Source: Xestospongia muta
Lineage: Eukaryota; Porifera; Demospongiae; Haplosclerida; Petrosiidae
Assembly (NCBI GenBank): GCA_963693285.1
Contig: OY848918.1
Span: 1,037,001-1,101,000 of the forward strand
Reading direction: 5' to 3'
Length of the DNA: 64,000 bases
The translations under genes and the position numbers were made by a program. The notes below the pieces were generated by a model. That model ran no database searches. It was given only the letters and a program-made list of their open reading frames with translations, and had not been told where the DNA came from. Below are positions 1-64,000 of the stretch, in pieces (position 1 is the stretch's first letter; each line of letters opens with the position of its first letter).

Positions 1-1430
1 CTTAGGACTTAAGATGTGTGATGGAATAGATAGTGAAGCTAAAATATAGAATCATCAGAACATTATAAAAACTACTAATTTCTTATAATATTAGGATCAG
101 CTTCTTTAGGATTTAGGACATCTAAGGGTATCCAGTATAACACAGATATAATAACATGAATTATGGCATTCTTTATCTTACAACATTTCAATGAATATAA
201 TCATTGTCTTTATAGTGTTTAGGCTGTCTACCGCATGAGAAGGAGATATAGTGACATATCTATAGATTTTGTAATATATGGTAAAAAAGAAAACATACAG
301 GCAGCATCAAGAACAATGACATTACTTATAATACAAGTGTGGATTATCAAAATTTGAATTTGGTTAAAACTGTAACTTAGTTCAGTAGACTCTTTATGAT
401 TTTCTCTTGTTGTGTAGTGCCCTGTGTGAAAATATAAATTACCACTTTATTTCAAACACTTTTTAGTTTCTAACTTTTTTTACTTTGTACCACTAGACAG
501 TAAATAACAGCAACAATAATAACACAAACAACAAAGCAATCACTTAAGTACATATGAATGTTAATATCAATGAATGGGTTTGTTCATTTTTCTGATGTAC
601 TTGTAACAGTTAGTTGTGACAGGGATTCTACTTAGAAATGAAAGTACAATGTAATGACTCATTTTGATAAATAAATGTGTTTTCTTAATACACAACAATA
701 ATAGTAACAACTACTGAAACTATGATAATAAATTTCATATTGTTGTTTGATTTTGGGTTGATATCTGCAAATATAGTAATCTATTGATTCATATATAATT
801 TACCCGCTATTGAAGGATGAACTGAATGAGAAGGATAAAGAGATACTGTACTGGAAGATGATATCATTGTCCTACAATGTGTACTAATCACATTAACTGT
901 AGTCTGTGAGATTATGTGGTTATAATCAATGGATGTGTCATTATAGAAGATAAATATAGTAATAGTATATTCTTCTTAAGGTAGTTAATTGGTAAATATA
1001 TTGAAGTAGAGTTTATCCACAGTTATTAATAACCCTATAACAGTGCAACATATTTGATGTCTTAAAACATATTTATACCTTGTACTTTAAGGATTACTTC
1101 ATTTGATAAAACAGGTTGTGGTGTATGTACTATAGCAATTATCTCAGCATTGTTATATTTTGATAATGAAGTAATGACAAGATCAGATCTGATACTACCA
1201 TTTGTAAATGTAGTCTGATATACTGATATATTAACAGACTGATAACCAGATATGTACACCAAATTATCCACAGTCGAAAACACTTGTCTACTACAGATAA
1301 TCATTGTAAAGTTGACAACAAGTCCTTTACTGGTATTTAAAGAGGTTGGTTGTAGTAATAATGGGCAGCCATGAACAACAGAGACAGACAAGCTATTTCA
1401 TGACTAATACTAACCTATTATCAAAAAGAC
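1..1430 (-). pseudogene. Chimeric receptor pseudogene: family-B tail joined to R3-type Ig exon
   Basis: Read on the minus strand, 1390-1440 holds a start exon (MELTVFLII) and 1062-1391 an Ig-like D1 exon closely matching that of R3 (shared QPTSLNTS, GYQSVNISVYQTT). The next exon starts like the R3 FN3 exon (GLL.TVDKLYF) but after about 12 codons meets a stop near 1000. Sequence then switches abruptly to the end of a family-B D4 exon (780-960, matching R5), a family-B TM exon (490-780) broken by an insert of about 160 bp (540-697), and degenerate R5-type tail exons at 1-480. The switch inside an exon and the stop show this copy is broken. It is a recombination product of two receptor families and runs off the left edge. 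Confidence 0.75.
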
Positions 1431-1685
1431 TGTTAGCTCCATGTTCCACACTGGCTATTAATCAGTTAACAACATTAGGTGTGTCCATTTAATTATCAAT
1501 GAGCCTCACCTTCTCTATCCTGCAACAGAAGTCCACTCAATACCACCCACTTGAATTTACTTATAGTCTATTCATGACATAAGATATAATGATATGATAC
1601 AATAAACAATAAAATAGTAGAATAATAAATGTTCGATAAAAGCTGATTATAGTACATATTTAAAATAGCAGGATCAATAATATCA

Positions 1686-4390
1686 TCACAATACACTTTC
1701 TTTATCAGTTACTTGTGAAGTTGATGGTTCTAAGGCTTCAATTGATACTTGTGGTAGTATCTGATAAAACAAAAATACTGGACTAGTAGGACTGCCAGGA
1801 ATAGTAGGTGTTAATGGAAAAGGAGATACTGGAGGAGATGACTGTGTATTAAATAGAGGAAGTGATAGAGTTTTTAAAAGTGGTTTAGAACGAGGTATGA
1901 TCTGATAATCTTGTGGTAAATCTCCCAGCAAACATTTATGACTGTCATCAACTGAATCTTCCTTGTTATTATTTTGATCATCCTCCTCATTAATAATCTG
2001 TATAGATAGATATCTACATATTATATTATATTAATATGTATTATATTATTATCATTATTGTTATATTATTATGTATTATATTATCATATTATTGTAAGTT
2101 AACTTACAATATTGTTAGCCTGAGTATCTTCAGTAATAGTTATGTTATTAGCAGGCTCTAGTGAAGCAGGTACTAATACAACAGTAGATGACATTGGTTG
2201 CTGTACTAACTGAACTCCAGGAGACATTTCAGAAATATTACCACTAATACTATATTATTAACAATAATCACATAATAGTCACATACTTTGTCTCAGAGTA
2301 TTCATCACTACTAGTACATATATCGTACTGAGATGACTTTTGGAAACACCCTATATATATATGATAGGAACACACTTTAGTATCATAACGATAATATTGT
2401 TAGTATCATACCTTGATGAGTGCAATAGAGGATGAGAACTATTAGTATTGCAATAATAATTGATACAATAATAAATAACATAATGGCAGTAGCAATAGCA
2501 AATAACTTCCAATCTATATTTGAAAATATATTTTACATTATTGACATACTATATATTTACTGTTAAATAGAGAGAATGGATTAGTCCATACAGTGGAAGA
2601 CTGCGTTGGAAAATCTAGCAAACAATATAGTCAATATATAATAGATATGATTTCATATATTTACCAGTAGATGAAGGAAGTAAACTTAAAGTGGGAGATG
2701 GAGATGGTGTAGGAAATAACTCTAATAATAATAATATCAATAATACACACATTATAATAACTGATCACACCTTTTGATGTAGGAGGAGCTGGTGGTAGTA
2801 TCAATACTCCAACAACAGCTGGTACTATAGAGATCAGAGTATGATTTTGGAGACCAAATGCCCTCCAGTGAGAATTGTTCATAACATGTTTAATAGGAAA
2901 ACACTTTATAATCTTCAGTATATGTCTTTGTCTTGAGATATTCAGTTGTAGAGTTATTCCATTATTACTACTGAGTATATGAATAACACAACCAGTAGCA
3001 TTTGAGCCATAGGTAAAATGACAGGTCACACATAATTTACCAAAGTAATTTATTATGTCTATAACCACATTTTGTAGATCAAAAGAGCCTAAATGATGAT
3101 ATTGTTTATTATAAAATAGTGCTGACTCAGTTAATAAAACAGTTAATAAAAAGTCCTAGGGAAAATCCCATATGAATATTGAGGACATACAAATATACAG
3201 TTTGGACTTACTGAGTATTTTTGATGATGTTATAGTAACACATCCATCAATGTTACAATATGAAACATTGGCAATAAAATGGATATCCTTTGGTATTAAT
3301 ATCATATCATATCTCAAGTCTATAGACTGTGGTAGTGATAGTACTGGAATGATGTAGACTTTATTAGAATTTATATCAGTCAAGTTGATAAATGCATTAT
3401 CTGGATAACACCCAGGACAAAGGGGATGATCCTATTATAGAAGTAATAATTATTAATGTTACATTTTATATACTAGAATACCTGTGTATCAAGTAGTTCT
3501 GATATAAGAGATAGACATGCTTCTCTCTTTACACAAATCCAAGTACTTAGTTCTGACCATGATATTTGTGTCACTACAAAACATGTGTTATGTCAAATTA
3601 TGAACGTTACCACTTACCATTTGGTATAACTATAATACAACTTGATGATTTCCCAACTCCTCCATTATTAAATGAGGTCACATTAACGATATATTCTCTG
3701 AACAGATCAATATTGATAGAGTTATTAATAATGATATTGTATGATGTCCCATTAGTTATAATAGGATGTATTAGATCCACAAATTCAATATTATAATGAG
3801 TTAAAGTTCCATCCAAAGTTATGGGAGCAATAAAAGTAACATGCATTATGTTCTTCTTCACAAAATGACAAGTCAGGTTACTCACATGATCTGGAGGTCC
3901 TACACACATCATTTATAATTACCATATAATGTAATACTACTTACCTTGTACTCCTAATATAGCTTTGTCAGAGTGAGCTGGGAAACTCTCTTCTAAAGCT
4001 AAAAATTGTATTTCCATGCCATCATAATACAATGGAATATCAGTCAGTGTGAATACTGCTTTTATATAACTGCTATTGATGTCAGATTGTGGAGGATAGT
4101 ACTGATAAGGTTTTATTAGAGACACACTACTACAGTTAGCAGTGATCACAGTGAAAGCCACATTAGAATGTTCTGTAGTATTCACTGATAAAGGTTGTAC
4201 TACAAATCCTAAACAATACACAAATAACTGTTACATATGTAAATTATGGCGACAAACTTACTACAGTGAGGTGATGGCTCCACAAAGAAGTCATGTGTAT
4301 AGCGTATTAGCACTATATTGGGAGCACCAGTCACAATAGATAGTCCTTTAAAAAGTAGACAAAACAAAACTGTAGCGACTATACGTAGTA
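1686..4390 (-). CDS. R2: Ig/FN3 single-pass receptor with Ser/Pro-rich cytoplasmic tail
   Basis: Minus-strand exons, joined by eye with GT..AG introns: signal exon 4262 to about 4390 (hydrophobic IVATVLFCLLFKGLS; no clear ATG, so the start is uncertain), D1 3945-4208 (VQPLSVNTTEHSN), FN3-like D2 3618-3899 (GPPDHVSNLTCHF), linker 3482-3573, D3 3212-3431 (PLCPGCYPDN), D4 2771-3088 (CVTCHFTYGSNATGC), stalk 2665-2721 and 2561-2614, TM 2412-2513 (IATAMLFIIVSIIIAILIVL), tail 2286-2350, 2108-2249 and 1686-1997. The tail ends KESVL-stop and is rich in Ser/Thr/Pro, with tyrosines in SQYDIC, DEYSET and QDYQII. D1-D4 carry many N-glycosylation sites. Likely a surface recognition receptor; ligand unknown. 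The reading frame stays open across all joins. Confidence 0.72.
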
Positions 4391-4593
4391 TCTCTATTTT
4401 ACTCTTTCAATAACTATCACAGAGTACAATATCCGAGATTTATAAACAACTTATAATAATATTCATAGCTGTCTATGAATAATAATTAATTCTTACAACA
4501 CAAGTTAATTTAGTATACCAGTTTTAAATATTCTTACGACATGTAGTATCATTAACAGGATAATTGATATCCTATATTTTGACAATACACATA

Positions 4594-7035
4594 TTAATTA
4601 TTAGTTATAATATTTTCATAGTCAGCAGTACATGTCCTACTAGGTTGTACTGTTATATATGATGGATTACTCTTTAACTCCACTCTTCTACTTCTTATTT
4701 CAAGTCTATGTACTGTAATATAATCATATCATATATGGACAATGATATATAGTACATACCTTCCTCATATGCAGGATTATCAGTAATAGCTCTTTGATCA
4801 ACTATAATATAATTATATGTATGTAGTTCATTATTGTTCATACTCTTACCTCCAACCTCATATTGTTGAGTTAGTTTTTTTCTCATATACACAATGATAC
4901 TAGTAACAATCACTATTATAGCAATAATAATCATTACTACAATGATTGTACTAATTAAAGGAATAGTACCATTGGTAGCTGTGTATTGTAAGTAAATAAT
5001 AATTTATATGACACAATAGTACTTACATGATATTATAATAGTAGTTGATACAGATGTCATTATTATACTAGTAGTACTAGTACTAGTAATGAACTCCTGT
5101 ATTGTTGATATGGACACAGTATCTATATACAAAATAAACTATAAGGTCAACTAATAACAACCAAATATTACTCGTATATTGTTAACCTTTAATACAATGT
5201 ACTAACTTCCTAACCTGTCTCAATAGTAATACTGTTAACAATAGATCAGGAGATACTGATAGCACATGATAATCATTATTTATTATACACACATTAATTC
5301 ACAATATATTATATAATATATACTACACACAATACTAAGTACTACATATTGTTAATCAATGTATATAAGTTAATGATAACATAACAGATGTGTTGTTCAC
5401 TAACTTGTGTCAACTGTCAGAGTAGTACTACTATCAACATGAGGAGGAGGTATAACATCATCAACAACAATGATGTTTGCTGTCTCCCTAAACTCTTTAG
5501 ATACTGTATAATCTCTCTCCCAGTCATGTATTGTGATATTATACTCATCAACAGGTAGTGATAGACAGTATGTAGTGTCATCATCATCATAAGGTACATT
5601 AACTTCATATATATCTAGAGTTTTATAAGACATAGCTTTGATATTAAATCCCTTAGCATCTGTGACAGTAACATATGTTACATTAACACACACACTACCA
5701 GCTACTGTATAGATAATAGCATCTTTAATATCAAAGGTCCCTATCAGATAATTATATGATAATTAGTAATTATAAGAGGAAAACTTACAGAATCCAAACT
5801 CTTGTGACTCAGCTTTATCTCCTGTTAATGTATTAACAATGAGTTGACCCATACAGTGTGAATTATTAGGAAGATTATCAACTAAATAGATACCAATAAT
5901 AGTATCATTTCCGATGTATGTTACTATAGTTTTGTTAAATGGTTCACTTTTGTAGTGCTTGTAGACAGTGCTATGACTCATGTATTTAATTCTAGCTGAA
6001 ATATTAATAGGTGTTTGCTCTTGACAGCTATAAGAAACCTATTGATTGATTAACATCATTATTATATTAAACACTACAAAAATCTATATTAAAACAATTA
6101 TACAAATGAACTATGACTTTTGGGAATGCTCATATAACTGTACTTCTACATCCAAACCTTATATGAAATGTTAGAGCTAACATTTTCAACACTTATCACA
6201 GCAATATCTTCTTTTATAACTCTTGGTACTATTACAAGAAAGATGAAAAAAGATATTTATAAATATCTCTACTGTTAAGTTAGTACTCTAGAGAATACAT
6301 CTTACCTCCAATATGATAATATTGTTGTGATGTTCCCTCTCCCTTTCCTACAATATTAACTGGTACTACTATTAGCTCATATCTCTGACATGATATAAAG
6401 TTGATATGACTCAATGATATATTAGTAGTTGTTGAGTTAGTAGTATAATTGACTACATTTAATTTAGTGTCTATAACAGACACAACATAATGTAGTATAT
6501 CTACTCCATCAAGTGTTATAGGTGGTAACCAACTTAACAATTTGGTGGATGAATCGAAGTAGAGTTTATCCACAGCTGTTAATAACCCTGTATCATAAAG
6601 AGTAATTGTTTTATGCTAAAATAATATTGTTACCTTGAATTTTGAGAAATACTTTGTTTGAAGAAGTTGGTTGTGGATTATATACTGTAGCTCTAATCCC
6701 AACATTGTTATATTTTGGTAATGAAGTAATGACAAGATCAGATCTGATGCTACCATTTGTAAGTGTAGTTTGATAAACTGATATATTAACAGACTGATAG
6801 CCAGGTATGTATGGATTATCATCAACAACCCAATACACTGATCCACTACAGACAATTGTTGTAAAGTTGACAATAGACCCTTCACTGGTGTTTAAAGAGG
6901 TTGGTTGTAGTAGAAAGGGACAGCATAACATAGACAACATAGACAGTAGAGACTATATAAAGAACATAGAGATATTATTCATGACTAATACTAACCAATT
7001 ATAATTATTATGAAGACTGCAAACGCCATCTTCAT
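4594..7035 (-). CDS. R3: Ig/FN3 receptor with ITAM-like, NPxY-bearing tail
   Basis: Exons on the minus strand: signal 6996-7035 (MKMAFAVFIIIIIG), D1 6634 to about 6951 (LLQPTSLNTSEGS), FN3 6306-6587 (GLLTAVDKLYFDS; LSWLPPITLDG), linker 6158-6228, D3 5789-6017, D4 5405-5740 (WTFDIKDAIIYTVAGSVC), Ser/Thr stalk 5027-5122, TM plus juxtamembrane 4760-4978 (IISTIIVVMIIIAIIV-type helix, then RKK), last exon 4594-4712. Joins keep frame except exon 1 to exon 2, whose phases do not agree, so the true start is unsettled. The tail has NPAYEE, NPSYITV and DYENII; the last two give YxxV-x9-YxxI, the spacing of an ITAM, and NPSYITV also fits an NPxY PTB site. An activating receptor is plausible (inference). 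Confidence 0.72.
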
Positions 7036-7252
7036 GTGGGGCTTTCCCTCAATCATATTATGTATAATTTCAACATTACAATAACAATACTATAACAGAT
7101 AGATTATAATATTATCACAAATGTGTTGGGTAGTTGAACAGAGTCCAATAAAATCTGCCAATAAACTAAATCAATAATTACATATAATATATATGAACTT
7201 ATTCCAAGAGAATTAATTAATACATGAATGTAATTACAAAACATTAATTCTG

Positions 7253-10235
7253 TCATGTATCACTGTCTAAATCTTCCTCATGTTTTGAAGTTCCAACTAC
7301 AAAGACAGGTGATGTCTCATTCTCAACGTCGGTTGGTAGAACATCAGGCATATCAAATTCCTCCTGTTGAGAGGGCTAATGTGAAGAATAAATACTGAAC
7401 AAAATAAAGACATCATCTTGTACCTCTTCTGAAGGAATTGTAGATGGTTTATTAAGAAGCTCTTTTGTTTCCTCTTCTGCTCCTTTGATAGACCTTTGTG
7501 AAAGACGTCGCTGACCCATTGATATCATTTCCTTTACACTTGATGATATTGATTCCAAATTTTGTAATCTACAAATATAAACAGTATTAATAAACATTTG
7601 AGTATAATATCTCAATTTGTACTTTTCAGATATTGTTGATCCACGTCTTTGCTGTTCATGTCTCTCCTACAGTGTATATCTTAAAGTGTCAATATAATTT
7701 GTATATTACAACTTAACCTCAGTAAGTATAGTTTCTTTACTTCTAGTGTTAAGAGGCCAATTATCCGATTCTCTGTACCATTAATCATATGATTACAATA
7801 CAAATACTTCATATTACTCACTGTTGGTTCTTTTTTTGTGTTATTACTAGTTCCTATAATATGACATTGTGAAATACTAAAGAGTTATTATAGTGTATAA
7901 TTACCGATAAATTTTTATTGACTGGTTCAGATTCTTCAGCTAGTTCTGGCTCATTACTAGTAAGTTGTTCTGATTCAGTTAATTCATCTGGACTTTGAAG
8001 AGGTGAGGGATTTTCAGTCTCTGAAGTGATTTCGTGATTATTAAGAAAGACATCATCATTGGAATGAAGTGAAGCTACTTCATTAGTAATCTATATTACA
8101 GTTACAGAGATGATACGTCAGTGTGACTATAAATGTTATCATACAATTTCAGGACAAACCTGATCCTTACTTTAGGATTGTCAATTACTACTGCTGGACT
8201 AGGAGGTATATCAGTGTATCTAAAGACACAATGTAACATACAATATATAAAGTATATGAAAACTACCTTGGTTCAGTAGGCTCATTAGTTGATTGAAGAG
8301 ATGACATTGAAATCGGTGGCAGGTTTTGACCTAATATCAATTAAATAGTATCATTTTATTTTAATAGTACTCTCACTTCTTTGTTTTTTCTTTCGTACCA
8401 CTAACCAAGTAACAACAAAAACAATAATAACAACAACCAAAATAATAATAACAAAAATAATTATTGGGACCACTATAACAACAATTGATATATTGTTATG
8501 TTTTGAGTTGATACCTGTAATAATCATTAAATTATTTGCGTATTAAAGTTACTTACCAATTATTGAAGGATGAAGAGAGAGATGTGTGGAGAGAGAAATT
8601 AAACTTGTGGTTAATGACATTGTCCTACAGATGGTACCAGTTACAGTCACTGTAGTCTTCTGTGAGATGATATGACTATAATCAATGAAGCTCTTATTAT
8701 AGGATTTAAATGCAACAACAGTATATTCTCCTGGACATAAAGGTAGAATCTCACTAGCAATAGAAGTTGTTATATTCTGAAGAGCAGTTGAAGTAATGCT
8801 ATTAGTGGAGTTAGTAACCATTATTCCACAACCCCATAGAGTAGAGTGTGGAAGAAAATGACATTGATATCTGATACCATTAGTAATAGGAGTTATGTCA
8901 ACTGTTTGTATCTGAGATGTATCTGTATAATTTATAGAGTATTGAGAGAATGACATATGTAAGTTATATAGTAGTAACTTACTAAAATTATCAATTAATG
9001 TTATATTTGATGATAAGTTCAAATTAGACCAGATGAAATGAGCTGAACAGTTAAACTGATCAAGAGGACACACAAGATGTACTCCTTCATTTATTGTAAT
9101 ACTTCCATTATTAGTTACAGTAATATTATAATCACTGTAATTAGAGTAATGTCCACATGTTATATTAACAGATAAATGAGTAGGATATGATGGAGTACAA
9201 TCAACATCAATAACCTGTATATAGAGGATAGGATCAATTAATTAGAGTAAAGACCACTAACTTGTGCTCTAAAGATAACAACAGTATTATGTGGATTATC
9301 AGGATCAACTTCAATATGATAATGTGTTAATATTACCTGTGGAACTAAGGACAGTATTAATGATATAGTATATAGTGATATTACCTAATGAAGTATTGAA
9401 ATAGTACATTGTCTCATTTCCAGTACTAGCTCCATTAGTAGCTGATATAGTTACTGTATATATCTCATTAGATATAATGATATCACTTAGTAGATAATAT
9501 ATACTAGTACTAGTAGTGATGTTAGTAATGTTAAGTTCTAATATAGTAATAGTATAATAGAGTATAGGACAACCAGGTAGACTTGAAGGAGGTAACCATG
9601 TCAACAAAACACCTGTACAATTTAATGTACTAGTTATATCCACTGGATCAGGAGAACCTATAGACAACAACAACAAAATAGCATTTTTACTTAATATTAA
9701 TTTCTTATTTTTTATCAAAAACTTATAATTTTATTGTATAATGGGAAAATTTAGTTATTCACTAGTGATATGTATTGTCTATATTAATATGTCATACCAC
9801 TGACCTTGTACTAGTAGTGTAAAGTTATTTGAACAATGAAGTAACGCTGCATCACTGATTGATTTGATAAGAACTTGAACTAGACTGTCATTATAATATA
9901 ATGGGATATTGGTGATAGTTAATGTAACGTTACAAACATTAGTATCGTTATACTGATAGAACTTCTCCTGAGGATCTAGGACATTTTTAGTATTGTAGTG
10001 ATACACATCAACTTTATATTCAAATCTTTTACAATGTTCTAAGCCAGTGACGTTAAAAGTTATTGATAAAGAATGTCCTTCACAAGATGTGACATCTGAC
10101 ACATAACTGAGATTATGTGAGGACTCTGTACAAACTGAAATATTATATTAATTGATAGCTATCATAGTTAACAATACACTTACCACATAAACAAGGAGAT
10201 AAAAGAGAGAATACAATAGCGAGAACATACCACAT
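7253..10235 (-). CDS. R4: family-B Ig/FN3 receptor with long multi-exon tail
   Basis: Exons: signal 10184-10235 (MWYVLAIVFSLLSPCLC), D1 9805-10134 (DVTSCEGHSLSITFNVTG), FN3 9385-9657 (SPDPVDITSTLNCTG; LTWLPPSSLPGC), linker 9262-9344, D3 8983-9214 (VCPLDQFNCSAHFIW), D4 8557-8922 (RYQCHFLPHSTLWGCG; CPGEYTVVAF), TM about 8377-8511 (a long Ile/Val helix then RKKKQR). At least eight small tail exons follow down to the stop at 7253: RYTDIPPSPAVV, an acidic Ser/Glu exon (7900-8090), basic HEQQRRGS, and a helical exon with MGQRRLSQRS (possible basophilic kinase site). The start ATG follows an in-frame stop, and all joins keep frame. This appears to be the most complete family-B copy on the left. The adaptor partners of the tail are unknown. 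Confidence 0.75.
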
Positions 10236-10259
10236 ATTGTTATCTGATTATGTGAAATT

Positions 10260-10850
10260 TTCATAACCCTAATTCTAGCCACACCTCCACAATCTGTATT
10301 AATGAATAAATTAATTAGAAAACAGTTCGAGCCTGTGAACTATATAGTTAGCATATGAATTACCACAGTTTACGAATATGGATCTTTGCCATCAGCAGTT
10401 TCAACATTAAGTGATATTTAAACATCTTTAATAGTATAACTATATGCTTGTTTTATTACAATCTGATATTGAAAGATGTGGTTGTAATTGAATTTTTAAC
10501 TAGCAGACGTTATCGTCATCAAGTTCATGGTCACAGGTCCAACGAACGTTTGGATTTCATTCAGGAATTTAGCTGAAAGAAAATGGTTAAATAGAGTCTA
10601 TGTAGAAGTCATTGTCTGTTTGCAGTTAGATAAAAAAATTGTTAACAATGCAAGAACCCAGCCCTTTATATAGCACAGTCAGCTATATCTTTAATTGATG
10701 GGAACTTTGTGTAGCCATATATTCATACATCACATGAGTATAGTCAATCATATCGCAACTCTACAAATTACTACTAAAGAAACAATAATTCCATACATAA
10801 ACTGACTGCAAGAATTAAAAAATGTAAGCTAAAAATAAAGTATTGTATTG
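10260..10850. repeat. Duplicated 3' flank of family-B genes, copy 1
   Basis: This gene-free stretch between R5 and R4 matches 15185-15650 closely (shared ATCAGCAGTTTCAACATTAA and GATGTGGTTGTAATTGAATT). Both copies lie directly beyond the tail end of an R5-type gene, so the flank was duplicated with the gene. No ORF or RNA is recognised. Confidence 0.7.
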
Positions 10851-10948
10851 TATCATATGTCAATATCTAAATATTCATTATGTCCAGTTACAAATACAGG
10901 TGATTTATTTTCAAACTCATTATATAGAACATTTTCCACCGCAAAGTT

Positions 10949-13900
10949 CTAGTCCTCATGATCAGAGAGCTAATGTTATGATCATAGTAAAAATGACTAA
11001 AAATATAATTTACTTCATCTGGTTGTGTAGATGATCTACTTAGAGGTACTTTAGCTTCATCTTCTGTTCTTTTAGTAGGAGATGTTTGTAAAGAAAGTCG
11101 TCGCTGACGTAGTGACACTATCTTGTTGAGACTTGCCTTTGAGGATTCCACTCTGTCAATATAAACAAGAAGATAATATAGTAAGACAATAACTTGACAT
11201 GTACATTTCAGATATGGTTGATCCACGTCTTTGGAGATCATGTATCTCCTATAATGAATTGACAAAGTGTCAATATAATTATTATATATCTCAACATAAC
11301 CTCATTGAGTTCATTTGTAGCACCTGGTATACCGATAGGAGATAGTCTATCTAGTTTTCTACAATATTGATCATATGATTACAGGTACCATAAAGTCATA
11401 ACAACTCACTGGATTTTATGGAGAGTTTCAAGTTTCTACAAAATAAAGTAAATTACAAAGAAAGAGTTCAGTTCCATTCACTAAATTTCACTTCATTGAC
11501 CATGCTAGATTCTTGAGCAGGTGTTGTCATGTCATCATCACTAGTTGCTTCCTTGTAATTGGAAGGTAAGCTAGTTTTCTTTGTTTTAATTTGACCAATT
11601 TCATCACTGGTAGAGGATGTTACATTGAGAGCTTCTCTTTCTTTTGTAGTAGCTCTAAAGGATAGACACATTATAAGTCTCAAGCTAGTAACAATACAAA
11701 TTATACTTTAGCTTGCTAGGATCTTGGGACTCAAGATTGGATGATTGAACAGGAAGTGAAGTTGTTCTGTTACTTGTTTGATCATTCTATAATATAGAAT
11801 CATCAGAACATTATAAAAACTATTAATATCTTACAATATTACAATCAGTTTCTTTAGGATTTATGTCATCTAAAGGTATCGACTATAACATAGAGATAAT
11901 GATATCAATTATGTTATAATGAAGGAATTCTTTATCTTACATCATTTTGAAGTACATGATAATCCTCTTCATGGTGTTTAGGCCATTGAACTCTTGAAGG
12001 AGATATAGGGACATACCTATAGATATTGTAATATATGTTAAAGAAGTGAAGAAACAGGCAACATCAAAAACAATGACATCATTAGAAATATATGTGATGA
12101 TTATCAAATAAGAATTTGGTTAAAACTACACCTTGGTTCAGTAGATTCTTCACGATTTTCTCTTGTTGTGTAATGTCCTGTGTTAAATTATATGTTACCA
12201 TTTTATTTCTAACACTCATTAGTTTCTAACCTTCTTTTTTACTTTGTACCACTAGATGATAAATAACAACAACAATAATAATAACAACAATAACAGCAAC
12301 AACAATAATAGTAATAACTACTAAAACTATGATAATAAATTTCATATTGTTGCTTGATTTTGGGTTGATATCTGCAAATATGGTAATCATAATTCTATTA
12401 ATTCTATAATTAAAGATATTTACCAGCTACTGAAGGATGAAATGAATGACTAGGGTAAAGAGATACTGTACTTGAAGATGATGTCATTGTCCTACAATGT
12501 GTACTGATCATAATAACTGTCTTTTTTGAGATTATGTGGTGATAATCAATGGATGTCTCATTATTGAAGATAAATATAGTAATGTTGTATTCTCCTGGAC
12601 TTAAATTAGTCACAACTCCAGTAGCAATATGATTTGTTACATTCTGAGGAGCAGATGAAGTCACTTCACTAGTAGAGTTAGTAGCTATTATTCCACAACC
12701 CCATAGTATAGAGTTTGGAAGGAAAAGACATTGATATATGATACCATTAGTAACAGAAGCTATGTTGAAGGACTTTATCTGAGATGTATCTGTATAATAT
12801 CAGAAATTGACATGCATATAGTTGTTATATAGTAGTTACTTACTAAAATTATCAATTAATGTTATATTTGATGATAAGTTCAAATTAGACCAGATGAAAT
12901 GAGCTGAACAGTTAAACTGATCAAAAGGACACACGATATGTTCTCCTTCATTTATTGTAATACTTCCATTATTAGTTACAGTAATATTATAATCACTGTA
13001 ATTGGAGTAATGTCCACATGTTATATTAACAGATAAATGAGTAGGATATGATGGAGTACAATCAACATCAATAACCTGTATATAGAGGATAGGATCAATT
13101 TAATTAGAGTAAAGACCACTAACTTGTGTTCTAAAGATAACAACAGCATTATGTGGATTATCAGGATCAACTTCAATGTGATAATCTGTTAATATTACCT
13201 GTGGAACTAAGGACAGTATTAATGATATAGTATATAGTGATATTACCTAATGAAGTATTGAAATAGTACATTGTCTCATTTCCAGTACTAGCTCCATTAG
13301 TAGCTGATATAGTTACTGTATATATCTCATTAGATATAATGATATCACTTAGTAGATAATATATACTAGTACTAGTAGTGATGTTAGTTATGTTAAGTTC
13401 TAATATAGTAATAGTATAATTGAGTTTAGGACAACCAGGTAGACTTGGAGGAGGTAACCATGTCAACAGAACACCTGTACAATTTAATGCACTAGTTAGA
13501 ATGACTGGATCAGGAGAACCTATATATATAAAATCTGTATTATTATAAAATATTTATTTGTTTATTACTTATCTCATTATATATACTAAAGAATTATAAT
13601 ATATTGTATAGGGAGACAATCTAACAATGAGGCAATTTTGTAAAATCTCCAAATTAAACAAACAAAATTGTCACAACTATAACATAGTAATAAATATTGT
13701 CAAATTAAATGAATCATTGAATTTTAACCAAATATTATTTTAAAACAATCTGCCAAATTTATCCTTGTCAAAGTAACCCAATGTTTTCCTAATTGTTATT
13801 CACTAGTGATATTCTATTCTATCTATTAATGTCATACAACTGACCTTGTACTAATAGTGTAAAGTTATTTGAACAATGAAGTAATGCTGCATCACTAGTT

Positions 13901-14277
13901 GATTTGATAAGAACTTGAACTAAACTGTCATTATAATATAATGGGACATTGGTGATAGTTAATGTAATGTTACAAACATTAGTATCGTTATACTGATAGA
14001 ACTTCTCCTGAGGATCTAGGACATTTTTAGTATTGTAGTGATACACATCAACTTTATATTCAAATCTTTTACAATGTTCTAAGCCAGTGACATTAAAAGT
14101 GATTGATACAGAATGTCCTTCACAAGATGTGACATCTGACACATAACTGAGATTATGTGAGGACTCTGTACAAACTGAAACATATTATATTAATTGATAG
14201 CTATCATACTTAACAATACACTTACCACATAAACAAGGAGATAAAAGAGAGAATACAATAGCGAGAACATACCACAT
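10949..14277 (-). CDS. R5: family-B receptor, close paralog of R4 with divergent tail
   Basis: Exon by exon parallel to R4: signal 14226-14277, D1 13845-14174 (almost identical to R4), FN3 13247-13519, linker 13124-13206, D3 12844-13075, D4 12424-12789, TM 12231-12371 (NMKFIIIVLVVITIIVV-type helix). Tail exons include RYVPISPSRVQWP, DYHVLQND, SIPLDDINPKETD, an exon at 11468-11650 with LNVTSSTSDE, and a helical exon at about 11020-11150 with LRQRRLSLQTS. The last exon hits TAG at 10949-10951; read through, the same frame would continue to TGA at 10853 and recover residues like the R4 end (SPVFVTGH). The tail fragment at 15653 carries the same TAG, so the shorter C-terminus is inherited, not a fresh error. 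Confidence 0.7.
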
Positions 14278-14403
14278 ATTGTTATCTGATGATATGAAAT
14301 TTTCATAACCCTAATTTTAGCCACACCTCCACAACTGCACAATGAATAAATTAATTAGAAAACAGTTCGAGTCTGTGAACTAGTTAGTATATGAATAATC
14401 TAA

Positions 14404-14758
14404 ATGGCTGTTACTACAATATACTGTGTTTTCGTTACAGTAATGTGCTGGACATATACAGCAGTTACATTTGCAGGTATTACTAGAGATATATTTTAAT
14501 AAATTGAATTATTTGTATTTTTTAGAATTGGTTGGAAAACCAACATCAGTAAATGCTTATTAAGGATCAATTGCAGTGTTCAATTGTACTGGATACTTTC
14601 ATTGGTTTCATTGGTTGGTGAATAATAGATTGTTAGAACGTGCAGTAGATCATGTTACTAACTTGAAAATACATCGTTTATTGATACCAGCTGAACCAAA
14701 GAACGATGAGGTTAGTATTAAATGTTTGATTTACAATAATATACAGAATGAGTTATAA
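14404..14758 (+). pseudogene. 5' fragment of a family-A receptor
   Basis: Exon 1 (14404-14476, MAVTTIYCVFVTVMCW) and exon 2 (from 14526) match the start of R8 in sequence, exon length and splice phase. Exon 2 has an in-frame TAA at 14561-14563 (where R8 reads NATQGS), lacks the stretch after NNRL, and ends in a stop at 14756-14758. No FN3, TM or tail exons follow. It sits directly upstream of, and divergent from, R5, with only about 125 bp between the two start codons; the intact R8 is likewise preceded on the minus strand by a family-B exon 1 relic. Confidence 0.8.
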
Positions 14759-15180
14759 TTGCTCAGCTATTGTAAAACATTTCAGCTCCTTTGAATGATT
14801 CAATAGCAACAGTATAGTAGACTAACAATCTCTTCCACAAACTTGATGCATCTGTCAACATCATATTTTCAATACATATCTATCCACTAATTGGGTCTAG
14901 AAATAACAATGATAGGATTATATTTATCATATGCTACAGTTAAAAGTTGACCATAATTTTTGGAGGTCAGCAGACTCCAATCCTCTCCATAGATCTGAGA
15001 TTAATACAAAAATATTACAGCAACTCACATAATATAATAAGGCAACTTTGTATCACTTCTGGCTACACCATGGTTGGTCAAAATACGACCAAGTGTACAT
15101 ACCAATATAGGATGCAAGTGTAGACCAATAGGATACACAATGTGACTGAAGTCGTATGTTGTGCTAATCAACTTCCACAG
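14759..15180. other. Unassigned stretch with possible minus-strand coding relic
   Basis: No receptor homology is visible. On the minus strand short open pieces such as YPIGLHLHPILVCTL and IYGEDWSLL appear, separated by intron-like sequence. I do not recognise the source gene. It lies between the family-A fragment and a duplicated downstream flank. Confidence 0.25.
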
Positions 15181-15184
15181 CTAT

Positions 15185-15650
15185 GAATATGGAGCTTTAC
15201 CATCAGCAGTTTCAACATTAAGTGATATTTAAACATCTTTGATAGTATAACTATATGCTTGTTTTATTACAATCTGATCTCGAAAGATGTGGTTGTAATT
15301 GAATTTTTAACTAGGACCCATGTATCATTATTAATTTCATAGTCACAATTCCAATGAACATCGGGCTTTATTCAGGAATTTAGCTGATTAAATAGAGTCC
15401 ATATAGAAGTTTTCTGTTTGTAGTTAGATAGAAAAAATTGTTAACAATGCAACAATCTAGCCCTCTACATAGCACAGCTATTATCTTTAATTGATGGGAA
15501 CATTGTGTAGCTCAGCCATACGGTCATATCACATGAGTATAGTCATATCACAACTCTACAAATTGTTATTACAGAAACATGAATTCCATAAATGAATTGT
15601 CTGTATAAATTAACAGATATAAGTTTAAAATAAAGTATGTGTTGTGTCAT
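15185..15650. repeat. Duplicated 3' flank of family-B genes, copy 2
   Basis: Second copy of the flank described at 10260-10850, in the same orientation and followed by the R5-like tail relic. It has small indels relative to copy 1. No gene is seen in it. Confidence 0.7.
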
Positions 15651-15652
15651 AT

Positions 15653-16955
15653 GTCATTATCTAAATATTCATCATATCCAATTACAGATACAAGTGGTTT
15701 ATTCTCAAACTCATTAGATGGAACATTTCACACTGCAAAGTTCTAGTCCTCATGATCAGAGAGCTAATGTTATGATCATAGTAAAAATGATTAAAAAATA
15801 TATTTTACCTAATCTGGTTGTGTAGATGATCTACTTACATGCACTTTAGCTTCATCTTCTGTTTTTTTGGTAGGAAGTGATTGTAAAGAAAGTCATCGCT
15901 GACCTGTTGACACTATCTTGTTTAAACTTGCCTTTGAGGGTTCCACTCTGTCAATACAAACAAGAAGATAACATAGTAAGTACCATAATATTTTGACATG
16001 TACTTTTCAGATGTGGTTGATCCACGTCTTTGACAATCATGTATCTCCAATAATGAATTGACAAAGTGTCGATATAATAATCATAATTATATCTCGACAT
16101 AACCTCATTGAGTTCGTTTGTAGCACCTGGTATACCAATAGGAGATAGTCTATCTAGTTTTCTACAATATTGATCATATGATTACAGGTACCATAAAGTT
16201 ATAACAACTCACTGGATTTTATGGAGAGTTTCATGTTTCTACAAAATAAAGTGAACTACAAAGAAAGAGTTCAGTTCCATTCACTTACTGTTGAATCTTC
16301 AATGAACATGCTAGATTCTTGAGCAGATGCTATTGTGTCATCACTAGTTGCTTCCTTGTAATTGTAAGGCAAACTAGATTTCTTTGTTTTACTTTGACCT
16401 ACTTTATCACTTGTAGAGGATGTTACATTGAGAGCTTCTTTCTTCTTTGTAGTAGCTCTAAGGAATAGACACATTTTAAGTCTAAAATATTAGATCTCAT
16501 ATTATGTTATAAGTTAGTAACAATATAAATTATACTTTACCTTGCTAGGATCTTGGGACTCAAGATTGAATGATGGAACAGAAAGTGAAGCTATTTCATT
16601 CGTTGCTTGTTATTCTATAATATAGAATCATTAGAACATTATAATAACTACTTATATCATACAATATTACAATCAGTTTCTTTAGGACTTAGGACAAATA
16701 AAAATATCTGGTTTTGACCTCTTGAAGGAAACGAAAATATCTATAGATAATGTAATATATGTTAAAGAAGAGAACATACAGGTAGCATTAAGAACATTGA
16801 TATAATTAATAATACAAGTATTGATTATCAAATTTGAATTTGGTTAAAATTATACCTTGGTTCAGTAGATTCTTTACGATTATCTCTTGTTGTGTTATGT
16901 CCTATGTTAAATTATATATTACTACTTTATTTCAAACACTCTTTCATTTCTAACC
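15653..16955 (-). pseudogene. R5-like tail relic without ectodomain
   Basis: Minus-strand exons matching the R5 cytoplasmic tail: last exon about 15653-15768 with the same early TAG as R5, a helical exon near 15850-15950, and an exon at 16271-16474 (LNVTSSTSDK, SLPYNYKEATSDD). Up to about 16955 the order follows R5 back towards the TM exon, then homology stops abruptly and continues on the opposite strand (16960-17230). There is no start, D1-D4 or TM on this strand, so it cannot make a receptor. Confidence 0.75.
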
Positions 16956-16959
16956 TTAA

Positions 16960-17390
16960 CAGCAATAACGACAACATTGATTATAACCACATAATCTTAG
17001 AGGCTACAGTTAATGTGATCTGTATATATTGTAGGACAAAGATATCATCTTCCAGTATAGTATTTTTTTATCCTTTTCATTGAGTTCATCCTTCAGTAGC
17101 TGGTAAATATCTATAATTAGAAAATTAATAGAATAATGATTACCATATTTGCAGATATTAACAAAAAATCTAACAACAATATGAAAATTATTATCATAGT
17201 TTCAGTAGTTATTACTATTATTGTTGCGTATTAAGAAAACACATTTATTTATCAAAACGAGTCATTACATTGTACTTTCATTTCTAAGTAGAATCCCTGT
17301 CACAACTAACTGTTACAAGTACATCAGAAAAATGAACAAACCCATTCATTGATATTAACATTCATATATACATAAGTGATCGCTTCATTC
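16960..17390 (+). pseudogene. Inverted fragment: family-B D4 end and TM exon plus insert
   Basis: On the plus strand 16960-17100 reads like the end of a family-B D4 exon (DYNHIILEATVNVIC, then CRT), followed after a short intron by the start of the TM exon (17154-17227, NNMKIIIIVSVVITI). At 17228 it runs into about 160 bp that matches 540-697 in reverse complement. The segment is therefore an inverted copy of the 540-960 region, flipped relative to the neighbouring tail relic. Confidence 0.75.
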
Positions 17391-17885
17391 ATAGTTATCA
17401 AAGTTTAATTAATGTAATGTACACCCAATATTAGTATAAAGTCATAGCTAGAGTAGTACACTAAATATAGTAATTGTTGCGATGTATTCCTCAATAATTG
17501 AAACCATGTAAATGACATGGATAATATTTCAACAAAGCATTCGTACTAACTAGTAGTCATGTATCAGGAAGTTAATTTTGTAAAGTATAGTATAATGTAG
17601 TAACTACATAATTGTCTATAGTAGTAGTAATCTTGTACTAAGAAGGAATGGCTACATGTTAAAAAATGTCTGGACAATACAATAAAACGACTGTTGTAAC
17701 TAGCTGTTACATACTCTCTCTATTTACCTGTTGGTTCTATAGCTTAGCAGCTGGCCCTAAATTTTGGCATCTTGGATTCCAAACTCAAGATCAAAAAGGA
17801 TCTGTTAAAATGGTTCTTCATGAAGAATGTGGTTGTATAAAATTCTATTGGACTATATCATTAGCTGACTCTTGTACTTTGAATG
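17391..17885. other. Gene-poor stretch with one unassigned small ORF
   Basis: One plus-strand ORF of 89 codons (17666-17935) begins with a hydrophobic stretch (CYILSLFTCWFYSLAAG) that could be a signal or TM segment, but its end overlaps a minus-strand receptor relic and I recognise no family. I treat it as doubtful. Confidence 0.2.
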
Positions 17886-18010
17886 GAATGTACAAACTGA
17901 AATATATTATATTAATTGATAGCTATCATAGTTAACAATATACTTACCAGATAAACAAGGAGATAAAACAGAATATAATAGCGAGAACATATCACATATT
18001 GTTATCTGAT
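17886..18010 (-). pseudogene. Family-B signal-exon relic
   Basis: Reverse complement of about 17945-18003 matches exon 1 of R4/R5 (LLSPCL region and the GTAAG donor), and 17886-17905 matches the D1 exon edge. The second codon is TGA where R4 has TGG, so it is dead. It lies head-to-head with the R8 start, mirroring the R5/14404 pair. Confidence 0.7.
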
Positions 18011-18119
18011 CCGATTACACGAAATGTTTATGACCCTTAATTAAGCCACACCTCCATTATCTGCATTTATGAATAAATTAATTAAGAAGACAGTTAGAGT
18101 CTGTAGATATATGATCTAA

Positions 18120-20674
18120 ATGGCTGTTACTACAATATACTGTGTTCTCTTTACAGTAATGTGCTGGACACATAGATCAATTACATTTGCAGGTATTACT
18201 ATAGATATTATGGTAAATAAATTAAATTATTTGTATTTTTTAGATTTTGTTGAAAAACCAACATCAGTAAATGCTACTCAAGGTTCAGTAGCAGTCTTCA
18301 ATTGTACTGGATACTCTCAAAGTTTTCATTGGTTGGTGAATAATAGATTACCAGAACATGACAAAAATTTACATCGTGGTTTAAAAAAGATTAATATAAC
18401 AGTAGATCCTGCTACTAACTTAAAGATACATCTTTTACTGATACCAGCTGAACCAAAGAATGATGGAGTTGACATTAAATGTTTGATTTACAATATTTCG
18501 CATAATTCACAGGCTGTTATAAGTGATCTTGTATATCTTCATGTACAAGGTATGTTACTGATTTACACTAGATATATCAACAATTAACAGTTGATAGTTT
18601 TTAATTTGTAAGTTTATGTTCACATAAAATTAACAATATTTCTTATCAACATTCTAGCCCTGAACTATTATTGCTGACATCACATACATAGCTATCATAA
18701 CATGTACATATTTGGTAACTGTTTACTCTCCTATAGGTTTATTGAGTGAGGTAACTGTGGCTCATTTAACTCAAGTCAACAGTACTACTGTACAGTTATC
18801 ATATAGTTCTCCTCCTACTTTAATGGGTGTCCCTATATTAAACTATTCTATTGAATTATTCTCATCATCTAATAACTTAACATCAGAGATATATTGGACA
18901 ACAGAGGAGACAATACTAGTGACATTAAATAATCCTTGTATTAACTATTTACTACAAATATCAGCTTGGAACAATGTAGGTAAAGGAAATGTTACTACAT
19001 TACCACTGATACTATATCAAGGTTAGTGAGAGTTATAAGTAGGTGGATGTGGTAATTTAGAGAAATAACCTCTTCTCTTTCATGTTTTCTATTACTAGTC
19101 CCCACACCTCCTCCTTATCCTCTTAACACTACTGTCAAGTTTATATCTGATAATAACTTTATTGATGTGTCTGTAGAGAGTATAGTAAGTATATTAACTT
19201 ATACATTAGATTAAATTAGCATTATAATACTATTGATCTTAAACTGTTTAGATTAATGCTGGCTGTGTTGGAAGGGTTCCAGATAATGTCACAATATTAT
19301 TGGTTCCAGTGTATACAACAACATGTCAGTTAGCTATTAATGGTAGTGATTGTAATGAAGTAACTATATCAATACTTAATAAGAAGAGATGGTTGGTACA
19401 TGTCAATATATCAGATCATGTAGTACCACAAAGACATTATCAAATACATCTAATATTTGGTAATAAAGCTGGTATAACACCAATGTCAACAGCAATGATT
19501 AGTGAGTGGGAGATTTAATAGTTTATCTTTATTATTATTTTATTAGGTACATTTCAAACACAGAGAGCTACAATTGAATATAGTAATAATTATGTATGTA
19601 TTAACTGTTATTTTGCTGAAGGCTCAACATCATCTGGTTGTCATGGTATCTTTGTTGATATCCATGAAGTTTTACATAATCAAACATTTACTGTACCAAG
19701 AAGTGACACACCTCCTAATTTTGGTCGTAATTGTGAGGTGTTGTTATCAGGTGAATATCGTGTACTGATCTTTGATAGAGATAAGAGTGGTGATATCAAA
19801 AATGAAATTGCGTTAAAACTGAGTGCTATTGTAAGCCATCAAATAGAAACTACGACAATCAAAATATCAACTTCCTTTATTGGTAAGTAGTTGTAGTATC
19901 ACAGTGTAAGTTAGTAGTATTGTTATGATACTGGTGTTGAGCCATTATTATTGTTCCCTCAACAGATACTGGTACATCATCACATTTAATAACACCTATT
20001 GTTACTACAACAATAGAACCTTCTGGTCAAAGTAGTACTAATAGTATATCTTTATTACCTATTGTATTATTTGTTACTGGAGGAGTACTATTATTAACAA
20101 GTATTATTGTTATATCATTAGTGGGTTGTTTAATACATACTAAGAAAAAGAACAGGAGATTAAAAATATGTGAGAACAATAATTTTACCTAAGTCCATTT
20201 GGTTTGACTTTTAAGATTAACTATTATAATAAGTATAAATATCAGTACTGCTTTCTCTTGTTCCTACAGTTATTGTTATAAAAGTATTAATGAAGTGATT
20301 GCTATTTCTTTTTAATCTCTAATAATGAATCACTTCTGTCTGCAAAGTCAAATGAAATGGATTTTAATGGATGAATGGATGGCTATACAAATTGATGATC
20401 TAATAGACAGACAGTGAATGGACTATGTATATTTATTCTCTATTTTATTAATCCAGCTGTTTGGACAGCTCATGAGCGCCAGAGACACACAGATTTGTTC
20501 CTGTATACATTAACAGATGGTACACCACCTCCACTACCTCCTAGGACTCCTCCCACACAACAGATACCAGATCCAATGTATGACAATATGGAGGAGTTCC
20601 AGTTTAGAGCTACTAACAGACAGGCTGTAGCACTTCAAGAGTGTCCAGCTTATACTAAATTACCACTACAATAA
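18120..20674 (+). CDS. R8: family-A Ig/FN3 receptor with SH3-ligand and tyrosine motifs
   Basis: Eight exons: 18120-18192 (signal, MAVTTIYCVLFTVMCW), 18244-18549 (D1, FVEKPTSVNATQGS, FNCTGYSQSFHWLV), 18737-19021 (FN3, GLLSEVTVAHLTQVNS), 19099-19184 (linker, VPTPPPYPLNTT), 19252-19501 (D3), 19547-19882 (D4, VCINCYFAEGSTSSGC; SGEYRVLIF), 19966-20169 (Ser/Thr stalk and TM, LLPIVLFVTGGVLLLTSIIV, then KKKNRR), 20457-20674 (tail). The joined frame is open and gives 585 residues. The tail holds PPPLPPRTPP (PxxPxR SH3 ligand), DPMYDNM (YxxM, the PI3K p85 SH2 type) and CPAYTKL (YxxL). About 50-60 bp introns separate most exons. Likely a signalling surface receptor. Confidence 0.82.
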
Positions 20675-21689
20675 ACAAAATAATATAGACATATCTACTG
20701 TAATATATTGTGTGTATTAAATGATAAATTTTTTAATACTCTTTATTTGAATTTGATATCTTTGTATACTGAATATATGTGACCAACTTTTGTTATAATT
20801 TGTTTAATTGTTATTATGTTATTTGTCAATTATTTCAAATAGTAATTTGCATTCTTAGCCTGTACTTCAAATATTAATTCAGTTGAGGACATAATGATAC
20901 CTGATAGTCATGGAGAAGTCAAATCATCTAAACAGTTTTTATTGATATCAGATCTATTATAGACGTAAGGATAATATACAGGAAATAAGATTGCCATTAT
21001 ATGAATGTTGTATTAATGAATGTAGCCTTTCTTCATCAACCATGCTATTCATGATATTCTCATTTTATGATATGAAAATCATGTCTTAGTAATAGAACAG
21101 ATACTACTTTATAAAAGACTGAGTGGACTGGGAAGGGACATCTTATTTGTTTTCATAGTTACAACTAAATTATGTTAATCAAAACCCAATTTTTCTATTA
21201 CTAGACACTGTTTAGTTTATAATTCACTTCGTTATATGGAAATTTATAGTTTGTTTTTTTTTCCTTGTCATTCTGTGTGTATCCTCACATCACCAATTCT
21301 TTATCTACTCATAAAACCTCTTGTGTAGGAGCTGAAATGTTGTCATTTATCAAAATATGACTTTTAGCTAGAGTTATTTCAAACAGATGTAATAGATCAT
21401 TTCCTATTATTTAAGAAGTTTACAAAATTGTCATATCATATTTCTTGAGAGAAGTATTATGTTACTGATCAAATATAATAAGTACATGTATATTAGAGAC
21501 AGACATTGAGGATCATGTACATCTTCCTGGTTTTATACAATGCTTATAAGTAATATAGATATTATGATAAGTGAGTGTTATATATTAGTGGGAAATAACG
21601 TAAAATTGTTTAGTATTTTTAATCAATCTCTAATTATTATAGGTTTAAATTTGTGATAGTAAATGGTGACAATGTAATGTAATGTAGAT
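20675..21689. other. Intergenic stretch after R8
   Basis: AT-rich sequence with R8 3' flank and no convincing ORF, RNA or repeat. Confidence 0.4.
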
Positions 21690-22020
21690 CAACTACTTCT
21701 ACAACCCAACAGTATAGAGTATGGAAGGAAATGACATTGATATCAGATACCATTAGTAATAGGAGTTATGTAAACTGTTTGTATCTAGGTTTGAAATGTA
21801 TCTAAATATAACAATAGAATATAATAACTTATATATATATATATATATATATGTTATACAGTAAAAATATACTGAATTATTGATCAATGTTATATTTGAT
21901 AATAGGTTCAAATTAGTCCAGATGAAATGAGCTAAACAATTAAACTGATCAAGAGGACAGACAAGATGTAGTCCTTCATTTATTATAATACTTCCATTAT
22001 TAGTTACAGTAATATTATTA
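21690..22020 (-). pseudogene. Family-B D3/D4 exon relic
   Basis: Reverse complement matches the end of D3 (VCPLDQFNCLAHFIWTNLN at about 21880-21970) and the start of D4 (21695-21780) of R4. The intron between them is replaced by a TA run (21828-21852), and no signal, FN3 or TM exons accompany it. It sits immediately past the 3' end of R15. Confidence 0.75.
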
Positions 22021-22201
22021 CAATACAATGGTATTCTCTTCCTTTTTATATAAATAACACATAACAATTTCATAATTAAAATGCCACATCAACATAAAAA
22101 TATTATTGTATTACATAAAAATTTTATTGCTGGATACAGCTTAAAATAGAATATATTTTAATAAGTACAATCTCAGATTATTGATGTCTAGAAATTGTTG
22201 A

Positions 22202-22916
22202 TCAGATTTGGCCATGAACAATATCTGCATTTATTCCTGTGTCTGTAGCTGGTAGACCTACATGTTCACTTATTGTTTCAGCACATTCTAATTCTTGGTT
22301 CTACAGATAGACACAAGATAGTTAATTACTGAACAATAGCTAATAATGTGTATATTATTAAACGTAGCTAATATTCCATATATACACACCAAGGATGTTG
22401 TGATGGTTATTGAACTGTAGATGTATAATTAATAAGAAAGTTTGAAGTGATTGTAATGTTATTGGTAATTGAGTAATTATAATTATATAATTAATTTGAG
22501 ACTTTTGGCACTAATGGTAATTGTACTGTTAATTGGATAATTCATAAGTAATGTTAATAGTAATTATTTTATGACAATAATTATAGTGACAATAATGGTA
22601 ATGATGTAATCATGATGTAATGGTAATTTTTACCATTACACAATAAAGTGATTAACAATATTAGCTGATAAGGGATGAGGAAGATGACTTACTGTAGATG
22701 ACATGTTATCATTATGAGGTTCATTTCCACTCTAAATATATAATATTATATAATATAATTATAATATCATTACATAATTTGTAACGTACTTCGGCTGCTA
22801 TTGTTTGTCTTTGTTCTGGATGACTTGTATTAGATACAACATATAATGACTGTTCATCAGTAGGATCTGTTGTAGTGGGTTCTGGTTCACCGTAACCATG
22901 GTCCTATATTAAGATA

Positions 22917-22959
<43 letters not shown>

Positions 22960-25698
22960 GATAGAGTGTGTCTATATGTGTGTGGGTGTCATATTCACTT
23001 GTGATATATCATCTTCATCATTAACAACATAACTAGATACTGTATTTACTGTTTCATTTTGTAACTGAGAAGAAAGTTGTGAGGAGTCCTATCAAAACAA
23101 ACCAAAACAACATTGTATAAAATTATTATTACATTATTTAATAGTAATTAGCATTTCCCAAAATTGTTACCATTTCTTGTATATTAGGAGGTTTTGATAT
23201 CACCATTTGAGAGGTATCGTTAGGTTTTGTTACTTCACTAGGATATGGTACTCTCTATGTACAGAATATAATTGATATTGCTATTTACCGAAGAGATATA
23301 AAACTAACTGGAATCACACGTTCAGAGTCATTGTTACTACTACTACGTGTCTCTAAGCTCTAATGATATTCAATAGAAATGATAATAATTATGATAAAAT
23401 GTTTTACTTGATGATATCTGTTCGATATCTGGTGGGTCTAAAAAAATTTTAATACATCATTATATTTTATGAATAAAACATACCCAATAAACTGGTATAC
23501 TATTGTCTTGGTTGTAGTATTGTTCAGCAGATGATGGAGGTGGTACTGCCACCTATAAACAAAGATGATGTCATCATGATGTCATTAATGATCTTACAGT
23601 GCTAAGAGAAGCACGATCTTCTTCAGGTTGATATATATCATGACCTGTTATTATACAATAGTGTCATTTTATTACTTTCAAAATCACTAACGTTGTTGGG
23701 TTTGTTTCTTTCTTGCTACACAGAAAACAGCAAAAATTAAAGCACCAGCTAGAGCAATGATAACTATTATAACAGCAGTAACTACTAAAGGAGTAACAAT
23801 TATGAGTGTCTTGTTGGAGTTTGGGTTGATATCTAAAAATATCAGTAATCATAATTCTATCAATTCTGTAATTAAAGATATTTACCAGCTACTGAAGGAT
23901 GAACTGAATTTGAAGGATAAAGAGTTACTGTACTTGAAGATGACGTCATTGTCCTACAATTAGTACAGATCACATTAACTGTAGTCTGTGAGATTATGTG
24001 GTTATAATCAATGGATGTCTCATTATAGGATATAAATATAGTAATGTTGTATTCTCCTGGACTTAAGTTAGTCACAACTCCAGTAGCAATATGAGTTGTT
24101 ACATTCTGAGGAGCGGATGAAGTGACTTTACTAGAGTAGGTAGTAGCCATTATTCCACAACCCCACAATGTAGAGTATGTAAGGAAATGACATTGATATC
24201 TGATGCCATTAGTAACAGAAGTTATGTTGAAGGACTTTATCTGAGATGTATCTGTATAATATCAGAAAATGACATGTATATAGTTGTTATATTGTGGTAA
24301 CTTACTAAAATTATCAATTATTGTTATGTTTTGTGATATGTTCAAATTAGACCAGATGAAATGAGCTGAACAGTTAAACTGATCAACAGGACACACAAGA
24401 TGTACTCCTTCATTTATTGTAATACTTCCATTATTAGTTACAGTAATATTATAATCACTGTAATTAGAGTAATGTCCACATGTTATATTAACAGATAAAT
24501 GAGTAGGATATGATGGAGTACAATTAACATCAATAACCTGTATATAGAGGATAGGATCAATTTAATTAGAGTAAAGACCACTAACTTGTGCTCTAAAGAT
24601 AACAACAGCATTATGTGGATTATCAGGATCAACTTCAATATGATAACGTGTTAATATAACCTGTGGAACTAAGGACAGTATTAATGATATAGTATATACT
24701 GATATTACCTAATGAAGTATTGAAATAGTACATTGTCTCATTTCCAGTACTAGCTCCATTAGTAGCTGATATAGTTACTGTATATATCTCATTAGATATA
24801 ATGATATCACTTAGTAGATAATATATACTAGTATTAGTAGTGATGTTAGTAATGTTACGTTCTAATATAGTAATAGTATAATAGAGTATAGGACAACCAC
24901 GTGGACTTGAAGGAGATAACCACGTCAACAGAACACCTGTACAATTTAATGTACTAGTTATAATGACTGGATCAGGAGGACCTATAATGATGTCATGTAT
25001 AAAAGTTTTGCAAGACATGATTTTCTCATGAATTAATATTTTGCCATTTTGAGTGATAACAACAGAAAAATGCATTGACAAGAATATCATAATCATTTCA
25101 TTGAAACTGGTAATAATATATAAACATAGGCAGAACATTATTAATTAACAACACATATTTTCTAAATATATAGATAACACTGACCTTGTACTAATAATGT
25201 GAAATTATTTGAACAGTAATCAACACTTCCACCACTAAGTGGTCTGATAAGAATTTGAACTAAACTATCATTATAAGATAATTTGACATTCTGGATAGTT
25301 AGCGTGACAACACAGACATCGGAAATATTGTTTACAGGACCCTCCACAGGATCTAGATCCTGCTGACTGTCATGATGATACACCTCTATTTTATATTCAT
25401 ATGGTCCACAAGGATGTAGTCCAGTGATATTAAAAGTTAATTTGAGAGACGCTCCTTCACAAGATGTGATATTTGGCAAATAACTGATCTGATCTGAGGA
25501 ATCTGGACAAACTGAGAAAAGAATATTATAAATCTACTTGCAATGACTTTTAATTTGTCAGGAATTTCATCCTTCGTGTGTACATTCATGGAGATTAGTA
25601 TATAATACATAATGAAGCATGTACTTCCCGAACAAACACTTACTATTTAAACAAGGAGATAAAAGAGAAAGTATAAAGGCGACAACGAACCAATACAT
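22202..25698 (-). CDS. R15: complete family-B receptor with tyrosine-rich long tail
   Basis: Exons: signal 25644-25698 (MYWFVVAFILSLLSPCLN), D1 25185-25511 (NITSCEGASLKLTFNITG), FN3 24709-24981, linker 24586-24668, D3 24306-24537, D4 23886-24251, TM 23692-23832 (TLIIVTPLVVTAVIIVIIAL), then about nine tail exons to TGA at 22202. Tail exons read HDIYQPEEDRASLST, VAVPPPSSAEQYYNQ with NSIPVYW, SLETRSSSNNDSERV, VPYPSEVTKPND, SSYVVNDEDDISQ, DHGYGEPEPTTTD with SLYVVSNTSH, SGNEPHNDN and NQELECAETISEH. All joins keep frame. Exon lengths of D3 (232), D4 (366) and FN3 (273) equal those in R4. D1 is well diverged from R4 while FN3 is nearly identical. Confidence 0.8.
22928..22965. repeat. TA dinucleotide run in an R15 tail intron
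   Basis: About 18 TA units directly after the exon ending with the HGYGEPEP region (minus strand). Confidence 0.9.
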
Positions 25699-25699
25699 C

Positions 25700-26440
25700 A
25701 TTAAACCACACCTCATTTGTCAGCTATATACACCGCCTCCCGGAAACAAAAATGCAGAATTTACTCTTTCAGGTATATTCTAGTAATTTCTAGATATATG
25801 CTAAACGATAAAGCTGAAGCATTTTTTCTGTAGACTTTGTCAAATTCAAGGTTTCCTTTTGTTAGTCCTTCAGCTCTTGGTATATAACTATATTAGCTTG
25901 CTTAATTAAATAATTATTACAGGGATCAACTCATGATCTAACAACAATACACTTATTATTGGTATAGTAGTTCAGTTGTTTTTGGTCGTGTTTTGATTTT
26001 TGTTGTTTTTTTGGAGTGATATTAAAAATTAGGAAACAAAAATGAAAAGACTTTTTGAATATCATCAGGTTATTATTCACCATCATCTAATACATGATAC
26101 ATCCCACACACAAGAAATAGAATTAAGATAATTGTTGTGTGGTACTTAAATATTTGGTTCCAATAATGAAGCTCATGTTGCATATGTTTTTAAAACTAGA
26201 GTGACATAAAGGAAATAAAGATTAGATTGGTTTGTTAGTGTAAAGTAAAACCCATAATGACCTCCACAATTGTTAACTTCTTAGCATATAGAATAACAAA
26301 ATGAGGCGGGGTCTTGACATATTGTGGGTGTGACCTATTATGTTAATACTATAATTAAAGATTTATGTACCTGTCAATGTATATTATGTCTATACTTTAG
26401 GATTTAGAATTTTGGCTTATTCTTTCTATATGTAGACAGT
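25700..26440. other. Intergenic, nothing recognised
   Basis: AT-rich spacer between the R15 start and the HECT-like pseudogene. No open frame with splice support, no repeat and no RNA gene is seen. Confidence 0.4.
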
Positions 26441-26449
26441 GAAATGATT

Positions 26450-28770
26450 CAAGCTCTTAAGACAAAACTGGAGATATTTAGTACGTGAACGTAAGCACCA
26501 GATGAAAAGAATATAATTTTCTTCAGATCAGCTTATCAATGAATTTTCACAATCTCTAATCATTCAAGTCTCCCAGCTCTTATTTAGTCAGAGATGTATC
26601 AGTGAAACAATTCTTGATAAGATGGAGACATTGGAAGGCACTTTAGATGAGAAAAAGACAACTGTGATGTCTGCTGTATATACAGAAGTGTCTTCAAGAA
26701 ATTGTAAGTACTATGACATTATTGTCCAAGTTTGAGGAGATGACATTGATAGGTAACCAATACTTGATATGTATGGTAAGAAATAGATAATAATTATTAT
26801 AACAAGAACATATATTCTTTGTTCAGCTCAAAGTTTTACTAATGAAGTGGAGACAGTTTTTGAAGAGATAGCACTAGGTCATCAGATGAGTGTTTCTGAT
26901 GATAGAGCAAGTGATGTTCTACGCTATCACTATGGGGCTCAATCCCAAGATCTTCATCATCCATTGATGTGGCACATGTTTTTGAGGAGAAGGTGCTTTC
27001 TAATATAACAAACATTAACAGTGGACAGTCTCACTCAGAGAGATGAACAGTGTTGTTAAAGCTGAATGTAGTGCTCTTCATATCAATCATCATAACCTGG
27101 CAGTGTTTGCTAATGTACTAAAGAGGTTCACTGAAAATATATCCATTGCTAATCCCATCTTCAATGAGTATGGTTAATATTAATTATGTATTATGTTATT
27201 TCATATGTCAATTATGTTTACAGTTTGTATAGTTGGAAGAGACAACATCTATTCTCATACCAATAAAGGTATAACAAAATCATCATTATCTTGTATAATG
27301 TTTTAAAATTAACTAGTATATTAATTTTGTTATACTTTTAGTACTAACTCTGTCTCTTATTATAGCTTCTCAGTAGCCTATCATGGCTATGTCCAGGAAA
27401 GAGTTGAAACAGAAGAAACAGGCAATGTATCACAAACTTGTGCAATATCTATTGAGAATGAAAGTAAATTATTTTAAAAGCTACTGAAGTAATTTCAGAA
27501 GAAGGAGAAACCAAGACAATGGTAAAATCAAATAAATTATATAAATGATCTTTAAATGTTGTCCTTTTAAGGTATTAATTCCATCACAAGTTATTGTTCA
27601 GTAAGTGTGAACACAGCATTTCAAACAATACTACTTATTTATTCAGGAAAGATACAATAGAGACAGGAATATCAAGAAAAGAATCTGCAATGTCTTTCCT
27701 GAATGTACTAGTAATATGAAGAAAATATTAACCCTTTTTGCTTACAGTGGCAAGATAATCACAACATTGTCATCACCACAACTTTCTAAAGAAGAGGAAA
27801 AGCAACTAATAGCAGAATGAAGTACTAGTGAAGTACATGTATGAACTTGTGAATTAAAAAGTGTAATGTTTACATGTTACATTTTAGGGAAGTCATGCTT
27901 ATCAAGAGATGGATTGGTTTGGTAATCCTGATGATACTTATAAATGTATGCAACACTGAGTACCATACTGGTAGACAATGTGAACCGCAGTTAGAGATTG
28001 TGTGACATGGCCTGTCATCAACAAGAAGATAAAGTAACCATCCATTTTACTCTCTATTGGTATAATCCCATTGTTATAAAAATATCAATATTTAGAAATG
28101 AAATTTCTGGTTCTCCTGTACTTTTGAAAATTGATAACACAGACAGAAGTTTCAAAGAACATTACAATGTTCCTAGAAGTATTTTATCTGAGAAATATGC
28201 TCCAACTTTGATTATCGACAGAAATAACATGCTGGAGAATGCTATCAATGTGTTATTTCCTGAATATTTCAAGATGATAATTCAAATTTGGTTTGGTAAT
28301 GAACCTGGCATTGATGATGGAGGTGTGTCAAGGTTAGATGAATGGATGGATGGACAGATAAAAGGATGGATGGATAAATGAATGGATGGATGGATAGATG
28401 AATGGATGGATGGATAGATGAATGGATGGATGGATAGATGAATGAATGGATGGATAGATGAATGGATGGATGGATAGATGAATGAATGGATGGATAGATG
28501 AATGGATGGATGGATAGATGAATGAATGGATGGATAGATAAATGGGGAAATTGATGAAAGATATTGTATTGTTATTCCTTTTTTACAGGGAATTCTTTCA
28601 TTTTTTATCACAAGAGTTGGTCATTCCATAATATGGTTTATTCTAATTAATACCATCATCTGGACTATATTATACCAACTCTAATTCAGCCATTAATCCT
28701 AACCATCTCTTTTATTTTGAGTTCTTTAGAAAATAATAGCTAAATCAATATGTGAAGGTACATATATGTA
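26450..28770 (+). pseudogene. HECT-type E3 ubiquitin ligase-like pseudogene
   Basis: Plus-strand exon-like blocks at 26526-26705 (LINEFSQSLIIQVSQLL), about 26828-27000, 27040-27175 (INHHNLAVFANVLKRF) and 27998-28334. The last ends in [15 protein letters not shown], and after an intron 28590 resumes [14 protein letters not shown], matching the start of a HECT domain (GxDxGGxxREFF). A TAA follows VIP where family members read on into YGLF. Downstream SSGLYYTNSNSAINPNHLF and, in another frame, IIAKSICEG can still be read, so there are at least two stops and one lost base. The catalytic C-lobe is absent. The upstream blocks are not recognised as a named domain. Confidence 0.7.
28337..28545. repeat. 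GGAT-type minisatellite in the HECT-like pseudogene intron
   Basis: About ten copies of a 20-bp unit (ATGAATGGATGGATGGATAG), with a 40-bp higher-order alternation between GAATGGATGG and GAATGAATGG forms. It lies within the intron preceding the REFF exon. Confidence 0.9.
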
Positions 28771-28774
28771 ACTA

Positions 28775-30966
28775 ATATACTAACCTATTACTACACCCAT
28801 TTACAATAGATTGTGTTCTATGATTTACTCCTGTCATTTCACACCAAAAATCTATTGAATACATTCATTATTTTCATGATGTAAATGAAATGGTTCATAT
28901 TATAAATACAATAATAAATATTCCACTCATTTTGTACCATGTATTTTATAGGTAATGTATATATGGTGGATTTATTACAATTGTAGTGTTATGTGTTTTT
29001 ATTGAATAAATTTATTAAAAAAATGTTGTGTTAACCATCTCAGAGGTCAATTTAGATGCATGGCAGACGATGGCTCACAACACAATATATCCAAGATTGT
29101 CTTGGTTTTCTTTTATATATATCTACTTACGATATTGCCTTCAGGGTCTTGTGGGGCGCGGGAGGAAACACTATGAATCTCATTAACAACTATTATGAAA
29201 AATTACCGATATCGGTGAACAAAAACCTGTTTAAATAACTAAAACTAAGGGCCAAGAATAAAACTGGTCCCATTTTGAGCAAACTAGAACAACACTACTA
29301 ATTATATATATATATATATATTTATTTGACCTTTTTAGAGCAATTAATAAATAAATTAGTAAATAAATAAATAATAGAAGTCAAGTTAATATCTTAAAGT
29401 TCCAAGAGAGGAAGGCCTGCACCATCCTCCATACCTATACCACTCCTCCATTTCACTCTAGACTTTTAAACACAAGTCTGTTGTATAAATCAACAAGAAA
29501 GATAGTCGAGCTCTTGTAGGAAAAACAATGTATATATAATTTACATTGATGGTACATCATTTTGTCATTATTATTACAATCATTGGATTAGTGTAAGTTA
29601 ATAACCAACGTAAAAACACAAAAAAACAATTGTCTGTAAAACAAGTTATTTTCTACATTGATTCTAATAAAGAGTGGTAAAATACCATCAAAGAAACAAC
29701 AATACTACATTAATTGGTAATTTTTAACTAATGGAAATACTGCAACTAATGTAAACCATTCATTTTCCAAATGTTAAAAAGTGAAAATTTTCCCTGTGTT
29801 TATAAGTTCCTCCTCTCAATGCCTGTTACTATAATAGAGGATTAAAGATAGAGGATATTGACCTTTACAAGTAAATAAATAAGTACCTACTGATATTACT
29901 CTTTAACATAATATAATGTTGTATATATCAATAATAAAACCAATAGACATAATACATATAATATTTATATATAATAGCTTAAGTTTAGTCATACGATTAA
30001 GTCTGCAGTATAAGGTGAAGTATTAATGCATATCATGACATTGTGACATCATAATACATCAATCAGGACATGATAATGGATCTCAGTCAAAATAACTTGT
30101 TCCAGACACTGCAAAAGTACTTACTATCTAATGTTTGTCATAGCTTCAAGGACTACCTTCAAATGATCTGTACTTTTATGTTAATATCATATATTTATTT
30201 TCAATGTTTTATTGTTAATAATTTGCACTGCTGATGATGTCATAGATTTCAAACATACTAATTGATTAACAATAAAGTGGTTCAAATGCCAAGAAATAGA
30301 ACTAGTCACTAGAAGTCCTTCTGGCATTCAGTGACTGGTAATTCACACACTCCTTTAATAGTAATAAACAAACTTGTTGAATTAACATGGTCCAAATAAT
30401 AAGTTTAACTACACCTCTAATCTTCTAAACATCCAAATAAGAACTGTGTCACTATAACTACATTTATCTTATCATTTTGTAGTTGTAAACTCCAGAGAAT
30501 ATATAATATGTCCTATTTAATTTAATCAATTGTTAATTAGTATAGTTATGATAATATACTTACAATAATAGAAACAGTAAGAAACATATTGCATAATATA
30601 ATATAATATAACATAATATAATATAAGCATACTGTAGTCAGTACAGGAGTCATTTCGATTTCTAGTTAACAAATTAAAGTGTATACTCTATTACGTAATT
30701 CTTTGTGAATACAGAATGGAGGTCTGACTGATAATTATTTCCTGGCTTATATATATTTCAACATACAAATTTTAATGGCAATTGCATTAATCAAAATAGT
30801 ATTATCATTATCATATTCATAACAATTGCACTGTCAGTTCCCAGAACAGCAACAGTAAATATTGTTGTGTTCATTGAACATTTAGTACAAATGGCCAATA
30901 TAATTATTTATGAAGAATATAAATTTATTAATTTTTAGTTTAAAATAAATGTATTGTGTTAAGACT

Positions 30967-31003
<37 letters not shown>

Positions 31004-31199
31004 TTCTATAATGTTTATTAGTATAGTTATGATTATGATTGTATACTTGCAAATTTCACAGTCAGAGCGAGATAATAGAAACAATAAGAGGACGACTACA
31101 TTCCAACTCATCGTTTTTTGGAAGGGGAAAGCTGACTTGTCCCTACAATTATCAGCCACACCCATCCTGTATTCAGAAAGAATAGACCAGAAGGTCGAA
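28775..31199. other. Long gene-poor spacer with simple repeats
   Basis: No supported gene in about 2.4 kb. It has a TA run near 29303-29322, an AAAT-type run near 29345-29373, AATAT repeats near 30592-30625 and a GA run at 30967-30999. A 60-codon plus ORF at 29056-29238 has no recognisable family. Confidence 0.5.
30967..30999. repeat. GA dinucleotide run upstream of R9
   Basis: About 16 GA units 200 bp before the R9 start codon. Confidence 0.9.
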
Positions 31200-33757
31200 A
31201 TGGCTCCCGTACTCACTACAATATGCTGCTTCCTCTATATAGCAATGTCCTGGCAATTTACAGAAGCTGCTCTTGCAGGTACATATTATTATATATTTTA
31301 TTATTGCAATAAGAGAATTCAACATTTTACTGCAGAGTTTGTTGAAAAACCAACTTCAGTTAATACTACTCAAGGCTCCATAGCAGAATTTAATTGTACT
31401 GGATATTCTCAAGGATTTCATTGGGTGATTAACAATAGACTACCAGAGCATGCTGATAATTCACAACGTGGTTTAGAAGAGATTAATAAAGAAGTAAATT
31501 CTGCTACTAATTTAAATATACATATTTTGCGAGTACCAGCAGAACCAAAGAACAACGGAGTTAACATAACATGTGTAATTTATAATTCTCAGTATGTTCC
31601 CAGTGATTTTGTTTACTTATACATTCAAGGTATGTTTACTTAATACAATTTAACAACTTTCTATATAGGTTTAAAAGTTGATATTTCCTTTGATTCGGAA
31701 TAAAAAATAACATGATTTTAATCAACAATTATTGTTGCATTTCCCTGTATAATATACACAGCTATCATAACTTCTATTGTTTGGTAAATGTTTACTCTCC
31801 TACAGGTTTATTGAGTGAGGTAACTAATGTTCATTTAACTCAAGTCAACAGTACTACTGTACAGTTATCATATTGTTCTCCTCCTACTTTAATGGGTGTC
31901 CCTATATTAAACTATTCTATTGAATTATTCTCATCATCTAATAACTTAACATCAGAGATATATTGGACAACAGAGGAGACAATACTAGTGACATTAAATA
32001 ATCCTTGTATTAACTATTTACTACAAATATCAGCTTGGAACAATGTAGGTAAAGGAAATGTTACTACATTACCACTGATACTATATCAAGGTTAGTGTAA
32101 CTTTTAAGTAGTCGGTTGTGGTAATTTAGGGAAATAACCTCTTCTCTTTCTTCTTATCATTTACAAGTCCCCACAAGTCCTTCTCTAAACACTACTCTCA
32201 AGGTTATATCTGATAAAGACTATATTGATGTGTCTGTAGAGAGTATAGTAAGTGTATTAACTAGTATATTATATATTACATTAAATTACTACTGTATTAA
32301 TATTGAACTATTGATCTTAATCTGTTGTTTAGATTAGTACTGACTGTGTGGGAAGGGTTCCAGATAATGTCACAATATTACTGGTTCCAGTGTATACAGC
32401 AACATGTCAGTTAGCTATTAATGGTAGTGATTGTAATGAAGTAACAATATCAATACTTAATGAGAAGAGATGGTTGGTACATGTCAATATATCAGATCAT
32501 GTAGTACCACAAAGACATTATCAAATACATCTAATGTTTGGTAATAAAGCTGGTATAACACCAATGTCAACAACAATGATCAGTGAGTGAGAGATTTAAT
32601 AGATTATTATTATTATTATTATTTTATTAGGTACATTTCAAACACAGAGAGCTAAAATTGAATATAGTAATAATTATGTATGTATAAACTGTTATTTTGC
32701 TGAAGGCTCAACATCATCTGGTTGTCACGGTATCTTTGTTGATATCCATGAAGTTTTACATAATCAAACATTTACTGTACCAAGAAGTGACACACCTCCT
32801 AATTTTGGACGTAATTGTGACATGTTGTTATCAGGAGAATATCGTGTACTGATCTTTGATATAGATAAAAGTGGTCATATTGAAAATGAAATAGCATTAA
32901 AACTGAGTGCTATTGTAAGCCATGAAATAGAAGCTACGACAATCAAAATAACATCATCCATCTTTATCAGTAAGTATCACAGTGTAAGTCAGTAGTAGTA
33001 TTGTTATTGTATTGATGGTGAGTCAGTGGTATTGTTCCCTCAACAGGTACTGGTACATCTTCACAGTTAATAACATCTGTTGTGACTACAACAATAGAAC
33101 CTTCTGGTCAAAGTAGTACTAATGGTATATCTTTATTACTTATTGTATTATTTGTTACTGGAGGAGTATTATTATTAACAAGTATTACTGTTATATCATT
33201 AGTGGGTTGTTTAATACATACTAAGAAAAAGAACAGGAGATTAAAAATATGTGAGAACAATAATTATACTAAACTCCATTTGGTTTGACTTTTAAGATTA
33301 ATTTTTAACTATAAATTCCAGTACTGCTTTCTCTTGTTCCTGCAGTTATTATTATAATAGTATTAATGAAGTGATTGCTATTTTCTTTTTAATCCTCCAT
33401 TTTAATACATTTGTATAATCTCTAATATTGAATCATTTCTGTCTGCAAAGTCAAATTAAATGGATTTTAATGGATGAATAGATGGTTGTATAAATTACTG
33501 ATCTAATAGACAGACAGTGAATGGATTATGTATATTTTATTCTCTATTTTAATAATCCAGCTGTTTGGACAGCTCATGAGTGCCAGAGACACACAGAGTT
33601 GTTCCTGAATACATTAACAGATGGTGCACCACCTCCCATACAACAAACACCAGATCCAATGTATGACAATATGGAGGAGATCCAGTTTAGAGCTACTAAT
33701 AAACAGGCTCTAGCACTTCAAGAGTGTCCAGCTTATACTAAATTACCACTACAATGA
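31200..33757 (+). CDS. R9: family-A receptor lacking the SH3-ligand motif
   Basis: Eight exons with the same phases as R8: 31200-31278 (signal, MAPVLTTICCFLYIAMSW), 31336-31629 (D1, FVEKPTSVNTTQGS), 31806-32090 (FN3), 32168-32247 (linker), 32333-32582 (D3), 32631-32969 (D4), 33047-33250 (stalk and TM), 33561-33757 (tail). The joined frame is open, 575 residues. The FN3 exon differs from R8 at only three of 95 residues, while D1 differs at about a third of positions and is four residues shorter. The tail keeps DPMYDNM and CPAYTKL but a 21-base in-frame deletion removes the LPPRTPP segment (it reads GAPPPIQQTPDP). Upstream ATGs exist in the same open frame from 31011, but the signal peptide favours 31200. 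Confidence 0.82.
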
Positions 33758-34413
33758 ACAAAATAATATAGACATACCTACTGTAACAACATTAAAGAAT
33801 ATAATATTGTATATAGCATACTGTGAACTTTTTGATTTAATAATACATGTTGTTTCCAGTGATATTTTGTAATAGAGTCTATGGTGTTGGCATGGTACAT
33901 TAGTGTGTGGTCATACCATGACTACATCAATTTAGTACAATTGCATGATACCAGACTTCTTTAAATCTAAACTGTCAGTAACTGTTACCTGTTTGAGAAG
34001 AACAAAAAATACAGAATATGTAGTCAAAGATAGTCTATAGTGTAGTCCATATAACATCAATACTGTTTATCATCGATACCACATTAGGAGTTCTATTGTT
34101 AGTATATATGTATGTGTGTGTGACCTGACTTGGAAAAAGGGACCACTTCACACACCATATATATATATATGTAACTATATACTGTTTAGTGTACTGGGAA
34201 TTATTAGAAGGTTATCATAATAGATTTTAGAGCATGGTATGATAAATAGAATTAAAAAAATAAAAATCTAATAACACTATCTCACTATAAAACAAACACA
34301 ATACAACAACTTCATATATGCATGATCTATTTATATCAATATTAATTATTACATTACACTATACTAACACTAATATTAGGAGGTCACTAATAAAATATTA
34401 GTGATACTAGTAA
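33758..34413. other. Convergent intergenic flank, repeated three times in the window
   Basis: The sequence after R9 (starting ACAAAATAATATAGACATAC) recurs after 45840, after 46389 and after 53673, each time leading towards an R13-type tail end on the minus strand. No gene is seen in it. It belongs to the segmental duplications. Confidence 0.65.
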
Positions 34414-36710
34414 TTAAATAATAGAGGGATCCTTCTCATCAGAGACAAATCGATTTGTCTTATCAGGATGATCATTAACGGCAGTTCACTATAATGAGAT
34501 GACATCAAGTCAAGTGTTGTACTAATATGTCATACCTTATTAGATATAGTCATGACAACAATTGTTCTGTCTCATTTCAGATGAAGGATTCTATTTTGAA
34601 TTGGGAGGAATTTGAAGTTTTGATTGTCCTCTAGTATCTTTACCTTTAATGGATTTATGAGGTTGGCTTCGTTGTGCAACCATTTCACTTCCAAAAATGT
34701 TTTCAAAGATATTCTTTGTGTGGTCTTCTTTAGCAGACACAGGTATAACTTGAGGTTGAACACTACGCTAGATGACTAAATATTCATTCATTACAAACAT
34801 CTAAATTCTATACTCCTAATCACCTAATTATTTATAAAATCTTTCCTCAACAACTATTGACTGGTAGTTTAATTCAGTATCATCTACTGTTGACTTTCCA
34901 GAAAAGGATGGAAATTGGGCATAATATTTTCAAACTAGAATGAAGATTAATGCATTTCATCTTGTACTTTCTATGTATACTATTACTTGTGCTTCTAATT
35001 TTGGTTTAGCTTCACTGATATCCAGAAGAGAAGATGTTAGCCCTCCAGTGATCTTTTCATCATTGGATGTCTGTTTGTTAGTATCTGATGTCTTGTTAGG
35101 TTTAGCTGGTATAGGAGATTTCAGTGTTACCATTTCATCATGAAGTAATGTTGCACTTTCAGAATAATCAGAAGTGACAGTAGAAATGGCAGTAGAGTTA
35201 TCACTATTATATTAATAATGATTGAGTCATTAGTAAAATATCATTATGTACCCAGTATTATTTGTGGATGGTGTTATCCCAGATACAATTGGAACTCCAG
35301 AGGATTTAATAGCTAAGTCTACAGTGAACATGATATAGTAGAAATCTTATTACATACCTTGAGTCATTGTGACCATTTCTTCCTTGACATTATACATTAT
35401 TTCATTATCAGCCAGAATTACATTTTCTATAAACCATTCTATTAAATGATATACAACATATTAATTAACTCACTCTTCTTCTTTCAATGATATAGGATAA
35501 AGCAACAACAACAGAAACAACAAACAATCAAGATGATAACTCCATCCACACTAACACCAACAATATAATACCCTAATATACAAATAATGTAATAGTCATT
35601 ATTACATTAACTTACATATTGGTGTTGATGATAATGCAGTATTCATACTAATAGTTGGCTTAGGAGTTGTTGCCATGGTAACTATATCACAAAAATAAAG
35701 AAATAGCTAGAACTACATGTATGAGACAATTTCTTGTACTGCAAAACGATTTGAACATATATAAAGGGAATTAAAGAGATGAGAGACTATATAGATCATA
35801 TAAACACTTGACGAATTCCAAGTCTTATCTCCTACTAGGTCATTCTAAGTAGGAAACTAATGACCATTCTTCTGACAGGATAATTGGTTTCCTGTTTATA
35901 ATGACTCCACAGCAATAAAATTATAATATCCATTATTACTTCAATCAGAATTCAATCTTTTTTTTTGAGTTTCTTTTACCAACAACTATTACTATTTGAG
36001 CTATATATATTAAGTTGTTTACATCTCTTTTGAAGTCACTAACATGCCTAATGTCACTCACCACTTTTTGAAAGACTATCTTGATCTTTACAGCCTAGCA
36101 TCACTGTTAGTGGTCTCTGAGCAACTTCTAATGACTTGTTAAATCTACCATACTTACCAGATATATACATATATTGTATATGTTCCATTATTAGTCAGAC
36201 ATGTACTGATGTTATCAACAGCATATAAACTAGTAGATAAGAGACAACTTATGTTCTGAGTAAATAAAAAGTCTCCTGTATCATTAAATACTTCAATAGC
36301 ACATCCATTGGCTTGTGATCCAGGTAGGAATGTACAGTTTATACTGAAGTATCCCATTGATGTATCCTCTGTTATGATAACCTCTTGTATTTCATATGTA
36401 CCAATATGTAAAGAGGTTAAATTATATGATTATGTTACAATGAATGTTGTCATAGAATGTAATTATCATGCGACTGTCATGAGATACCATTTTATTATTT
36501 GCTTCTTACTTTGATTAGTCACATTGATTTGTGTTCTCCTGAAAACAATGTAATTGTACAATTTAGTTTGTTCAGTAAAATTAGAGTATGTGATGTTATT
36601 AATAGTATCAGAGTGATGTCAATTATCTTGAACTCTACAATTATTGATATATGCTCTATTGACATTGTGAAAATGTTTCTGAATAAAAGATAGCAGTCTG
36701 TCTTACATAT
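34414..36710 (-). pseudogene. R13-like receptor pseudogene with internal deletion
   Basis: Minus strand, matching R13 from its last exon (34414-34490) to D4 (about 36150-36400). Lesions: the last exon opens with TGA where R13 has TCA (Ser); TGA at 35484-35486 directly after the Cys-rich TM (CCFCCCCFILYH); a one-base loss in D4 after YVYIW (near 36155); and D3 fused at about 36575 to a piece of the D1 exon, with FN3 and linker exons missing. No signal exon remains, although the conserved upstream element persists at 36914-36943. Confidence 0.82.
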
Positions 36711-37130
36711 AAAGAATACAAACTACGACAAAAATGAACATGAAATTCATGATTATTGTACAGCCTAAATTCATGATTTTACTGAAAATTCACTATTATT
36801 GCACTACTACTATTACTACTACTACATTCCCGATTCATGATTTTACCTATTAATTTGCAATTATTGCAACTCTTATTACACGGTTTTACCGAGTATTCCA
36901 TACTTATTTGCATACTCGGCAATTGGAACTTCCCTCAAAAATCTTCTGATGATTTTATGGTGTAATGCACATTCACTTCTAACTACAAACTAAATATACC
37001 AATCAATTTTGCAATAATAATTGCTTCGTAATTATATTTGATTATCAGTCATTTGTTCATAATAGATATATTATACTCAGTCTATTACAGCTAATAGATA
37101 TTAATATCATATTTCTATAACTAGGATTAC
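36711..37130. other. AT-rich spacer with degenerate receptor upstream region
   Basis: Contains CTACTA-type runs and one copy of the conserved upstream element (36914-36943). No ORF is supported. Confidence 0.4.
36914..36943 (-). promoter_or_regulatory. Conserved upstream element, copy 1
   Basis: Shares the core ACTCGGCAATTGGAA with the elements upstream of R12 and R13, followed by a similar CTCAAAAATC block. Here it stands before the degenerate R13-like copy. Confidence 0.45.
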
Positions 37131-37135
37131 TACAA

Positions 37136-37566
37136 TCAGTTAGAAGGTCTTCTCTTCATTCAAACAGTAACAGTGTACTACTACTACTACTATTACTAGA
37201 ACTACTATTGTTACTGCATTGGAGGACTTGATAACAAAATCAATAGAGTGTAGTCCTAATTTCATCAAAGGTATTGTCCATATAATATTGAGATTAAATA
37301 TATTGATTTTATGTTAGGAGATGATGACAGGAGTTCTCCCATTATAACAACTGTCAGTATAATATTGGTGGTACTAGTTAGTATACTGGGATTTATTTGT
37401 GGGGCTATTTCAATAGCTGTATGTTGGAATTCAAGTAAAAATGGATCAAGTAATAATCATTGTATTGTAAATTACACTTCAGTTATATTGTTTAGGAAAC
37501 AAAGATATTCCATTACAAGTTAATCAATGTTATGAGGAAGTTAAACTTCCTCAACATACACAATGA
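37136..37566 (+). pseudogene. 3' end of another receptor: stalk, TM and short tail exons
   Basis: Three plus-strand exons join in frame: about 37143-37270 (Thr-rich stalk, TTTTTITRTTIVTALED, ending SPNFIK), 37318-37434 (TM, TVSIILVVLVSILGFICGAI) and 37496-37566 (RNKDIPLQVNQCYEEVKLPQ). The tail has a single QCYEEVKL motif, a YxxV resembling an ITIM without the usual hydrophobic -2 residue. No ectodomain exons were found upstream, so this is a fragment or the end of an unseen gene. It converges on the R12 tail. Confidence 0.55.
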
Positions 37567-37914
37567 AACTGACAGAACTGTTAAGTTCTTCTACAATTGT
37601 AATAATTCTTATGATTAAGAAGTGTAAACTGTTTTATTATTTAGATATGTTAATTATTCATTAAGTAATAAATATGGAAATAATTTAATATCAGCATTAA
37701 AAAAATTAAAAAAATACTTCAAATAACATGGTGTCAAAAAATAAAGTATGTATTATATAAAACTCTGGTGCTACAATAATTATGTAATAAAAAACTAATA
37801 TCGAATTGACTATTAAATTTACAAGTTCACTAACTAATATATTAATACAACAAGTACAATAACAACAGCAGCAGCAGTAGTAATTAAAGAGGATGTCCCA
37901 GTTTTAGAGACTAA

Positions 37915-40900
37915 TTACTTTGTCTCATTAGTTGGGAAAACAAACTCCTACAATAATATAACATGTCACCATGGTAACCAGACAATTCTCATACCTGAGT
38001 TATAGTAGGTGTAGTTGGGACAGTACTAACAATAGTACTTTGTTTAGGTGGGAGGAGTTGGAATGTTGTAGGAACATACACTGTTTGAGATGGTGCTTCA
38101 TCACTAACTACTAGTTTACCTCCACTGGAAGTAGTTATATTCTCAGAAGGCAACACTTGTTCATCTTTCTCAGAAATAACTGAAAGTTGACGATTAATTG
38201 ATGGTACCATTAAAGTAGTCTTCAGTTTAAAAGAGAGAGCCATAATTTAAGATTTCATAATATTAATATAAAAATACCTGATTAGTAGCTTCTGTTTCAT
38301 CAACATTATAAGAGTGTTCATATACATACTGATCTATAGTGTCATCTTCTGGTTTTAACAGTGGAACTTCAGAACCTTCAGTTGTGAAAGTAGCAGAATC
38401 ACTATTAAGAGACTGTACTGGTTGACTTGTGATTCTTTGTCTAGTAAAGTAAATATATAGATATTATAATAATTTTAGTATTATATTACCCAACAAGAGG
38501 TTGCGCAGATATTATCTCATTTTCTTTAGCAGTCTCACTTTAATAGAGTAATGACAATATTTAATGCATATTTTTACTTACTTCAACAGTAGAGTCTCAG
38601 AGTTATCATTTTGAAATGTGGCAGAATCACTTGTAGGACACTGTACTGGTTGACTTGAAGTATTTTGTCTAATTAAGATATGAGTAATATTATAAATAGT
38701 TAATATAGTGTTGTCTTATACTTACATAACATGAGGCTGTATAGTAGTGTTAGTACTATTCTCTATTTTTTGAGTACCATCAGATATGATCTTAGTATCT
38801 GCAGTCTCACTATTAACAGAAACTAATGATAAATGAATTTATTGTATTTCACTTACTTCAACCTCTGAGCCTCATAGTTATCAGTTTGATAAGAAGATGA
38901 TGGATCACCAGTAGAAGTGACATGTTCTGGTTTATATGTAGAGACAGAGATATTTTGTCTAGCAAAGTAAATACAAAAGAGTAGTTTTGTCTCATGTATA
39001 TACTTACTCATGAGGTTGAGTGTCAACTTCAGGTCTGACCTCAATAATATCAACAGGAGTGCTACTTTAATAGAAATAAAATAGTCTATTATTATTATGT
39101 ATTTTTTAATAATTTTACTTTATTGATGGAACCTTGAAATTATCTGTTAATCCTCTAACAGATAGGTCACTGGAAGGAGGAACTTCTGGTTTACCTGAAC
39201 GACGTTTTAAAGTATTGTTACTGTAAGAAAGAAAAAGAACACACACACATTATATTATTAGTTATAAAAGAAATATGGCTAACTCATGATCATGTGTGTC
39301 TTCCTCAGGACTGACATGATTAACATTAGGTAATCTAATTTGTAAAAAGTAGATAATTTAAGTGACAGTAGACAGATACACTAACGCTTCTGATGTAGTC
39401 ACTTCAATTCCACTTTCATGATCATCATTTTCACTCTCTTGCTCAATTTTCTCTTCATTTATTGTTTCCTCATTTGACCTAATAATTAATAGATGTAGTG
39501 TGTTATGTTCTGTGGTCTTATACCCATTTAGATTATTATGGAATGTAATATTCTCATTTTGTTGTCGTTCCTCTTCATCAAGTGTATGTTCTCTGTTCTT
39601 CATCTCCATATTATTATGTAGTTGTGGTTGTTTCTCTACATCAAATCCATGTCCTATATATATCATTTTCAACTCTTTAAATTCACAATTTGTAAGAATT
39701 ATAAAAGCATGATAAAATCACAAATTCTTACCACTTAGCTCTGTTCTGTTTCTCCTATATCTTATTACCACAAAACAAACAATCACTATGACAAGTATTA
39801 CAAGTCCAGGTAGTACTACACATCCAACTACAATCCAAAATATAGGAGGTCCTAATATTAAAATAGGACAGATATATATCAATATTAACAATTATAATAC
39901 CATTGTTAGTCTTATCTATTACTTCTTTCTTATTTTGTCCACTATTACTGGTACTATCTGTAATAAAATAACAATCTTACATTAATTGCAATGTACATAT
40001 CACTTACTATTGTTTGACATACTGGTATTCTTATCTTCTTGGTAACTAATAACGACTTTGACCCTCTTTGTTGTAACAACAAATAACTTATTAACTCTAC
40101 CATATCTATTCCAGACATATACATATATCATGTATGTTCCATTAATACTGAGACTAATGTTATCAACAGCATATGAACTAGTAGGTGAGAGACGATGTAT
40201 GTTTTGATTAAACACAAGGACCATATTTTCATTAAATACTTCAACAGCACAGCCTTTAGCTTGTGATCCAGGTAGGAATGTACAGTTTATACTGAAGCTT
40301 CCTGTTGATGTATACTCTGATATGATAACCTCTTGTACTTCATATGTATCTATATGTAAAGAGGTTAAATGATATGATTATGTTACAATGAATACTGTTA
40401 TAGAATTTGATTATGATGTGACTGTCATGAGGAAATATTTTTAATCTTTGCTTCTTACTTTGATTAGTCAGATGTAGTTTGTGTTCTCCTGAAAACAATG
40501 TAGTTGTACAATTTAGTTTGTTCAGTTGAAGAGCAACAGACAGATCAATCAGTCCACTCTCATTAATAGTTGTTCCATTAATAACTTCATAAAAGTTATT
40601 AATTAAACAATTTGATGATAAAATAAATTGTTGAGGAACTGATAGTGGACATGAAGTATTGACCTATTAGTGGGTGTGGTTTAATAACAGGTATTCTATA
40701 AATAGTCTACTTACCTGTACTGTAATATTTAAAACAACATTGTAATCTACAACTTCAAGTGATGATGAGGTGATATTAAAGTGAATTTCTATTGGAGAAA
40801 CCAGTTAAAATATTAAATTAAAATAATTATATTTACTGTCTTTAAAATGAAGATCTATTTCAAAATATTGTTGACTTAGCCCAGCTAGATTTTTGTTATA

Positions 40901-41689
40901 CACCACTATTTTATAATACTTGTGATGATCTTTAAATACACTCTCTGATATATTAACTGGAAACACACTTTCATTTTTACTGAACACTACATTATTTCCT
41001 TGTCTTATCTTTATATAGATTGCTGTAGTATTTTCAGACCAGGGTCCAGTAATAACTATTCTATCACAATATATCTCTTTAGTCAAGTTATGTGGAGATG
41101 GTGGAAATCCTATAAATGTAAGATCATCACAATCCTTATCTGACAATTTAGACTTACCTATTACTGTCAGGAAGACAGTATTATAGCAATTAATACCTCC
41201 ATTAACATAATCATTGCTAAATATACACACATCTATTCTAGTACCGTCATCTGATATTTGAACGTTAGAAAGAGTGCAATTAGAGAACGTATGATTATTA
41301 ACACTATCAGAGTGATGTCGATTATCTTGAACTCTACAATTATTAATATATGCTCTGATATTACATTGCTGGAGTGTTTCTGAATAAAAGACAGCAGTCT
41401 GTCCTACATACACTGTTGTGTTTACAGGAGCCCTAATCAATCCATCATTATCTATAGATATAATCATAATACGATTACATCAGTTAACAAACAACTTACA
41501 ACACACGTCTTGTCCATTGCGAAATTCTTTAGGTTTGGGGTCGTTACATTGAGAATCTACTGGTAATATCAAACAAGCAGAAAAAAAGAATAGTACTGGC
41601 AGTTTTAGCATGAAGGTAAGTAACCAAAAGAGAAAGGTAGCCTTCGAAAAAGAAGGAACATGTTTCAACGATATAAACTTCATTAGCAT
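37915..41689 (-). CDS. R12: Ig/FN3 receptor with repeated tail exons
   Basis: Exons: signal 41500-41689 (ATG at 41689, or at 41611 giving MLKLPVLFFFSACLILPV, the better signal peptide), D1 41158-41451 (YVGQTAVFYSETLQQCN), FN3-like 40837-41109, linker 40715-40788, D3 40459-40663 (TSCPLSVPQQFILSSNC), D4 40008-40349 (SINCTFLPGSQAKGC; NGTYMIYVYVW), stalk about 39900-39959, TM about 39735-39856 (IFWIVVGCVVLPGLVILVIV). Ten or more small tail exons lead to TAA at 37915 (last residues FVFPTNETK). The tail includes three similar exons starting RQN or RQR (about 38900-38960, 38600-38670 and 38340-38440). Joins checked from D1 through TM keep frame. It is a paralog of R13 with almost identical ectodomain but a quite different tail. 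Confidence 0.75.
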
Positions 41690-41720
41690 AGTTAATGTAA
41701 CTCCACCTTATTTGTATAAT

Positions 41721-41750
41721 ACTCGGCAATTGGAATTTCCCTCAAAAATC
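41721..41750 (-). promoter_or_regulatory. Conserved upstream element, copy 2 (R12)
   Basis: Core ACTCGGCAATTGGAA, 32 bp beyond the outermost possible R12 start codon, with a TATAAT-like box beside it. The same block precedes R13 and the R13-like pseudogene. Promoter role is inference; it could also be 5' UTR. Confidence 0.45.
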
Positions 41751-42451
41751 TGATGTTTTCATAGAGTAGTACACACTTACAGTAAACTTCTAACTACATG
41801 GCCACTGAGAATGTGGGTATCAGAGGAACAATTCTTCAAGACTACTGAAAGCAATACAAGTTTTCACATATCAGAGCTGTGCTATTGTTGACTAAAATAT
41901 GTCAGAGATGTATCTGGAGGTATGCAACTTAAAAGTTAAACTTACTGTTTATGAAATAGCAAGCTAGAAAGAAGACATGTAAACAAAGAGAGACTTAACA
42001 ATTGATGACAAGTAGATGTACCACTAATATTATCATCAACAATTTTTGTGATGACTTCACTCTTATTTAGTTTAGTTTATTTAAAAAAAGTATCTCATAC
42101 ATTTACTATAGTAACAAAGGATTGAAATGTTGTGATAGATGAATAGATATACCGCATACATTATCTTGACAACTAATGTCTCAATACAATATTTACTTAA
42201 TCAATTGTTTTATCTTTTCTTTTATTTAGTAGACTGCTTATCAAAACCCTTTCAAATACAAAAGTGCTAGTCTACTGCTTTGTATATTTGAGTGTATGAC
42301 ATCTCCAAATATGTTGGTGCAACTTCATTGACATTACTAATTGGTGTAATATTTAAAAAGATCATATTACATAACTTTTGAAAAATAATGAATGTTACAT
42401 AGGATGGCTATTATAGTTCTAATAAAAACAAACAAACAAATGAACAAAGAT
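41751..42451. repeat. Duplicated head-to-head spacer, copy 1
   Basis: Closely matches 50461-51132: both separate an R12/R13 start (minus) from a 5'-truncated family-A copy (plus). No exon 1 for the plus gene is found in it; an ATG at 42403 soon meets stops. Confidence 0.75.
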
Positions 42452-42884
42452 TAATATAAACAGTAGATCCTGCTACTAACTTGAAGATACATCTTTTACT
42501 GATACCAGCCGAACCAAAGAATGATGGAGTTGACAGTAAATATTTGATTTATAATATTTCACAGAATTCACCATCTGTTATAAGTGATCTTGTATATCTT
42601 CATGTACAAGGTATGTTACTGATTTACAGTAGATATATCAACAATTAACAGTTGATAATTTTTTATTTGGAGGCTTCCATTCACTTAAAATTAAACAATA
42701 TTCCTATCAACATTTTAGGCCTGAGCTATTATCACTGATATCACATACATAGCTATCATAATATGTACATATTTGGTAACTGTTTACTCTCCTATAGGTT
42801 TATTGAGTGAGGTAACTGATGTTCATTTAACTCAAGTCAACAATACTACTGTACAGTTATCATATAGTTCTCCTCCTACTTTAA

Positions 42885-43195
42885 ATTTTCATGGATCCTA
42901 GGTTATGTGTGAGGGCTATCACTGTGGAATGTACAATAGGACAGTCCTCCAAACAGACAGATGTTTTATAAGGAAGTAATTTATTTAAAAAAATGAGCTG
43001 TACAATTCCATAGTAATTAGTTATCAGTCAAATCTTCTCAATACATCAATGTATTTGGTACGGATATGTAAATGCCATGAATTGGCTAAAACAACCAATT
43101 TATTTCAATTGTGAATAATTTGCATAATTCTCCAAACTACCATAGCATGTAATTTGCTATCATAACATGTACATATTTGGTAACTGTTTACTCTC
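42885..43195. mobile_element. Insert splitting the FN3 exon, copy 1
   Basis: After 87 bases of FN3 exon the sequence changes to an insert beginning AATTTTCATGGATCC, ending where a fresh FN3 exon with its own intron begins. The same junction and insert occur in the R11 pseudogene (51564-51935). It is probably a short mobile element plus duplication; no terminal repeats are clear. Confidence 0.5.
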
Positions 43196-43749
43196 CTATA
43201 GGTTTGTTGAGTGAGGTAACTGATGTTCATTTAACTCAAGTCAACAGTACTACTGTACAATTATCATATAGTTTTCCTCCTACTTTAATGGGTGTCCCTA
43301 TATTAAACTATTCTATTGAATTATTCTCATCATCTAATAACTTAACATCAGAGATATATTGGACAACAGAGGAGACAATACTAGTGACATTAAATAATCC
43401 TTGTATTAACTATTTACTACAAATATCAGCTTGGAACAATGTAGGTAAAGGAAATGTTACTACATTACCACTGATACTATATCAAGGTTAGTGTAAGTTA
43501 TAAGTAGGTGGATGTGGTAATTTAGAGAAATGACCTCTTCTCTTTCTTCTTATCATTTACTAGTCTCTACCCACTGACCTAGTAAAGATATATAAGAGAT
43601 ATTTTAACTAAATAATAAATGATAATAATCATTAAAAATATCATAGTACCATTATGAACATTGTATATATTCCAACATAATGTTTATTTTATAGAACTAC
43701 TAACTACTAGAATATTTACCAATACATATATATATTAACATTATAATAA

Positions 43750-44260
43750 TATAATTCCACATATTGATGTAAAATCCCAGCATTGTCTTTTGGACATGTT
43801 TTTTTCTCTCTTTAAAGTCACTCCCCTTGTTATTCCAACTAATGTCACTCCAAATATCTCCACATAACAACTTTCAGTAGTAGCATAATTAACAAAATAA
43901 CACTGCATACAAAACTGATCCCCAATATCTACTCTGATGTCTTGAGCATCAAAAGTAACTATATAATGTTATATCTACACACATTGTATCTCACTATAAC
44001 AAACTTACTAATAGTAATTGGTTCAAGTGAAGTGTGACCAACATTATTGATCAAAACAATACTAACATTGCAAACATCTTTGCTATTTAACAACATTCCA
44101 GACTCTCCTACTATAGATACATCCTCTGGACTATTAATGATAAGTATATTAGACAAATAATTTTTTTTCTGATGATATTTATACTCAATGGTAATATTAG
44201 CTGTATTTGCTTTCCCTCCAGGACAGTGGTTATTAGCACACTAAAAAAATCTGAGGGCAA
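43750..44260 (-). pseudogene. Divergent receptor D3/D4 fragment inside an R10 intron
   Basis: Two minus-strand exons with good splice sites: about 44009-44240 (CANNHCPGGKANTANITIEY, then NVSIVLINNVGH) and about 43770-43958 (FDAQDIRVDIGDQFCMQCYF). The phase between them is 1, as in every other member. They correspond to D3 and the start of D4 but are closer in style to R2 than to any family-A gene. They are antisense within R10 and have no flanking exons. Confidence 0.65.
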
Positions 44261-46389
44261 ATTAAAAAGATTACCTACTAACCTTGTATAATACTATTCT
44301 CAAGTTTATATCTGCTAAAAACTATATTGATGTGTCTGTAGAGAGTATAGTAAGTATATTAACTAGTATATTATATATTACATTACATTAGTACTGTATT
44401 AATATTGAACTATTGATCTTAAACCTTTGTTTAGATTAGTATTGACTGTGTGGGAAGGGTTCCAGAGATTGTCACAATATTATTGGTTCCAGTGTATACA
44501 GCAACATGTCAGTTAGCTATTAATGGTAGTGATTGTAATGAAGTAACAATATCAATACTTAATGAGAAGAGATGGTTGGTACATGTCAATATATCAGATC
44601 ATATAGTACCACAAAGACATTATCAAATACATCTAATGTTTGGTAATAAAGCTGGTATAACACCAATGTCAACAACAATGATCAGTGAGTGAGAGATTTA
44701 ATAGATTATTATTATTATTATTTTATTAGGTACATTTCAAACACAGAGAGCTACAATTGAATATAGTAATAATTATGTATGTATTAACTGTTATTTTGCT
44801 GAAGGCTCAACATCATCTGGTTGTCATGGTATCTTTGTTGATATTGATAGAGTGTTACATAACCAAACATTTACTGTACCAAGAAGTGATACACTTCTTA
44901 ATTTTGGACGTAACTGCGAGGTGTTGTTATCAGGTGAATATTGTGTACTGATCTTTGATATAGATAAGGATGGTCATATTGAAAGTAAAATAGCATTAAA
45001 ACTGAGTGCTATTGTAAGCCATCAACTAGAAACTATGACAATCAAAACATCATCTTCTATAAGTAAGTAGTTATAGTATCACTGTGAATGTCAGTAATGT
45101 TGTTATTATATTGGTGTTGAGTCATTGTTGTTGTTCCTTCAACAGATATTAGTAAATCATCACAGTTAATAACATCTGTTGTTACTACAACAATAGAACC
45201 TTCTGGTCAAAGTAGTACTAATAGTATATCTTTATTACTTATAGTATTATTTGTTACTGGAGGAGTACTATTATTAACAAGTATTACTGTTATATCATTA
45301 GTGGGTTGTTTAATAACTAAGAAAAAGAACAAGAGATTAAAAATATGTAAGAACAATAACTTTACCAAAGTCCATTTGGTTTGACATCACAAATTGATTA
45401 TTAACTATAAATTTACTTTTTGACCACCCTCCATATAAACTACATATATATCATTTCTTATAATAAATCACTTGTGTTTGTAAAGACAAACCAAATAAAA
45501 TTCATATGGATGGATGGACTACATAAATGGATAAATGGACTGGATGGTTAAGTGAGTGGACAATCTAACAGACATATTATTAATGGATTATGTATATTTT
45601 ATTCTCTATTTTAATAATCCAGCTGTTTGGACAGCTCATGAGCGTCAACTACACACAGACTTGTTCCTGAATACATTAACAGATGGTGTACCACCTCCAC
45701 TACCTCCTAGGACTCCTCCCACACAACAGCTACTAGATCCAATGTATGAAAATATGGAGGAGATTCAGTTTAGAGCTACTAATAAACAGACTCTAGTACT
45801 TCATGAGTGTCCAGCTTACACTAAATTACCACTACAATGAACAAAATAATATAGACATACCTATACTGTAACAATATTGCATAATAAAATATTGTATATA
45901 GTATACTGTGAACTTTCTTGATATCAAATACACATTGTTTTCATGATCAGCAATATTAATTGTAGTAGAGTCTATCTTGTTTGAATGGTTGGTTTAGGGT
46001 GTGGTCATATAAATCATATGTATATATGTATCATCTCTCATAATGAATTACTTGTGTTAAAGTCAAACCAAATGAAATCCAATGGATGGATTGGATGGTT
46101 AAATGAGTGGACAATGTGTGGATTACATATACTTATTTTTTATTTTAATAATCCAGCTGTTTGGACAGCTCAGGGGCATCAAAGATCTGGATCTGGAGAG
46201 TTGTTCCTGAATACATTAACAGATGATTCACTACCTTCACTACCTCCTAGGACTCCTCCCACACAACAGATACCAGATCCAATGTATGAAAATATGGAGG
46301 AGATCCAGTTTAGAGCTACTAACAGACAAGCTCTAGTACTTCAAGAGTGTCCAGCTTATACTAAATTACCACTACAATCAACAAAATAA

Positions 46390-47001
46390 TATAGACATAT
46401 ATACCTACTGTAATAACATTGCATAATATAATATTGTATATAGCATACTGTGAACTTTTTGATTTAATAGTACATGTTGTTTTCAGTGATATTTTGCAGT
46501 AGAGTCTATGTTGTTGGCATGGTAGATTTAGGAGGGTGTGGTCTTACTATTACCACATCAATTTAGTATAATTGCATGACACCAAACTTCTTTAAATCTA
46601 AACTATTAGTAACTGTTACCTGTTTTGAGAAGAACAAGAAATACAGAATATTTAGTCAAAGATTGTCTGTAGTGTAGTCCATATAACATCAATACTATTA
46701 CCACTTGATACCACATTAAAAGTTCTATTTGTTAGTACATAACACAATATGCTATTTAATATTATGAATTATTAACAGAGCTATCATAATAGATTATTAG
46801 AGCATGGTATTAAATAATTTTTAAAAGTTAGGATAAAGAATTAAAAAAATAAAAATCTAATGACACTATCTCACTATAAAACAAACACAATACAACAACT
46901 TTATATATGCATGATCAATTTATGTCAATATTAATTATTACATCACATTATACTAACACTAATATTAGGAGTCACTAATAAAATACTAGTGATAGCAGTA
47001 A
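46390..47001. other. Convergent intergenic flank, second copy
   Basis: Copy of the flank at 33758-34413 between the second R10 tail exon and the R13 stop. No gene. Confidence 0.65.
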
Positions 47002-50000
47002 TTAAATAGTAGAGGGGTCATTCTCATCAGAGACAGATTGGTTTGTCTTATCAGGATGATCATTAATGGTAGTTGACTATAATGAGATGACATAAAGTCA
47101 AGTGTTGTACTAATATGTCATACCTTATTAGGTATAGTCATGACAACATTATTCTGTCTCATTTCAGATGAAGGATTCCATTTTGGATTAGGAGGAACTT
47201 GAAGTTTTGAATGTCCTGTAATATCTTTAGCTTCAATGGGTTTATGAGGTTGACTTTGTCGTGCAACCATTTCACTTCCAAAAATGTTTTCAGAGACATT
47301 CTCTGTGTGGTCTTCTTTAATAGACACAGGTGTAACTTGAGGTTGAACAACTTCACTAGATGACTAAATATTCATTCATTACTAACTTCTAATTTCTATA
47401 GTATTAATTACCTGATTATTATTAGAGGTTTCTTCAAATTCTTTTAACTGGTAGCTAAATTCAGTATCATCTGCTGTTGGTTTTCCAGAAGAGGATGAAA
47501 GATGGGGATAATTATTTTCAAACTAGAATGAAGATTAATGTATTTAATCTTGTACTTTCTACATATACTATTACTTGTGCTAAGTTTGCTTCTAATATTG
47601 GTTCAACTTTACTGATATCGACAAGAGAAGATGTTAGTCTTTCAGTGATCTTTTCATCATTGAATGTCTGTTTGTTAGTATCTGATGTCTTGTTAGGTTT
47701 AGCTGGTATATGAGATTTCAGTGTTACTGGTTCATCACGAAGTAATGTTGCACTTTCAGAATAATCAGAAGTGACAGCAGAGATGGCAGTAGAGTTATCA
47801 CTGTGATATTAGTAATGATAGAGTCATTAGTAAAAATATCATAATGTACTTAGTATTATGTGTGGATGATGTTATCCCAGATACAATTGAAATTCCAGAG
47901 GATTTAGTAGCTAGGTCTACAGCGAACATAATATAGTAAAATCTTATTACATACCTCGACTCATTGTGACCATTTCTCCCTTTACATTATACATTACTTC
48001 AACATTAGTCAGTATTGAATTATCTATAAACAATTCCATTAAATGATATACAACATATTAATTAACTCACTCTTCTTCCTCTTATAATAATATAGTACAC
48101 AACAACAACACAGTAATAATACAACAATCAATATGAAACCCACAATACCAACAATATAATACCCTAATATACAAATAATGAAAAATATACATAAATAGTG
48201 TAATAGTCATTATTACATTAACTTAAACTTACAAATTGGTGTTGTTGATAATGCAGTACTCAGACTAATAGTTGGCTTAGGAGTTGTTGCCATAGTAACT
48301 ATATCACAAAAATTTAAAAAAATAGCTGACACTACATGCATGTACGAGACCATTTCTTGTACTACAAAACCATTTGAACACACATAGAATATAACAGAAC
48401 ATGTAATATTTGTCCATAATGAAAGAATTAAAGAGTATAGATCATATAAGTACTTGACAAATTCCAATTCTTACCTGCTACAAGGTCATTCTAAGCAGGA
48501 AACTAATGACCATTCTTCTTATAAAGTAATTGGTTTCCTGTTTATAATGACTCCACAGCAAAGGTAATGAAAATTATAATGTCCATTATCACTTCAATCA
48601 GAATTCAATTTTGTTTTTTTGAGTTACTTTTATTAACAACTATTACTATTTGATCTATATATATTAAACTTGACATCTCTTTGAAGTCACTAAAATGTCT
48701 AATGTCACTTACTACTTTTTGAAAAACTATCTTTTTCTTTACAGCCTATAGTCACTGTTAGTGGCCTCTGAGCAACTTCTAATGACTTGTTAACTCTGCC
48801 ATATTTATCCCAGATATATACATATATTGTATATATTCCATTATTCAGACATGTACTACTGTTACCAACAGCAAATAGACTAGTAGATGAGAGACGACTT
48901 AGGTTTTGATTAAATAAAAAATCTCCTGTGTCTTTAAATATTTCAATAGCACATCCTTTAGCTTGTGATCCAGTTAAGAATGTACAGTTTACATTGAAGT
49001 ATCCTGTTGATGTATACTCTGATATGATAACCTCTTGTACTTCATATGTATCTATATGTAAAGAGATTAAATTATATGATTATGTTACAATGAATATTGT
49101 TAGATAATTTGATTATGATGTGACTATCATGAGGTAATATTTTAATATTTTGCTTCTTACTTTGATTAGTTACATGTAGTTTGTGATCTTCTGAAGACAA
49201 TGTAATTTTACAATTTAGTTTGTTCAGTTGAAGAGCAACAGACAGATCAATCAGTCCACTCTCATTAATAGTTGTTCCATTAATAACTTCATAAAAGTTA
49301 TTAATTAAACAATTTGATGATAAATTAAACTGTTGAGGAACTGATAACGGACATGAAGTATTGACCTATTAGTGGGTGTGGTTTAATAACAAGTACTCTA
49401 TAAACAGTCCACTCACCTGTACTGTAATATTTAAAACAACATTGTTATCTACAACTTCAAGTGATAATGAGCTGATATCAAAGTGAATTACTATTAAAGA
49501 GATCGGTTAAAATATTAAATTAAAATAATTATACTTACTATCTTTAAAATGAAGATCCATTTCAAAATATTGTTGACTTAGGCCGGTTGGATTTTTGTTA
49601 TACACTACTATTTTATAATATTTGTGATGATCTTTAAATACACTCTCTGATATATTAACTGGAAACACACTTTCACTTTTACTGAACACTACATCATTTC
49701 TATGTATTATCTTTATATAGATTGCTGTAGTATTTTCAGACCAGGGTCCGGTAATAACTATTTTATCACAATATATCTCTCTAGTCAGGTTATGTGGAGA
49801 TGGTGGAAATCCTATAAATGTAAGATTATCACAATCCTTATCATTTTAAACTTACCTATTACTGTCAAGAAGACAGGATTATAGCAATTAATACCTCCAT
49901 TAACATGATCATTGCTAAATATATACACATCTATTCTAGTACCGTCATCTGATATTTGAACGTTAGAAAGAGTGCAATTAGAGTATGTGATGTTATTAAT

Positions 50001-50399
50001 AGTATCAGAGTGATGTCGATCATCTTGAACTCTACAATTATTAATATATGCTCTGATATTACATTGCTGGAGTGTTTCTGAATAAAAGACAGCAGTCTGT
50101 CCTACATACACTGTTGTGTTTACAGGAGGACTAATCAATCCACCATAATCTATAGATATAATCATAATACAATTACATCAGTTAACAAGTAACTTACAAC
50201 ACACGTCTGGTCCATTGGGAAGTACTGGACAAATAGGTCTGTGCCTGTGGTCGTTACATTGAGAATCTGCTGGTAATATCAAACAAGCAGAAAAAAAGAA
50301 TAGTACTGGCACTTTTATCATGAAGGTAGGTAACCAAAAGAGAAAGGTAGCCTTCGAAAAAGAAGGAACATGTTTCAACGATATAAACTTCATTAGCAT
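47002..50399 (-). CDS. R13: Ig/FN3 receptor, paralog of R12 with a different tail
   Basis: Exons: signal 50198-50321 (or from ATG 50399; MIKVPVLFFFSACLILPA), D1 49856-50149, FN3-like 49539-49811, linker 49417-49490, D3 49161-49365, D4 48713-49051 (NVNCTFLTGSQAKGC; NGIYTIYVYIW), stalk 48233-48298 (TMATTPKPTISLSTALSTT), TM 48071-48163 (GFILIVVLLLCCCCVLYYYK), then tail exons with EVMYNVKGEMV, SDYSESATLL, DTEFSYQLKEFE and PPNPKWNPSSEMRQ, last exon ending NDPSTI with TAA at 47002. D1, FN3, linker and D3 have the same exon lengths as R12 (294, 273, 74, 205). The tail is unrelated to that of R12. The frame is open throughout. The Cys cluster in the TM suggests palmitoylation or pairing (inference). 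Confidence 0.78.
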
Positions 50400-50430
50400 A
50401 GTTAATATAACTCCACCTTATTTGTATAAT

Positions 50431-50460
50431 ACTCGGCAATTGGAATTTCCCTCAAAAATC
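50431..50460 (-). promoter_or_regulatory. Conserved upstream element, copy 3 (R13)
   Basis: Same core ACTCGGCAATTGGAA at the same distance (32 bp) from the outer ATG as in R12. It is part of the duplicated unit. Confidence 0.45.
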
Positions 50461-51132
50461 TGATGATTCATAGAGTAGTACACACTTACAGTAGACTTCT
50501 AACTACATGGCTACTGAGAATGTGGGTATCAGAGGAACAATTCTTCAAGACTACTGAAATCAATACAATTTTTGACATATCAGAGCTGTGCTATTGTTGA
50601 CTACAATATGTCAGAGATGTATCTGGAGGTACGCAACTTAAAAGCTAAAATTACATTTTATAAAATAGCTAGCTAGAAAGTAGACATGTAAATAAAGAGA
50701 GACTTAACAATTGATGACAAATAGGTGACCACTAATAATATCATCAATTAGTTTATTTAGTTTATTTAAAAAAGTATCTCATACATTTACTATAGTAACA
50801 AAGGATTAAAATGTTGTGATAGATGAATAGATATACCGTATACATTATCTTGACAACTAATGTCTCAATACAATATTCACTTAATCAATTCTTTTATCTT
50901 TTATTTAGTAGACTGCTCATCAAAACCCTTTCAAATACAAGTGTGCTAGTCTACTGCTTTGTATATGTGAGTGTATGACATCTCTACATACATTGGTGCA
51001 ACTTCATTGACAGTACTAATTGGTGTAATGTTTAAAAAGATTATATTATATAACTTTGAAAAATAATGAATGATACATAGGATGGCTATTATAGTTCTAA
51101 TAAAAACAAACAAACAAATGAACAAAGATTAA
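50461..51132. repeat. Duplicated head-to-head spacer, copy 2
   Basis: Near-copy of 41751-42451 with small deletions. No gene seen. Confidence 0.75.
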
Positions 51133-53673
51133 TATAAACAGTAGATCCTGCTACTAACTTGAAGATACATCTTTTACTGATACCAGCTGAACCAAAGAAT
51201 GATGGAGTTGACATTAAATATTTGATTTATAATATTTCACAGAATACACCAGCTGTTATAAGTGATCTTGTATATCTTCATGTACAAGGTATGTTACTGA
51301 TTTACAGTAGATATATCAACAATTAACAGTTGATAGTTTTTAATTTGAAAGTTTATGTTCACTTAAAATTAAACAATATTTCCTATCAACATTCTAGCCC
51401 TGAACTTTTATCACTGACATCACATACATAGCTATCATAACATGTACATATTTGGTAACTGTTTACTCTCCTATAGGTTTATTGAGTGAGATAGCTGATG
51501 TTTATTTAACTCAAGCCAACACTACTACTGTACAGTTATCATATAGTTCTCCTCCTACTTTAAATTTTCATGGATGCTGGCTTATGTGTGAGGGCTATCT
51601 CTGTGGAATGTACATAAGGACAATCCTCCAACCAGACAGATGTTTTTTAAGGAAGTCATTTGTTGAAGGACATGAGCTGTACAATTCCATAGTAATTAGT
51701 TATCAGTCAAATGTATTTGACATATCCCTACCAAATACATCAATAATTTTACATATCCCTACCAAATACATCAATGTATTTGGTAGGGATATGTAAATTA
51801 AACTAAACTAAACTAAATACCATGAATTGGCTAAAACAACCTTAATTGTGAATTATTTACATAATTCTCCAACTACTGTAGCATGCATTTTGCTATCATA
51901 TCTCTTATGTTTGGTAACTATTCACTCTCCTACAATCCTTGTATTAACTATTCACTACAAATATCAGCTTGGAACAATGTAGGTAAAGGAAATGTTACTA
52001 CATTACCACTGATACTATATCAGGGTTAGTGTATGTTATAAGTAGGTAGATGTGGTAATTTAGGGAAATGACCTCTTCTCTTTCTTCTTATCATTTACTA
52101 GTCCCTACAACTCCTCCTCTTAATACTACTCTCAAGTTTATATCTGATAATAACTATATTGATGTGTCTGTAGAGAGTATAGTAAGTATATTAACTAGTA
52201 CATTATATATTACATTACATTAGTACTGTATTTATATTGAACTACTGATCTTAAACCTTTTTTAGATTAGTACTGACTATGTTGGAAGGGTTCCAGATAA
52301 TGTCACAATATTACTGGTTCCAGTGTATACAGTAACATGTCAGTTAGTTATTATTGGTAGTGATTGTAATGAAGTAACTATATCAATACGTAATTAGGAG
52401 AGATGGTTGGTACATGTCAATATATCAGATCATGTGGTACCACAAAGACATTATCAAATATATCTAATGTTTGGTAATAAAGCTGGTATAACACCAATGT
52501 CAACAACAATGATCAGTGAGTGAGAGATTTAATAGATTATTATTATTATTATTTTATTAGATACATTTCAAACACAGAGAGCTAAAATTGAATATAATAA
52601 CAAATATGTATGTATTAACTGTTACTTTGCTGAAGGCTCAACATCATCTGGTTGTCATGGTATCTTTGTTGATATTCATGAAGTATTACATAACCAAACA
52701 TTTACTGTGCCAAGAAGTGACACTCATCCTAATTTTGGATGTAACTGCGAGGTGTTGTTATCAGGTGAATATTGTGTACTGATCTTTGATATAGATAAGG
52801 ATGGTCATATTGAAAATGAAATGGCATCAAAACTGAGTGCTATTGTAAGCCATCAACTAGAAACTATGACAATCAAAACATTATCTTCTATAAATAAGTA
52901 GTTGTAGTATCACTGTGTATGTCAGTAATGTTGTTATTATATTGGTGTTGAGTCATTGTTATTGTTCCCTCAACAGATACTAGTAAATTATCACAGTTAA
53001 TAATACCTGTTGTCACTACAACAATAGAATCTTCTGGTCAATGTAGTAATAATGGTATATCTTCATTACTTATTGTATTATTTGTTACTGGAGGAGTACT
53101 ATTATTAACAAGTATTACTGTTATATCATTTGTGGGTTGTTTAATACGTACTAAGAAAAATAATAAGAGATTAACAATATGTAAGAGCAATAACTTTACC
53201 AAAGTCCATTTGGTTTGGTATCACAAATTGATTGTTAGCTATAAATTTACATTTTGACAACCCTCCATATAAACCACATGTATATCATCTTCTATAATAA
53301 ATCACTTGTGTTTGTAAAGTCAAACCAAATGAAATTCAAATGGATGGATGGACTGCATAAATGGATAAATGGACTGGATGGTTAAGTGAGTGGACAATAT
53401 AACAGACATATTATTAATGGATTAAGTTATTTCATTCTCTATTTTAATAATCCAACTGTTTGGACAGCTCATGAGCGTCAAAGACATGGAGAGTTGTTCC
53501 TAGATAAATTAACAGATGGTACACCACCTCCACTACCTCCTAGGACTCCTCCCACACAACAGCTACCAGATCCAATGTATGACAATATGGAGGAGATCCA
53601 GTTTAGAGCTACTAATAAACAGGCTCTAGTACTTCAAGAGTGTCCAGCTTATACTAAATTACCACTACAATGA
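51133..53673 (+). pseudogene. R11: family-A receptor pseudogene
   Basis: Same truncation as R10 (half D1, to 51288, also with Tyr for the Ig Cys). FN3 is split by an insert (51477-51563 then 51935-52024, middle lost). Linker 52102-52181 and D3 52266-52515 follow, D3 with in-frame TAG at 52395-52397. D4 starts at 52561 and has a changed donor (GT to AT at its end near 52891). TM 52977-53180. The tail exon (from about 53457) has its acceptor AG changed to AA but keeps PPRTPP, DPMYDNM and AYTKL. It cannot make a receptor. Confidence 0.85.
51564..51934. mobile_element. Insert splitting the FN3 exon, copy 2, with palindrome
   Basis: Matches the R10 insert for its first part. It carries a perfect inverted repeat, arms 51751-51771 and 51774-51794 (21 bp, 2-base loop), plus a direct copy of the left arm near 51720, and an AAACT run. 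It replaced the middle of the FN3 exon. Confidence 0.55.
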
Positions 53674-54299
53674 ACAAAATAATATAGACATACCTACTGT
53701 AACAACATTACATAATATAATATTGTATATAGTATACTGCGAACTTTCTTGATATCAAGATATACATTGTTTTCATGATCAGCAATATTAATTATAGCAG
53801 AATCTACTTTGTTTGCATGGTTGGTTTAGGGTGTGTCATATCATAACTATATCAATTCAGTACAATTACATAATATCAGATTTCTTTATAATCTAAACTG
53901 TTAATAACTCTTACCTGGTTTTTAGAAGAACAACAAATACAGAATATATGTTATCAAAGATTGTCTGTGGTGCAGTCCATATAACATCAACATTATTTAT
54001 TATCACTTGATACCACATTTGAAGTTCTATTTGTTATTATTATACGGTATTATTGTACTGGATTATTATTGGCAGATTATTATAATAGTTTTAGAGCATA
54101 ATATTAAAAAACTTAATAATTAGGATAAAGAAAGTTAAAAAATAAAAACATAATAACATTATTTCACTATAAAACAAATACACTGCAACAAATTAATACT
54201 ACATGATCTATTTATATAATATTTATTATATACACTATACTATACTAACACTGCTATTAGGAGGTCACTAATAAAATATCAGTGACAATAGAGTAATTA
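53674..54299. other. Convergent intergenic flank, third copy
   Basis: Copy of the R9/R10 downstream flank. No gene. Confidence 0.6.
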
Positions 54300-55560
<1,261 letters not shown>

Positions 55561-56780
55561 GTAATGTTGGCTTCATCATTAATAAGGAAGGTCACTCTTC
55601 AAACACAATATCACAAGATATAGTAGAGAGTGTGTTCTTATTAACTTGTAATAACAGATCATGTTCAATAATATGAGAAAACTGACACATATTTATTATT
55701 ATATAGACAGCACCACCATGTAGTGCTAAGACCTAAATGTATATACCTCATCATGACTTATATGGTAAGGGTCAGATTCTATTGGAGTGGTTATAGTAGC
55801 AGCTAGCTGTAAAATAACACAAATTATTTGAGGCATGTATATCTTCATAACTAATAATATACTACTGTACTTTAGTAGAAATTTCAAGTGAATATGTTGA
55901 TATTAATAATTCCACATACCTTCATTGAGCATTATTGATTGTTTCTTCCTCATCATCTGTACTATCATAGATATTATTACCAGTAGAACCACATGAACTA
56001 CTACACTATATATCATATGGACATTTCCTGGAACTACTTAAATCAGGTGTGAATGAACTTCAACATCATGTGACTTCAGTTGGTTCTACTGATTTGGTAT
56101 ATGTAGAAGAGAATGTTTTAATAAATTTTTATTATTTGAGATATAAAATATTAGTTAATCAATTTCTATTCCAAATCAATATATTTTAAGACAATGATAT
56201 TTAATAGTAAGTATGTAAGTTAAAAAACTATTCAAGAAACACAGTTAACTGAGAAGTTTATACAATTATAACTATATATCATATTGTGTATGACATGAAT
56301 AATTGATAATTTATGTGTTAAGGTTATAAGTCACATGTGTCTGAATAGCTAAGTTGCAAATTACAAATGTTAATCAGTCTATGGTCCAATTGAAAACGAT
56401 ATTTCATGTTAGACACATTGTTCAGAGTGTAGATTCTCCTAATATGATGTTAACAGATAGATGATAGTATCTACATCATTATACCTCATCATACTCAATT
56501 ATCTTTTCCTTTTGTTTTATTTTACTAAATTTTTGTGGAGAATCACGTTGTAACACTGTTTCTTTTACACTTGCAACTGATGATCTCAATCTGTTTATAT
56601 TAACAGTACAAAAGTATACATGTATAAATATAATTACTTTTCTATAATTCCAAAACAATGTCTTGGTGATTGATCCTACAATGATTAATAAAACGTGGCT
56701 ATATATGGACATTATCAACAAACCTTTTCCTCTTCAGGTAGAAGTCCTTTTCCCTCTTCTTTGTCATTTTTGCTATTCAA
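55561..56780 (-). pseudogene. Scattered receptor tail exons
   Basis: Minus-strand exon-like pieces: about 55752-55809 (LAATITTPIESDPYHIS), 55920-55998 (GSTGNNIYDSTDDEEE, ending NNAQ and a stop), and about 56480-56595 (LRSSVASVKETVLQRD), the last resembling the R4 helical tail exon (SISSSVKEMISMGQRR). They may derive from one broken family-B gene whose ectodomain is R16 or is lost. Order and joins are not certain. Confidence 0.4.
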
Positions 56781-56879
56781 AGAAAACAGATTCCAATTGC
56801 TTACAAGAATTGATAAGTTGCTCTAAATTGTGCTAGTTTGTTCTATAATTAAGTTAGAAGATCAATGGGTTAGTAGCAG

Positions 56880-57740
56880 GCATGGGGCCATGTACATTTG
56901 TAAGGATGTAAGTAAACTACAAGTATTTTCAAAAATTTTTAAGTACAAGTACAAATACAAGCTCCAATAATGAAGATGCACTTAAGTATAAGTACGTATA
57001 CAAATGTTTCAACTGATATAGGTATAATGAATTAGGAAGTGTTTGGTAGTGTTTACTGCTTAGATACTGTTCAACAAATGATATGTCAAACAATATTATA
57101 ATTATGGTCCATTATTGCATCTTATAAACATCAACTGTTTAAATCTATCATCGCTCATTCTACACCTCTCTGGTATGAAAATGTTTCCCTCAATGCTGAA
57201 TAGCCTTTCCACTGGTGAAGACAAAGAAGGTACTCCATGAACATCTTTGCCAAGCTTTTCAAGAGATGGATACTTTCTATAATTCTCTTTCCAATACTTG
57301 CATGGCTGGATTTGTGTCCATAGAGACAGAAGGAGCTGTTAAGTAATCATCAGTGTTTGAATGACTCTGGAATAGAGTGGTTTCGGCCTCTGGCTCAGAC
57401 ATGAAGCTAAATATTGTTTTACTCTTGTTTAAAGGTGGTTCCAAACTACCCTCAATATGAACTTGGGTAGGGTTAACTTTGTCAACTGCAGCCTTTAATA
57501 TTTCTTTTGATCTTAGTATGACAGCCTCATCACTGCACCAGCGAAATTTGAATCGAGGATTTAAAATTGCGGTTAAAACATAGGTTTCTTTATGCTCATA
57601 ATATGCATGCATTTCTCTAAAGATTTTCTTTTAGGCCTTGAATGAAAGCTAAGTTGTATCGTTAAACCAAACCTTGAGAGATGATGAGCCAAACAAACAG
57701 CACATGGCAAAACATATCCTGTCGATGGCACACAATCTAC
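56880..57740 (-). mobile_element. hAT-type transposase remnant
   Basis: The minus ORF 57277-57612 reads YVLTAILNPRFKFRWC and, after a frameshift at about 57280, KYPSLEKLGKDVHGVP, SSPVERLFSIEGN and DDRFKQLMFIRCN, the layout of the hAT C-terminal dimerisation domain. The shift and the missing N-terminal part make it non-coding. Downstream, 56878-57010 has a GGCATGGGGCCA-like end followed by GTACAAGTACAAATAC repeats, a common form of hAT ends. Its other end is lost at the foldbacks. Confidence 0.72.
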
Positions 57741-57747
57741 CTGAACA

Positions 57748-57840
57748 AACTCTAACCAAAATGATAATTACGTATACTATGTATACTATGTATACTTAGT
57801 AGTATACATAGTATACATAGTTATCATTTAAGTTAGAGTT
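57748..57840. repeat. Foldback element 1
   Basis: Arms 57748-57786 and 57802-57840 are inverted copies (39 bp, about four mismatches) with a short GTATAC-rich loop. It lies against the hAT remnant. Confidence 0.85.
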
Positions 57841-57897
57841 CAGTGATTCTAGCCACGACATAATGTCTACATTATGTTGTGGCTAGAATCACTGAAC
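57838..57897. repeat. Foldback element 2
   Basis: Arms 57838-57866 and 57869-57897 (29 bp, one mismatch), loop 2 bases, core GATTCTAGCCACGACATAAT. It overlaps foldback 1 by three bases and directly precedes the truncated tail of R16. Confidence 0.9.
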
Positions 57898-57957
57898 CAC
57901 AATCAAAATGATAACGAAATATCCATTTATGTTAAATATTAAGTATACAATAATTAC

Positions 57958-60141
57958 CTTTGTTCTTGAGATAGTGTGGATTGATAGGGATCTGATGAAA
58001 TTCAATAAAGAGTTATTCCATAATTTGGTAATTCACAAACTCTTACCTTTTTGTTTCCTTTTTACTAATACTATTACACAGACAGTAACAAAAATTATAC
58101 CACCAAATACAACAATAATTACTAGTGGGACTACTATTGCAATAATTACTGTATTGTCCTTAGATCTAGATGTTGAGATGATACCTGTAATAATTAGTTA
58201 ATAGTTTCATTATTAGATTTAGTTACCAGCTATTGAAGGAGTGATAGAGAGAGTTGGAAACTTTGAATTCAAACTTGAAGATGAGAAAATTGTCCTATAG
58301 TTGGTACCATTCACAGTTATTGTTGTCTGTAAGATAATCTGGTTGTAATCAAAGAATGTCTTATTATAGGAGATAAGTACAATGATGGTATATTCTCCTG
58401 GAGATATGTTAAGTAAATTGTTATTAGCAATATGGGTTGTCATGTTTTGAGGAGCAGAAGAATTGACATTATTAGTAGAGTTAGTAGCTATTATTCCACA
58501 ACCCCATACTATGGAGTGTGGAAGGAAATGACATTGATATCTGATACCATTAGTAATAGGAGTTATGTCAACTGTTTTTATCTGAGATGTATCTATATAA
58601 TATATAGAGTATTGAGAGAATGACATATGTAAGTTATATAATAATAACTTACTAAAATTATCAATTAATGTTATATTTGATGATAAGTTCAAATTAGACC
58701 AGATGAAATGAGCTGAACAGTTAAATTTATCAAGATGACACACAAGATGTACTCCTTCATTTATTGTAATACTTCCATTATTAGTTACAGTAATATTATA
58801 ATCACTGTAATTAGAGTAATCTCCACATGTTATATTAACAGATAAATGAGTAGGATATGATGGAGTACAATCAACATCAATAACCTGTATATAGAGGATA
58901 GGATCAATTTAATTAGAGTAAAGACCACTAACTTGTGCTCTAAATATAACAACACCTTTATGTGGATTATCAGGATCAACTTCAATATGATAATGTGTCA
59001 ATACTATCTGTGGAACTAAGGACAGTATTAATGATATAGCATAATGTGATATTACATTGTAAAAACTGATTGGTTGATTTAACCAAAATATTATTATGCA
59101 AGTTGCCAGTAACAAAAATTGAAAGCAAAAATAATACTGTTTTGATTACTAACATACTATGATATTGTCTGTTTATAGCATCTTCTTTTATATAAGAATA
59201 AAAAATTGAAATATTTGATATATAAATAATTGATTCCACATATGGAAATGACTGTTTATTTATATATCAAATGTTTACAGTACAATAGTTAGATGTTTAC
59301 TTTCAGTTTGTATTAACTATATGCAACTTGCTAAATTACATATTACTTAAATCAACCAATCATTTTACAATAACATATTGTATTATAATGATATTACCTA
59401 ATGAAGTATTGACATAGTACATTGTCTCATTTCCAGTACTAGCTCCATTAGTAGCTGATATAGTTACTGTATATATCTCATTAGATGTAATGATATCACT
59501 TAGTAGATAATATATACTAGTACTAGTAGTGGTGTTAGTAATGTTACGTTCTAATATAGTAATAGTATAACAGAGTATAGGACAACCAGGTAGACTTGGA
59601 GGAGGTAACCATGTCAACAGAACACCTGTACAATTTAATGTATTAGTTATAATGACTGGGTCAGGTGGACCTATAATGAAAACCTTTTAATGTATATATA
59701 TTATCTACTACTGACTGACCTTGCACTTTTATTCTGAAGTAATTTGAATTGTTAATGGCACTTAAAGTTGTTGATAACATTTCAACGTGAAATAAAAATT
59801 TGTTGTATTGTAATTGAACAGTTTTGATAGTTAAATTGATGTTACAAATACTACCATTGTATAAACTGTAAGAATTCTGTGCTGGTTCAAAGTGCTTATT
59901 ACCATTATCATAATACACAATGATGATGTGATAGAAATTATTTTCACATTTTACTAGTCCAGTAACATTGAATGTGAACCATACGGAACGTCCATCACAA
60001 GCAGTAATATTTGACACATAAATGACTTGATCAGAACAAGCTAATAATTATATTAATTGTGAGTTAATCATAGCTAATAGTAGACTTACTACAAACAGAC
60101 CAAAGAGAAAGTAAGAGGACGATGATATACCAACAATGCAT
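57958..60141 (-). CDS. R16: family-B receptor whose tail is cut off by mobile elements
   Basis: Exons: signal 60090-60141 (MHCWYIIVLLLSLWSVC), D1 59720-60040 (NITACDGRSVWFTFNVTG), FN3 59398-59670, linker 58936-59018, D3 58653-58884, D4 58227-58592 (RYQCHFLPHSIVWGCG; SPGEYTIIVL), TM 58047-58184 (NTVIIAIVVPLVIIVVFGGI), then one possible tail exon 57958-57991 (DPYQSTLSQEQR). After that come foldbacks and the hAT remnant, and no stop-bearing tail exon is found, so the gene is probably 3'-truncated. D1 is the most divergent of family B, while FN3 differs from R4 at about 9 of 91 residues. Intron 3 carries a MITE-like insert. Confidence 0.7.
59057..59370. mobile_element. MITE-like insert in R16 intron 3
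   Basis: Inverted termini of about 25 bp: left 59057-59082 and right 59347-59370, sharing TTGTAAAA and GATTGGTTGATTTAA. The matching intron in R4, R5 and R15 is only about 40 bp. A second inverted match (GCAAGTTGC) lies inside. The flanking target duplication is unclear. Confidence 0.75.
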
Positions 60142-60677
60142 TGTCAAAGTTCGACGACTACAAGAACCAACTTCTCGAAAAACAAAAATCAAAAGTGTAT
60201 GGATGCTGCCTGTGTCAAAATAAATATACTAATAATGGGAGTGGCTCACTACTACTGTGTATCCTATGCTCAAGTATTTAGGGTTTGGGATGGCTCTAGT
60301 AACAGTATAAAAGTGTAGATAATACCACTTCCACCAGGAGCAGTACATTATGACAGTAGCTTAACGATAATATTATATGTACATTTACTCACCTTCTTGC
60401 ATGCAACTTGCACTATTACTATAGCAGCTAACAAATATCAGGGAACAGCTCTACAGCCTAGAAGTGCTGTTAGATTTAGGGCAAAAAACAAGGAGGTAAA
60501 GAAGCGGTAATGAAATTGATTGTAGGGTAAGCCTGAACGAGCCACACAGTTGTTTTTCCGCCCCCACAAGGGAGGAAATCCGAGCATGTACGTTCATTAT
60601 CGTATACTATAATTATGTCTAATTCTCACATGGCAATGACAAGACTATACAGTAAGGAAAGCAGAAAGATTTATAGA
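60142..60677. other. Spacer between R16 and the THAP element
   Basis: No supported gene. One 60-codon ORF (60136-60318) overlaps the R16 signal exon and is judged a shadow. Confidence 0.4.
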
Positions 60678-60855
60678 CCTTTTCAGTACAAACGTGTGAA
60701 GGAATGTTAATTAGATTCACGACGTGGGTGCGGTCAGGTTACACCCACTGGGGGGGGGAAGAAACCACATGAACTACAGTAGCTAATGTGAAAGAATACA
60801 ATGCAAATGAACTACTACTTACTATCTATCGATTCTGTATCGAAGAAAAGGTACC

Positions 60856-60912
60856 TCAAACGCCTTGAGGTATTGAGAAAGATCATTTTTCTCAATACCT
60901 CAAGGCGTTTGA
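60856..60912. repeat. Perfect 25-bp hairpin inside the THAP element
   Basis: Arms 60856-60880 and 60888-60912 are exact inverted copies (core CGCCTTGAGGTATTGAG), loop 7 bases. It is GC-richer than its surroundings. Confidence 0.95.
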
Positions 60913-61192
60913 TGATCCTTACCTTGGAGAGAATCAGTTAAAGCGGTTTCAGACAGTATGTCTGCATGGCCCCAGATTGAGTATGGACACATATTTGGAT
61001 ATTTCATTAGAAGACCTGGTGTTTATAGTCAACAAGAGCCACTAAACTGGAAAGCCTACTGGTACTGTGACCATTGCAGGAGCTAATTTTATGTTGCATG
61101 CATGTACTTGGTTTCAATATTTAAATATTACTGTATGCCATAATTTCCTAATAATATTATGTTTTTTACAGACTTCACTTTGAAATATATTA

Positions 61193-61968
61193 TTATAAAC
61201 ATGGTATAGTACAATAGTTTACTTTTCTTTTTAGAGAGGCATTTTCCTTTCTTAATGCATCCACATTGAAGTCAGGAGTTTGTGTTTCTTTATCATCTTT
61301 ATCAACAGTGAGTTCCTCAGTTTGAGTACACTGATCAACATGACTAACATAAGTTTGTGACAGTTCAAGTAACGCATGTGCAACATCCATCCTGGCAGTA
61401 TCTGAATCAGGTATATAAGCCCTGTTTTCAACTTGAGAACTTTCTGGTAAACTTGCTTGATCTGCTATTGCAGTCTGAGTCTCATTTGCTGAGCTAGTCA
61501 GGGGGATATCACTTGTATCCATGCCATGATTTGCTAAGCTAGTCACAGAGTTCATACCATCATTGCTTGAACTTGTCATAGGAGTATTACCCTGAGACAT
61601 TCTTCAATTGTAGCGTTGTAGCTTAGCAGAACTGCTGCTCAAACCTTTTTGCTTGTAAACTGAAGGAAAGACACTTGGTACATAGTCAGGATGACTTGGA
61701 CTGGAGTTAGGCTTCCCTATAGTGATAAAATAGTAAGTTAGAGAGAAAATGATACTGCATGAGTCATCAGCAAATAGAATGTCTTACCATTAACAAAATA
61801 TTCATTGCATATCCTGGTGCTATTCACTGGTTGCCAGTTTTCCCTTCTAACTGCTGCTATCCACTTTTTGCAGCGCTCCTGGTCATTAAGAGGGAATCTG
61901 AAAAACCTCAGTCCTTTCTTCTTTCCAAACCAGTTGGTGCAGTGTACCACACAGCAATTCTTGGGCAT
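61193..61968 (-). pseudogene. THAP-domain protein with in-frame stop
   Basis: Exon 1 61795-61968 encodes MPKNCCVVHC, then RFFRFPLNDQERCKKWIAAV and ICNEYFVNG. Exon 2 from about 61716 continues GKPNSSPSHPDYVPSVFPS. This is a C2CH THAP zinc finger (C-x4-C... C-x2-[HY]-F variant: the final residues read CNEYF, Tyr where His is usual) with the usual PDYVPSVF ending. TGA at 61604-61606 follows LQRYN, yet the same frame continues RMSQGNTPMTSS to 61193, with QCTQTEE, KETQTPDF and a short coiled coil (LRKENASLKRKV). CGA to TGA is the simplest origin. DNA binding is doubtful given the His change. Confidence 0.68.
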
Positions 61969-62105
61969 ATTAGAACTCTACAACTGCTTTTCTCTACACT
62001 AAACACTATGGTCCACGTGGTTTCTTCCCCCCCAGTGGGTGTAACCTAACCGCACCCACGTCCTGAATATCATTAACATTCTTTCACACGTTGTAGCTGA
62101 AAAGG

Positions 62106-62940
62106 TAAAGACAAAAGAGAGTAAACACTTGTGCGATATATACAGAGAAGAGAAAATAGAGACAGTAGAAGGAAGACAAGAAAGACTTGAGAATGAGAGG
62201 CAGATGATAGTAATGAAAAGCACAAGGTTGGGAAGAAAAATTTGCAAGAGACAGAGAAAGATGAAGATAATGAAGAGAAGCAGAAGCAGTTGAAGAAAGA
62301 CAAGAATGGCCTTTCAATAAGATACAATGTCCAAAAGCTCTGGATTAGTTTTGTTTTGGTAGACATAAGGTATTTTAGTTTTACTTTATTTATAGTAAAA
62401 GGTAAAATTTATTTTTATTTTTAGTATTAGTTATAGTATATTAATGCTAATTTTAATTTAGTTTTAGTATTAGTTGTAGTATTAATGTGAAATTTAATTT
62501 AGTTATAGTGTTTTTATAGTCATATTTAACAGTATTTTTTAGTTGAAAGATGTCTTGTAGTTAGTTATTCAATGATGATTTATTTGCATGCACTTGATAG
62601 TTAATGTACATTACTATATACTATTATACTAGCTGTAGCCATGCTTTCTAGTTAAGCTTAACTATAATAACTAGAAAATCACTCATGCATGGAAGGTAAA
62701 TACACAAACAACTCAGGCATGGCCTACCTAACATGATAATTATGCTAAATGCTTTCCACATTCTATGTGGTTAATAACTAATATAATTGAGGCTATTTAA
62801 TTTAGTATTAGTTATAGTTCAAAGGAAAGTTTTAATTTTTGTTTAGTTATTTAGTTATAGTCAACTAAAATTTTTACTCTCTACTACAATTATTTTAGTA
62901 TTAGCTGTAGTTAACTAAAACAACACTACTCTGGATATAT
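62106..62940. other. Purine-rich then TTAGTTATAGT-rich spacer
   Basis: 62106-62330 is strongly purine-rich on the plus strand. 62360-62930 is made of irregular TTTTAGT/TTAGTTATAGT repeats, with a TAGTTAACTAAAA end near 62910 that resembles a decayed transposon. No gene is supported. Confidence 0.4.
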
Positions 62941-63448
62941 CAATCCCACTTCCTCACAACTTGGGCAATAAACGAGGTGGTCAGCCTGTCATCAGTGTTG
63001 GTCTACCTTGGATTGACTTATTCAAGCAGGAACTGCAACTACCACTACCAAAGTTACTTTATCTCAAAAGCACCATCAATGGTGGCTAAGCAAAGGAAGT
63101 GCTACCAAGCATCAGATCCTGGTCCTACTAGGCCACTTGATTTGAACCATGCTGCCATGATTCCAGCCAGTCAGACCTTTTCCATCATTTAATCATTGCA
63201 ATGAGGATCATGCAGAAACTCTCATACTATGTTCAGCTTAACACCAGGTGTGCGAATCTGATATAGTATGGTAACCCTCTTTCTCAAAGACTGGAATGTT
63301 ATGTCATTCTTCCCACATATACCACATGGGTCTATGGTGGCATCTGATGCATGGGATGTCTGGGCTATGAAGTCTTCCTGTGTATGTCACACAAATGCTC
63401 CAATAGTCCTTGGTATTACAATCTGTTAATATAGCTGCAAAAGTGATC
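62941..63448. other. Less AT-rich spacer, possible coding relic
   Basis: Base composition is more balanced than in the receptor cluster. A minus-strand piece (IDPCGICGKNDITFQSL, about 63260-63345) carries a CxxC but no longer frame; it may be part of the same decayed element as the Cys-rich ORF. Confidence 0.3.
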
Positions 63449-63742
63449 TCAAACATTTTTCACCTCGGGTTTTATGTGATGGGTGCTGGTTGTTGCTTGA
63501 TTTGAGACTGTTGATGAAGTCATGGAACTAGTTGTTGATGACAATAAAGACAAAGTATTCTGAGCAGCTGCTTGGTGAGTTGAAGAGCCTAAAACGGTAG
63601 TCTGTATTCCAGGCGCCATGCCATTGTTCTGACACTTTTCCAGGCGCCTAAGGAGGCTGTCACTGCAGATCTTGCCATTCTTCACACAAGAACAATTTTG
63701 GCAGTTTCCAGTTCTGTTACAACGAGAACAGGTCATGTTCAC
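63449..63742 (-). CDS. Short cysteine-rich protein or transposon fragment
   Basis: A 97-residue ORF begins MNMTCSRCNRTGNCQNCSCV, followed by KNGKICSDSLLRRLEKC, giving CxxC-x5-C-x2-C-x-C-x5-C. This compact Cys cluster could bind zinc. The rest is Ser/Thr-rich, with no second domain. Similar leading Cys motifs occur in repetitive animal genes, so a mobile origin is possible. Codon use and composition differ from the receptors. Neither the function nor whether this is the first exon of a longer gene can be told. Confidence 0.4.
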   Translation of the reverse strand: MNMTCSRCNRTGNCQNCSCVKNGKICSDSLLRRLEKCQNNGMAPGIQTTVLGSSTHQAAAQNTLSLLSSTTSSMTSSTVSNQATTSTHHIKPEVKNV

Positions 63743-64000
63743 TCTGTCAATTATTCTTCACACTCCTTACCCATCTCCACCTGACACACATAAACTGCGC
63801 GTAAACTATGGCTTGGAGTGCTTCTGTTTTTTCTGAAACGAGTATGTAATAATTCTGGATTTTTTACTTTAATTAAGTGTTACTTTATAATAAACATTTA
63901 TTTATGGCACGTAGTCTATATATATCTGAATTCGTGTCCATCAACGCCCACTGAATCGCATTGTGAGGCTTAACGCATGAAGGCCCTTCTACTCGTAATA
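63743..64000. other. Right edge, nothing recognised
   Basis: Possible 5' flank of the Cys-rich ORF. No other feature. Confidence 0.3.

Follow-up and report, generated by a model that had tools for sequence, protein, structure and literature searches.

A megabase-scale cluster of mosaic Ig-like/FN3 genes, putative recognition receptors, on chromosome 2 of the sponge Xestospongia muta

The vertebrate leukocyte receptor complex, of the KIR type, encodes paired activating and inhibitory receptors. The sponge aggregation factor, a candidate for cell recognition, is an extracellular proteoglycan complex with Calx-beta type repeats and without a transmembrane (TM) segment, and it is reportedly polymorphic in Microciona. 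In Hydractinia, fusion/rejection genetics are tied to the Alr complex. At least 41 loci of this linked Ig-superfamily gene family have been reported; its members are single-pass, and pseudogenes abound (PMC11067881). Ig-like domains also occur in surface proteins of sponges, i.e., the Ig receptor tyrosine kinase and the adhesion molecule of Geodia cydonium (PMC12018476, PMC11999971), as are large immune-type families of other domain types, the NLR and SRCR expansions (PMC12909245, PMC10855680).

In the window, which is the whole stretch of 64,000 bases of X. muta DNA that was analysed, nine broken pieces were found alongside ten receptor genes that are largely intact, and the gene and remnant spans, set by hand, total 38,324 of the 64,000 bases. 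The original prediction of at least ten largely intact receptors was thus borne out; the broken copies it had announced do exist, but nine were counted instead of a dozen. Eight ectodomains are complete and stop-free from the signal peptide to D4 in splice-consistent models (GT-AG introns with phases 1, 1, 1, 0, 1 and 1), those of A10, A13, A24, A59, C41 and C49 on the minus strand and those of B18 and B31 on the plus strand, so that the single architecture expected on both strands was recovered. Three genes could be read from start to stop including the tail: A10 (7253-10235, minus strand; 15 exons, 14 GT-AG introns, 723 aa), B18 (18120-20674, plus; 8 exons, 7 GT-AG introns, 585 aa) and B31 (31200-33757, plus; 8 exons, 575 aa). 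A13 (10880-14277, minus) and A24 (22960-25701, minus) also carry a TM segment and were modelled through D4, with tail exons visible in both (in A13 to about 10.9 kb), and A59 (58041-60141, minus), likewise modelled through D4, has a TM segment. An apparent foreign insert lies in the A59 tail region. C41 (37990-41611, minus) continues into a TM segment and a long tail built from small exons, and its model of 15 exons (15 GT donors, 14 AG acceptors) reaches 38726, with further tail exons beyond it; C49 (46990-50321, minus) runs from signal peptide to D4 as in C41 and was modelled through D4. E7 and F4, each read by eye from D1 to the tail, bring the total to ten. E7 (4560-7040, minus) has a B-like D1, an FN3 D2, D3, D4, a TM segment and a tail, as judged from its frames and from profile matches (D1B 6635-6916, D2 6316-6552, D4 5466-5738), and F4 (1690-4330, minus) has D1 to D4, a TM segment and a proline-rich tail, with a D4 match at 2928-3083. 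F-type relatives were also seen upstream of the window.

The broken set includes B43 (42420-45840, plus), with half a D1, a partial and then a whole D2, D3b, D4, TM segment and tail, and B52 (51099-53673, plus), truncated at its 5′ end as B43 is, with a split D2 and a D3b match in two pieces; in both the signal exon is missing, D1 is halved and D2 is interrupted. B14 (14404-14800, plus) retains a signal exon and a broken D1, and C36 (36062-36715, minus) retains pieces of D1, D3 and D4 with stops and shifts. The remaining pieces are an A-type D3/D4 remnant at 21.7-22.0 kb (21700-22016, minus), broken A-type D4 pieces with tail-like exons at 55.3-57.0 kb (55312-57000, minus), an A-type D4 fragment at 17.0 kb (16958-17074, plus; profile E 1.6e-10), a weak D4 fragment at 43.9 kb that lies within the B43 span on the opposite strand (43843-43953, minus; E 4.9e-5), and a chimera at 1.44-0.8 kb (700-1440, minus), in which, as read from the frames, an E-type D1 and the start of a D2 run into an A-type D4 and TM segment (D4A profile match 805-972). 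An isolated extra B tail exon was located at 46150-46386. Seeds taken from single copies matched the other copies above chance, with E values down to 7e-71 (A1 seed on A13). A13 and A24 were initially candidates for pseudogenes, but their in-frame stops fall inside a 54-nt intron and this reading was dropped; a single exon for D3b and D4 of A10 was likewise rejected, since a 54-nt intron separates them.

The common plan consists of a signal peptide, an Ig-like D1, an FN3 D2, a two-exon D3, an FN3-like D4, a membrane helix and a tail. The exon plan and the intron phases are common to the A, B and C types, and the G type, found outside the window, reads by eye as the same plan. Hydropathy, from which both the signal-like and the single-TM assignments derive, revealed a hydrophobic N-terminal start in A10, B18, B31 and C41 and one internal hydrophobic segment in each (at aa 458, 477, 473 and 463, respectively). 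D2 is an fn3 domain: PF00041 matched 7 of 10 D2 members when E values up to 1 were admitted, the best being 7.7e-7, with 25.4 bits for A10 D2 and 27.9 bits for the G type against a cut-off of 25, and titin, NCAM2 and contactin-4 are among the relatives of the D2 profile. When the predicted model of D4 was compared with known structures, Foldseek returned no match with E under 0.001, FN3 domains filling its three best rows, and the top VIA rows were glycoside hydrolase sandwich domains, followed by FN3; hence the modelled D4 is FN3-like at the level of the fold only. For D1, Pfam gave Ig_2 in 1 of 9 members (0.0095) and LRR_5 in 2 of 9 (0.0011), and the best PDB profile match had an E value of 0.023; the G-type D1 gave no Pfam Ig match and no PDB match. 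All 50 structural rows listed for a low-confidence model of D1 were antibody, TCR or CRIg entries, and D1 of B18 and of the G type contains a C..W..C pattern, which we take to be the Ig signature. Pattern and model suggest, inconclusively, a V-like Ig tip. Of the Ig/FN3 chimera proposed originally, the FN3 part was thus confirmed in D2, and the Ig part depends on this pattern and low-confidence model.

With the same reserve on D1, the window resembles the Alr complex in that IgSF-like TM genes lie linked in a cluster that also contains pseudogenes. In contrast to Alr, the X. muta family has one putatively V-like domain followed by the FN3 D2, its D4 is FN3-like, the number of D4 places is far higher (see below), and the cluster is known from its genes alone.

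Comparison of the copies indicated that they differ module by module. Among the four A copies dS was 0.03-0.10 in D2/D3, 0.52-1.40 in D1 and 0.18-0.53 in D4, A10-A13 being the exception with a D1 dS of 0.09. The D2-D3 block (8983-9657 in A10, minus strand, two introns included) is near-identical in A10, A13, A24 and A59, and intron 4 is identical across 47 columns, whereas intron 2 differs. In a Sawyer-type test, the number of shuffles (out of 2000) that reached the longest concordant run was 0 for A10-A13, 0 for A10-A59, 47 for A13-A24, 527 for A10-A24, 170 for A13-A59 and 1558 for A24-A59, and for the segment score 0, 0, 0, 2, 166 and 125 in the same order. As this test is blind to a block common to all four copies, a quiet-block test was used, in which 53 of 675 columns were variable and 0 of 2000 column shuffles, which ignore correlation between neighbouring columns, were as quiet. 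D2-D3 was thus recently homogenised in the A copies, with D1 (except A10-A13) and the D4-TM-tail part representing divergent, old lineages, so that the genes are mosaics. In the B copies the median dS was 0.565 for D1 and 0.032 for D2, and the D3b medians take in 6 of 21 pairs with B52. C41 and C49 share 0.93-0.95 DNA identity over D1-D3 and 0.33-0.51 over the TM segment and tail, where the tails are unalignable. These near-identical ectodomains on unlike tails, the module exchange and the broken copies are reminiscent of KIR-type receptors, from which the X. muta family, an invertebrate one, differs by its FN3 stalk. Ordered trios of domains were assigned in 72 G-type genes, one of them the reference, and in all 71 others D4 was nearer the reference than D1 was. 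This comparison took 110 of 128 D1, 110 of 114 D2 and 111 of 150 D4 matches; copies C3 and C10 were set aside, as were matches that were partial or weak. The G-type D2 splits into two classes, with no identity between 50 and 60% among the 110 used; the gap holds for these 110, the four left out being C3 (73%), C10 (51%) and two partial matches (75% and 59%). The C10 gene, at 0.537-0.539 Mb, is a candidate for an ancestral single-copy form.

The window is a slice of a larger cluster that continues past both ends and occupies 0.6-5.5 Mb of chromosome 2. D4 exons concentrate at 1.02-1.88 and 2.58-3.22 Mb and are sparser up to 5.5 Mb. About 209 D4 places were found (187 are at least 230 nt), and two lay off chromosome 2; the total was obtained by merging the matches of several searches and is to be read as an estimate, because it includes fragments and the spans of some A-type copies are approximate. 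Among the matches listed, chromosome 2 accounted for 76 of 76 with whole B18, 83 of 83 with A10 and 22 of 22 with F4, for 63 of 63 with the C41 ectodomain and 129 of 129 with its D4, for 148 of 150, 126 of 128 and 112 of 114 with the G-type D4, D1 and D2, respectively, and for 62 of 63 with the B18 D1; since the genome search scores the best candidates only, these counts are lower bounds. The multi-copy cluster with chimeras that had been anticipated is real, and it exceeds that claim, since it extends over megabases and, as far as the family searches went, lies almost entirely on one chromosome.

The tails are variable. Tyrosine motifs were found in those of B18 (DPMYDNMEE and PAYTKL, together with PPLPPRTPP), B31 and E7 (NPAY, NPSY and YENI), whereas the A10 tail has one tyrosine and the C41 tail has none in a listed motif. 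The canonical ITIM, [ILVS]xYxx[ILV], was absent from all five tails scanned (A10, B18, B31, E7 and the modelled part of C41), which is a further difference from KIR-type receptors. Tyrosine motifs in tails, part of the original proposal, are thus present in B18, B31 and E7. Pfam detected no kinase and no Calx-beta type match in B18 (585 aa) or A10 (an earlier 743-aa version that still held the 54-nt intron). The clustered multigene family thus differs in A10 and B18 from the Geodia receptor tyrosine kinase, and a TM segment is present instead of aggregation-factor repeats. Positive selection on D1 was not seen in the pairs compared, dN/dS being below 1 in 10 of 10 B pairs and in 8 of 8 further paralog pairs. 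A few D2, D3 and D4 pairs exceeded 1 (up to 1.76), D2 rose above 4 in B18 vs B31 and in B18 vs B1127, and D3b pairs that include B52, whose D3b is out of frame, were also above 1, but values above 1 in these few pairs were discounted because of the few synonymous changes. Of the recognition cluster envisaged at the outset, the chimeric Ig-like/FN3 receptor cluster stands; allorecognition or innate recognition is an inference, weakened by the lack of a canonical ITIM in the five tails and of a D1 dN/dS above 1.

We consider it probable that the locus belongs to a complex of recognition receptors, single-pass and diversified in the germline, arranged in tandem blocks on chromosome 2, the recognition role being suggested by the genes themselves. 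In such a complex D1 would be the ligand-binding tip and D2-D4 the stalk, the B and E tails would signal via tyrosine motifs and SH3 sites and those of A and C in some other way, and the repertoire would be renewed by tandem duplication together with either unequal crossing-over or ectopic gene conversion, for the most part via introns. The ligands could be self markers of neighbouring sponge cells, or microbes. Allorecognition is one of these two live options, and we hold it tentatively: a few polymorphic allodeterminants would bind the same allele on a neighbour's cells, and the rest would serve as a conversion reservoir, as in Hydractinia. The linkage, the broken and mosaic copies and the Ig-like tip on a stalk agree with it, as do the remarkable specificity with which sponges discriminate self from nonself and the transplantation immunity of Xestospongia exigua, cited within the same paper (PMC5450542), but the copy number goes far beyond a two-locus need and D1 is without detected positive selection. 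Innate recognition of microbes, pathogens or symbionts, through many germline copies perhaps chosen per cell, is a possibility that we would also stop short of calling probable. A large set of copies in which the tip has diverged and the base is conserved, as in the 71 G-type genes, would suit this role, and the X. muta specimen yielded several symbiont genomes (PMC12398682); however, in the congener X. testudinaria SRCR plus Ig/FN3 combinations had expanded less than in two other sponges, and for the host Ig and FN3 are mentioned with SRCR only in the passages concerned (PMC4772301).

That the receptors form a cell-type adhesion code, sorting or joining cells as they develop or reaggregate and playing no part in immunity or in telling self from non-self, appears rather unlikely: adhesion proteins typically have stacked Ig and FN3 domains, and the D2 relatives mentioned above fit, but broken, chimeric and 5′-truncated copies are unusual in developmental adhesion genes, and the near-identical D1-D3 of C41 and C49 on unalignable tails also speak against it. 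It is very improbable that haplotypic duplicates or misjoined repeats were taken for genes. Although 28 haplotypic duplications were removed in curation and another chromosome 2 region, 16.1-18.9 Mb, has unknown contig order, the complex sits away from that region in an assembly of QV 56.3 (PMC12398682), and identities between copies range from 35 to 98% by module and not along whole copies.

Returning to the recognition-receptor complex, a bolder and somewhat doubtful extension is that it is the histocompatibility complex of X. muta, multi-megabase and haplotype-variable, in which D1 domains would act as self labels and readers while D2-D3 conversion and tail swapping keep producing new receptors. 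The genes of sponge allorecognition are still open; in a study of Amphimedon grafts, aggregation-factor-mediated adhesion genes were reportedly not significantly enriched (PMC5450542). The X. muta cluster offers a mapped candidate interval in the assembly odXesMuta1.1, GCA_963693285.1, with a public alternate haplotype, GCA_963693275.1, and predicts that individuals differ more in D1 and in copy number than elsewhere on chromosome 2. With their variable tips and exchangeable middle parts, its genes are candidates for the means by which sponges distinguish self from non-self, or friend from foe, and they show that an early-branching animal has a system of modular receptor exchange. If the histocompatibility reading is true, this would be the first sponge allorecognition locus, and linked Ig-receptor complexes would date back to an early-branching animal phylum.

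From seed exons of the window and hand-built models, a single exon plan was obtained, namely signal peptide, D1 (putatively Ig-like), D2 (FN3), D3a, D3b, D4 (FN3-like), membrane helix (TM) and tail, with intron phases 1,1,1,0,1,1 along the hand-built models. Families A and C on the minus strand and B on the plus strand have this plan and these phases in common, which confirmed the original prediction of one architecture on both strands; aligned D1, D2 and D4 across the three families retain just 15-37% identity to the first sequence. Two additional types, E7 and F4 (the letter gives the type, the number the approximate kb position), were read by eye. The models yield eight whole ectodomains, signal peptide through D4, and in three of the proteins (A10, B18 and B31, of 723, 585 and 575 residues) the reading frame stays open from the start codon to the stop. 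In the four models analyzed, hydropathy revealed a hydrophobic start and one internal hydrophobic segment each, and the ectodomains carry 12-22 N-glycosylation sequons.

Tails with phosphotyrosine motifs had also been proposed, and this held for some types only. The B18 and B31 tails contain DPMYDNM and AYTKL (B18 also PPLPPRTPP), and the E7 tail NPAY, NPSY and YENI; but the A10 tail has one tyrosine in 238 residues, the modelled C41 tail has four, with none in a listed tyrosine motif, and the ITIM pattern was absent from the five tails scanned (A10, B18, B31, modelled C41 and E7), the remaining tails being read by eye only. The tail region of A59 contains an apparent foreign insert (57250-57780), resembling a hAT transposase end by motif, and one piece of it gave no Pfam match. 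A DNA transposon (60677-62106), in which a THAP-domain gene (Pfam, 6.5e-12) is flanked by inverted arms of 80 nt with 89% complementarity, adjoins the outer side of the last receptor of the window.

We then analyzed the extent of the family in the genome (158,027,690 bases), where the window occupies positions 1,037,001-1,101,000 of chromosome 2 (contig C2); since whole-genome searches scored the best candidates only, match counts are lower bounds. All matches fell on chromosome 2 with B18 (76/76; best 75 of 474 candidates), A10 (83/83; best 62 of 395), the C41 ectodomain (63/63; best 97 of 190), the F4 ectodomain (22/22; best 119 of 140) and C41 D4 alone (129/129, with E up to 0.1; best 150 of 216). 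Chromosome 2 makes up ~14% of the genome, so that even the weak matches there are not due to chance. With the G type, the commonest seen, whose reference gene (locus L078, 1.1517-1.1499 Mb) was read by eye as having the same plan, 150/150 scored D4 candidates matched (148 on chromosome 2; best 150 of 292), as did 128/149 for D1 (126 on chromosome 2) and 114/132 for D2 (112); B18 D1 matched 63/125 (62). After merging, chromosome 2 has about 209 D4 places: 2 below 1.0 Mb, 46 at 1.00-1.26, 66 at 1.26-1.90, 1 at 1.90-2.58, 11 at 2.58-2.80, 52 at 2.80-3.23 and 31 at 3.7-5.5 Mb, with no merged match at 5.5 to 22.2 Mb. A D4 follows 39 of the 52 weak B18-type D1 matches on this chromosome at 0.5-2.5 kb and in the same orientation, versus 4.8 such pairings on average, and at most 12, in 1000 random placements within 1.01-3.225 Mb.

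Elsewhere, a D1-D2-D4 trio was found on contig C3 (10,073,877-10,075,240) and a distant one on C10 (537,253-538,594; G-type identity 49, 51 and 38%), which is possibly an ancestral single gene; among candidates scored, the D1, D2, D4 and receptor searches gave no other relative off chromosome 2. Dense runs of fn3 exons occur on C5 (3.32-3.84 Mb), C7 (0.22-0.70 and 1.75-1.83), C9 (5.63-5.68) and C12 (0.99-1.22) (best 150 of 2606 candidates). They look like separate FN3 families, because neither D4 nor D1 matched on these contigs among the candidates scored.

The four A copies (A10, A13, A24 and A59) are mosaics. The block from D2 to D3b, two introns included, varies in 53/675 columns, the signal peptide and D1 with the first intron in 212/409, and D4 in 140/363; no block as quiet was obtained in 2000 column shuffles. 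Introns 3 and 4 are nearly identical as well (2/40 and 0/47 columns differ) whereas intron 2 is divergent (49 to 325 bases, 0.58-0.62 identity to that of A10), so that the likeness is attributed to recent common descent of the block rather than to constraint on the protein alone. The dS values agree with this reading of D2-D3: 0.03-0.10 in D2 and D3, 0.52-1.40 in D1 (A10-A13, 0.09) and 0.18-0.53 in D4. The median dS of the B copies is 0.565 in D1 (five copies that have a D1, of which two lie within the window and three outside it) and 0.032 in D2 (15 pairs); C41 and C49 are 0.93-0.95 identical in DNA over D1-D3 and 0.76 in D4, and their TM and tails are unalignable (0.33-0.51). One remnant, in which an E-type D1 is joined to an A-type D4, gives the impression of a true chimera. 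The mosaics would most simply be explained by gene conversion or unequal crossing-over, intron 2 and the D3b/D4 region being the putative sites of exchange, with direction and mechanism inferred. B43 (42420-45840) and B52 (51099-53673) are duplicates of one already broken copy: both bear the same 5' truncation, and they are 87% identical across 1.57 kb. The B tail exon also recurs, open, at 46150-46386, some 0.3 kb past the B43 tail and not within a complete gene.

Variation within the G type was assessed in 72 genes to which an ordered D1, D2 and D4 could be assigned, as protein identity to one reference gene rather than from a tree. D4 identity exceeded D1 identity in 71/71 other genes (medians of all used matches, 83 and 61), and D2 fell into two classes: of the 110 places counted on chromosome 2, 64 lie at >=60% and 46 at <=50%, and none in between. 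Two partial matches, at 75% and 59%, did not enter this count, nor did the C10 gene, at 51%. Hence, divergence is greater at the tip than at the base, and there are two kinds of middle module. Identities of D1 and D2 were uncorrelated (Spearman 0.13, p 0.29), and those of D2 and D4 were linked (0.37, p 0.0016). Most G-type genes at 2.86-3.10 Mb have the second D2 class and most of those at 1.14-1.87 Mb the first, with exceptions both ways, so that D2 class is partly a matter of position.

The original prediction likened the cluster to allorecognition or innate receptor complexes. The likeness to the Hydractinia allorecognition complex (Alr) is one of layout; however, D2 is FN3 and there is no genetic link to fusion, and the sponge complex is not classed as an Alr member. 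Tail swapping is shared with vertebrate paired receptors, unlike which the sponge tails scanned lack an ITIM. Among the largely open-access papers on sponge receptors or allorecognition that were surveyed, none was seen to describe a sponge complex of this kind.

D1 dN/dS >1 was not seen between the paralogs compared, and therefore the sequences argue against strong recent diversifying selection between D1 paralogs, a comparison outside which alleles lie. Most likely, D1 would be the ligand-binding tip, D2-D4 would keep it away from the membrane, and some tail types would recruit SH2, PTB or SH3 proteins, while tandem copying and exchange would continually yield new combinations of tip, stalk and tail; the candidate ligands, proposed from one primary haplotype, would be microbes or a self label borne by a neighbour.
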